Assembly (NCBI GenBank): GCA_026874595.1
Contig: CM049306.1
Span: forward strand, 106,715,142-106,779,141
Direction: 5' to 3'
Length of the DNA: 64,000 nucleotides
Origin: Sipunculus nudus
Lineage: Eukaryota; Annelida; Sipuncula; Golfingiida; Sipunculidae
Shown here: one piece after another, positions 1 to 64,000 of the stretch
Position numbering within the stretch: position 1 is the stretch's first letter
How the letters are laid out: each line of letters opens with the position of its first letter
Made by a program: the position numbers and the translations under genes
Notes under the pieces: model-generated
Told to the model about the DNA's origin: nothing
Seen by the model: the letters and a program-made list of their open reading frames with translations, nothing else
Database searches by the model: none

Positions 1-116
1 CCCCGCCCCGAATCGCACCAGGCCGGATCCACTAGTAAGTACCAGTTTATTCAATGTTAACATCCTTAAAATCAAAGTATAGACTCACAGCAATAAGAAA
101 AGTAGGTTTAGCTGAT

Positions 117-139
117 GGGGGGGGGGGGGGGGGGGGGGG
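117..139. repeat. poly(G) run, 23 nt
   Basis: Uninterrupted run of G. Its exact length is likely unreliable because such runs are hard to sequence and polymorphic. Confidence 0.95.
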
Positions 140-919
140 AGTCAAGGTGTGTCCCTCCAGCCCACGGACCATGGCTTATATTGTAGAAACTCTCACTGTA
201 TGGCTATCGGACTCAATATATGGCAGGGCCTAATTATACTGAGTCCGAGTAAATCGGGCTTATCGTCAAGTGGTCAGTTTAAGCTATTAAAGTATATTGC
301 CTTGCCGAAGTCAGATCAATATGGCGGCATGGGAGATTGTAGACAGCCCAGTAGATATAGAGCCCAGAACTCCCTGTTAAGAAATAGCAGACGCACCCGT
401 GGTAATTCTATGTGGGATGATAATTTTGTATGTCTTATGTTTATAACTTTTCATACAAATGAACGGACTTATTTCCATTTGTCTGGTTGCTAATAGTAAC
501 GCCTGACTGTGTGTGATTATCGTAAAATCCCCCGCCCTAAATACTGGACAACGGACCCGTGAAGCGTGTCGAGCCGGATTAACCGGCCCCCGGCTCGCTA
601 CAATACTAAGTTGATTTCTCTGTTGTCATACATTGATTTACCTTTAAATATAAATTACATAAGTAATACATTGTCCTGAGTGCCGAACTAATGGTATAGT
701 GAGGGCCATCTTGACGATATCTTGACCACCTAGTCATAAAGAATTTGTATGATAGCAGCAGCCGAGGCAGTCTTTAATAAGACGCCCAGAGATAATGTTC
801 AGAACTGCTCTGGCCGAAATTAAAGATTCCATTATCATTATTTTTCGCCTATCAACATCTGTAACAGTGAAACTCGAGCGGTTGCCATACACTGCACATG
901 TGATTGAAAGGAATGATGT

Positions 920-938
920 GGGGGGGGGGGGGGGGGGG
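920..938. repeat. poly(G) run, 19 nt
   Basis: Uninterrupted run of G inside otherwise mixed sequence. It inflates glycine in two overlapping short open frames, which I do not regard as genes. Confidence 0.95.
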
Positions 939-1906
939 ACACTCTATCAGATGTTTCTGTTTATTAGATGGAGACAATTTTGCCCGGCGTTTAATCGGGC
1001 TTTCTTGTAGAAATTTAATTACAAGTAAAGTTAGACAATACGACTCTTATGAGAAATCCGAGATAAAATCTACGTATTTCACCAAACTAGGAAATATAAT
1101 GAAAATGAGCCTAGATTAAATTTCTTGTTCAAGCAAAATCTGCTCTCAGATACAACTCGTCTTTCTCTCGGTCTAATCACTTACTGCTTCAAACACCTGT
1201 GCATAATGCATGTTTCCGTAAAACTACATTCATTCCTTTTTGCTTACTAAAGTCAACTAGATATTCAGTTGTCTTCTGAAACCCCAAATCAAAGATAACC
1301 CTTATTTTTTTAGTACATTAAGGTAAAATGTTCGGCGACAAACAGTGTCACTCAGATTAAGGCATCTTGTTCAATTCTTTTGTCTTATGAATAAAATTAG
1401 AATATTTAAAATATTTCAGAATTGATGCGGTCATTTTTCTTACTGTTATTATGTTAAGATGTTCATACAGAAATGCGCTCCTAAATTTAGTTTAATTGAT
1501 AAAATCCTCCGTCCCCTTAACATGAGGCCCTGGGCTGCAGCTCGAATGAGAATCCGGACTCTCGACCTTCGGCGACTTAGCATCCTTAATCAGTGACATG
1601 GATGGACGGATGGACAGACCATTTATACCACACTGTTTTGGATGCAACGCGGTCTAACATGTGACTGTAAGCAAACTACACAACTGTGCATGTGAGATAC
1701 TCTGTTTATCCGTCACATTGGGAACCAGTGTAAATAGAATAATATTATATGATAAACTTTTGTGTCGTACATCTGAATTAAATTCCTGGTATATTGTAGT
1801 CCTATCTATAACTCTATCGAATCACAAAATAAGATTTACCCGCGAGCATATTTATTTAATTGTTACTAACATCAGTTGTTTTAAAATAAATCAAATCAGA
1901 ATATGA

Positions 1907-4286
1907 ACATCTTTGGAATACCATCCTCTCCACATTACATCAGACCGTATATCTGTGAAATACCATCCACTCCACATTATATCAGACCGTTTATCTGTGG
2001 AATACCATCCACTCTACATTACATCAGACCGTATATCTGTGAAATACCATCCACTCTACAATACATCAGACCGTATATCTGTGAAATACCATCTACTCTA
2101 CAATACATCAGACTGATATCTGTGAAATACCATCTACTCTACAATACATCAGACCGTATATCTGTGAAATACCATCCACTCTACATGACAACAGACCGTA
2201 TATCTGTGAAATACCATCCACTCTACAATACATCAGACCGTATATCTGTGAAATACCATCCACTCCACATGACAACAGACCGTATATCTGTGAAATACCA
2301 TCCACTCCACATTACATCAGCCCATTTATTTGTAAAATACCATCCTCTCCACATTACATCAAACCGTATATCTGTGAAATACCATCCTTTCCACATTACA
2401 TCAGCCAATTTATCTGTGAAATACCATCCACTCTACAATACATCAGACCGTATATCTGTGAAATACCATCCACTCTACAATACCTCAGACCGTATATCTG
2501 TGAAATACCATCCACTCTACATGACAACAGACCGTATATCTGTGAAATACCATCCACTCCACATTACATCAGACCGTATATCTGTGAAATACCATCCACT
2601 CCACATTATATCAGACCGTTTATCTGTGGAATACCATCCACTCTACATTACATCAGACCGTATATCTGTGAAATACCATCCACTCTACAATACATCAGAC
2701 CGTATATCTGTGAATTACCATCCACTCTACAATACCTCAGACCGTATATCTGTGAAATACCATCCACTCTACATGACAACAGACCGTATATCTGTGACAT
2801 ACCATCCACTCCACATTACATCAGCCCATTTATCTGTAAAATACCATCCTCTCCACATTACATCAAACCGTATATCTGTGAAATACCATCCACTCTACAT
2901 TACATCAGACCGTATATCTGTGAAATACCATCCACTCTACAATACATCAGACCGTATATCTGTGAAATACCATCCACTCTACATGACAACAGACCGTATA
3001 TCTGTGAAATACCATCCACTCTACATGACAACAGCCCATTTATCTGTGAAATACCATCCTCTCCACACTACATCAGACCGTATATCAGTGAAATACCATC
3101 CACTCCACATTATATCAGACCATATATCTGTGAAATACCATCCACTCTACATGACAACACACCGTATATCTATGAAATACCATCCACTCTACTATACATC
3201 AGACCGTATATCTGTGAAATACCATCCACTCAACATGACAACAGACCGTATATCTGTGAAATACCATCCACTCCACATTACATCAGCCCATTTATCTGTA
3301 AAATACCATCCTCTCCACATTATATCAAACCGTATATCTGTGAAATACCATCCACTACATTACATCAGCCTATTTATCTGTGAAATACCATCCACTCCAC
3401 ATTACAACAGCCCATTTATCTGTGAAATACCATCCTCTCCACACTACATCAGACCGTATATCAGTGAAATACCATCCACTCCACATTATATCAGACCGTA
3501 TATCTGTGAAATACCATCCATTCCACATTATATCAGACCGTTTCTCTGTGAAATACCATCCTCTCCACATGACAACAGACCGTATATCTGTGAAATACCA
3601 TCCACTCTACAATACATCAGACCGTATATCTGTGAAATACCATCCACTCCACATTACATCAGACCGTATATCTGTGAAATACCATCCTCTCCACATGACA
3701 ACAGACCGTATATCTGTGAAATACCATCCACTCTACAATACATCAGACCGTATATCTGTGAAATACCATCCACTCTACATGACAACAGACCGTATATCTG
3801 TGAAATACCATCCACTCCATATTACATCAGCCCATTTATCTGTAAAATACCATCCTCTCCACATTACACCAAACCGTATATCTGTGAAATACCATCCACT
3901 CCACATTACATCAGCCCATTTATCTGTGAAATACCATCCTCTCCACATTATATCAGACCGTATATCTGTGAAATACCATCCTCTCCACACTACATCAGCC
4001 AATTTATCTGTAAAATACCATCCTCTCCACATTACATTAAACCGTATATTTGTGAAATACCATCCACTCCACATTACATCAGCCCATTTATCTGTGAAAT
4101 ACCATCCACTCCACATTACATCAGCCCATTTATCTGTGAAATACCATCCACTACACATTACATCAGACCGTATATCTGTGAAATACCATCCACTCTACAA
4201 TACATCAGACCGTATATCTGTGAAATACCATCCACTCCATATTACATCAGCCCATTTATCTGTGAAATACCATCCACTCCACATTA
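1907..4286. repeat. 42-bp minisatellite, about 56 copies
   Basis: Tandem array of a 42-bp unit containing TGTGAAATACCATCCACTCC followed by ACATTACATCAGACCGTATA. Variants recur in blocks (CTACAATAC, CATGACAACAG, CCCATTTATCTGT), which indicates higher-order structure. Since 42 is a multiple of three and the unit lacks stops in two forward frames and in one reverse frame, the array creates a 794-codon open frame (1903-4287) and several others. The long frame starts in one 14-residue register (CEIPSTPHYIRPYI), switches to another (SVKYHPLHITSDRI) after a 1-bp deletion near 2108 and switches back after a 2-bp deletion near 3352. A protein-coding repeat would not keep two unrelated registers, so I call it non-coding satellite DNA. 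Confidence 0.95.
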
Positions 4287-4536
4287 AATCTTACCGTTTA
4301 TCTACGCTTGTGAGCTGTATAACACTCATCAATACATGCGGGAAAACCGTGCGACAGGAGAAAAGAGAAGGTAATTGTTATCGATTTTCAGTTTTCAGTG
4401 TACGAATTTCAGTAGACATTATTTAATTTATTAAACATTAAACTGGATACGAGCGAAGAGTATCATACACAGTGTACCCTTGAACTGTCATTCATGTAGC
4501 AATTAAAAAGGTAACGATTGGTATCCTATCTTTTTT

Positions 4537-4537
<1 letters not shown>

Positions 4538-4631
<94 letters not shown>
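4538..4631. repeat. Compound microsatellite (TCTA)n(TA)n
   Basis: About eight TCTA units run directly into about 30 TA units. Confidence 0.95.
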
Positions 4632-5386
4632 CAGAATATACATTAATTTGACATTGGCGAACTGTTGGCTTTATTCATATATGGCAAGATGATATATTTC
4701 TTATTCCAAGGAAAACCTGTATCTAATTTGAAATCTTAAAGCTCGGTTATAGTACCAAAGTTGTGGAGGCCACCTGAGAGAACAGATGTGCTTTGTTTTG
4801 CAAGTTATATTGTATCAGATCATACGACTACATAAATCTCAGACTCACATTTCGTTTTCGCCCGAGATAAGAATTAAGGTGGTTTCTATTAAAACTGATT
4901 TGTCCATGTATCTAGAATATCTATAGGGATCGTGATCGATACTGAGCAGGTTACCTGGCAGCCCGAGATTAAATTAAACAGGATCAAACTTCTGTCTCGC
5001 TGTCGTGTTTATTGCTCACTCCTTTTCAATAGATAGAGAAAAAGGTTATCAGTTCACTACTCCTGTCCGGTGATGTCTCTCAGTCAAGACAGAAAGGGTT
5101 CAATTTAGTGATTCTAGTAGTGCTGCTAACAGCATTTACCCAATAATTTACTTGGCTGTCAATTGGTTCTGTCTGAACTCTGTCCTCAGATTCTCTTAAT
5201 TCAGCTTTGCCTAAGAAGTCCATAACGTGATTAAATTCAACTTTGCTGTACATTTATAACTTCTCAATTGCCGGTCTATGTATCTGAAAATCGTGATATC
5301 TACGAATGCGCCTCTGATACTTTTAACTTTGTTTGATCGGCAAGTACGGAAAGGAAAAAAAAAAAGGATTTTTTTTTAAACTCTCG
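4632..5386. other. No gene recognised
   Basis: Unique-looking AT-rich DNA between the TCTA/TA microsatellite and the poly(A) signal of the minus-strand gene. No coding signal, RNA gene or repeat is seen. Confidence 0.6.
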
Positions 5387-5392
5387 TTTATT
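5387..5392 (-). terminator. Poly(A) signal AATAAA, minus strand
   Basis: TTTATT on the plus strand reads AATAAA on the minus strand, about 175 nt past the stop codon of the last exon. A/T-rich tracts follow within 30 nt on the minus strand. This fits a 3' UTR ending near 5365. The hexamer is common in AT-rich DNA, so the call rests mainly on its position. Confidence 0.4.
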
Positions 5393-5564
5393 AAACAATA
5401 TCAAGTCTTACTTCCAGTCTATCGTTTAAACATTCCGTGTACAAATGTATATAGCAATAGTCTAATTACATGCTCGATATTAGGAATACTCATGCACGTT
5501 TAGGCAGTTTCATCTTTAATTATATAATGCACGCTTGTATTCATATAAACATTTGCTTTAAGAA

Positions 5565-5841
5565 CTACCTGGTTTGAACCTGAAAAATCGAAAAGGCAAC
5601 GTATGTAATTGACATATGTATTACCAAATAAATAAATTCCCTGTTAGTTATTTTAACAGGTCCTGAATTCCCTTTATTTTTAGCTTGATGGCGGCTACTT
5701 TTACCAGTCCTCTGATCGCACAATGACGTCACAATACTTGGCACCTGCGCGCGAACCAGTTCGCCGTACAATCTGGCGCCTGCCTGGGAACAGGGATATC
5801 CCAGAACATCGTGCAAACAATCAATCATTTTCTGGACTCCC
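5565..5841 (-). CDS. Terminal coding exon of 12-cysteine secreted-type protein (DUF1397-like)
   Basis: Minus-strand exon entered through a strong acceptor (TTTTATTCCTTTCAG). One leading G completes the AG left by the exon at 10149-10299, giving R. The frame then reads GVQKMIDCLHDVLGYPC and continues to SIVTSLC, supplying cysteines 10-12 of the domain. The C-x(8)-C-x(8)-C spacing, with a last C about 20-25 residues on, matches the C-terminal part of DUF1397 proteins as I recall them. After the last cysteine there is a polar Lys/Arg/Ser-rich stretch, then a hydrophobic tail, and a TAG at 5567-5565. A weak donor (ACTG followed by GTAAAA) just after the last cysteine could instead splice onward, so the 3' boundary is uncertain. 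Likely secreted; function unknown. Confidence 0.68.
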
Positions 5842-6254
5842 CTGAAAGGAATAAAAGGTAATATTAATTGAGGATTTATCAAATCTGATAAAAAGAACGA
5901 TGATCAATGTTTAAATGTTGCTTCGAAATTAAATAATATTTATATTTTTAGTAAACGTAACTTTTATGCACTTTAGTGACATTACAGGGAAACATTCCTA
6001 TTTCTTATATACTCTTCGTAAGTTAGTGATTATTGTATCCGCCAAAACGAAGTTTTGCCGATACTATGTTTTTGACCGGTTCCGCCGCCGCCGCCGCGTT
6101 CGTTTCCGGAGAACTCCTCTGAGACTACTGGACGGATTTTTCCGAAACTTACACCAATTATCGGGTCACATGTGAACTGGTGCCTAACCAATTGGCCTTG
6201 ACCTTTCCTCTCTGCCCAGCGTCCGTTTGTGCGTCTGTTTTCACACATAAACCC

Positions 6255-6808
6255 ACATATCTCGGGAACCGTTTGACCAATCAGGAAAAAAAAATTGTAC
6301 AAATGTAGCCCTTGGATAGCTTTATAACATACACATAAAACGGTGGCGCCACCAGCAACTATGTTTGCACAGTGTCCATCTGTTCATCTGCCTTGGGTTA
6401 AAATCACTCATATCTCTGCAGTGGTTTGACTAATTCACCTTAAATTCGGCATGCGTATACATCCTAGATAGCTTTCTTGATTTTATGACAGGTGGCGCCA
6501 CCTACATTCACGTTCACGCTGTAGACATTCAAGCTCATATCTCGGGACTCGTTCGACCAATCAGGAAAAATAGTTTACACAAATGTAGCCCTTTGATAGT
6601 TTTATAACATACACAAAAATTGTGGCGCCACCTGCAGCCATTTTTGCACAGCGTCCATCTGTTTGTCTGCTGTCGGATAAAATCACTCATATCTCTGCAA
6701 TGGTTTGACTTTTCCATTTGAAATCTTGCATATGTATACATCTTAGATAGTTTCTCGTTCAAAAACAGGTGGCGCCACCTACAATCATGATTACGTGGCA
6801 GACATCCA
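6255..6808. repeat. Two tandem 280-bp units built from four half-units with GGTGGCGCCACC
   Basis: Two copies (6255-6534 and 6535-6808) share CATATCTCGGGA, CCAATCAGGAAAAA, AATGTAGCCC and AAAATCACTCATATCTCTGC. Each copy consists of two related half-units, each ending in a near-perfect 12-bp palindrome GGTGGCGCCACC (6342, 6491, about 6620 and 6768). Upstream at 6060-6240 is a GC-rich flank with (CCG)5 that may belong to the same interspersed repeat. No coding capacity. Confidence 0.85.
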
Positions 6809-7196
6809 TTCTAATATGTAACACATGTAACTCTGTTTCCCCTTGCCACTCAATCCATGCCTCACTTCACCCGTCCTACTTGGCGGATATACGTAGTCGC
6901 TTGTCGACTACCCGTATTCTAGTTTTATTTGAAAAGAAACGCAGTCGTAATAAAAATAATCTGCGGGAATTTTTCATTATTCATGACGTTCAAGTAAATT
7001 TAGCAGAACTGTTTGTGTTGATAATTTTTATCATAAAGAAAAGGATAAATGTCTAATGGTGGCATATTATATTAAAATATCATGAAAGTAATACGATATA
7101 AATGAAATGGTATGTTAAGCTTTCTGGATTTCATGTTTTATACGGATCTTCGTTAAGACATTAGAGCGTCTCTGGTCCCGTCCATATTTCACCATT

Positions 7197-7530
7197 TGTC
7201 TTTCAAATTATGTTCTTAACCATCTGAAGACATAGTGAAAATATGTCAGAACTTGGTCTTTCTTATTATGTTCTGAACCATCTGAGGACAAGGTGAACAT
7301 ATGTCAGAACTTGGTCTTTCTTATTATGTTCTGAACCATCTGAGGACAAGGTGAACATATGTCAGAACTTGGTCTTTCTTATTATGTTCTGAACCATCTG
7401 AGGACAAGGTGAACATATGTCAGAACTTGGTCTTTCTTATTATGTTCTGAACTGTCTGAATACAGAGTGAACACATGTCAGTACTTGGTCTTTCTTATTA
7501 TGTTCTGAACAATCTGAAGACAGAGTGAAA
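7197..7530. repeat. 58-bp tandem repeat, about 5.7 copies
   Basis: The unit contains GTGAACATATGTCAGAACTT and GGTCTTTCTTATTATGTTCT. The middle copies are almost identical and the outer ones diverged. A further 1.5 diverged copies lie at 9025-9120 in the same orientation. Confidence 0.9.
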
Positions 7531-7695
7531 ACGGTACGTGGAGATCTCGGATCTTTTACTTCTGGGCTCACACGACGTCGGACCATTTCAGATCGGACCA
7601 ATACGATCTCGGACCACTAGGCTGACGATCTCGGTTCACTTTGTATCTATCCCCTGCGACCTCGGACCACTTTGTGATCAGGCAACCACTATCTT
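7531..7695 (+). repeat. Left inverted block with TCGGACCA motifs
   Basis: Contains GGAGATCTCGGATCTTTTAC, then repeated TCGGACCA words at irregular spacing of 20-30 bp. The reverse complement of 8905-9022 matches its first 110 bp. Together with the 58-bp repeats outside both blocks, this delimits a composite repeat of about 1.9 kb. Confidence 0.8.
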
Positions 7696-7846
7696 GGACC
7701 AAAGTAATAGGTCTTTGCATGTCCTGCCTGCTTTAACTGTTATGATGTTATGTTAATCGAGCAACACAGCTTGTAAAATCCTCGGTCGCCAATAATACGT
7801 TGTTACTCAAAATGAATTATCTAAATGATGACTTGGTGCGTACTAA

Positions 7847-7848
<2 letters not shown>

Positions 7849-7892
<44 letters not shown>
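7849..7892. repeat. (TA)n microsatellite
   Basis: About 22 uninterrupted TA units. Confidence 0.95.
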
Positions 7893-7894
<2 letters not shown>

Positions 7895-8149
7895 GGGCAA
7901 AGTAGCTTTATGAGAGCATGGAGACAGGCAGCCATCTTGGTCACGCCCCCTCTTTTCTCGTTTACATGCTGGACCAAGCTTGTGCGTGGTCTACTGACCA
8001 GAGTTTAACCCCTCTAGACTTTCAAGCTTATTTTACAGCCACTCAGTATGCGTGGACGCCTTCAGTGCTGTGTAGATGGTGACCGGTATTTAAGTAAAGG
8101 TCAGCCCTGTTCCAGCCCCTTTTCTGCTGCTGCCTGCGTCACAGTAATT

Positions 8150-8151
<2 letters not shown>

Positions 8152-8203
<52 letters not shown>

Positions 8204-8205
8204 AT
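8152..8205. repeat. (TA)n microsatellite
   Basis: About 26 TA units with one TG interruption; it directly precedes a 43-bp duplication. Confidence 0.95.
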
Positions 8206-8215
8206 CTGTTCACTA

Positions 8216-8299
8216 AAGTTCAGGTTAGGGTACCCACACATAAACAGACTGTGTACTTAAGTTCAGGTTAGGGTACCCACACATAAACAGACTGTGTAC
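8216..8299. repeat. 43-bp direct duplication
   Basis: Two identical tandem copies containing AAGTTCAGGTTAGGGTACCC and ACACATAAACAGACTGTGTAC, adjoining the (TA)n tract. Probably a recent slippage product. Confidence 0.9.
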
Positions 8300-8473
8300 A
8301 CTAAAACTAGATCAAAGCTCTTTTAGTTTGATTTTGATAAGTTCGCAAGAAGCTCAGTGCGGACTTTATAAATTAAAGGAACAAAGGGATATTAAAAGAA
8401 CCTGAAAGCCTCGTGTTTGGCTTTGATAATTTCCACTGTTTAGTAATCACCAAGTGAAAGATGTAATTAAGAA

Positions 8474-8692
8474 AATCTTTCACTCTCTCATTCCCTCCTT
8501 CTTTCGTCCCCCTCCCCACTTTCTTTCGTTCATCCATAAACATTCAATGTTTCTTTTATTCAATCTTATTTTCTTTCATTCAATCTTTCTTTCATTCCAT
8601 CTGTCTATCATTCATTCTTTCATTCTTGCATTCATTCTGTCTGTCTATCATCTTCTTTCATTTTGTCTTTCTATCATCTTCTTTCATTCATA
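8474..8692 (+). repeat. Pyrimidine-rich TTCATTCTTTC tract
   Basis: Irregular CTTT/CATT/CTGT simple sequence. The 90-codon open frame across it is a low-complexity artefact. Confidence 0.8.
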
Positions 8693-8904
8693 CATTATTA
8701 CACAGACTTGTATACTGCACGATTAAATTAACAAACTTTAGAATTACATTTAAATAATGATTAGGACGTAATGAAGCGAATGATTATAATTATTAAGAGA
8801 ATGATAAAGAGAGAGAGAGAGGCAATAGTTATGCCTGGAGTAAAAATGTTTTAATTATAAGCGGTAACATGATTTGGAGACGGAACATATACATTTGACA
8901 ACAA

Positions 8905-9022
8905 CGACATGAGTCCGATCGAGGTCGGAACGGGTCCGATATGGTGGTCCGAGATTGAACGAAGTGGTCCGACTTCGTGTGGGCCGAGATGTAAAAGGTC
9001 CGAGATCTCCAGAAAGCGTGAA
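8905..9022 (-). repeat. Right inverted block with TCGGACCA motifs
   Basis: Reverse-complement relative of 7531-7650 (GGAGATCTCGGACCTTTTAC on the minus strand, followed by TCGGACCA words). The 58-bp repeat adjoining it at 9025-9120 is in the same orientation as the left array, so the blocks are inverted but their flanking arrays are not. Confidence 0.8.
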
Positions 9023-10148
9023 AACGTCAGAACTTGGTCTTTCTTATTATGTTTTGAATTATCTGAATACAGAGTTTGTTCTGATCTATCTGAAGACAGA
9101 GTGAACATATGTCAGAACTTGTTCATACATTGTATAGTTCAGCATTGAATTTCATAATCCCAAGTGCGTTTTTATAGGTTCATATATCTTTCTATTTCAT
9201 TAGTTTTGTTAGTTAATTTTCCAATTTCTTCACAATAAGGAACAGTGATTTCTTTTATACTTTTTCATAAAAATCGAGTGCTATATTTTGTATATACCGA
9301 CGATGCAGCTGTGAACATCAGATATTGTAAATGAATGTAACAAAACTAATGATTATTTTTCTTCTCTAGGAACGGATGTACTACAGTGAAACTGTATACA
9401 CGGAGATTAATGGGTTCGGAGTGTAATTGGAGACTGTCATCAATTATAATCTTAAATGAACAGATATTATCTCTACAGGAGTCAGCATAGAAAATATAAT
9501 TTTTTTCCGAGGCAGTTAAAGAATTTTTATCTTGATCACACATTAATATATAATCTTCTTCTGTAGTGTTTTTACCAGGCAGTCTTGTAAAAGAACTCGC
9601 TGTTGGGGAGTAAATCACATTAAATGAATTTTAGACACGTGTAGTAAATCTATGCATTTTATAACTGAGATTTAATGTCGCAATCTGTTAAGAGCACGGC
9701 ATGTAAAACTATTGTCGCCAAAGAAATAATTTCATTCCAAAGGCTATTACATCCTGCAATACTTGTAACATTTAACCGTTTAACCGTAGTTTCCTTTATG
9801 TTACTGTCATATTATTGTTATGTATCTTTTAGTCTCCTTTGTATTTTTGTCAATATCTCCGACATTTATTGTGCTTGAGGTATATTATACTGTTAATACA
9901 GCAGTTTCAATATCAGCGGTTTTTGATAAAGAGTGCGGTATCCATTCACAAGGGACGATGCTTTTGCAATTAGGATCAATTGATGGAAGAGATGAAAGGG
10001 ACCTGAAGGAAATCAGTCTGCTATAGTCTGATAAAGGGGACTACATGGTTGTGATGGTCCGAGGTAATAAGGTCCATATTGTCAGACCAACATACATAGA
10101 TTCTGTCCTGAATTAAATCATTGATATATCATATATATTATCAGTTAC

Positions 10149-10299
10149 CTGCAGACTCTCATTTGTGAAGAAGCATTCCCTCGACCGTCCTCTACCGGGT
10201 TTTCTGCAAATACTCTGTCTAGGATCATTGAGAACTGGTGCTGGCAATGATAGGCGTCTGTCTGGTGGTTCTGGTAGCACGGCGCATGCCGACGATAAT
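10149..10299 (-). CDS. Internal coding exon of the 12-cysteine protein
   Basis: Minus-strand exon of 151 nt (2 + 49 codons + 2). The acceptor is CTATCTTCTATAG and the donor CAG followed by GTAACT. The leading AT joins the G left by the exon at 14503-14648 to give D. The frame reads YRRHAPCYQNHQTDAYHCQH and ends QMRVC, contributing three cysteines (7-9 of the domain) and an N-glycosylation sequon (NAS). A second frame in this exon is also free of stops, but only this one matches the phases of both neighbours and continues the cysteine framework. GC content is clearly above that of the flanking intron. Confidence 0.7.
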
Positions 10300-10833
10300 C
10301 TATAGAAGATAGTTTCATTGAATCATTCCTTTGGTGTAAATATGATCAATAAGTCAAAAGAAATTGAACTTGCATTGTGAGTTTCCCTGAAAGGCAAAGA
10401 TAAAGGAGGTTCGTCTGAAAAACAAAACAAAATATAATAAATATTTATCACTTTTTAACCAGCATCACTGGTTTTATCTGTGTTTGGATTTGATCTTTTA
10501 TACAAAAAATGAAGATGTATTTAGTAATTTAAAAAGGATACTGATTTAGTTAAAAGCTTTGACAACCCTTGATTTTCTGCTTTAAAACATTGATTTGAAT
10601 ATGGTATGACAGACAAAAAAACTGTAAAATTTTTACATATTCTTGCTATTGAAAGCCTGTATGTCCTCGACATCGGTTTTAATTATTTTCTTTTGTGATG
10701 AGCGCGTAATTAGCCTCAGTATAAAGCTTTATTGTAGGATGCCCTTACTGTTTCTGTTTCTGTATATTCTGATAAATCTTTATTATGGATAACATGTGAT
10801 CTGTGGATCTTGACCAGGGTATGATCAGCATAC

Positions 10834-10897
10834 CTTCTCTGGGGAGGGTTAAGCCGATCCCCGGGACCTCCATGTGAATCAGTCCCCGAACTTAAAT
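10834..10897 (-). CDS. Possible alternative exon, 64 nt, low confidence
   Basis: A GC-rich island bounded on the minus strand by TTATCTTGTTAG and AGAAG followed by GTATGC. In phase 1 it reads LSSGTDSHGGPGDRLNPPQR and leaves AG at its end. Entry and exit phases are therefore identical to those of the exon at 10149-10299, so the two could only be mutually exclusive. It has no cysteine and would remove three from the domain. It may simply be a chance open stretch. Confidence 0.15.
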
Positions 10898-11389
10898 CTA
10901 ACAAGATAACCGATAAAGATCTAAACTTTGCGTCATCTCCCTGCCTGTCATGGATGATTCATGTTGAATCTCATACAACAGTACAACCAGTTTTTATTTG
11001 GTCACATTGAACTCATCTTTTGAGGGGCATGTTACGTCTCTCAAGGAAATTAAACTTTTGAAACCCAGTTTGTGCAAGCTTGGCCCGTAGCCTTCACTGT
11101 TATGTTCAATTTCCTACACGCCAAAATTTTCACTACGACGATATGCTTTAAAACACATGGCCGTAACACTTTGAATAAAGATTTAGGATTTTGGGAAGGG
11201 AGGGGTTCACATTTTGACCGATCGACTAATACCCTTAAAGAGATCAACTGCTCCCAATGTTTTTGTGTGTTTGGTGTGTGTGTGGGGGGGGGGGGGGCTT
11301 AAAAAGTTGAGAAACCCCCGCTTAAAATAGGTTCCCGTAGAATTTAAGCCCCCTCCCCCTGAATGTTCCCCTGATGTACATATTAAAAA

Positions 11390-11770
11390 GTACTCAGGTC
11401 ACGTTGAACAGTTCCTCTGGAAACCCGGGTACGAGTTGTATGGTGATTGAGGTAACAATCTGGTTCGACGCGCGGGTATTCTCTGTCAGGGAGCCACGCC
11501 GTCTACTTCCTGATGTAGTTGGTTACTGTATATGCAGGTCACAATATTCCCAATGAAGCAACAATACAACCCTATCAATCTACGTAAGTATATAATGTCA
11601 ACTCATTGGGTATATCTGTTACTTGATCGAAAGTACTAATTTCAATGCCATCGAGCGTCTCGCTGTCGTCTGCTCCACAATCCAAGCGCTCCTTGGTTTT
11701 AGGATTTCCTACGCCGGAGGTCTCGCTTGACGAACTTTCACGACGGCACCACTGAGCCCACGGCATATAT
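11390..11770. other. GC-richer island with short open frames on both strands
   Basis: Composition stands out from the surrounding intron. On the minus strand a 63-codon frame ends at 11575 (serine-rich, then acidic, ending LTLYTYVD). It lacks a convincing acceptor in the right phase for the host gene. On the plus strand a TGCAG...CTAC/GTAAGT pair brackets 46 open bases near 11537-11583. Neither can be tied to a gene; the island could be a separate exon or a regulatory block. Confidence 0.3.
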
Positions 11771-12860
11771 CTATTACCTCAAGCTGATAAGAGACCGCTT
11801 GGACCACATCGATTCTGTTTACTCCTCTGTGTTTCGTTTAAGTAATCCTGGCCGTGTCGGTTTTAATTAGTCTGACTGTGGGTTATTTGTTTTAAGGAAA
11901 TTATTTGGACTAGACGCTTCATATAATGAAAGCACCGGAGGATTTGTCCATACTCACGTCATCTGAAACATATTAATTTATGGGGTTCAGATATTTATCG
12001 AAAGTGGTTCCACTTTGGTAGTTTAACAAGAAACCCATGAAGCTCAGCTGAAGAACAAAAACTGGACATAATGATATGGCTTGTTACATCTAACTAGAAC
12101 ATTCATATCCTTAACTTTTTTAAAATAATTATTAGCCCGGAATAAGTTCAATATTTTGATACACACAAGAAAATCAGAAAAATACAAGTCATCCTGACAA
12201 TATTTACAATGGACATCTCTAGAGGTAAAGTTATAACTCAAGGCTACATTTTGCCTAGGTGAAAAAGATAGTAAGAAATGTTTTAATGGATTTATGAGTG
12301 CTTGAAGGTTCAGACTTGTGTTCTCATAGATGAACAAGCAGTATGCTTTACAGACATTTTACTAGAGGTATATAAAAAGCAAAATGGATGCAAAACTACA
12401 CGCATAAACTGTTAAGAACCAAAGCATCTTAAGCAGAGCTGACCAAGTTGTGAACGTGTCGTCAAGTTGTACAGCAGATATATTTAAGATACGGTACACG
12501 CCAATTCTAATGGTTTCTCAAATTCTAAAGTTCTTTTAATGCTGCAATTGGACCGTTCGAGATGTATAACTTTCATGGGCAAAGCTCGCTGCTGGTATCA
12601 ATGATGTACGGGCATTTGTCTCAATAACAGAAAAAGTGACACAAATTTAATTTTGTAGAAAATATAGTATCTAGGCCTGTCAAGGGTTAATAACTGAAAA
12701 AAGTAAATGCTCTGGAAATAAAGCAATTATAATTCATACTTTGTTGAGAAACTGATAATAAGATATGTACAGTAGTACATCATAGTATAAATATTATTAA
12801 TGCTCCCCATACGTTAGAGCACTTTCACTGTGATATATTGAACCTTAATGTATTATATTG

Positions 12861-12862
<2 letters not shown>

Positions 12863-12922
<60 letters not shown>

Positions 12923-12970
12923 ATTATATTTATATATTTATATATTTATATATTTATATATTTATATATA
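12863..12970. repeat. (TA)n followed by (TATATTTA)n
   Basis: About 26 TA units, a short interruption, then five TATATTTA-like units. Confidence 0.9.
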
Positions 12971-14502
12971 TACTCCCAAAGTCAGTAACACGCATGGTGC
13001 ACATGTCCATGAATGAGGGTAGGGCATTTACAACATGTTGTGATACATGCTGGACATTTGAACATACAAACATTGTGAAATGTCCAATTTAGTACTAACT
13101 AGACTGTGAAAGCACGAGTGAAATTATATATTCCGAACCTCTTTTACAGAAAAAGAGCGGGAAAATTGCTGTTGAAAAAAGCAGTGATTTACCACATTTT
13201 CAATAAATCATCAAAAAATATATTTATTGTAATATAAGGAAATGCCAAAACTTAATGACATTTTACGATTTTACTTCAACTTAAAATAGTGAAATGTTTG
13301 TTCCCATGTTGTTTCCTTTTCACAGAGTGCATGAGAACAGATATTATTCAATAGTATTACGAAGAGAAACAATGGATTCCTAATGGCATAGAGATGCGTG
13401 ACCCATTAAGCCTATTTATTACATTATCGTCTGCTCCATAAGGGACTTTTTATGCTTTCTTTAGTATCTGTGAGTGACTGATCTATCTCCACTCGTTGAC
13501 AGACTGATTGGTGAGATCGCATCATGTAAAGCGTGATCTGCACAGGGTATTAAACCGTAAAGCAGTTTGGCGGTCCCTGTAGATAAAGCTTCAAAACAAA
13601 GCAAAAGGCTACCGTATATTATCCAAAGGGAATGGCAGATAGCAGAAGGAATTACAGCAAAGATGCGTCATCCGACTAAATGATGGATGTGGGCCTCCAA
13701 CTTAACTAGAAAGTGACAGTTTTATCATGAATATGAGACGTAACCAAGTTAGTGAAGGACAGGGTTTGGTAGGCCAAAAATAAGCTATACAAACAACTCG
13801 TCTGGCTCACAGGAATCCAGTTTGATCTGAAGCTATGAATGATGTGTCTCTGTAACTCTGGTATATTCTCTGGTATATAATATACTAAACCCAGGAGACC
13901 GAAAGATAAAGTAAATCATCAGGTCCATTTATTTCTTTACATCAGCAGACAGTACCCAATAAAAGCTTTATTGTCCAAAATCCATGTACCTGTATCCATA
14001 TACATATTGTAATACCGACCTATTGCTATTATTCGTTATACATTTACGGAATGAAACGCCCCAAGCATGAAATTTTTTCTGTCCGCATCCCTGTGATATC
14101 TAGTACATGTATGCTTTTAAGTAATATGAAAAATCAAATGTCATAATTAAGGGAATCATTGTAAATTTGTGAAGCAATTAATTGACTTTAAAGTATGCAT
14201 TCTTTGAGGCATCTAATGGACAGGTTTAATTTGGCTGTTTTCGAAGAAAAAAGAGGTTTAACATATTTATGGTAATTAAATAGATATTTATAAATGTAGG
14301 ATAATAACAGAGTAATTAAAACATGAATAAACTGTAAGATATCTGTAAACTATGTGGTCACCTGTCAGTCTGTGGAGAACATTTATAGTCAGATGAGTAA
14401 ATTAACGAATGAAAGCTACACATGTAGTTTATTAAAGAATTATATTAAAGTGCAGTATAGGTAACCTGCCAGAAACTAGACTTTCGCAGATCCTTCACTC
14501 AC

Positions 14503-14648
14503 CGTTAAATGTCCGCCGATCTTCACAAAGCTGTCCCATACCCCCGCGTAAAGCTTTGAGCAGCGACTGTCCCACACGCCATTCAGAAGAACCTGTACGG
14601 CACGAGCTTACAAGGCCTAATACACACTTCAGAGTCTTCTGGTATGAT
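14503..14648 (-). CDS. Internal coding exon of the 12-cysteine protein
   Basis: Minus-strand exon of 146 nt (1 + 48 codons + 1). The acceptor has a pyrimidine tract (ATGTTCTTCCATTTCCAG) and the donor is AACG followed by GTGAGT. Of the three frames only this one is open. It reads SYQKTLKCVLGLVSSC, then a Gly/Leu-rich helix-like stretch to GGMGQLCEDRR, giving cysteines 4-6. The C-x(7)-C-x(6)-C rhythm, counted from the last cysteine of the upstream exon, followed by a long gap to a lone C, is the pattern I recall for the centre of DUF1397 haemolymph proteins. Its first base completes the AA of the exon at 47057-47198 (K); its last base pairs with AT of the exon at 10149-10299 (D). The upstream intron would be 32.4 kb. 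Confidence 0.75.
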
Positions 14649-16851
14649 CTGGAAATGGAAGAACATTAAACCTGTGAGGTTACATACAGTATTAAATGTC
14701 CAAGATGGGATCCTGATCAAGGTCTTAACCACATAGACACCCCTGATCAAGAGCGGCAGGAAAAAGCTCCAAGACTGAACAGGCCCGAAAGACCAGAAAA
14801 TAGGTTAGAGTTAGGGACTGACATCGTTGGTGACATTAGATTATAAATCAAACATTGTTTACTGTCACCTGTACCCATCCTGATAAGACACCATATGTTA
14901 TCATGCCCCAAGAAGCTTTGTATGATACCACTTGTATAATACCGGCCATAATCATTGTTTAATACCAATAAAGGAACCACTCACTGGGCACAAGAGAAGA
15001 GGCTCTAAGTTAAAATAAAGATATATCTGAATTTTATCCATATGTTGTTGATGCTGCTTTGACTGGCTTTAACCTTTCCATACCTATTTCCGGCTGTATA
15101 TATAACGAATCTTAATCAATCTTATTTGCACCTATCCAGGTAGCAGAGCTGCTGAAAGTGTGACCTTAAAGATTAGAATTTTATTCAGTACGTTTAAAAT
15201 CATCACACTGGCTATATATATTGTTCAGTGGCGTGTCATTAAAACATAAATAAAAAATCCTGTAAATAAAAACTATTCAATTGCTGGATTCCTTTGAACG
15301 GAACCAAGGAGTTTACATGAAACTCACATTACGTCCTTGATAGACAACTGGGTTTTATTAGTCGACAAATGAAAAACGTACTGACCTTACTTTAAAAAAT
15401 CAATACATTACCATTTAACACTCTGAAGCAAACTGCTGATGGTATCCAACTCCAGCTCATGAGAATAATACGACACCTCACATGGAGCAATATTGAAGAG
15501 CAGAAACTGGCTTAAAACCCGTTGTAAAGAAGTTTACTGAATTAAAATGCAATTCGTGAAGAAGGGAAAACCAATACATTACAACACCCGAGAGTGTTAA
15601 GCCTGAATTATTGATTACTTGGATGGTCTGTTACTTTTTTTACCGTCTCTGTCAGACTTGAAAGGCTTTGTGATTTGTCACAAAACGTCACATTAGTAAT
15701 TGGAAACGGTACAATTTAATGGACGAAGATGTAACATGTTTTATTAAACTACTGACTTTTTATAAGGGTTATATATGTAGGAAAAGTGTTAAAGAAATTG
15801 AGACATCACTAATGTCGCTTCATGACCCGTCAATTTGAAAGACACTGGAACTTAATACTGAAAATGGAAAAATTTCTTCAAAACGGTAGAATGACTTAAA
15901 GAACTTGGAATGGCCAAGAAAATGGTCAGTGGTTCAGATGATTGATAACATCTGGATTTAACCTGGGCATTTCAGGCTGATTGTGGTGACAAAAACTGTG
16001 ACGTTTAGAAAGATCAAAGTAGAATGGTTCGAGGAAACTACGCTGGTCCCAGTAGTTAAGTATATTTAGAAACTAAACAACACCTGATTCGGAAAAAAAG
16101 ATCCGGACCTACAGATAAAAAAGGTGACCGATCCGGACCCCAAATATCCCTGAAATTCATTGAAAACATTGGTGATTTTGACAACAGAATGAGGAAACAG
16201 CCGGGTCCGCAAATAGCAACCGCTTTCCGATTTAAGGTTTATTTATTTTAGCTTAATTTCAGCTTCTCGCTCGCGATAAAATGGACAACTGCACGGAAAC
16301 ACATCACATGGTTAGCATTTAATCAACAAAGTATTAGAACTCCAAATGTTCTCAACGGATTTAAATCATGGGCGGATGTTGAATGGACCAAGAAAAAAAA
16401 AACGATTATGTGTTGGGACTGATATTGTGTGCAGAAACAGCTGACATTTAAATTTAATTTTTCCTCACCAATGGTTTACTATTGTTCCTTTTTCCCAGGC
16501 TACATCCTTCCACAAATCTTCCAGACCTTTCAAATTCTTGTTCCTTGTCACTGAATGTTTATAAATTAGAAATAGCTGAAATTCTTGGCACTATGACTTT
16601 GGTACATATTGAACTAAAAATCTGCATTCCATGGAAATTCAACCCTTAGACCTGTTAGCATTCCATTATTTGGCCCATATTTATAGGTTCAGTCGTGCAT
16701 ATATAAGTGACTGAACATTAGTGAATATTCATTGATGACCGTGCTGAACACGGACCATCTGCCGGATCAACACGAATATCTAACCTGGCCATTCCCGAAA
16801 TGCCCTGAAAATTTCATGATATTCCATTCATGATTGCAGGAGTGTTATTGT

Positions 16852-16865
16852 TAACACACACACAC

Positions 16866-16898
<33 letters not shown>
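16852..16898. repeat. (CA)n microsatellite
   Basis: CA units with one CCCT interruption. Confidence 0.95.
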
Positions 16899-16903
<5 letters not shown>

Positions 16904-17269
16904 GAATGAATGCTTACTCTCCTGGCGGAGGCAATAAGAGGACTGTAGTTGTGCAGTCACCAGATGTAACGTTAGCTTAAGAGAAATGTTGATTTGACAT
17001 GCAGACTGGATTGTCTGCACATTCATGCGTTTTTATACATGAAATCTCAGTGTGTTATATTAATATTACTGCCTCTGTTCAGTGAAAATGATGATCTTTG
17101 CGGTGCAGTCCTGAAGGACTCAAAGGAGACCATTTCGGCAAAATGTAAAATGTTCGGTGAATGATCATGTACTTTCATCGCCACACTGTCAAAATTTATT
17201 GACTGGAATTGAGTTCAAATATCAGCTAAGGAGCTAAGAAGCTGTTTCGTGGTTGGACCCTTACCTAGG

Positions 17270-17350
17270 GTGTTCCCTTTGCAGGCTTACAAACTAGTGC
17301 GCCTTGCGGGAGTTCCTCGATGGCATGACCCAGCAATAGGATTGAGTACA
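17270..17350 (+). mobile_element. Fragment of SINE body
   Basis: Shares CTTTGCAGGCTTA and GTTCCTCGRTGGYATGACCC with the SINE at 32659-33012. The tRNA-like head and the tail are not recognisable. Confidence 0.6.
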
Positions 17351-19815
17351 CACAAATGATTACTGTTTAGTATGATATTCAAACAGCTTTTTATTGTTTT
17401 ATCTGGTAATGAAATGACGCAAGGCATAAGAAAAGTGAACAATTATCTACAGTTCGTGGGTCCAACCAACAGGACACTCCTATAAAGATGCTCAGACGAT
17501 GTTGAAGCGCTTTTTAAATCGTCAAATACTTTAGTCACTTATTTTTTTCCAAATATAGGTTTCTGTCAATCCTGAACAAGCAACAGTGAAGTCAAATTGA
17601 TCCTTTATCAAATAATCCCGTATTGTTATACAGTTAACGTTTTAAGTGGATTTGGCCTCTTAAATTATTTTCAGATACTGTTCCTTTTTTATTTCACAAA
17701 TGTTTGGGATGATAAAACAGTTTACTGTATATTCTGTGCACGTTATACATAACGATTTATTTAAGGGAACTCTTTGATACTATGATCCTTAATTGTCTAT
17801 CACTGCGGCAATCAGATTGATCAATGGTGGTGGAACGAAATATAATGTGTGACAGCAACAGTTTGACACAATCTTTTGGGGGTATTTTTTCAATGTAGCC
17901 TTAGACATTTGAATGTTAGCTAGGTATTGAAAAATGACCAAGTAGTGTGAACTGCGTGTTCTCGCGAGATTTTGTCGCGAAATGAGCTCCACTAAGCGCG
18001 TGGCACTCGGCGACTCAAAACTCCATGGACTGTGATGAGTGAAACTGCTCGCTCTTTGATCCTATTTATCAGGGGACTGAAAAGTATAGCGACCCGGTTT
18101 TATCGCCGTCGGAAAAAGGAATCAGTGTCCCCAAGGAGTCTCAGTCGTTTCAGAATTTGTCTTGTGTCCACTGAAATCGCGGACTGTTAAAGCATATGGC
18201 GGAGACAGAAATTTTTTTTATGTACCTCAGATGATGTTAACTACATCTTTGTAGTTCTGTACCGTAATAACACATACGACGTTAAATCTTGTTCCCCCCG
18301 AGGGTCTGGACCACAGGTGCTTGGTACAATGCGCGATATTACAAGCATCACAGGGCCCATCCTTCGTCATCTATAACTAACCACCCTTCCCACTTATTAA
18401 ACTTGGTTCTCTTACTTTTTTTCACTGCCTATCCACCTAAATCCACCGGACTATATATGACTGGAACAGATTCTTTCTGGCCGGTAAAACAAACATGCAT
18501 CCGCTTTTGCCAGCGTTCCACTGGGAGTAGATAGTCCTGGCCGGACACAATGTTTACAATTTAATCGAGTTTAAATTAATTATCTCACATAATTTAAGTC
18601 AACATCACTTAAGTCAACATCATGGTGGAAACATCAATATCATCACAAGCTTTTGATATAATGACCAATGGTGTTGATACATTTAACAGAGCATGGGTAG
18701 AAACACTGTAGACATGAAACAGCCAGCAGACGTGGTAAATTTAACCCCATCTTGATCTAGAAAATAATAATCATCTAAAAGAAGCAGGAGACTAAAATCA
18801 TGAGTATTGTCTGGATTTCTAGAGCAAGCATGTAGACCAGACTAATCAATTTAATGGCTGGACCCAAAAAAAATGACATCAATTCGAAAATTCCTCCTTC
18901 AAAGGGAGGCCTTATTGCTTGGTTCCGCGGAAGCTCAGGCGATGTAACTGCTGACCGGTTTAATAGTCCATGTTTGAACTCTGTACTGGTGTATGATAAT
19001 GGAAAGCGGGTGTCTCAAAATATTCCTTCTTTGCGTTAAGTTTACTGCATATAAAATGTACAGTTTGGTGTTTATCATTGATATATTCCAGTGTATGAAC
19101 CACCCTGTGTATAATTAGTCCAGCGTATGTAGACAGTTGTAACAACTCAAGATAAAGCTCTCACCCTGACAGTTCTCAGGCAACAAGATTTGATTAAATT
19201 TATTGATCATTAATTCATTAAATTTAAACCTTTCACACAATGGACATTTTTTACTTCCTTTGTCTGTTAGAAGCTCTCATCTATTGAAGCAGGATGGATT
19301 ATCAAAGAATTTAATTAACACGCGTATATTTGTCGAAGCAAATTAGCGCTTTTATTTACGTTTGTGTGTTAATAACATCTGAAAGATAGTCTTTATTTTT
19401 TTTTATTTTTATGTAACCGTCTCCCAAAATTAAAGGAATTATGTAATTCATTCATTCTTACATCCATGTCTTCTTGCAACATTATAACACAACTGGCCGG
19501 AAATATTTTCCAGAAATATCGTAGATACATTAAAGATATTGACTGCACTTAGGTTGTTAACGAACATTATAAAAACATCAGTTAATCTGCAAAGTCTTTG
19601 TTGAATTTTTCTTTAATTTTGCACATATATTTATCTTGGGGAATTGGGTTGACGCCATCTACTTTTTTGACAATTTAATGTGTTTTTGTTTGAATCAAGG
19701 AATATATTTTCGGTCACCGTGCAAAATGTAAAGACATATAGGCTATATAAGAGAAAATTATTAACTACCGCAGTAGGTAATCAGATATTTAACACCCCCG
19801 CCGCATATATTTATG

Positions 19816-19822
19816 TTTATAT

Positions 19823-19859
<37 letters not shown>
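19816..19859. repeat. (TA)n microsatellite, target of an LTR insertion
   Basis: TA-rich tract interrupted by the LTR that starts at 19860; ATAT resumes immediately after the LTR at 20659. Confidence 0.85.
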
Positions 19860-19861
<2 letters not shown>

Positions 19862-20132
19862 TTACAGGTGCCATTTTTACTGTGTGACACGGGCGTAACT
19901 CGTGTTGTGACACCCTCGCCGGTCGTTTGTTACATTCTCTGTATAATCCGTACTGGTTGAACTCTCGTTGTCATGCTAACTTGGTGCGAGCTCACGTGTA
20001 CACCTACACCTGGTATGTAGAGACACTCACAGTGATGTTCTTCTAGATGATTCCTGTGGCGCGTGTTTACTTATTGTGTAAGATCTTTTTGACTGTTCGA
20101 GAAGTGGAAAATTCTCGGCTTGAGGTGAAGAG

Positions 20133-20140
20133 TATATAAA
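20133..20140 (+). promoter_or_regulatory. TATA box of LTR copy 1
   Basis: TATATAAA followed by GGGGCTGTG, conserved in copy 2. Transcription would start roughly 25-30 bp downstream. Confidence 0.65.
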
Positions 20141-20503
20141 GGGGCTGTGTTTTAGAGCCGAGAGAGAGCAGCAAAGAAGATTTCCAGCGGACGCAGAAGC
20201 GTGTGTGTCAGTTTTTGGGACCTTATCCGACGAGTGCGGCAATTATAGATTTTCTTCAGACTTTCGCCTGGATTTTGTTCATTTGGACTTCAGTGTACTT
20301 TCTGGATTGTTACAAGAGCTTTAAACTAGACTGTCATTCTCCGAGAGTATACATTTAAAGAACTTATCGTTGTGACGGTGGTGGTATCCAGGTACTGTGC
20401 ACTGTGTATTTTACTGTGTGATTGTATTGATTTGTTGTTATACCGCTGTTTTACTGTATAATTGTATTGATTTAGTGTTTTGTAATGTAAGGGTTGTTTA
20501 AAG

Positions 20504-20509
20504 AATAAA
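20504..20509 (+). terminator. Poly(A) signal of LTR copy 1
   Basis: AATAAA within AAGAATAAATTATGGTTATT, conserved in copy 2 and placed 370 bp after the TATA box. Confidence 0.6.
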
Positions 20510-20759
20510 TTATGGTTATTTGTTAACAAAAAACCACTGTCTTCTGTATTCATTCCCCTAGACATTTCACGCCGCCCAGTGTTACAGAATCTCGAGATCC
20601 ATTACAAAATTTGTGTTCATCACGCATACGTGATCTGTTTATATTAGGTTCCGTAACAATATATAATCATCCATTAAAGTTGACAAGCAGAGCAGCAGTG
20701 AAGTGTGATGCCATGCATGGTATAGGAAAATGCTGGGGCGTCCTCAAACAAACTGAATT

Positions 20760-20985
20760 CGCGTCCTTGACCTCACAAGAAGGCTCACACGCGCGCGGTT
20801 CCGCGAGCATGGAAAAGGGACACATGATTTACACTGGTACGATGTTCACTTTACACGCGCGCGTTTCCGCCTGCATGGTAAAGGTATTCCTAATTTAAAA
20901 TAGCGCGATTTTTTTCAGCGCACGCGCGTTGCGCGGAAACGCGCGCGGAAAGCGCGTTTCCGTGCGCATGGAAAAGGGGCCTTAA
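20760..20985. repeat. CpG-dense cluster of GCGCG...CATGGNAAAGG motifs ending in TTAA
   Basis: Three copies of GCGCGNTTCCG-NN-GCATGGNAAAGG within 180 bp, plus the inverted form GCGCGGAAACGCGCGC. The last copy ends GGAAAAGGGGCC followed by TTAA, which looks like a transposon terminus with a TTAA target. A matching left end was not found. Confidence 0.55.
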
Positions 20986-22092
20986 GGGTTCGTCCATTCT
21001 CAGCACATATAACATGGAAGTCGTGAAAATTTGTTAAGCTCACTTAAGCATCCTTCCTATATTACCAGAAGAATGTTATAATGATCATCAGGTCTATTTA
21101 TATCCGAGTGACCTTCCAAAGTTTAAAGAAAGTAAAGCCGAATATTCATGAGAATGTACACTCGTGTGAAATTTGAACATGGCATCCAAAGCAGCCATGT
21201 CTGAATTACATAACTGTTCAAATAAATCTTGAAGTCTTTCCCTCCTGTAATCTCCAGCGAAAATTCTCATTTTCTTTTTAGAGAATATAATAAATTTCAA
21301 AGAATTTCATGTATGTTTCGCTTTGTTTAATACTAGCATAAGCAAAATGGTCATTTGTAAGAATTGTTTCAATGTGCCCTTGTTACATCAGTTTTGTTCA
21401 TGAAGTAATTCCAGTCCGTACATGTTATATTGATAATAATAACGGCGTCGCTAAAGCCAGAACTGGGGGCTATGAACTATTACATATGTGAATTGTTATA
21501 TGATCATGTTTATCACGAAACAGTGAATCAATGCGCTTGTTTTTACCACGTGGTATCGTGTTGCGGTCTGGTTATTTCATAGATAGGTATCATGTTACAC
21601 ATGAGTTTGAGGAGTTCTCATATAGACAATCACATTCCTAATTATATTTGAGAGACGTTATTCGATGTATCTGTTGTCAAGATTAGTTTTCTGTTTGGTT
21701 GAACTTTGAATGATTTTCAAACTTCAGTCAGTTAAAGTTACAGTCTCAGGTGTTGTGCTGAGTAATAAAACAGTAACCTTGACAACCATCCTAAATGTCC
21801 TGAAATCAGAAATTACATGTCCCAATTTCTCTGCTGAGTTTTCGAGACATTGAATAAAGGTCAAGATATGGAGGAACTTTGTCAAAATTACCACTTGTTC
21901 TTATAGGGTGTTGTATGCCTTAATTAAATTGCCATAACTTACATATGAGCATGAAAAATAAGCAGGGAAAGCAATTCCAAAGAAAACGAAACTATTTATA
22001 AAAAAAAACAAAAAAAAAACATGTAGTTATTATTTTCGTGTTGGTATATGTTATTGATTGTATTAATATTTGATTTATTAATTAATCAATGC

Positions 22093-22104
22093 AGCAAACA
22101 GATC
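22093..22104. repeat. Target site duplication (left) of SINE
   Basis: AGCAAACAGATC, repeated exactly at 22503-22514. Confidence 0.85.
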
Positions 22105-22502
22105 TTTTTCTTTTTTAAATTTTTTTTGGTGGAGGTAACCGCCTCCATTTTTTTAATGCTGACTTATCTAATTCTTAACCTAAAAATGTACATCTGCAGA
22201 GTTTCCATTTCGGTTTGAGACACGGCGGTAGCACGCGCTTCCTATCATTTTTATTTTGTATCCTGGTGTCACCCAGGCCCGGTGTCTACCGCACCTGCGG
22301 GTACTGGGTGTGTAATCATCCCCATTCCTGGGTCATAACACCGAGGAACCCCCAAAAAACGCACTCGTATGTGAGTGATGCAGAGCGCTCACCCTGGGTA
22401 GGGGCCGACCGTGAAAAACTTCACCACCTCGGCTAAGATTCGAACCCACGATCTCCCGGCTCTGAGTCCTACGCTCTACCCCTGAGCCACAGAAGCCGAT
22501 CT
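22105..22502 (-). mobile_element. tRNA-derived SINE, full length, 12-bp TSD
   Basis: On the minus strand the head has a Pol III A box (TGGCTCAGGGG at 22489-22479) and B box (GGTTCGAATCT at 22446-22436). The body contains GTTCCTCGGTGTTATGACCC and ATTACACACCCAG. The 3' part has a GGAGG/CCTCC hairpin and an A-rich tail. Perfect 12-bp duplications AGCAAACAGATC flank it. The 73-codon open frame on the opposite strand is a by-product. I cannot name the family; it runs in the same sense as the host gene. Confidence 0.9.
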
Positions 22503-22514
22503 AGCAAACAGATC
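22503..22514. repeat. Target site duplication (right) of SINE
   Basis: Exact copy of 22093-22104. Confidence 0.85.
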
Positions 22515-23050
22515 ACATATCAAACAGAATATAGGTTGTAAGTGTTAATCAGAAGAAAACAAAAAAGTGTTCCCCCTTTTTTGTGACTTTAGAACCATGA
22601 ACGATGGTTAATAAAATCGAGAATTCAGTTATGAACGTATATACTTTATCGAGCCTTAACATGACGTGATGGCACATCAGGGAGATTTTCAGTTCAGCGA
22701 CTTGATGTCAGTACAGGAAGGATCCGGGCACATTCCAAAGCCATAAGGTTGGAAGAAGGGGCGGGCCACCACATGATTCGGTCTTAGAGGTGGGTGTCAG
22801 GGGGTTGTGGTCTATAAATATATTATAAAATAAGGGGAATCAAATTAAAATTATATGGATTTTAGAGAAGCTGTTGAATCTGAAGATAACTTATATTTGT
22901 TTCACATGTCAGAGTAAGGTGAAAATAATGTAACAGTTAGGGCTGGGTAACTCGGACAGAATACACATAAATAACTGTCTGGACTTGGTATTGAGAACCA
23001 GGGTAGAAGGTTGGTCTCCTCCAAGAAATTCTATTGTATAAAAAGTATAA

Positions 23051-23378
23051 GGCCAAAATAAAAAAAGTATGGTTCTCAGGCATTTTTTTCAGAAATCAAT
23101 GCGGGCAGGCGGTTTTTTTATTTTTAATTTTTTGGTATGTTTCGATAAAAATGTCAAATGATAAGGGAAAAGCATGATAATAACATATTTATTTTGCTAA
23201 ACAAGTAAAAGCACTACATAACAAAGTAAACTGTATGGTTTTATCTTCTTGAAAGAAATGTCCGGGCGGCTGCAGCTCAAAATTGGTAAGTTTCTATTGA
23301 AAATCAAAATAAAAATTTTTGATGCGGGGGCTTAAAATTGTTGCGGGCGGTGCCTGAGAACCATACATTTTTTTGGCC
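23051..23378. mobile_element. Harbinger-like MITE, 328 bp
   Basis: Starts GGCCAAAATAAAAAAAGTATGG and its end, reverse-complemented, reads GGCCAAAAAAATGTATGG; both continue TTCTCAGGCA, giving terminal inverted repeats of about 30 bp. TAA lies directly on both sides (23048-23050 and 23379-23381), the 3-bp TWA-type target duplication typical of PIF/Harbinger elements. It has no open frame, so it is non-autonomous. Confidence 0.82.
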
Positions 23379-25858
23379 TAAGCAATAACATTCATGTTTG
23401 CTCTTTCATGCTGTCAGAAATCATAAATGCACAGTGATGATGAAAATCGATAAGGAATGTAAATCAAAGTAATAAAGGCAGTCTTTGGCTTCATTTAATA
23501 TATTTAAACTGAATTTGTCCTGCACATTCTGAACTCTGTACGTGTTTCCTTCACTCTCTCATTCTTCTAAGTAGCGCCTATTCGGCCCTCTGACATTAGG
23601 GAGACAACAACTAGCGTACTGGCGGTCAAGTTAGGCTTACCAGGGCAATTTAGGTTTGACTGCATACTGAATCGTGTTGTCACGGTTATATTCTCAGGGG
23701 ACCTCTAGTGATGCTCTGTTTATCTCATGCAATTGATGACGTGACAAAATGTTCCAGGGCTTTCTCACAATTGCTCCCGCTCTGCATAGATGGTGTCCTC
23801 AACCGTTTGATAAAATTAACATAAGAAATATGTGGCTGGTGCTGGTGACATGAAATGCTTAATGATATGTGGTATCCGGTGAATATATTAAATATTTTAT
23901 CAGTGCCTGTCAGAAATGGGTTGTTTAGATGAACTAGCGGAAATGTATAGAGAATCAACGTCGTACACACGACAAATGTCTCAGAAATAAATATTACCAT
24001 AATAAGTATACATTCAGTCACGTAACGAAAGCGAGCAGTGCTCACGTTTTGTGACATATGTGTTTTAATTATCATGAAAAAAATAAATGATAATTCAATA
24101 TGTGACAGTCTCTGTATATTTCGATTCTACATTACTCAACTTCAAATCAACATGATTATTTTTTCTGTCTTTAGGGGGCCCTTCTGGCTCAGAATAAATG
24201 AATAGTCACGCTGAGTGAAAGATGTTAAAAAAGATTGCAGACGCTCAAAAACTGCCACAAGATACAATTATCACAGGTTGTATTGAATTGTTGACTTGCC
24301 AGATGTGTAAGTACAACACGGTTACAAACGATTTCTGATTTTAGATATTGTAAGTTATTGCAATTTCAGTAGCAAAGATAATATGATTGAATCATCAGCC
24401 TTTTGTTAATTTTGTTTGTAATGGTAAACACTGTGTATCGTACTTGTATTGGGACAACTGTCACCGGTGAAATCAATTAATATTACCGGAGGCTGGGAGA
24501 ACCCCTGAAAATGTAGCCGTGACAACCCGACTCTGTAGGCACTGATAATTGGGCTGGTAAACCTACTTGAGTCGTGATACAAGCAATATCGAGTAGTGCA
24601 TCGCAGTGCAGTGGTCTTTCATCATGTTGCATTCATATTGTGGTAAACAGCCCATAATCTGAAGTTTATGAATGATGAATTTACACAAGAGAAAACATGT
24701 GAACTCACAACCCAAACTGAAACCCCGTCTCAATGGTAACGGGTCATTTCCTGTATCGCGTACAAAATGGCTGCGTCTTGTAACCCGTGCGAGCCATGAC
24801 TGTATTCATACGGAGAACAAACAGGCGGAGGGGTTTACCAATATGCTGATTTTAAAACGAAATCTTCTCGCTCAATGTTGGTGTTGTTAGAAAGTACCCT
24901 AAAAATGGTAACGGTTAGTCTGGTTTATGTCAATGGACAGTCTACCTGTAGGCCATGAGGCGTTGTCAAAAATGACGAAATTATTTTCATCCTAATAATG
25001 CGTTTCTCAGACCTAGATGTAATGGCACTCTGGCAGCCAGTAATCTGGTCGAAATGTCTGAGGGCCGATATGGCGCTTCTGAAAATGTTTAATTATTTCT
25101 TAGCTGTCTGTTAGGAGATTATCAGTCTTACTGTCCTTTACATACCTGCACTTTCCTTGTCAATCACTGCCAGTGTAACGCAATGTGTAAAGGGTTAAAC
25201 TCCAATAACGCCCGCCAGGGCGCGCGGTTTGTCACAGGCGTAGAATTCAAGGCGCCCGCTCCACGCCCGCTAAAGCTCATTTTACCTATCCCGTAATTAG
25301 GGCAAGTTTTGGGGGTGAAATATCTATTGTCATCCATCATATTTGTACTTAAATAAAAGAGCAAAACATCAAGAGTTGTTCTAACATGTGACCAAGATTC
25401 AAACTGGCGCGAACGCTGACTTGTTGGAAAAAATAAAAATGACTGACTTTCACTCACGCTGCCTTGTTACGTGGGCCCTGGTAACATGTCGGCTACGAGA
25501 GTAAAATCAGACACTTGCGCTAAATTCATCAGAAATCGGTTAATCACAAAATGTTAGCAATCAATCCCGGTGACAAAACCAAGTGCAATCTGCTTACAGA
25601 TTTAACTTCCGTAAAATATTTCCAAGATCGTATATTATCCCTTTTTTTATTGGTATAACTTGTGACCAATGGTCGCCGTCCGACTCGCTGACGCGTCTGA
25701 CAGACACCACGCACGTGATCTGCGTGACCACCTAACTGTGACATGTATTGGCACTGGAAAACCATGTTTTACCGATATCATATATTAAGATGAGTATTTA
25801 TTTTAAATATTAACATATTTTCATAATTAAAATCGAAGATACTGTCATATATTATGTC

Positions 25859-25859
<1 letters not shown>

Positions 25860-25912
<53 letters not shown>

Positions 25913-25924
25913 ATATATATATAT
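25860..25924. repeat. (TA)n with short (TG)
   Basis: About 23 TA units, GTGTG, then further TA units. Confidence 0.95.
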
Positions 25925-26379
25925 GATGTCTGATTGTTTACTAGTGATCATTTCTGTGCCAAAAGAATCTATGTACAATCGTAATCGGGAACAATCGGCC
26001 GTATACAAAAACTGTCAATCATTCTAAGAGGCTTTTTGGATTGAAAATAAAATTAATGCCGTCTAAACCTAGAAATGCCAGATAATTTATGGATATAGAT
26101 AATTTTCCAATTTAGGATATAAAGATAACTTTATACTTCATGAAATATCGATGTAATTATTATACGACGTACGTGGAACTGTACGCCTACACCCAGATCC
26201 CTGAATATGTAAGACAAGATAGTAAGTGACTTATACGCTTGAACAAATATTTATTAATACGGTTTTAACACATACTGAACAGATTTTACAAATTTTTATA
26301 TGTGTAGTACTTCCATATATAATATATATATTATATAGTATTCCATGTATACATGTGTACGTGCACGTGTGCGCTCGTT

Positions 26380-26442
<63 letters not shown>
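26380..26442. repeat. (TA)n microsatellite
   Basis: About 31 TA units; responsible for open frames of Tyr/Ile repeats on both strands. Confidence 0.95.
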
Positions 26443-26447
<5 letters not shown>

Positions 26448-28553
26448 ATGTGCGTATTATAATTTTCATTAGTGATTGTAAACAGCACGGTCACTGCAGT
26501 GGAACAGATTTTGGGCGGAGCGGCAATGCATCCTTTAATATATATTGCACATAGCAAATCAAATTAAAAAAATTATTTTATATTATGAATTGAAGTAAAT
26601 AATTTTTTTATAATACATGTAGGCCTATAAAAGGCTATATTCATTGTTGTAAGGAATAGTTCTGCGTTAAATGTTTGTACCTTTTAAACATAAAATCTTA
26701 CCACTAATACCAGAACTTAACTCCTTTTTATATTTCATCCATGTCAATTTATCAAATCGGTTTCATTCGCTGTCTATATTCATAAACTAAATACCGCAGA
26801 CCGCATATTTATCGCATATACCGTGCGCCCGGTATAAACGCCGCTTTATATTGATGTTGCTCTCAAAACCCAGTCACCGTGCATGCATGGCCCAGGGATT
26901 AAATATGGAAATTGTGTCGTGGCCACGAGCTGATAATCTTTTAAAGTCATACGGCGGAGTCAGTCTCTGTCATGATACATGCAGGACAAATGAATAAATG
27001 CATTCGCCAATCTTAAATTAGAGGCTATAGCGTATATATATAGTGTCTAAAAATATAAAGACCAAAGGTGCGGATTTTCGATATGCATGCGCACAATGTA
27101 TTCAAAATGACGAGAAACCATGCAGGTGAACAAATTAAACTGAAATCCAATTATACCTTTCCATTGTTGTAAGATAAGATTAAAAAGACGCAGGTATACA
27201 AATACATCTATATTGCAAAATGTTTGATGGCTTTGTCACAAACTTGCCCCTTTCGAAGACCTAAAATACCACAGGGTTTCGGCTTATAAGTTTACCCATT
27301 CGACATTGTGAATTGCACGTTTGATTGACAGTTTTATTTGCACAAGGCAATTTTCCTATCACACAGAAGATGTTGGCGGAAAAACAGCACACAACATGTG
27401 GTCAACCAGGCGGGCATTCGGAGTGAAAATTACGACTTTAAATTGGCATCTATTACGTAAATCATCAAAGGATAATGACATCATTTACAATGTTCGGGAA
27501 CCGAACGACATGTATAATAGCAAACGTGTAGGCCATGGTCCGCGTCTCTTCAGCTGACAGGACGGGTGAATTCAAAGTAAATAAATAAAAAAACACCCAA
27601 AAGATCATAACTTAGGCCTGTTTGAAGGTTTTGGAACATTCCAGGTGCTTCTTTAGAATTATTGAAATGTTGCTGCGTGTTGTTTTATAATTAACTGGAA
27701 CTCTGCATCCCCGTGAAATCACTACCTTGCAGCCTGGAGAGACCGCATGCTTTCCTGATGGAACTGAAGTTTTATCAACAGTGACTTCTAACTATATGAG
27801 GGCTCAAAAATGTAATCACCTAGTTGCATACGGAGGTTACCTGATTAGATATATATATGATTTTAAGTTAGGTCTCGTGCATACATCTAGTGAACCAAGG
27901 AATTGTGCGTTTCGAAATTATAAAATAAACTTCCTACTTTTCTTCAAGTGAAGTTGAATATAATACATGTAATTATATATTATATTTCCATTTTATATTG
28001 ATTTTATATGACGTAATTATGCGTCATTTAAATATAACTGAAATATAGTGCAAATTGAAGACCTGGATATGTAAGTGAAGATGTGTACGTGCATATTTTC
28101 ATCTAAGATATCAGATTGTACTGCTATGAAATCATAGTAACTAGGCATAATTTTGATAGGCATTGGTGGACTTACGTCGGCCTATATATCTGAATAATAA
28201 AACACACTTAAAAATGTACTGTGAAAACATGTTTCTTTGGTGTTACTTCACAATTAAGTATCGTTTTCCCACGTTGATAAACTTTGGTATTATGTGTATT
28301 ATTCCAAATAGCACATTTTCCGTTATTTTATATTTTGTTCATAACGATTTGTTTACATTAATTTGCACATATATTATATATGTTATATCTTATTGCTCTA
28401 CTAGTACTACCAGCGTAAATTCTCATTGTTTCTGATCCCTGCGAGAAAGAATCCATTCTAATGCATATATGGCATGACGTGAGAGGATGGTTCCAGGAAA
28501 CTCCTAGGCCTACTATCCGCCAGTCGTCACTGCATCTCATGATGCCTTTTCAT

Positions 28554-28654
28554 AATAAACACGCCAGACCTAGTCACGTGAACCTTGTCCATTTAAAAGA
28601 CTTTTCAAAATAAACATGCCAGACCATATCACGTGAACCTTGCCGATGTAAAAG
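28554..28654. repeat. 55-bp direct duplication with CACGTG
   Basis: Two diverged tandem copies of AATAAACAYGCCAGACC...TCACGTGAACCTTG. Each carries the palindromic E-box CACGTG. Confidence 0.8.
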
Positions 28655-29314
28655 TAGATCCGATTGGGTGTGAAAAGTTTGCAGCGTCAGTGCGTCACTG
28701 CTGGCTGAGGGATGACGTGGTAGATGTGGACCGTTCAGGAAAAAAACCCCAACAGACGTGTCGTCTTAATTTCACAGTAAATGTTTAATTTATTTTTATT
28801 TTTCCGTTATATTGACCTGATGGGATAATCCTGCGACTTAAGTCTGCAAAACCGCCTCATTAATGTACCTTGTGTGCTACATAATGCTAAATTTACTTAT
28901 TATCGCTCAAACACCGTCAGCCGCGGAGGGGCGGGTACTTCAAAAGAAAATTGCACGGATAGTCGGATACCCTTAGTTGGGAAAATAACAGTTTTCACAA
29001 ATGTAGGACATATTTGTTTTGATTTTAGTACATCAGCACTGTTTCGAATGGGAAAGATTTTGATATATCAACGCTCATTTAGGCTAATCGTCGATCGAAC
29101 CAGGCCAAGTGCAAACCTGTTTACTTGTCGCACCTGGATTTTTACCTGTGCAGGATAAACGCGACAGACCAACTAAACAGCAATTTTATTATTGCATGAA
29201 ATGTTAACAACCAGAGTAGACACAATTTTCCAGATTTTATTTGAAAATCAATCAGCGATTTGTTTTTGCCTGCACATGTTAAAATATATTAATTTGACAT
29301 AAAAATGTATATTA

Positions 29315-30560
29315 CAGGTAACCAGATAATTAGTGCATTTTACACCCATAAATTATATATTTTGCACAGGACAAAAGTAAATAGTTTTTATTGCGATGTC
29401 CTTTATAACAAGTATAAATATATAATTTAAATTAAAAAAACGAGAATTTACCTTTATTTACCTGATCTTACCTGTGTTGGTGAGTATATGTTTACAGGTA
29501 GCAATTGGCAAAATTTAAATGCACAAGTCTCGTGGCTGTGCAGTTGATTAAAAGATAGCTTCTGCATATTGTTTTGACTCCTTCAAAAATTTTTCACTTT
29601 TAAAATGAGAAGTGGTCTTAATATGCTGTACTTGCAAAGGTAATTAAATCTGTTTAACATCAAAGGTATAATTTCAGGTAACCCAATAAATAGTGCAGTT
29701 GGTACCTGTAATTTATAAATTTTACACATGGCAATCAAAATTAAGTTGTTTTTTTTGTTCTCCCTTATTACATGTATAAATATATACTTCATTAAAAAAA
29801 TAATTTACCTGTATTTACCTGAACTCACCTGTACAGGTGAGTATATTTTTTTTGTGTTACCATAACCAAAATTATCAATATATGTTTTACATGTCTGAAA
29901 AAATCAAAATATAATGGATTTACATAGTTGACACTTGCTTATCAATATTCTTTACAGCCACTTTTCACCATGATTTTATCACTGCCACAGGTAATTAGAT
30001 CAGTTGACGAACAAAGGTACTATTCACATAGGTAACTTAATTATTGTACTTAAAAGCACCTGTTCTTATATCAGAATGAATTATACAGTCAATAAATAAA
30101 GAAGGTATTAATTTATAGTAACTATAATAATGAACAAGGTGTTTGCGTACACATTCAGAAAAAAAAATAAATTACCTTTACCTACCTGTACAGGTAAACA
30201 TATGTGTTATATGTTAATAGTCATAGAATGGGTTCTTTGGGTCAGCAAGCTTTTCAGGTGAAACATATTTGATTTCCACAGTAAAATCCAATTATACTTG
30301 CACATTCTGGTTTGTCGGTGGTTCCCTTTCCATTATTAAACCAAATCTTTTTCTTACCTTTAATTAATAATTACCTTAGAGTGAAAAAAATCCTAACATT
30401 TCCCTTTTTTTATCAAACGGTTAATGGGTTACCTGAACAGGATGAAAGGGGTCATCTTGGTGATATACCAGTGAGTGGAAATACAGGTAGTACAGATTTA
30501 CCTGTTTTTACCTGTATATACCTTAGTTACATACATATCAAACCAGGTATGTAGAAAATA
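29315..30560. repeat. 355-360-bp tandem repeat, three or more diverged copies, rich in CAGGTR
   Basis: CAGGTAACC-N-AATA(A/T)TAGTGCA recurs at 29315 and 29675, and a weaker relative at about 30030. Each unit later has TTTACCTGTATTTACCTGA-like sequence followed by an inverted ACCTGTACAGGT core. In the second unit the core is a perfect 20-bp palindrome at 29823-29842. A decayed fourth unit may run to about 30560. No coding potential is seen; the many CACCTG/CAGGTG words are noted under findings. Confidence 0.75.
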
Positions 30561-32658
30561 AATAAAATAACATAAAGGACATATACCTGACAGTAAATGC
30601 TGAAAATTTCATAAAGATACCTTTAACGGTTACAGAGTTAATGTCTCATATAGATTCATGTCAAAATGTGGAAAAAAATGCAAAATTAATCTGAACAGTA
30701 GGAGTGTGACAATCCACAGGCTAATCTGAACAGTAAAGGGTTAATCAGTTTTGTCTATGTACATGCAATGTCACATGCAATATTCATTACAGTATGATAT
30801 CTACACTCTGCTACCAGACTATAAGTGTAGGAGTTATATCCATCCACACAGTCTGTATCAGCCGGCTAGAGTGCGCTGGAGTAAAATGCATTCAGTACAG
30901 AAACGAATCGATAACGTGCTACCTTCTTTATGTCAAGCTTGAAGCCTCTCAATAGTTATAAATGTTTTATCATCTTCAATGTAGTTTTCAGTGTTTCTAT
31001 AGATGCACAAGTGTAGTGTACGAATTAATTTTAGGTACATAATACCACTGTATACGACTGTTAAAATAAGTAGCATGCATGAGAATTGGAATACCAATTA
31101 GAAGACTAATAACATATAACAGTACATACTCATTAAGTGTAAAATATAAATGACCACAGACGGTGACCACAGACTAATTTGCGCAGGTTTACACATACAA
31201 AAATCATTTTATATGAACTCAATTCAGTCCAAGGCTTACATAACGAGTACCGTGAGGCATTTCACAGTGACGAATCTTGCAGCACCAAGAAAATATATGA
31301 TCATCGATCGAGTTAATGTCGCTCCGGGTTTTCCGGTTTCATCTTTAAAAAAGGCCAGTGTTTGCCTCTAGCATCGCGCATTTCGCTCATGGCCGTAACG
31401 AAACAAGAGATACAGACGTGTAATAAGCTTATTTTACGTATCGTTTATCCCACAATAAATTCGAGGCATGCAGTCATAGTCATAAATTACGGCGACGTGC
31501 AGATGATTATATTTCACGAGTCAAATTTACCCTCATCCGCCCCTAAAACACACACAACACACACACACGGAGGACGGGATGAGTTAATCACTGAAAGAAC
31601 CAATAGTTCACATAACAAGCTTTATGCGTTGAAAAACAGCATATCTTACACAAGTCAATGCAATTTACAGTTTTATTCGCAAATAACTGCCTGTATACGT
31701 ATTATATTATGCGGTCAAATTTAGCTTATTATGTCAGGTGCTCAGTTGAGATTTCTCATTTGACAAGGATTGGTGACGCTTTGTCAGATGAGTTTGCTCA
31801 ATATTAGATTTTTTCACTTACCGCCCCTGATTTTGAAAGGCGAAATTATTAATTCCTTCAGGCATTTTTTATTGTGTATATCCTAAAAAAACCTACCCTG
31901 TCGAGATTATAGGAAGGTGTTAATAGATCCAACATCCTGTTCAGATCATTGTTTTCTAAATACTTTGTGTACATACCCCTCGTGTACGGAACATCTCCTT
32001 GCTGAACTTGCAGAGTGGTAAAACAATGCTGTACTTCTTTCTTCATATAATTTCCTGTTTGATTGCCAGGATTCCATCCCATAATTATGTTATTAGTCCA
32101 TTAACATTTGCCTTCATCTGGGACAGCAACTGTTACGTCTTCCTAACGTGTTTGTGGTAATCGTTTTGAAAGCACCTGCTGCAAAGAGGGCATGTCACTA
32201 CTCGTTCCCTCCGGGGAGTACTTCGTATCCTACTGCCCTGTCACATGAAAGCTGTTTTTTTCCTGTACCATTCTACTCATGTAGAGGCGGGTCGTACAGT
32301 AGTGCCGAGCTTTAAATTTCGCCGTTTCGAGGTACAAACCCCAGTTACTGACAAGCGGGATGAAATTTTCACTTAGACACAGAAATTAACTTCTACTCCA
32401 TCACGTCTCCTAAGGTTTATTTATTTTATAAATGTCATTTTTCAAAACAGACCCAACTCATTGAGTTTAACGAAAGGAAGTAAATGAACTGCAGCAACAG
32501 GATAGATTGGATAAGGTTTTATTCTATAATACTTTAAAAATTATACTTGTGTACTTTCATAAATAAATTGGCTAGAATTTTTATATAAATTTAAAATGAA
32601 TAAACGAAAATAACAGACTTCCCTAAAGTGATGATAAGGCGCAGCACCCTGCCCCAGT

Positions 32659-33012
32659 GCTTCTAGGGTCTAGGGGTAGAGCACAGATTCAAAACGGAAG
32701 ATTGTGAGATCAAATCTAAGCCGAGGCAGTGAGATTTTTTAAGGTAGGTCCCAATCAAGGATCAGCGCTTTGCAGGCTTAATGGGCTGGCCGTGCCCAAA
32801 GGCCTTGTTTCACTCACGAACAGGTTCCTCGGTAGTATGACCCAGCCATGGAGACGATTACACGCCCAGAGCCCGCAGGTGCAGTAGTCACCATGCCTGG
32901 TAAACAGCAGGACATAAAAGGAGAGGAAATTGGAGTGGAATTCTGCAGATGTACATACGCAGTAAAGCTAGCATTTGAAAACATGGAGGAGATTACCTCC
33001 AACAAAAAAGAA
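32659..33012 (+). mobile_element. tRNA-derived SINE, near full length
   Basis: Plus-strand relative of the SINE at 22105-22502. The head has TCTAGGGGTAGAGC and a decayed B box (AGATCAAATCT). The body has GTTCCTCGGTAGTATGACCC and ATTACACGCCCAG. The 3' part has CTGCAGATGTACAT, GGAGG...CCTCC and an A-rich end AACAAAAAAGAA. No clear target duplication was found, so it is older or rearranged. The short open frames 32848-33051 and 32814-33005 lie in it and are not genes. Confidence 0.85.
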
Positions 33013-33350
33013 GCGGCATCAGGAGCAACAGTGGTGTCAAGCCCCTGGTGAACACAAAGTATAAGAGTGTATGGTCCTCCTCCAAGAGCTGACTTGTGTA
33101 TCGCTTACGTAAATTAATTATCTCCACATTCGACTCTGTGAGATAATGTGTATATATTACACACTGCACAACGCGCGCGTTTCCGATACGACCTCGGCAG
33201 CTGTACATTTAACCAAACATACCTCCGAAGACAGTTAAAACGACCATCATCCCTCTAACACGTCTACTATTTTGATGCCAGACGTGGCCCTGTTTGTATA
33301 AAAAGTGTATATTAGAATGATATATCCCCGTGTTAAATAAAACAAGATTC

Positions 33351-33352
<2 letters not shown>

Positions 33353-33410
<58 letters not shown>
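33353..33410. repeat. (TA)n microsatellite
   Basis: About 28 TA units. Confidence 0.95.
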
Positions 33411-33415
<5 letters not shown>

Positions 33416-34488
33416 TTTACATATCATTATTGTTCTCTCCTTACTCTGAAGTCTAAGCTTAAATAAAAATTAAAACACACATGAATCACTAGAGTAAGAC
33501 TACATTTATTCAGGTTTGGTGAAATATTTCCACGCAAAAAAAAATTCTGAAATTTACCATCATAGCACGAAAACGCATCATTGGTTTTGCTGTCAAGCGA
33601 AGTTAAATGGCCTTCAAGTTCTTTTCACAAGAGCATGTAATTCATCATTGATCACTTCATTACCGCTCTGAAAACCCAACTAACTGATCGAACGAATTGA
33701 ACGAAATTCCCAGGCAACCACAAACTGTGTGATAATTGCCAATCTTTGCTGCCATTATGATTCATAATGATTAATTATTATTGTTTATACCATTTATTTA
33801 GTTAAAACCGTTTATCTCTCGAGCAAATTGGCAAGGTGACCTTGGAAATTGGACGGTGTGAATCCTGAGACTTTTGAATGATTAGGGTAGACATGGGAAT
33901 TTTGGTTCATTGGTGTTATCAATGAAATTGACTCCACTAAATAACTAGCATGTATCATCAGGTACAAACATGTTATCCTGTATGTCTTTGAAATTATTTG
34001 TTTTCGATGATTGTTCTAGAATAGAATAAAAGTAATACTTACCTACGATTCGGAATGATATTTTGAAAATTCTCGTAATTATATTTAAAAAAAGACACCA
34101 ATTAATAACATATTATTAGTCTGATGCTGTAAATGATAATAATGATAATTTATATCATGGTATCTTTAGGAACAAAATAATAACTTCCAATTGGCAGACA
34201 GCGTGCGTTACAGGTGCTCTTTTTATTATGTGACGCGGGCGTGGCTCCTGTTGTGGCACTCGTGTCTGGCCGTATCTATTACATTCTATGTTTAATTCGT
34301 ACTGGTTGAACTCTCGTTGTCATGTAAGCCTTGGCCTTTCACGCCTGGTCGTGGGTCACGTGATGACCCTGGTGTGTGGGGATACACACGGCTATGTTCT
34401 TCTCGATAATTCCTGAAATGCGTGTTTACTGTGTAGGATCCTTAAGACTGTTCGAGAAGTGGAAAATTCTCGGCTTGAGGTGTGAAGG

Positions 34489-34496
34489 TATATAAA
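34489..34496 (+). promoter_or_regulatory. TATA box of LTR copy 2
   Basis: TATATAAA followed by GGGGCTGTG, at the same place as in copy 1. Confidence 0.6.
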
Positions 34497-34854
34497 GGGG
34501 CTGTGAGAGCAGGAAGAGAGGGGAAGAGAGAGCAGCAGAGCAGATTCCAGCGGACGCAGAAGCGTGTGTCAGGACCTTATCCGACAAATGGGGCAATAAT
34601 AGATTTTCAAAGACTTTCTCCTTGATTTTATGCATTTGGACTTCAGTTTACTTTCTGGATTGTTGCAAGAGCTTTACACTGGACTGTCATTCTCCGAGAG
34701 TTTACATTTAAAGGACTTATCGTTGTGATGGTTTTGGTATTCAGGTACTGTGCACATTATTTTTCTATGTGATTGCATTGACTTGTTGCTATACCGCTGT
34801 TTTACTGTATAATTTTATTGATTTAGTGTATTGTATTGTTCGGTTTGTTTTAAG

Positions 34855-34860
34855 AATAAA
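34855..34860 (+). terminator. Poly(A) signal of LTR copy 2
   Basis: AATAAA within TTTAAGAATAAATTATAG, matching copy 1. Confidence 0.55.
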
Positions 34861-35402
34861 TTATAGTTATTTGTTAACAAAAAACCACTGACTTCTTTTT
34901 CATTCCCCTAGACATTTCAAATTTGTGTTTATCACGCATACGTGATCTGTTTATATTAGGTTCCGTAACACGTGTCATTGGCGTATCTTTGTATTTTATG
35001 ACAGATTAACCATATTAATATTTAATTACTGTGGCTTACACCGTAACACGTGCTGTTCGAAGTTCTCATTTACATGACCATCATTAACCCCATGACTGAT
35101 ATAACTGAGGCTATGGTATGTTGAGAGTTATATAAAATGCTGGTGTAGAACCAGGGTAGCTTTAGAAAGACCTTCATTTGGATCATTATTTATATGTTAT
35201 TTGGCCTAATTACATTAATTAACTGCATGTGATGTCATTTCCTTTCGGTTAAAATTATTTCAAGCTTTGTCTTTAATGAATTATCACTTATTCTTATGTT
35301 AAAAATGAGAAATCGAATTGCGTTACATCATAATTATGATTAAATAAAAAATATCCGGTTTGCAAAACACTGCAGGCATTAGTTTTTTTTATAATTTTTT
35401 AT

Positions 35403-35424
35403 ATATTTTTTATATATATTTATA

Positions 35425-35465
<41 letters not shown>
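35403..35465. repeat. (TA)n / (TATATTTA)n microsatellite
   Basis: TATATTTA units passing into pure TA. Confidence 0.9.
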
Positions 35466-35469
<4 letters not shown>

Positions 35470-37675
35470 ATTTGTCATATTAAATAACGTTGAACGGCTT
35501 AACGTTAAACCAAAGGTTTTATACGAGGCCATCAAAAAGCGAAGTCGTAGGTCTCGGTGAGTTGAGATTAAAGTGGCAGTATTAGATCATGTGACCAGGG
35601 GCAAAAGATCACGTGACTTTGACAGAGACCGTGAGAGACAAGATACTGAAGGTCACTGTCAAAGTCATCAGTTCTTTATAAAAAATGTCTAGTTATGTGA
35701 TAGAATTATAAATCAGCTGGCTTATGTAGCAAATAAAAAATACCAGCGATATTCTTTTACAGCAAATTTCATCTCAATAATGTGAACTGCATCGTTTCAC
35801 CTTTATACGGATTATTTTTTTTTTAACCTTCTCCGCTGGTACATTCATGTCACACACATGGGCGCGGGAACTCTGATTTGAAGCCTTGTTTTACGGTGGA
35901 ACTATCAGTATCAGATGAATCGGCTGCCGCGTAAATTATAGAAAAGGTTGTACCGGTAAAGATAGATGAGGATTTCCCGGGGCCAGTATCATTGTGTGTT
36001 TTTTTTCAGAGTTTGATGGACATGAGTTTCCTTGGTGGTAAGGTCACCGGACATCATAGAGCAAGCTGATGTATATTAACAACCTGCTTGAACGAGGCAG
36101 GTATCATCACATAATGTATACAGATATAGGTTGGCTACATTGCCTTGGGATCCACTTCAAGCCGCTTGTATGATTGATGCAACATTTTTTCCGGAGCGTG
36201 GAATCAACAAACATTCTTCTGTCCAATAAAATAACCATAATAAACAGAAAAGGGAAAAATATTACATAAATAGGAAAAAGAAACAGTTGGAATTATTTGT
36301 ATTAAGACAGTAAACAATATAAAATCTTTATCATCATAGTTACGCCGTATTGTATAGTGGTTGTTGTACGCAGTTCTTGGAATGAAGCTATTTTTTACAG
36401 TTTCATAGATACATATATTTCAATTTAACCAACGTTTGTGGCGTTCACGTTAGACATATTTGCCTTACTTTGCAGCGACGTCGCTTTGTAAGCGTACGAT
36501 TATAAATGATCAAAAATAAAGCATCACGTGGCGCTCATTCTTTCTAGATACCTCATACATATTAAATACTTTATTATATTATATGTATTATAATACATAT
36601 AAGCCTATTAGGCAGAGAACCTATATTTCAAAGAGATACATTGGTTAATTTCGTGTTCCAAGCATAAAATGATTGATAAATGGAGTTAACGAGCTGTATA
36701 GCCAAGGGCCTCAAAATCTAGCACGGCCATTGCTTCCTGTTAGAAAAAAAAAATGAAAGTTTATACCGTTAATCTTATTTCATTTTACTGATAAAAAGAG
36801 GTACAAAAGCCTGTTATGACTTGTATATAGTGTCATGTTGAAATTACTCTATCTTTGTTCTGTGTGAACGTCTGCATACTTTTGTTATCTTATTAAACAA
36901 CATAAATTTATAAGCAATATCGTTTTCAATGCTTATCTTTCAATAATATTTTACTTTTATAGAGCAGATAAAGACGAAAACTAGGTTTAGTTTCTCAATG
37001 TCAGATGTTATTTAACTCTGGCCATCCCCAAGTCTGCTTGCCCGGGTGCTCCCGGTGCTACTGTCTGGTACAGTCTCCAAGGGTCAAGGTTGATAACCAT
37101 GCTGAAAATTAATGTTTATTCGTCGGATGTGGTTATATGGACACACAGACGGTTGTGTACCCGGGCGGCCCTCCAAGGAGTAAGATTTACAAAACGTTAA
37201 TCTCTACTCCACCAAAATCCTCTTCCATCAAAATCTAGGCAAGTTAAATCTGCCTTACTGCAGGAAATATCAATATCTTTTCATATCTGTAGCACTGGTT
37301 ATACTGGTTTATCTTCTCATATTCCGCCTTCCTGAATGTGCTCAAGGTTTTGTTTTGACCACCAATTTTCAGACTAACGTATATTTCAAGTATTACCCTT
37401 TTTCATTATTTATAAAATCAAATAGCATTTATACCAATAGAACGTTTTACTGCAGGACTACGGCCCATGACAAGTGTTGTTATTACAAAGAAAACGTCGA
37501 ACACGATGTATTCAGAGATCATAGGTTACTTCTCCGACCACATAGGCCATTAAAATACAAAAACGATAATAGAAAAAAAAAGAATAATAAAAATAATAAT
37601 GACAATAATAATGTGGAATTTTTTAAAGATATTATAGCATTATAAGAATATTATTGTATTATCATAATGATATTG

Positions 37676-37713
37676 TATTATTATTATTATTATTATTATC
37701 ATTATTATTATTA
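37676..37713. repeat. (TTA)n microsatellite
   Basis: About 12 TTA units with one TCA interruption, beside an A/AAT-rich stretch at 37570-37610. Confidence 0.9.
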
Positions 37714-40700
37714 CGAAGAAAATTATAGCACCACCATTTCCTTTCACCCCTATGTCAACATCCCCTTTTCTAGGTGCATTAGCTCTCGCGAATGAGGCCC
37801 TAAATAAGAAAAAATAAATAAATAAAAACAATATTTCAATCTAAAACATTATGTAATAAGTACAAAATGCCCCCTGTGGATCGTCTGTATTACTTCTATA
37901 ACAAAAAGTATCTGGTCGTTCCTCAGTGAGCAAACACAATTTACATTGTTTATAGACTTTGGACATGCAGTCCGAATCTGACGTGGAGGCTAAACTACTC
38001 ATATATCTAACATTAGAGCCGGCATATGCGGGGACTGCATGCTGAGAGACCTTGATATATTCTTACATCGTTGGTTTTCTTTAATTGTGAAATATCCGGT
38101 CCCGCAATGCTTCTTCAAAGAAGCCACCTTCAGAACCCCGCCCCCTCTCCACACACACCATCGGATGAAGCAATTAAACCAGGAAAGAACCATGGTTCCA
38201 GTTGAAACCACATGGGTTCTGAAAAGAACCTTAAAAAAACTTTTTCTAAAAGTGTTATTTTTTTTATTGGTAAATCTATTGGCCCGAAGTCTGAAAAATG
38301 AATTGTCTGAGTTATCTCATGGCATTTTGAACCACACTGATTTATTCCTGGACCCGCAGTGGATCTGGTATCTACCCGGATTTGGTCAATCATGGATAAG
38401 TTTATCTGTGTGCTATGCACGCAAAACATAAGATTAAACATGTTCATATTAATCGTGACAAGGAGATCTATTTTGAGGGATACGGGGGCTGGTGGCAGGA
38501 TTTATGGAGAAGGGTTGAGGTGCTACTAGTTATATTATTTGTCAAATATGATGCCTCCTCAAGCCCTGTTGGAAAGACTTTAGCGTGAGAGTCGGCAGTC
38601 CGTCTACGGTAGGCCCATCATGGCGCGAACCTGAACTGAACGCACTCTGTGATCTCACCCGCCATGAACCAGAGTGATGTATTTTATACCCTTTAGCTTG
38701 GCTTTGGATACAGAATCTACTAAAGGACACCATGTGAAAAATGACTTGTCACGCAGATAGAACATTTCCAACTGAACTACAGAGAAACCTAATGCAATAC
38801 CAGTCTGACATGCAATTCTTCTTGACGTTCATCCTCCAAGCCACGGATTGTGATGGTTTGAACTTATAATGTAGACATTAACAGTGAGTCTCATAATCGG
38901 GCAACAAGCATATTAATTACAAATACAATCAAAAACGATTCGTCACAGCGGACGGTCACTGTGAACAGATGTTCCACACCGTAAAACACAATTTAAGGGA
39001 ATGGTTTATTAGAATAAGAAGGATTTTTGGAAAACAAGTTCAAATGTTCTGTCAAGAATGTAAAGGATTACAAAGTTTATTAAAGCAGAAGCGATTATAG
39101 GACACAAGTAAAAGAGTGATTGAATGTAAAAGAATCATGGTTTGGTTTTCATATATCTGTTATTTGTGTGTGCAGACGGGCAGGTATAAAGAATCTGCAG
39201 ATAATGAGCATAAAAAAGTTAGGTTCAGTTCATTGGCCTTTGAATCATAAGGAGAGAGAAAAGTTATGTAGGTAACAAAAATGTGAACAAAATGCTAGAC
39301 AGGTTGTTGAGCTCATTACGCCACAGACAGTAAAAACAGCGTCATGGGGACCATGGGTGACTCGTAAAGACAAACCGAGGGGCTTAATATCTAAACAAGC
39401 CTTCCTCCGTGTTATGACGCTGGAAAGCCTGTCACTGTTATATATAGCTTCCAGACGGGTTATAGGTTATAAAAGCTTACCTGGCGACTGGCCGTCTATG
39501 GTAGGTAATATAAAAATAGGGGTTTATATTGACTGAACATCTGCCCACTGAGTTTATTAATGGACGCTGTGGTTTATACACCAGTCTGTGTGTCCGTGTG
39601 ATTTTAAGAGCTGGCCAATCACAGAAGTTTGAACTAAAAAAAACATAGGTGCCTATATCCAGTTAAACTTTGACCAGCTCCCGTGGTTAACGGCCTCAAC
39701 ACAAGGCTCAAAGCAGGGAAAGGTGGGATTTTTCACGGTCGCACACGCAATCGTTAATCTTTAAGCAAAATATTGGTTTACCTTTTTTTGTGTAGTCTAC
39801 CGTTCTTTCGCACATATTATTTATCTAGAAATTATATTATTATTTACATGCAGAAGTATGATTAAGACATGTTTTATAGGTAACCAGGAAAACGCCTCTT
39901 TGTGAATGTTTATCACACATAAAAACGTGGCAAGCACAATCGCCCCAAGCGAGGAAGTATTGTTTCTTAAACGCTTGTTACCAGCAGCACTCTAATTGTT
40001 TTCTGTGGACTCCACATGTAGAGACTGGCGAAGGTTGCCACTGTAATTTTATGGAGCTAGGTGTGTACTAAGGTATCATACCTAAGCCCAGGACAACAGC
40101 GATCGCATTTTAAATCCCAGTACAAGCTACATGTTCTTCCCGTTTACATATATATGGACAAGTTGCCAAAATATTTTAACACGTGACTCTGTCTACTCAC
40201 TCAATAAGCCCGACCTCTGAAAACAAATGGAAAACCCTACAGTCCAGGTTAAGATGTTTTGATAGGGAACAATCTGTTGTAAAGCTATATTCTAATACAC
40301 TCGATATGCGTTTCGTGAATTTCAATTTAAGTTGTTGCATAACGTTTAAGCAACATGAGATAAGCTATACCTCTGGAAAGTAACTGATAATAAGCGATGT
40401 AATTACTGTTTTGTTGAGGGGGAACAGTGGAACACTAATAATGTCAGTGCCATATTTCAATAACATTTTATCTACACATAAAAACTTTTGTCAAGAGAGC
40501 TAATATCCATATGCCAGATTTAAACAAAGAGGTAATTACATGGGTGTGGGAAACATGAACCGGTAATTATCGACATGTTATAATTAATTTATAAATATTT
40601 GGTATACAGACCCTGGTACAGTTTGTGTGAAAAATACAGAATTGTTAGAAAAAAAGTTGCTGAGAAAAACACACTTTGTGTATACATGAGTAAAAATGGA

Positions 40701-41591
40701 AGGAGTGTCTTACCTTGTTAAGGTATTTATAACTCCTGGACAGTATAACTGTGCTGTTAACTCACAAATGTTATATGTATTTTATGTAGAGATTCACATA
40801 GGTAGGTATATTTGTTATTTGTTAACTGTTATAGAGTTTACTGCATGTTATTTAGGATTGTTTATTACCACCATATTGTAATTAAACAAATGTTTCAATT
40901 AAAATGAAAAAATGCTGTCGATGATAACAACAAGTAGAGGAAGGAAAACATGTGAATAATTGACTGAGACATAATTTAAGAGAGAAAAAAACTTGTATGG
41001 GATATTCTTTGTTGTCAGCATAGCTGCGCCTGAAATAGTTTTAAAACCTATCCAGATATTTAAAACAAATGTGTTATGATTAAACTGGCTCTGCATATTC
41101 ATCTATACTTATTCATGCAGGCACCCTATAATCAGCCTGATGATAAGGAGAATGGGTAATGATGACTTATTTATTTATTTTTAACTGTGTTGCCCTGTAA
41201 GGATCTGCTGTCATTGAGGCAGAATACAAATATATATCTGTCTGGGGGTAATGGTTCTGTGTTGCATGATGTAACCATTGATTTCCACACTCAATGCCGG
41301 CAGTCCATGCGACACCACAGTTACGGCTTGGCGTAGAAATTTATGACCACTGAATGACGCGCATCCTAATCTTGAGACAATCTTCTCAGAATAACTAACG
41401 TTAAGAAAATGTCCCCGATTACTCAGTGGCGGATACAGGATGTAAGAGGGGCGGGGGTGACACCCTGGCAAAGCTAGATAATCAACTATATGCTAAATTT
41501 AAAATTAAACTCCTGCATGCCAAAGAATGGGAAGAAAACGGCATCAAACCAAATTCCGCACGCTTTTGGTTAGATTTTACAGTCAGCTATT

Positions 41592-42030
41592 CAAGTGCCT
41601 TACCTGTAGAATTTATGTGATTTCAGTCTTACATTATGTACATACCAATGAGCTACAGGTAATTCCTGCTATGAAAGGTTCTTGTAATGCCTCAATGACG
41701 GATGTATGATCTGGTTTATCTACAAACTGTTTGTTTAGTAACATACACTCATGTTCACAATCAGGAAAACCATAAAACACATTGTGCAGGTGCCTGGCTG
41801 CAACTGTGGGGAAGCTGAAAGGTCACCAACTACAAAACGTCTTTTACAAAACTCTGGTTAGTTTGATTTGCCGTCAGATGTCATTGTTGAATGTGTATGA
41901 ATTAATCTAACGGCCACCCACTCCCCATATTATAAACACATAGATACAAACAAAACAAACAACCTGTGCATCGTTCGGCTGGCGTTTTCAAGACTATCTT
42001 TTAGAGAAGGTTTTGTTAATAGAAGGTAAA
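41592..42030 (+). repeat. Interspersed repeat, copy 1
   Basis: Diverged but collinear with 55140-55562 over about 430 bp, for example ATGAGCTACAGGTAATTCCTG versus ATGAGCTAAAGGTAATTCTGG, and GTTTATCTACAAACTGTTTG versus GTTTATCAACAACGTGTTTG. Confidence 0.75.
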
Positions 42031-42109
42031 TCTGGAAATAGACATTTAAGCGTAGAATATTCTATTTCCCAGATGTTTTGGTAAAAGAAAGATGGGGCGA
42101 CGCACTCTG

Positions 42110-42122
42110 CCCCCCCCCCCCC
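42110..42122. repeat. poly(C) run, 13 nt
   Basis: Uninterrupted C run within the possible transposon relic. Confidence 0.95.
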
Positions 42123-43106
42123 GACAATCCCTTAATTCGCCCCCGCTACCAGTTCGCGCTTTCACGGTGAGCCTGATTTACTATCAGATAGCACGATCAT
42201 AAGTTAAACATTATCATAGGAACTTTATCCCTGGGTGGTGTCTTAATCTTATTCTATATATAATCCACGAAATCTACAAGATGCGATCTTGAACCGAAAT
42301 TTTTCTTTGAAACTAATACATGTATACCTATGTGTTATGTTTCAAACATAACTGTGGAATAAATATTTAAGAGTTTGTAGTTGTGCCAAACATATTGTCG
42401 ACGTCCATGATGCAGCATTACACAAATATAAAGAGAAGGACACGTCCATAGTTCTTGATCAGCAAAACAGGACATCCAGATTACGTTGTAAGAGGAACAG
42501 TGAGGATAAAAAAAAGTCCGGTTTGCGCTTTAGCGTTTCTTTTCTCATATTTTCATAGCCTGGTACAAAATCTTTGTAAAGAGTTTCTGCTCTGTATGTT
42601 GTTTTTGGGATTGTTTGACCATTGACTTGGTTAGTCATAAACTCTGGAATGAGATCATTAATAAAGGATATGATAGGATTAACGGAACGACCCCTGTCAG
42701 CTCTGCTACTGTGGACCTTGGATCGGCCCCTGTAAGGACTATTGTGTGAAGGTGAGACCAAGATTTGAAACCCCACCGGGCCGGGGACAAGGTTTCATCC
42801 AGCATTCAACCCTTACTTGCAATGCTTATATCCGGTTATTCCATAAGACATTAACAGAAAACGTCTTGAAAATCGGTTTAATATTTTAAAATATACCCAG
42901 AAGGAGACTGTGTCGTCCTTGAAAATAAAAAAGCTAAATTTGAAAAAAAAGCTTTGTATTACAGAGGACTAGTTCCACTTTGCTCTACATTGGTAGGTCC
43001 ATTCCACTCATATAATCATAGCTAGGTATTCTTGAAGGCGTCCACCTCAAAACGTAATCTTATTTAAGCCTGGAGGGGATCATTAATTCCGTTACAGTAA
43101 AGTCAT

Positions 43107-43323
43107 ACAATCAAGTCTGTGGCAGCTACGCTTTTGCAGACCTTGATTCAGCGATCCGTTCTGGCGTCTATCTCATGACAAATTATTAAGCCAGTTAGTT
43201 TTCGGGCCGAAAGTACCATTGCCACACAAGTTCATTTGCTTTGCTCATTTTTCCTGAAACAGTCGCCAGAATTACTAGCTGAATCAAGGTCTGTGAAGGC
43301 AGAGCTATCACAAACTTGATAGT
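43107..43323. repeat. Foldback element with 60-bp arms
   Basis: The arm 43107-43166 (ATCAAGTCTG...CAGACCTTGATTCAGC...TTCTGGCG) matches the reverse complement of 43264-43323 with scattered differences, separated by about 97 bp. Each arm is itself a small hairpin, because ATCAAGTCTG is nearly the complement of CAGACCTTGAT. It may be a MITE or a hairpin transcript source. Confidence 0.75.
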
Positions 43324-46300
43324 ATGAAGATGCAGAATTTCTTCTGAAGAATTTTATGTGTTTTGAGTAAATATGACTGCCAAGGAATCATATACATTGT
43401 TCCGGTACTGGCGCATTAAATACCATCCTTTGTTACCTCTCTGTTTTTTTTTTACTGGCACGTATTGGTACATCGCGTTTTTTATTTCTTAGGGACCTGT
43501 AACATCATGAAGGCAATGTTTATGCTATTGCATCCTCTGGCTGATATGTTAAAACACCATCATAAATTCAACCCTCACCAGCACTTAGTCAGCTGTACAG
43601 AGGGCATCATAAAGCACTCTTACTAGGCTTCTAACCGTATTTTACATTATCTCAAATGGCGTGACTCTAACTTTCCATAGATTTCTATGAATTTTCCAGC
43701 ACAGGAAACCCATCTTATGACCTCGGGGAACATATGGCCTTTCATTATTTGGTCATTAGTCTTTTTGAACTCATCTGCCTAAAAGCCTTGGGAGCCACAT
43801 AGCGACGTCGCGCCGGCCAGCGGGCGTCATACAACCGCTCATTAAACTAAGAAGTCTTGTAACTACACGGACCAAATGTCTCTTATATGGTGCTTCTGTA
43901 CTTAAAGGGGGCGCCAAAAATTAAATCTCGCTTATTTACAGAGACCTGGAGAAAAAGTTTAATTTTCGGGACTGTAGAGGATCATATGCAGTACCCAATA
44001 TATGTCCGTGGTTCGGGGGTAGAGAGTGAGAAGGGGACATAACACACAGCACGCATTTTAAACTTACAGCAAGATGTAATTGATCAGTAAAACTTAATAT
44101 TCACCATTGATCAAATATGCAGAGCTCTTATCCTGCAATGGCTTTATTTTAAGCGCACACGGCAGAACAATACGCTGGTTTTGTCCATTTATCCGAATTC
44201 CACTTCCTTCACACAAAAAGATTCGTGAAATCGGTTTATTAGTTTCTGCAAAGTAAAAAAAATCGGCCAGACATTGCTGAAATATAGCCTCTTGATAGTG
44301 TTAAAATATAGCCATCAGTTTCCTATTGATTTTCATCTAAATAATTTAAACTTGTCTTAGTACTTAAAACCTCTGAGGTTTTAACACCATGTTTTAGGAA
44401 ATAATTTCTACATTGCAGGGTATTATTCCACTTCATTTTCGCGACTGGCTTCATTACAACACACGGTGGCTGACACAAATAAAAAAAAACAATCTTAGGA
44501 ATTAAACTTGAGATCTCGACATAATAAATCGTAGATAAAAAAACAACAAAGCTAAATAATTTCTGTGGCAGTAGGAAGCACCGCGTGGCCATGGCCGATG
44601 ATCATGAGGTCTTGAAGGTCACCATAAAAACACCACAATACATAGGTATAGTATATATCAGTTACACGGTATATCATGTGATACACAGAGGAACAGTTCA
44701 TCTCACTAACCCAATCCACCTCTACCTTTACATCAGTAGTTCCCATGTCTCGTCGGTTATCGCGGGACCCAAGTAACTAGACCTTGTTGACACACGTGCC
44801 TGTTATCATGACTCCGCCAGTAGCAGATATTACATCTTGGCAGAAGGACGCCTGACCGGACAAGGGTCACCGTCTAACGTTTATGTGCCATGCTAGTAAC
44901 CAGACGGTCCGGGGCATTTCGTGTTATGAGTAAAACTTGCAGTGTCCTTTCCCGTCAGGACTAGGGAGAATAAAAAAATATTTACGAAAGGGTCCTTTTT
45001 TTGAGTGAAAAAATGTTTATTTTAAGAGCAGTATATTCAGCTTTCCATTACTTCTGAATGCCCAGAAATGAATTAACTACGTCCTACACATACACAAACA
45101 TATGTTAATAGAACATGAACAAAGGAAAGCGGGGGCCGAGGGTCAAACGAAAAGAATTTCTTTTCCCCGAATGCATGTATACAGAGGGATTTAACTAATG
45201 ATAATATATTGTCTTTCAGATTGAAACTTTGAGCTTTTATCATCATATTTTATTTCTAATGAATAGTGTGTTTATGTGCAAGTATACCTTGAGATCTCCC
45301 AATTTCCAATTACGCAAGTCCTGATCCTGAAGGTTTAAATGTCTCAAATCATCTTAGATTTGGTATGGGCGTCATGCCTTTGTAATTCACCTGTTCAGAT
45401 GAAGAAAAAAAAAGAATGTACCGTGATCCCAAGAACCCGGCTAGTCATTGATTAACTGTGCTGTTGATGTTCTTTTCAAAAGACGTTTATTCAATAAAAC
45501 AGCGGCATTCACGCAAACGATGTAAATCCAAGCCAACATGCCCAAAGTGCTGATATGAAGGACGTTGCATGTTGATGACCATATGACCTCCGACCTCGGG
45601 CCTTTCGAGCAGTGGCTATTCGACTGGCTTCCGACCAGTGGGTAATAAGGCTACTTTAATTCAGTAATCCATTTACTACCCAAGACTTGATTCCAAATCG
45701 TTTATTCAGATAAGAAATCAGTGTTTGACTTTTGGGGTACAGTGGTTCGAGCGTTGTTCTTTTGGCAAAAAGTGAAATCTAAGCAGGACCTCAAACAGAC
45801 GGAACCCAGGAATTACACGTAAAAATGGCAGGTAAAAAATGCAAGGACAAAACGTACAGCAAAAATAACAAATAAGGGATGTAAAAAATGACAAGTTTCC
45901 AAATATATATATATATACGTATGCATATATGTGAGTATAATTTTCCATATGAATCTGATCGGTGCGTTTTAGTAAATACCGTTTAAGGTGATGTTGTTCT
46001 GTGTCATTTTTTACATTTGAAAGAACTACAATCAGGGCTCCCACCGTATCTGACAACATAAAAAATTACCAGCTGGTAACAAATGGCGCTGATTTACTAA
46101 AGTGTGACCTCCTATTAACTCTTTATCGTGATCTATTGCTAATTTAAGATCGCCCGACACAAGCGAATAGCCTTGCCATGCAGCCTGATATCTGTTCTTT
46201 AAAATATACTTAATTCCCCTGGTGCGACTTCCGACGATTTGCTGCGGTTTATTTGATATCGAGAGAATTCGCTGCTTGTGAGAGACTCCACAACTAATTT

Positions 46301-46956
46301 CTGTCGTCGCAGTTCGCAGCATTGGAAATTGTAGCAAATGTTAATGTTTTGGTCATGTTAACAATTGTTGACACGTCGTGGCACATCGAATGTTATTCTA
46401 CAGCAAACAGTATCATGTCATTGCAACAGTTGAAAAAGTGGCAAATCGTAGACGGTCTCAGATAATTATAAGTAAACCAGTACACATCCGTCACAAACTG
46501 GGACAGAGTTAAGTTTTCATTTCCTGTTACTCCTTAAGATTATGCATGGCAGCAAATGGTGGCGTATAAATCGTTGGAAAAATACGCACGATATGAGACC
46601 TGCATTTGGAACACGAAACTGCTGCCTGGTTTCAGTTACCATTCTTGCATGGTGGTGATATAACATATAAATAATTGTGTAAGTTGACATGAACCTTTAT
46701 CAGTATTAAAATAGATTCAACTTTATATCCAGAATACAGAAGAGAAGTGTAAATTATTCAGATTAATCTTCTTCTAACTGGAATGACGTCATGTAAGCCA
46801 CGTCAAGTTTACTTTGATAGCCACTGAGAGGTGTATTTTAAAATGATTTCAAATCACTTTACAAAAGTTTTAGCTATTTGACAACAGGTTATTTTTAAAA
46901 ATGTAGGTCTTGTCTCATATGATGACACCCGTTGGATCTCAAGATCACGTTTATAT

Positions 46957-46957
46957 C

Positions 46958-46998
<41 letters not shown>
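46957..46998. repeat. (TA)n(TG)n microsatellite
   Basis: Short TA run followed by about 14 TG units, roughly 60 bp beyond the donor of the exon at 47057. Confidence 0.95.
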
Positions 46999-47056
46999 TG
47001 TACGTCTTGTACAGAGAACACGTCAGCGGAGTGATGTGATGTTAGGTAACACTTAC

Positions 47057-47198
47057 TTGCACGAGGGGTCGAGGGTGGCCTGCGTCAGCTTCCCGGAGAG
47101 AGTGAGATTTGTGGGTTGATCCAAGGTGTGTAGACATTCCTGAAGGCGCGGTAAAATAACTGTAGCCCTCTGACAGCTCCCGTGAACCAGCGACAGAC
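47057..47198 (-). CDS. Most upstream coding exon seen of the 12-cysteine protein
   Basis: Minus-strand exon of 142 nt (2 + 46 codons + 2). The acceptor is TGTGTGTATGTCTTCAG and the donor CAA followed by GTAAGT. The frame reads LSLVHGSCQRATVILPRLQE, then CLHTLDQPTNLTLSGKLTQ and TLDPSC. That gives cysteines 1-3 and an NLT sequon. A second frame is also open, but only this one yields a phase match and a continuing cysteine framework with the exon at 14503-14648. It enters in phase 1, so an upstream exon with start codon and signal peptide is expected; none could be identified between here and 64 kb. A 35-bp VNTR begins about 10 bp upstream of the acceptor. Confidence 0.7.
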
Positions 47199-47207
47199 CT
47201 GAAGACA

Positions 47208-48471
47208 TACACACACAGGGCCAGAAATACTTGATACAGTGTTAAACACACAGGTCTAGATATACTTGATACAGTGTTAAACACCCAGGGCTAGATATAC
47301 TTGATACAGTTTTAAACACCCAGGGCTAGATATACTTGATACAGTGTTAAACACCCAGGGCTAGATATACTTGATACAGTGTTAAACACCCAGGGCTAGA
47401 TATACTTGATTCAGTGTTAAACACACAGGGCTAGATATACTAGATACAGGGTTAAACTCACAGGGCAAGATATACTAGATACAGTGTTAAACTCACAGGG
47501 CTGGATATACTTGATACAGTGTTAAACACACAGGTCTAGATATACTTGATACAGTGTTAAACACACAGGTCTAGATATACTTGATACAATGCTAAACACA
47601 CAGGTCTAGATATACTTGATACAGTGTTAAACACGAGGTCTACATATACTAGATACAGTGTTAAACACCCAGGGCTAGATATACTCGATACAGTGTTAAA
47701 CACCCAGGGCTAGATATAATTGATACAGTGTTCAACACCCAGGGCTAGATATACTTGATACAGTGTTAAACACCCAGGGCTAGATATACTAGATACAGGG
47801 TTAAACTCACAGGGCAAGATATACTAGATACAGTGTTAAACTCACAGGGCTGGATATACTTGATACAGTGTTAAACACACAGGTCTAGATATACTTGATA
47901 CAGTGTTAAACACACAGGTCTAGATATACTTGATACAATGCTAAACACACAGGTCTAGATATACTTGATACAGTGTTAAACACGAGGTCTACATATACTA
48001 GATACAGTGTTAAACACCCAGGGCTAGATATACTCGATACAGTGTTAAACACCCAGGGCTAGATATAATTGATACAGTGTTCAACACCCAGGGCTAGATA
48101 TACTTGATACAGTGTTAAACACCCAGGGCTAGATATACTTGATACAGTGTTAAACACCCAGGGCTAGATATACTTGATACAGTGTTAAACACACTGGGCT
48201 AGATATACTAGATACAGTGTTAAACACACAGGGCAAGATATACTAGATACAGTGTTAAACACACAGGGCAAGATATACGTGACACAGTGTTAAGCACACA
48301 GGGCCAGCTATACTTGATACAGTGCTAAACACACAGGGATAGATGTAATTGATACAGTGTTAAACACACAGGGCTAGATATACTTGACACGGGGATAAAC
48401 ACAGGGCTAGATCTACTTGATACAGTGTTAAACACAGAGGCATAAATATACTGGATAAAGTGTAAAACAAG
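47208..48471. repeat. 35-bp VNTR, about 36 copies, with a 349-bp higher-order duplication
   Basis: Unit ACACCCAGGGCTAGATATAC + TTGATACAGTGTTAA. A block of ten units starting at 47431 recurs apparently unchanged at 47780 (offset 349 bp, because one unit is 34 bp), including private variants such as GATACAGGGTTAAACTCAC, GATACAATGCTAAA and CACGAGGTCTACATATAC. The array begins about 10 bp from the splice acceptor of the exon at 47057-47198. Confidence 0.95.
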
Positions 48472-48811
48472 CAAACCTCAAATTACTTTAATATCACACA
48501 ACCATTGCATGAAGTTTTTTTTTTATAAAATGTGTAGTACGTGCCATTTTATGACCGCCAAAAAGGTGGTTATGTATTTACATGTTTTGTTTGCATGTTT
48601 GTTTATTGATATTAACATGATTAACCAATATGATCCGATCGAAAGAGAACTCGCTTCATTTGGTGCTGATTGTAATAAATTGGAGGATCTAGGAAGATAT
48701 TTTGCACTGGTGGAGGTATGCGCTCTACAGGGCTTCAGTTGTAGCAGGGCAGGGGCATAGTGTTAAAACACTTCATTAGTGTTAGAAATCTGATTTTTTT
48801 TTTATCTCCTT
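48472..48811. other. No gene recognised
   Basis: Contains an 83-codon plus-strand frame (48509-48760) with a hydrophobic segment and several cysteines but no recognisable family or splice signals. I do not call it. Confidence 0.5.
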
Positions 48812-48866
48812 GACAAAATATATGTTCGTCACGCATACGTGATCTGTTGATATTAGGTTCCGTAAC

Positions 48867-48867
<1 letters not shown>
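48812..48867 (+). mobile_element. 3' terminal fragment of the same LTR family
   Basis: Matches the last 56 bp of the solo LTRs, including the hairpin ATCACG-CATA-CGTGAT (here GTCACG...) and the terminus GATATTAGGTTCCGTAACA. The rest of the LTR is missing. Confidence 0.75.

Positions 48868-48915
<48 letters not shown>
48868..48915. repeat. (TA)n microsatellite
   Basis: About 23 TA units directly after the LTR fragment, as at copy 1, where the LTR also abuts TA repeats. Confidence 0.95.
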
Positions 48916-48918
<3 letters not shown>

Positions 48919-50698
48919 ATATGCCTACACTCACAGGACGGACATCTTTACAGCAGGCATTTATTGTTTAACAATGAATTTGACAATGGGAATCGGCATG
49001 AGAACCATCATGTTTTTTTTGTCAATAAGAAAGATGTCACTTTAAACGAAAAACAGAAGTTATCATTTGATTCAATGAAAAAAAGCTCGAAATATTTAGT
49101 TTGTTTTTAATGACTGGATTCCATAATATCGTAAAATCGTGAATAATATCATATTATCACATTCACAAGACGGGATTGCGAAAGTGTTCTACTGAGACAC
49201 TGTACACAAGCAAATGTAAACCGACTGCAGATTTTTGATCATTTTAGGATCAAAAGCTGTGGCGCATTAAGTATTTTAGGAACTTGACAACTCTGTCACA
49301 AATTTGTTTGAAAAGCTCTAATTTAACAGATATATGGTGAACAGCAGTTAAATTGTTGTAAACATATCACAACGACAAGATACATCTTTTAGCCCTTATA
49401 TTTAACATTTTGTGCATTGTGATTAATATCTATAGTATAATGTTCTGCCAAATTAAACCATGTTGTCATTTATTATTTACCAGCAGTTCAGAACTTCCTA
49501 TCAAGTTTATTATAAAACTGTTATACTTTAGAAACTGAGCATTATGTATATATAGAAGATATATTCAGAAGCAATTTTCCAACTTTTATCAAGTTTAATG
49601 ATGCATTGCTGCAACTATTAACACAGAATGTAATGTAATGATGTTATATTCTACAGTTCAAATGATAAACTGAATCATCAACCCAGCTTTATAAATGTTA
49701 TTTTCAAAACACCTTGATAAATAATTAAAGTACTGGTATCAATTTTTAGGGCGACTTCTTCAATCCTAAAAAACTGCACCATAATCAAGACTGCTTTCTT
49801 AGACTTAAACAACTTATTGAAATTTCTGTAGCTCATTTGTATAGGATTTAAATGAGAGCTTATCTTTTATGGAGAAATGGCATCCGTTTGCAAAATGTTG
49901 GGGATAGAAAATTATATGAACCTCTGCATACTGAAAAAGGGGGACTTGTCTGCCCTCCCCTCCTGTCTCTCATCGAATAGCGTCAATGACATTTGTTTGG
50001 TCACGAGAAGAATATATGTACCGTATTTTGACAGTTTAATTCTTAGAGGCTGAGGATATTTCAGCTAAATCCAATTATACTGTATTTATTGCAATGCATC
50101 GATTGCAGTATTTTGGGATTCGATCGTATACACAGTTTTGCTGAGCTGCTTCTGGAGGGAGTTAGCTAGGCTTATCCATGTATGTGCAGCTGTAATATGG
50201 TCAGTGTATATCCACCCTGCATGCAGTGAAATTTTACGATTGTTCTCTCGGACTTTATCATTATTTCACAGGTTGACCGTTGGCGGATAAAGAACTGACA
50301 TGACAGCTTTCAAGACAAGAACCAACATCTGTTTATATTTTACGATCATACAGAGTCGTCTTGGTCATGTGACAAGGTGACATGGCTTCTCCCATCGGAT
50401 AAAGTTGTTCAAAGAATACCTGTATTTATGATACTAAGCAACCGATTATCATCTTAATGTGACCAATGGCCTTGTATGCCACCAGGCGGATGAAAATGTT
50501 TTTAAGTATATACTGTATTCTAATCAGATATTTTCTTTATTCTCATTAATTTCTGTTACAGAAATGCCTTTTGATAATTTTAGTTATTAAGCCTACATGA
50601 CTTACTCCTTTATTTCAGCTTACTATTTCAAACTTTATTAAAAGAAATTATCAACTTTCAAAGAGTACTTCCATGTAGAACAGACTTAATTATGGTTA
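48916..50698. other. No gene recognised
   Basis: AT-rich DNA; no exon with a hydrophobic leader and phase-1 donor (as needed for the missing first exon) was convincing. Confidence 0.5.
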
Positions 50699-51247
50699 TA
50701 AGGGGCCTCCCCACTTCCACGAATTGGGCCCCGATACGCTACGAATTGGACATGTTTTGGCTTCATGGCTCTTCCTCGGAGTTCATGAAGCGCTTCTGTG
50801 TAATTCGCACCACTTACGTGCCGTCTATTGGCGTAGCGTGAATGAGCGTAGACCTCGATTTTAGTTTTGAGTCGACTCAAAACTGTTTTGCCGCCGCTTC
50901 GAATTGTCAAATTTTGTAGGTCATATGAAACTGTTAGGAGCGCTTCGTAGCCCGCGGTATATACTTAGTGGTAGGTCGTGAGCTTTATGTAAACTATTCG
51001 GTATACGTTGGGACAAATCGCGACACTGATTGAGTAATTTTACCAGCACGTATATCACTATGTAAGTGCAACGAAGTACTACGAATCCATAAAAAACTGG
51101 CTACGATAGAGCTAATAAGTACTAAGCAGTACCTAAAAATAATTTCGTACCCCCTCTATATCTCTCCCCCTCTCGCCGCTTCATGGCCTCGAAATGTGAG
51201 CCCGCCCCGCATCGGGAGGTCATTTCGTGGAAATGGGAACGCCCTTA
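50699..51247. mobile_element. Foldback MITE-like element, about 549 bp
   Basis: The left end TAAGGGGCCTCCCC + ACTTCCACGAATTG and the reverse-complemented right end TAAGGGCGTTCCC + ATTTCCACGAAATG are imperfect terminal inverted repeats of about 27 bp. The interior is CpG-richer than its surroundings and has CTTCATGG motifs near both ends. Target duplication unclear. The 74-codon minus-strand frame inside is not a gene. Confidence 0.6.
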
Positions 51248-51917
51248 AAGAGTTAAACTATACCTGACTGAACCTGGCCCCTTGTTTTGCTAAATATTGA
51301 TGAGGCTCTAGCCTATCCTGCCTCACCGCTTCCGACGCCACTGTAACTATATTACTGCTTACACTGCATCTTTGGTGCAGCGTGTTAAGTTTTCCCATTG
51401 AAGTTCTACTGATAACTCGTTAAGACTCAGGTTGCATCTATAAACTTATTTTGTTTAGCAGAAACTGCACGGTAAAACTGCTATTTTAAGCCAGTAAACC
51501 TAAATTTATATTCAAATTTCATTTCAAAACTGCACAATAATCATTCATGTAAATATCAAGCGATGTGATTAAATGTTGAAAAGGAGATCTTATTACAACT
51601 GGTATATTTTCCAGTTTTGACAACAAAAAGCTTTTAAAGTATCTATATTATTATTTATTTTATTGTACCGGATGTTGGATGTTGCTGTAAAAAGAACCGT
51701 GTGGGAAATTAAACATATGCAACAAGAATAACCTGTTTTTGTTTGTATTCATAATTGTTTACGCTTATGTCTTGGATTATCATCTTTTTTATAGTTAACC
51801 ATTTTTTAATCGGATTAATGTAAATTTTGAAAAAAAAAACTCGAGAATAATACACATGAAAAAGTTGGAGGCCATGTACAAATGTGTCGATGTATTCCAA
51901 CTAAAAAGTGTTTATTT

Positions 51918-52161
51918 TTATCCTGGTGGTGTAATGGATAGAGGACGCTTGACTTATGACAACAAGTTGTAGGTTCACGTTCTGTGTAGACGCTGAGACC
52001 CAAGACCAAGAGGTTAACACAATAATGTGCCCTCTACACCCAGGAGTATATGAATCCTGGTCATAGACGGCAGACAAATTTATAACGATTGACCTTTTAC
52101 CGAGAAACGTGGCAGAGAGGCCACAAGAATGAACACAGTAAAAGAAAAAAAAAAAAAAAAA
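51918..52161 (+). mobile_element. tRNA-derived SINE of a second family
   Basis: A box TGGTGTAATGG at 51927-51937, B-box-like GGTTCACGTTC at 51972-51982, a body without the GTTCCTCGGTGG core of the other SINEs, and an A-rich tail at 52139-52161. No target duplication was found. Confidence 0.65.
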
Positions 52162-55057
52162 CAGGATGGTCTTCGTAAATAAAGAGTGACACCTTAGGTG
52201 ATATCAAGTCTAAACCTAACGTTTACCTTTTTCATATTGATATTGTTATTATCTATTTTTTATGATGTACTTCTGGAAAATACAAACCCGTAGATGTTGG
52301 TGACAAACGTTCTCCCGTTGGCATATCCTTTACCAAATATTGATTATTTAGCACGGTAAGAAATAGAGAGGACAGCGGGTGACATGACAAAAGCAAACTC
52401 ACCCATGTTTCCCGCCCCCACATAGCCGGAAAAATAAATAAGTATTTTCATCAAGTCCTTAATTTACGACGCCTAAATAGATTCAATTGAATCAATTGAA
52501 TTAGATTGAATGTGAGTATTCACTTAAGGTTTTTTGTATTATTTTACTTATACGTTTGTATGATTAAGATTGGAAGATCAAAAAGATGTTACATTTTACA
52601 TGAAATTCAAGATAAAATAAAATCGTGTTGGTATTCCAGTGAATGGGACATTGCTTTGTTTTAATTTTACGGAATTGCAGACGCAGCTGAATAACGTATT
52701 TGCAGAAAAGTTATTGCGGTTTTTAGGGATATATACCTGGAAAAGTTTGTTTGAGGTACTTTAAAGAAATGCCGCGTTTATATTCATGGAGCGGTAACGG
52801 CCGCGTGGCGAGAGGATGTTTATTTGAGCGGTCTGCTCCGTTGTCTGTCGCTTATCAAGCAGATTTTTGCGCTGGACAGAAGCCATGCAGGGATCCTGGC
52901 CGGTTCTCTGGATTACTTAATAAGCCACTTTTCCACCAGACTCCTCTGCCCATACACAAAGGAGTAAAAACCAGAATCCACGAGCCACGCTCAATAAAAT
53001 GTTAGTCATGCCCCGCGTGCAAATCGATTGTATATAGAGTTATGTGTACTTCCATCGGGAATACAGCACTTTTTTTCCTTCTGCGTTCCCTTTGCTTTCT
53101 GTCCTTGGCTGAGCAGATCGATATATAGAACGCACGCACTGATAAAGTTCATATCGATGTGTTATCCTTGAAAGATAAATACCCCTGGTCTTATATAAAT
53201 ATAAATAAAAATTATATTCTGGATTTTTTATTTCAAACGTACATGTAATATGCTATGCGGGTTGCCCAATAGATCCCTTGAATCATATAAGATTTATATT
53301 GTAATTATTATTTACAGTTGTCCCATTCCATTTTTGTCACGCATCTCCTCCGTGGCCACGACCCGGACATGCAAGTTTGAGGTCTTGGGCTGTCAGGTGT
53401 GTGCCAAGTGTGTCCTAAGGGGGCATTTTCCATATTTTTCCATATATCTTGAGCAATTCGACATAATTTCCTGCAAGGTCAATCACAGCCCCAACTTACA
53501 GAAACTACATCAATGTGTGTCCATGATATCGGCCTATGGACAACCCGTTAATTCTCCTGCGTGTACCTGTGGTCCTATCCCAGCAGGAGAAACCCGTAAT
53601 ATTTGTGCTGTGCGGTCTCACTACTTCGAACGCTTGACTGTGATTTTGATCGCCCATGCAAAACCAGAGTGTCAGCGTCCAAATGACTTTTTATGGTTAA
53701 GGTGAAAGTGATGGATAGACGGTTAGTTATTTATTTGGCTGCTGAATCTGGTAAGAAGGAAACTAACGGGAGATAACACTTCCGGGGAAACTGATAACAT
53801 GGTAACCATGACCAACATGCAAAACTCGTAAATTTGAATTGAACACTATTCAAATGAGCAAAAGAAATTGTTAGAGTCAGATGGGACTACTCGGTGACAT
53901 TATTGGGCGTAATGGTTCCTTTTAAATTTTAGGATATCGCCCTCTTTTTCCTTTTAACGTTTCCTGTACGACAGCAGCCAGGGAACAGCTGTCATGATCT
54001 AATTCTTTTTTGCTCGGAAATTTCTACCAGTAATTACTTAGTTTTTACTTGGACATCCTGAGGTGCGGTGGATACAGTTTTATGCCGATGCTTCACTTCA
54101 CAAGTGAACGATCAGATTTTAGTCCTGAAGAACACCGTATGTTCTGTTTTGCTCACTTTATTTGCAGAATCTTTGTCACACGATTACCACAATTTATTTC
54201 AAATCTGGTTATTTCGTGGATACTGTATTTTTGTTTTGACATAGGTCACTTCGGCGTCATTTTTACTTTCATCCCTCGGAGCATTTTAGAAGACGTAACA
54301 CCGACTTAATGAAAGTAAACGGACATGTCTCAGACCAAACAAATAACCTCACAGCTTGGAAATCGAACATGTCCTGGGTATAAGCCGTCACAGACGTATT
54401 ATTCATCTCAATTTCGGTCGTTTTTGCAAGTAAACCAGCTTGGGCATGTTGTAAATATCACTCAGTGTAAGTTTTAGATCTGCTTCTTTTCATTCTTGTC
54501 ACACGTGGTTTAATGTTCCGATTTAAATGCTCTCTAAAGAGCAGCTATTCAGTGTTGATGAGTCTTATTGAAAGTCGAGCATTTCTGCCCTCTCATCTGA
54601 AACACGGCCCATCCCCGCGCCTCATTACACAAACCGCATTTGTTGTCACCCATTAGGTCCGGTTAGTTGATTAAGGCAGTCTCCTGGATGAACGGGGCTT
54701 TAGACAGGATCGGGTCCGCTCGGCAATGTCTGTACATCGACCACCATTTAGTTGTCCACAGATTATCGTTACCTCTTCCTCTCACGCTCCACGTGTTACA
54801 GATTATCTTCAGGATTCCGGCTAATTAACTTTATCTCTAATTTGCCGAAACACGGGCTTCCATGACGACCATAGAATCATCATCAGACTTCATGAATGAT
54901 ACAAAATCTTAAATTTCTTTCTTTCAATCTACGAGAAAGTTAGCCCTACACTTGGTAACAAATAATATTAATTTAATAGGAAACATGTTTTTTTCTTAGA
55001 TATTGCAATTACCAAAAGGTTATCCACAAAATACCTGAATATGTGTGTGTGTGGTTC
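52162..55057. other. No gene recognised
   Basis: Two GC-richer patches (52780-53000 and 53340-53640) carry plus-strand open frames of 84 and 151 codons without recognisable domains. A third patch at 54590-54800 is also GC-richer. They could include the missing 5' exon or UTR of the minus-strand gene, but no start and donor pair fitted. Confidence 0.4.
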
Positions 55058-55080
55058 GGGGGGGGGGGGGGGGGGGGGGG
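55058..55080. repeat. poly(G) run, 23 nt
   Basis: Uninterrupted G run directly upstream of interspersed repeat copy 2. Confidence 0.95.
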
Positions 55081-55139
55081 TCCTGCTTGTGACGACGAGA
55101 CAGCAGCAACAACACTCCGTTAAAGCTGCCGATTCACCT

Positions 55140-55562
55140 ACCTTTTGAAAAAAAATGTGATTTCTGGCTTCCTCTGTGCATATATTAATGAGCTAAAGGT
55201 AATTCTGGTCATGAAAAATTCTTAAAACGCCTCCTTGAAGGATGTATAAACTTGTTTATCAACAACGTGTTTGTCAACAAAGCAATTGACGAACAGGAAA
55301 AACGTGTAACTTAAGTGTCTTATGTTGCATATATGCGGGGGTAGAAAGGTCACCTGTTGCAAAATGCCACTTTAAGAGTCCTGGTTTATCTGACTTGCCA
55401 CCAGATGCACTTTTTGAATTTGTTTTGTTTATTCCGGCGGACCTCCCAAATATATTAACACGTTGATATAAACAAAAGCAGCAGCTTGTGTACGGTGATA
55501 TTCAGGTCTTCTGGACTGTTTTTTATAAAAGCTTCAAGGCATTACCTTTAGTTAATAAAGGA
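55140..55562 (+). repeat. Interspersed repeat, copy 2
   Basis: Collinear with 41592-42030. A GGTAGAAAGGTCACC-like block, a GACTTGCC-N-CAGATG block and a run of ATAAACAAAA are conserved in order. Confidence 0.75.
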
Positions 55563-55820
55563 CAGATAGGTGATCAGGCCCATTTAAAGGTATATAGTTT
55601 TACCTGTCAATTCGCGAATGTCCCTATTAAAAGAATGTCGTTTTAAAGGCAGGAAGAGGGTTTATGAAAGTCCAAATACATTAATACTTAAAAGCTTTTC
55701 ATTAAACACTTTTCTTCAACATTTTTAACACGCACGACAAACTATAATATATAAAGTATCAAGAAACTCTTGATACCCTGCATGCTAATATATCTTTTAC
55801 GTTGCCTCATTCATGGCAAT

Positions 55821-55956
55821 GGGTATTTTAGCAAGTGAAAGGGTATGCTGGCAATTGAAAAGGTATATCAGGAAGTGATAGGTATTTTAGCAAATGAACA
55901 TGTATTTCGTTGCAAATAATAAGATATTTGAACAAATGATAGGTATTTTAGGAAGG
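55821..55956. repeat. Degenerate 20-bp tandem repeat, about 7 copies
   Basis: Units resemble GGTATTTTAGCAAGTGAAAA, with copies drifting in the middle. Confidence 0.65.
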
Positions 55957-58900
55957 CTATATCAAACCGTAGGAAACCCTTGGTCACCAGAGTATGGTTT
56001 TCTACCTCAGAATATATATTTTTTTTAAACAAAATATCCTTTCGTTAACCTCAACAGTGTATAAACTGGCATCACTCTAAGACGCCCTCTATGTAAACCT
56101 AAAACATCTCTGCCTGGTCTTCCCAGGAAGCTGCAAGGCAGAATTTCGCGAGTGGGTTCCGGTATATAAAATAAAAATATCGACGACAGTGTCACTATTC
56201 TGCGAATAACCCCCCCCCCCCGATTAGCAGTCGATTAGCAGCGTGGTTCTGAATGATGTATTGCTTTTAGTGATCATTGCAGTCACTAATTACATAATAT
56301 ACAAATAAACTGTCGGGTATTCCGTTCAGATTGTAATTTGAAGTGTAGAACTGTAACATAACAGCAATTATTATTTGTCACTTTATTTCATTATCAATAA
56401 AATTGTGATATCAATAATGCTAATGTTACCGCAAATTGCTTAACTAAACCACTAGTGAAACATAACTTTGTTATAATACAAATGGACTCTAAGTAAATAT
56501 CAAATAGCATCGTGTGAAAATTTATTTAGTTCATGCTTGCATTCATGCTTAAGATATTAATCACTAAACACAGATTAAAGTTCCACATTTCAAAGGCTCG
56601 AAAATGTCATTATTGTCGTTATAACCAAGTACAAATTACATCAATCAATCAGTCATTCTTCAGATGTTCTTAGAACCAAGGCTTCTCTTACCCAAATATT
56701 CCACAGTGAAACGACGTTCATCAAATTTCAGTGCACAGTCTGTTAGTTTTTTTTTTAGAAATTACCACACTCTTGAAATCAGATTTTTGTCAGAACAAAT
56801 TCCTCAGAAATATGCAGAGAAGACATTTCCTCTCCAAAGTCAAGTCTCGTGCATGTGGCACACTTTATGGCACATTTCAGCCTTTTTTTAAAATACACAT
56901 TCTTTTTTCAGTTCAATGTTGGGAAAAATAAAATATATTATTCCTGTCCGCCTCCTGGAATGTACAGAACAGGTGCCCCTTTCCTCTACCCCAAACTGGT
57001 GTCCGTGTATATTATTAAATTACAAAAGGAAATCGGGCTTGCACGTCACAGAGCGATTTTAAGATAGCAAAGAGCGAAAATGTTCCATTTTTTTCAGATT
57101 ACGTATCTAAACAATTCACCAACACAGTTAACAGACCCTGAATTCAGCATACAAGTTGATATTTCTAAGGAACCAGATACACCTAATTACATTACGTTCA
57201 TCTGAGCTGGCATCGTCAGTGCAAATTAATTGAAGTTCATTTTTGAGACCTGTTTAGCATGTTTACCTGAACACGTGAGAGTACCCCTGGATTAATAATT
57301 GTCATATGGAGAGACCACGGGTAATGATGAACATGAGTCATGTTATGTGATGTATTGACTGTTTCAAACTTTCACCATTTCGTTTCACCTACTGATTCAG
57401 AATTTGTTGGGAATTCTGCTGATAAACGTTGAGCGTTTTGTCGAAAATGTAAAAAATTAAAGCACTGCGATAATGGGGTTCATGTTTTCTGATTCGTTAA
57501 TTTACTCCATGAAATACTTTTGCACACATTTTTTGTCCGTTTGGTACTTCTTTGTTATATTTTTATCATGGCCCGCACGAAAAGAAGTATTTATGTACAT
57601 GTTTTACTATTCTGTAGTTTGATGCTATGATAGATACAAGTGAATGAAATTAGCTGTGTTATTGTCTTATCCTCATTAAAAGTAATCACTCTTGTTACAG
57701 AATATTGTAAAATAAATAAAAAAATGCTGAGTAAAAGTGTTAGTTTAGCTTAGAAGTAAAGTGGTGTAATGTTATTCTGTCTCTTCGTTTTATATAAAGA
57801 TTATATATTGATGGAAATGTAGTAATTGTGAAAGCTTACGGTGACGTTTTGTGTCTTTAAAATTTAGTTTTCCATTGCATATAAGCTTACTGGAGAATAC
57901 ACAGGGGAAACGATATACCAACTAAATTCGATTCATGTAAAGTTTATCCATCTCATTGGTAAATGCTATTTGGTAATGGGGTTCCGTGACAGTTGGCAGA
58001 AACAAGACCGTAAATACACCCGGCAAAATATTTAAGTAATACAATTTATTCTTAATCTGAGAAACTTTATTTAAAAAAAAGTCTAGGAACGGGTCCAGTA
58101 ACGCCTCATTTGGTGGAACAGATCGAAGTATCAGTATCTCTCTACTCGAGTTACTGCTGATTCGTTTGAATTTTCGGTAAATTAAATATGAAAGACGACC
58201 CCTCAGTAGCGTTCTCTGTGTTGTCCAATCTCCGTCTCAGAATAGGCAAGCAAACTTCAGGTGTATACACTTTGCACGGCAAAAAGGTTATCATCGTCAT
58301 TGTGAAAAATATCATGGACCACTTTTGTAATGATAGAGAATACAAATCACAAACAGGCCATAAATATTGCATCACAACCATAAAATATAAACATATGAAA
58401 AATGCGAATGTTCGTGTTACAATGGCGGGAATAAAATCGTCAGAAAGTGTACATAATTCTTACGGAGATGATGTACGGCCTACTTGATCACTTTCTCCTG
58501 GTTTATGAGGCAATAAACTGTTATGTTCCACAAAGATGTGCTATAGCGGCATTGAGACTGTGTAATCTATAGCTAGAATAGTAGCTACCCCCGAGGCTGC
58601 GGGGTCTCCCTGGCGGCTGATAAATCAGTTATGATTACGTTAAAGTTTGTTCACCGACACGGGAACAGCCAGATTATATGAATTATATTGACAAATAACA
58701 AGTATCTTTAAATTGAAAACTACCAGTGAATGTTTAAAACGGAATTGTTAGAATATTATTATTGGATACACGAAACATTGATGGAGGCAGTTTTCATTAT
58801 ATTCTGTTATTCTCAGACGATTTTATTGTAAATTAATTATTGTTTATCAGCTAATTATATGAGCTCATTTTAGATATGAATGTGTGTCTTTATTATAAAC

Positions 58901-59039
58901 CTTTGTTCCATTATATAGCTATAACTAAATTGTTAAGGAATACGTCATATAGCCTTCATCTAATTAACTGATAATATCAGTATATTAGCCTTTTGCATAT
59001 TTATCTTATATAGTCAGGAGTCTTTATGTGTATATTTAT
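55957..59039. other. No gene recognised
   Basis: AT-rich DNA with a 12-nt C run at 56210-56221. A 99-codon plus-strand frame at 58188-58487 has no recognisable domain and is opposed by a 76-codon minus-strand frame. Confidence 0.5.
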
Positions 59040-60300
59040 TCTTTAATGTTTTATTAATGATCCATTTAATGTTAATATGCCGGTTTACATTTTCAACTTT
59101 GGACGTTATCTATAGCTTATATATTATAAATGCTCGAGGATTGCTTTTGCGATATGTATATCTGAGTCATGCGGTAAAATATGATGAAGTAATGTTTAAC
59201 CTTAAAAAAGAGAAAATGGCAATAAACGATATAGAAATCTTGCTCAGGTGTAGGAAAGTCATTAAAACTATTTATATCTGACCTGCCCCAGGGTTGCTCA
59301 GCCTTGACGTTATTTGTTTCTGAACCAGAAGATAATGCCCGAAGATAACTCAGCTTTGGACGTTATAATATTTGCATCTAAACTAAATGGGGGTTGCTCA
59401 GCCTCTGGCCTAAAATATATCCGGTTATTTTCAGCTTTATCACACTTGACTCCCGCTTCTGAATTGTTTCTACCCTATTTTGTTATTCATGTTGTCATTT
59501 TTTTTTCGGTGATACTTACATCTGTGGCCTTGTTACAGGTCTCCAGGATGGTAAATAAAATGGCTTACAAAATAATACCCACATAATGTCCGAATAACCG
59601 ACCTGTCAACGGTGCCGTCTGTCTGGTGTGATATATAACCTGGATGTCATACATCATGCTTTGTGATATACCCTGCATGCATCTGCTAGTCCCAGACTGC
59701 CAGTTACCAAAGTCAACACAAGGTTCACCGTGAACGATTTGCTTATCGGAGTTCAGATTTCTTAAGGGTCAAGAATCTAGGGTCTCTGCATGGGTTAGGG
59801 AAACAGATGGAAGAATATGTAAGGAAATTCAGTAAAATGTCTACAGTTGAAAACCAAATTAACTTGTTTACCCACAGGGAAGAGACTTTCCTTTTTACTG
59901 CATGTTTGGTATAGAATTGATTTCATTCCTTCTTTATTTCAATGCTAAAATTATGAAAATGATAATGTTTCAGTTTTAGTCGTTCTTTTCGTTCAATGGA
60001 TTACAAGGCTTACCATTACAAAAAGAGAAATAGACTAAAAGGGTTTTTGCTGTCTTGGGTTTGTTCAGGATTTAATATAGTTTATAATTATATAAAAAAA
60101 ACGCTAAAACATACATACTGACCACTGGTATGACCGTTTAACGTAGATCGTTCCCGTGCATAACTTGGTCTAACCTCCACATTGCGATATTATACCCCGG
60201 GAAAGACATTAAAGTACTCAGGAAATCTAACTTTTTATTTAAAGGGTTTCCCATATAGTTCAGTAAGATCTTAGAATGCGATCGCAAAAACGGTCACACG
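59040..60300 (+). repeat. Direct duplication, left copy
   Basis: Collinear with 62210-63400 at offsets of about 3155-3230 bp. Anchors are CTTTGGACGTTAT (59093 / 62248), AAAATGGCTTACAAAATAAT (59557 / 62788) and ATACCCCGG (60192 / 63351). Diverged, with many small indels. Confidence 0.75.
59476..59760 (+). pseudogene. Decayed counterpart of the ORF at 62718
   Basis: Aligned with the right copy, ATGAGTTGTC corresponds here to ATGTTGTC. The 2-bp loss shifts the frame and gives a stop within eight codons, and further indels follow. If the right copy is a gene, this is its broken paralogue; if not, it is simply duplicated non-coding DNA. Confidence 0.35.
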
Positions 60301-60733
60301 GAATAAAAATGTAATGAATGAAGCCTGAGCTTTAATTTCGAAATTTAGAGAGTGGTATTTTATTTTATTTATGTCAACATCATTTATATTTATCCAGAGT
60401 TATAAGAACAAATATAGCTTGATCACGATTTTTTTATTGTGTTTTTAACTGACATAACTGATATGCTCAAACAAATCATGCTTGTCATACAAAACAGTCA
60501 GCTTATAGTTCACAGTTGTTAATCCGAAAGTCTACAGCATGTAATGGATTTTTTTATGTTTTATTCCCCTACAGGAATACTGACATTTATGTTATATTAA
60601 CGTTTTCAAACCTGTCGGTGGAGGAGCTTTTTCATGACGGATTTGGCTAAATTCACCGAGACCTGGGCTCCGAGTCCAAGTACATACCCGAGACTATCAC
60701 TATTAAGTCCCTGTCCACGTCGTTTTCCTTAAA

Positions 60734-62177
60734 CAAGTGGCCCATGGGCCATATTGCTCAGCTATGATTGACTGGGTGATCATGATTTTTTATTAATGTT
60801 ATATATTGTCTGTGAGAATATCCTATGGCTAAAGTTACAGTGTTGAAAAAATGGACAGAAAATAAAAATTTCAGGGTTCATAGGAGACCTGCCCAGGACC
60901 CCCGTGGATTTTTCAATAGAGGGTTCGAAGGAAAATAGATACAATTTGTACCCTGTCTGTCTGGGTGCTCAGAACCATGTTTCTGGTCAATAGCGAGCAG
61001 AATATGGGTCACCATGATCATATTTCAGGTTTCCAAGGAGAATTGCCAAGGATTTCCCTGAATGTCATGTTAGGAGAGTCTATAGGGCTAATGGATACAA
61101 TTTGTGCCTTGTCTGTCTTGGTGCGCAAAACCATTTTTCAGCCCATAGGTCACACAATATAGGTCACCATGACCTAATATCAGGTTTCCAAGGACACTTG
61201 AGTATTGGTCATGGTGACCTAATTTCAGTTTTCCAAAAACACTGGCCAAGGATATCTCAGATTGTTACATTAGAAGATTCTAGGCCTAACAGATACAAAG
61301 ATAACCCAGACTGACTACCTGGGTACTCATATTACTTCTTTTCTAAAGGTCGCAAAATATAGATCATGGTGACCTCATTTCAGATTTCCACAGACATTTG
61401 CCAAGGACTTTAGGCTTAACAAATACAATGTGCGCCCTGCCTAACTTTCTGGATGCCCAAAATCCTGTTTTCGGTCGGTAGGTCACAAAATGTAAGTCAC
61501 CAAGACCTAATTTCAGGTTTCCACAGATATTTGCCAAGGACGTCTCAGAATGTTACATTATATTTTAGATTCTAGATTCTAGGCCTAACAGATATGATTT
61601 GTGCTCATCTGACATTTCGAGTGGCTCAAAATCAGGTTTTTGTCTTGAAGGTCACAAAATGTAGGTCACTATTACCTAATTTCAGGTTTCCAAGGAGATT
61701 TGCCTAGAGCCTCCCAGGAAATTGTTTAAGAAGATTCTAGGCCTAACAGATACGATTTGTCCCCATCTGACATTCAGGGTGCTCATATGACATCTTTTCC
61801 CCATAGGTCGCAGAATATAGGTCACAGTGACCTAGTTTCAGGTTTCCAAGGACATTTGCCTAGGATCTCCCAAAATGTCAGGTAAGAGGTATCTAGGCCT
61901 AATGGATATAATTTGTGCCCCGTCTGACTGTCTGGGTGCTCGAAATCATGTTTTCGGCCCTTCGGTCACAAAATATAGGTCACCATGACCTAATTTCGGG
62001 TTTCCAAGGAGATTTGCCCAGGACCTCCCTTGATGTACCGGTAGAAGTTTCTAGATATGACGGTAACGATTTGTGCCCTGTTAACGAACGGACGGCCGGA
62101 CGGCCGGACAACCGGAATGACGCCGGACAAAGGGTGATCGCTATAGCTCAGATGACTTACAGTCAGCTGAGCTAAAA
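60734..62177. mobile_element. Non-autonomous element with about eight 150-165-bp internal repeats
   Basis: Starts near ACAAGTGGCCCATGGGCC and ATTGCTCAGCTATG, and ends GCTATAGCTCAGATGAC...CAGCTGAGCTAAAA. The inside consists of diverged units containing GGTCACCATGACCTAATTTC and AGGTTTCCAAGGA, each also with GCCTAACAGATACRATTTGT. A (GGACGGCC)n-like block at 62086-62108 precedes the end. Termini are weakly inverted (TGCTCAGCT / AGCTGAGCTA). By recollection, such elements are common in mollusc genomes. Short open frames inside are repeat artefacts. Confidence 0.7.
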
Positions 62178-62209
62178 ACGGACTCTGGACTGAATTCGAC
62201 TTCTACGTC

Positions 62210-63400
62210 ACAGTTCATATCATATAACATCTGAACTACGGGTTTTTCAGCTTTGGACGTTATTTACATATGAACTTGAAGATAATGATCGAGGATCGCT
62301 CGGCTTTGGACGATGTTTAAATCTGAAAATTACGATATGGTGAGATCGATAGGATAGGATATAACTCTTACCATAAGGAAAAATGACCATAACCTATCTA
62401 GCATTAAATCTATCGAACTCCTGCTTCCGTGTTGTCAAGTCCTAAACATTTTTATATCTCAGCTATAAGCTAATAATTGAGGGTTACTTAGCCTTAAGAC
62501 GTTTTTAAATCTCAGGTAAAGAACAATCCTCGAGACTGGGTGCTATAAAATTTCAATCTGAGCTTATATATAAAGCCATAAATATGAATGCCCGTTCGTT
62601 ATAATATTTTATGTAAGCTATAATGCTCGGTCGTTCAGCTTAATGGTCGAGTGTTACTCAGCCTCCGACCTAGGTGCTTTTTTTTACACGTGACTCGCGC
62701 TTCGTATTTTGCTATTCATGAGTTGTCTTTCGGCGTTACTTTTATCTCTGGCCTTATCAGGAAGTACAAGTCTCCAAGGATTACATCAAAATGGCTTACA
62801 AAATAATACCTACTTATTCTCGGAATTTACTGACAAGTCTACCGTGGCGTCTGTGTGGTGTGATATACAATCTAGATGTAATGACTCGTGCCCTGCTGTT
62901 TGCTTTACCTGTATCACCCAGGAATCCCAGATTATCACCGACCAAAGAAATCAAGGTTCAGCTTGAACGATTTGGTAATCAGATAGGTTTGGAGGTTATT
63001 TATGATTTTGGAAGTATATATAATGAAAATTCCATAAAATATTCCATAAACCAAAGTAATCCGTTGGCCCAAGGGAAGATACTTCTTTCTACTTGAATTT
63101 GTCGGATTACTTCTTACTGGTTGCCATAGAATTCATATTTTGCCTCCTTTAATTCACTGCCAGAATGAGGAAAAATTATATTTCAATTTCAGTCTTTCGT
63201 TTTGTTCCATGCTTTTTCAGGTTGTCAAAAGGTATCATTTTATATTTACAATATAAAGCTTAAATGTGAATATTGACCATTCCTAGGCAGTTTATGGTAG
63301 ATCCTTTTAATATTCATATATGCCTTGGTTGACGTTCAAAATGCTGTATCATACCCCGGGGAATAAAATTAAAATTCTGACAAGGGCCAAGAGGCACTAA
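62210..63400 (+). repeat. Direct duplication, right copy
   Basis: Collinear with 59040-60300; the 60734-62177 element sits between the two copies. Also contains internal 150-200-bp reiterations around the words CAGCTTTGGACG and GAGGATCGCTCGG. Confidence 0.75.
62718..62966 (+). CDS. Possible small secreted cysteine-containing protein, 82 aa
   Basis: I do not recognise a family. From the ATG at 62718 the frame opens with MSCLSALLLSLALSGSTSLQ, a good match to a cleavable signal peptide. A polar segment with an NNT sequon follows, then VWCDIQSRCNDSCPAVCFTC (C-x5-C-x3-C-x3-C-x2-C) and a Gln-rich tail to a TGA at 62964. Five cysteines in the mature part is odd; the protein may continue through a later exon or dimerise. 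The upstream ACGTGACTCGCGCTTC is shared with the left copy, where the frame is broken. The length alone is not significant, so the call rests on the leader plus cysteine cluster. Confidence 0.35.
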   Translation: MSCLSALLLSLALSGSTSLQGLHQNGLQNNTYLFSEFTDKSTVASVWCDIQSRCNDSCPAVCFTCITQESQIITDQRNQGSA

Positions 63401-64000
63401 TAGTCCCCCGAGATGTGTTTAACTAGGAAAATTTCCCATCAGTGATACCAAAATTCCCTCAAACCTTGACAAGAACCTCTTCCTTAAATCAAAAAACTTG
63501 CAAAATACAAACTGGATTTAAAAAAAAGAAAATGCATATATGGCTTTTTAGTTATCCAGATGGCCCTGTTTTAACTGGGAGCATTGGGGATATTATTTGT
63601 AAACTGGACAGATTTGAACAAGAGATGCCGAGGGACAGGTAATTAGAGAAAGATGGCTGTCTTGCTTGATGCCTGTAACATTCCCTGATTCTGCTGGGAT
63701 ATTTGGTACTAGATTTAACATTATGTACATGCAAACACCTGAAATCGTAAATAGTTGAAATTGTAAATAGAAACATTTGGATTTGCACGAAGAGGCAATT
63801 TTGAAAATAAACCATTTAGCTAAAAAAGCTAAAGCTTAAACATTTTCTGGCTAATTGAGAAATAAGCAGAAAATACCATTTCAACTTACAGAGAGAAAGC
63901 TACGACAGGTAGGGCCAGCTACAGGCAAATATCGCATAGCAGTGGAATGATTTAACATGTCTAAAACATTTGCCGATGATTGAACACGTGTCAAAGAAAT
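63401..64000. other. No gene recognised (right flank)
   Basis: AT-rich DNA with an 87-codon minus-strand and a 66-codon plus-strand open frame overlapping each other; no domain, leader or splice pattern. Confidence 0.5.

Follow-up and report, generated by a model that had tools for sequence, protein, structure and literature searches.

The question raised by this locus is whether a gene can be recognized in a stretch of DNA where no single open reading frame reveals it and, if so, what kind of protein it would encode. The window, i.e. the whole stretch of 64,000 nucleotides that was analysed, comes from Sipunculus nudus, a sipunculan annelid (Annelida, Sipuncula), and not from a probable mollusc as the initial annotation had supposed. 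That annotation proposed four minus-strand exons, spread over 42 kb and joining in frame, for a secreted-type protein with 12 cysteines and two N-glycosylation sequons. The same borders were recovered from AG..GT blocks (e1 to e4 in Table 1); with a slash marking the splice point, the junctions read AA/A between e1 and e2, G/AT between e2 and e3 and AG/G between e3 and e4, and the joined frame is open across all four exons. We counted 12 cysteines in it, three in each exon, and two sequons, NLT in e1 and NAS in e3. The four-exon observation is confirmed, and it describes a real-looking spliced gene. Drawn from the window only, this model is without its first coding exon, which lies outside, and probably also without its true last exon.

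Table 1. Features of the gene model and of its alternative end. Coordinates are window positions, except for the signal-peptide exon, which is placed on the chromosome.
Feature	Coordinates	Strand	Description
Signal-peptide exon	Chr01 106,784,979-106,784,931	-	5.8 kb beyond the window; donor GCAG/GTAAGCC; ends in phase 1
e1, coding exon 2 in the complete model	47057..47198	-	142 nt; starts in phase 1, ends in phase 2; Cys 1-3; NLT
e1-e2 intron	14649..47056	-	32.4 kb; deduced from the exon borders
e2	14503..14648	-	146 nt; starts in phase 2, ends in phase 1; Cys 4-6
e3	10149..10299	-	151 nt; starts in phase 1, ends in phase 2; Cys 7-9; NAS; HAPC parallels HGSC in e1
e4	5705..5841	-	137 nt; starts in phase 2, ends in phase 1 at donor CTG/GTAAAA; Cys 10-12
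e5, probable last coding part	5500..5579	-	GSNQVVLKANVYMNTSVHYIIKDETA, then stop TAA; preceded by a 125-nt intron; inferred
Read-through tail of e4	5565..5704	-	46 codons to TAG; AT-rich; disfavoured
AATAAA, possible poly(A) signal	5387..5392	-	motif only

Since exon e1 opens with an acceptor and two codon bases, secretion of the protein would call for a further exon upstream that ends in phase 1. A matching signal-peptide exon was found outside the window, which bears out the secreted character attributed to the protein. It codes for MDIRDIALRLLGVLIA plus one base; joined to e1, which carries the signal peptide on as LSLVHG/SC, it reads MDIRDIALRLLGVLIAGLSLVHGSC, and the joined protein starts with MDIRDIALRLLGVLIAG followed by LSLVHGSC. 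It is likely that MDIRDIALRLLGVLIAGLSLVHGSC makes a good signal peptide, with a cut predicted at VHG/SC by the -3,-1 rule. The leader of this exon (150 nt) has a GC content of 0.58-0.68, an in-frame stop is present upstream of the ATG, and GC drops downstream of the donor. How exceptional such an exon appears depends on the limits applied. Under loose limits there are 27 upstream candidates, among which it comes first by donor and sixth by hydropathy. The strict limits (hydropathy 2.5, donor 11), chosen after the exon had been seen, leave one candidate in 46.8 kb upstream, none in 161,198 control bases and an average of 0.01 in simulations. With the donor limit at 8 and hydropathy still at 2.5, two candidates are found upstream, none in the controls and 0.11 in simulations; still looser limits give three, versus 0.87 expected from the controls and 0.73 in simulations, these two sets of thresholds also having been fixed afterwards.

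At the other extremity, the initial annotation let the frame run without a stop into a terminal exon with a poly(A) signal. The frame is indeed open there, and AATAAA motifs are present (in addition to the one in Table 1, the minus strand has AATAAA at 5678 and ATTAAA at 5520), but this ending requires read-through of a moderate donor (score 4.8, 93rd percentile) into AT-rich sequence, GC beyond the e4 donor (past 5705) being ∼0.3. Judged by its splice site and its phase, a spliced fifth exon, e5, is the likelier end of the gene: its acceptor scores 8.8 (99.8th percentile), phase 1 is kept, as at the end of e2, and a third sequon is brought in. That the real gene ends by read-through of e4, giving the protein a hydrophobic tail, seems unlikely to us; the 46 further open codons, the donor of only moderate strength and the near-neutral codon score of e5 (-2.2 over 26 codons) are in its favour, but the tail has a codon score of -7.4 over its 46 codons as well as its low GC, and the strong acceptor at 5579 has to be left unused.

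The layout of the four central exons shows a regularity of its own. Both e1+e2 (142+146) and e3+e4 (151+137) amount to 288 nt, a coincidence that came to notice only after the end of e4 had been fixed. Each pair has intron phases 1-2-1 and 3+3 cysteines, and in each the phase 2 intron splits the codon directly after the third cysteine of the half, i.e. after Cys 3 (TGC AA/A) and Cys 9 (TGC AG/G). The cysteine spacings are 12-24-8-7-24 in e1+e2 and 10-30-8-8-23 in e3+e4, and both halves contain HGSC or HAPC, C[KR]xxQKxxxC and LC[ED][DQ]R. On global alignment of the halves, the observed score was reached in 39 of 5000 shuffles, or in 91 when the cysteines were held in place; on local alignment it was reached in 591 and 881 of 5000, respectively. 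Not all of the six cysteines are paired in the best global alignment, nor in the one by MAFFT. The protein thus looks like a duplicated six-cysteine module, a likely interpretation that rests on layout, the sequence similarity being weak.

With E values up to 10 allowed, the spliced protein matched none of the 24,736 Pfam models, in a search in which the HMMER filters drop most weak matches, and it matched no NCBIfam family either. Among PDB sequences there was one match at chance level, to an antibody light chain (E 0.45), and none with a profile of the two modules; phage records gave no match. Two families of secreted proteins deserve discussion nonetheless. DUF19 (PF01579) proteins have 12 cysteines, and the spliced protein with its signal exon is likewise a 12-cysteine secreted protein. 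Membership of this class, which would be compatible with the gene model, is in our opinion improbable: cysteine number and size agree, and the class is annotated in at least one protein of the Pacific oyster, but the spliced protein is without a PF01579 match. The oyster protein is a table entry in a paper, ‘DUF19 domain-containing protein’, with a value of 19 that appears to be in kDa. Literature on DUF19 in annelids yielded nothing relevant in the passages available, one of which concerned DUF1986. A genome search with PF01579 gave a single match, on contig C4, which is another chromosome, of 22.6 bits, or 23.3 together with its neighbours, for a cut-off of 23.2; it contains an in-frame TAA, six frames were read, and it is probably due to chance.

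The second family is DUF1397 (PF07165), the 27-kDa haemolymph glycoproteins, to which the initial annotation had likened the protein. The order of its cysteines, with a similar run near the C-terminus, may resemble that of DUF1397. The membership did not survive the comparison with Pfam: run with HMMER up to E 10, neither the whole protein nor any of three pieces matched PF07165 (207 positions), and when the genome was searched exon by exon, an insensitive procedure, nothing exceeded the 25.7-bit cut-off. The lone genome match (E 9.8) lies on another chromosome, three forward frames having been read, and was judged to be chance. Nor is DUF1397 extended to molluscs by this gene. In the literature, nothing was found under ‘PF07165’ and nothing joining 27 kDa hemolymph proteins with molluscs. 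A true DUF1397 member too diverged for HMMER would still be compatible with the gene model, and size, secretion signal and high cysteine count are similar; given the searches just described, and a literature that by its titles concerns arthropods, we hold this to be quite unlikely.

Genome searches with the spliced protein or with the second module recovered the exons of the gene itself only (the first filter was loose, and 5 and 2 candidates, respectively, were scored), so that the gene is apparently single-copy. Elsewhere in the window little was found. Seven long open frames gave one weak Pfam match, below the cut-off (PF20226, E 0.054); 100 open frames of at least 72 aa, two minisatellite stretches being left out, gave no Pfam family with an E of 0.01 or less; and Rfam, at gathering scores, and tRNA scans gave nothing. 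Haemocyanin PF14830 had no match, and the controls were equally without one, so that this result was given no weight as proof. Three hemerythrin matches were found in the genome, on unplaced contigs (C118 and C128), and they cover almost the complete domain within a single open frame; these contigs of the assembly may be bacterial. Several repeats occur in the window. At 1909-4303 lies a 42-bp minisatellite (∼57 copies, 88% match); its unit length being divisible by 3, it produces a plus-strand open frame of 800 aa, which is no evidence of a gene. A 158-bp tandem repeat (∼2.9 copies, 77% match) covers 61574-62029, and a GC-rich block at 22277-22500, where candidate splice borders with high scores occur on both strands, is possibly a repeat too. 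Finally, a 35-bp minisatellite of ∼36 copies (47211-48469) ends 12 bases upstream of the first base of e1, and variation in its length could affect splicing.

How far do the exons themselves stand out from chance? Using a generic splice-site score with a GC term, we ranked by distinct borders the 13,630 open AG..GT blocks of both strands: e1 is 4th, e2 5th and e4 6th (a shortened e4 is 3rd), and e3 is 340th, a low rank due to its weak acceptor. Relative to the minus-strand AG and GT sites of the window, acceptor and donor lie at the 98.8th and 99.2nd percentile in e1 and at the 97.5th and 99.9th in e2; the e3 acceptor is at the 58th and its donor at the 99.3rd, and the e4 acceptor is at the 99.9th. 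Places with a block of at least 120 nt and a score of at least 17, a threshold chosen once the scores were known, number three on the minus strand of the window (e1, e2 and e4) and none on the plus strand. In 100 simulated order-3 Markov strands the mean was 0.17 and the maximum 1, none having three, and the 40 kb flanks contain one such place on both strands combined. The exons have a GC content of 0.51-0.56 (0.56 in e1), whereas that of 4-kb stretches of the window is 0.34-0.39; among 146-base stretches the exons lie at the 96.6th to 99.8th percentile.

Two other measures were less favourable. In a dynamic programming of whole chains (splice score plus GC), the claimed chain obtained 21.9, below the mean of 31.2 for 40 simulated windows. 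The best minus-strand chain scored 56.3 with 16 blocks, that of the plus strand 29.6, and the maximum of the 40 simulated windows was 55.2; the best minus-strand chain crosses all four exon places, but reads e1 in a different phase and uses shorter forms of e2 and e3. This crude score counts against the claimed chain, which it does not single out, and is not discriminating. The second measure is a codon model trained on 27 of 30 kinase loci from the same genome (L016, L029 and L037 were left out for stops). Among the three sense frames, the expected one comes out best in e2 and e4 and, by a small margin, in e3; in e1 it does not, another sense frame scoring 4.5 there versus 0.1 for the expected one. 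Open segments of the window scoring as high were 1330 of 8112 for e1, 569 of 7283 for e2, 439 of 6898 for e3 and 65 of 8561 for e4; with a composition-matched background these numbers become 6725, 3092, 2175 and 342, so that e4 alone stands out and e1 to e3 are unremarkable. At most, the codon evidence speaks mildly for the exons, and for e1 it is poor. A reading without a gene, in which open blocks form a chain by chance, would agree with the low chain score, the weak e3 acceptor and the mild codon evidence, but it is very unlikely in view of the three top-ranked exons on one strand, the signal-peptide exon that fits them from beyond the window and the identical lengths and phases of the two modules.

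The best explanation would then be a normally spliced S. nudus gene of ∼65 kb, which appears to be single-copy and to code for a secreted glycoprotein rich in disulfides. We put this gene model no higher than about 0.73, and leave a small share to the chance chain, because both alignments of the halves pair the cysteines incompletely and the codon counts of e1 to e3 against the composition-matched background are unremarkable. Borders, phases, open frame, cysteine count, sequons and signal-like start are read from the sequence. On this model there would be six coding exons: the signal-peptide exon, the four exons forming two tandem six-cysteine modules and a short tail exon. The transcript would be spliced as modelled and its product would enter the secretory pathway, the signal peptide presumably being cut near VHG/SC, to leave a mature protein of ∼211 aa, 23.6 kDa and pI 8.7 as computed with e5. 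The fold is predicted to comprise two homologous modules and about six disulfides, probably three per module, and the protein may be N-glycosylated and released into the coelomic fluid or another extracellular space. On general grounds, a binding or scaffold/structural role seems most likely, rather than that of an enzyme; by analogy with DUF19, to which the comparison extends no further than size, secretion and cysteine count, the protein might, among several possibilities, have a humoral function or serve in defence. It is probably an ordinary orphan secreted-protein gene, of a believable but fairly ordinary kind. If the model holds, the sipunculan gene set gains one secreted protein rich in cysteine whose history of duplication can be read, and the locus shows that genes with exons of ∼140 nt and an intron of more than 30 kb escape open-frame scans.

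Comparison with known systems can be made at three levels. With the DUF1397 haemolymph glycoproteins the protein shares its being small, secreted and cysteine-rich, but it differs in having no profile match; a two-module exon-pair layout is not known for that family. To DUF19 it is alike in having 12 cysteines and a signal peptide and in falling in the class of 140-220 aa, and differs in staying without a PF01579 profile match. That size class is the one given for C. elegans, where 42 of 51 DUF19 proteins have a signal peptide and 14 of the 51 genes are upregulated on infection. The third level is that of the class 1-1 exon-shuffled extracellular modules, from which the six-cysteine module differs in matching no Pfam family, but to which it is alike in the phase 1 introns that flank it, in the phase 1 end of the signal-peptide exon and in its proposed tandem copies; phase 1 is found at the ends of the signal exon, of e2 and of e4, the last as deduced from a moderate donor. 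One may speculate, as a doubtful proposition, that the two halves are copies of a six-cysteine class 1-1 exon-pair module whose ancient doubling also gave rise to the 12-cysteine frameworks of DUF19- and DUF1397-like secreted proteins elsewhere among protostomes, the intron phases of the present gene still bearing its trace. Most likely, the two-module form proposed here originated when an exon pair of phase 1-1 was duplicated in tandem, which is how extracellular modules usually multiply through exon shuffling.
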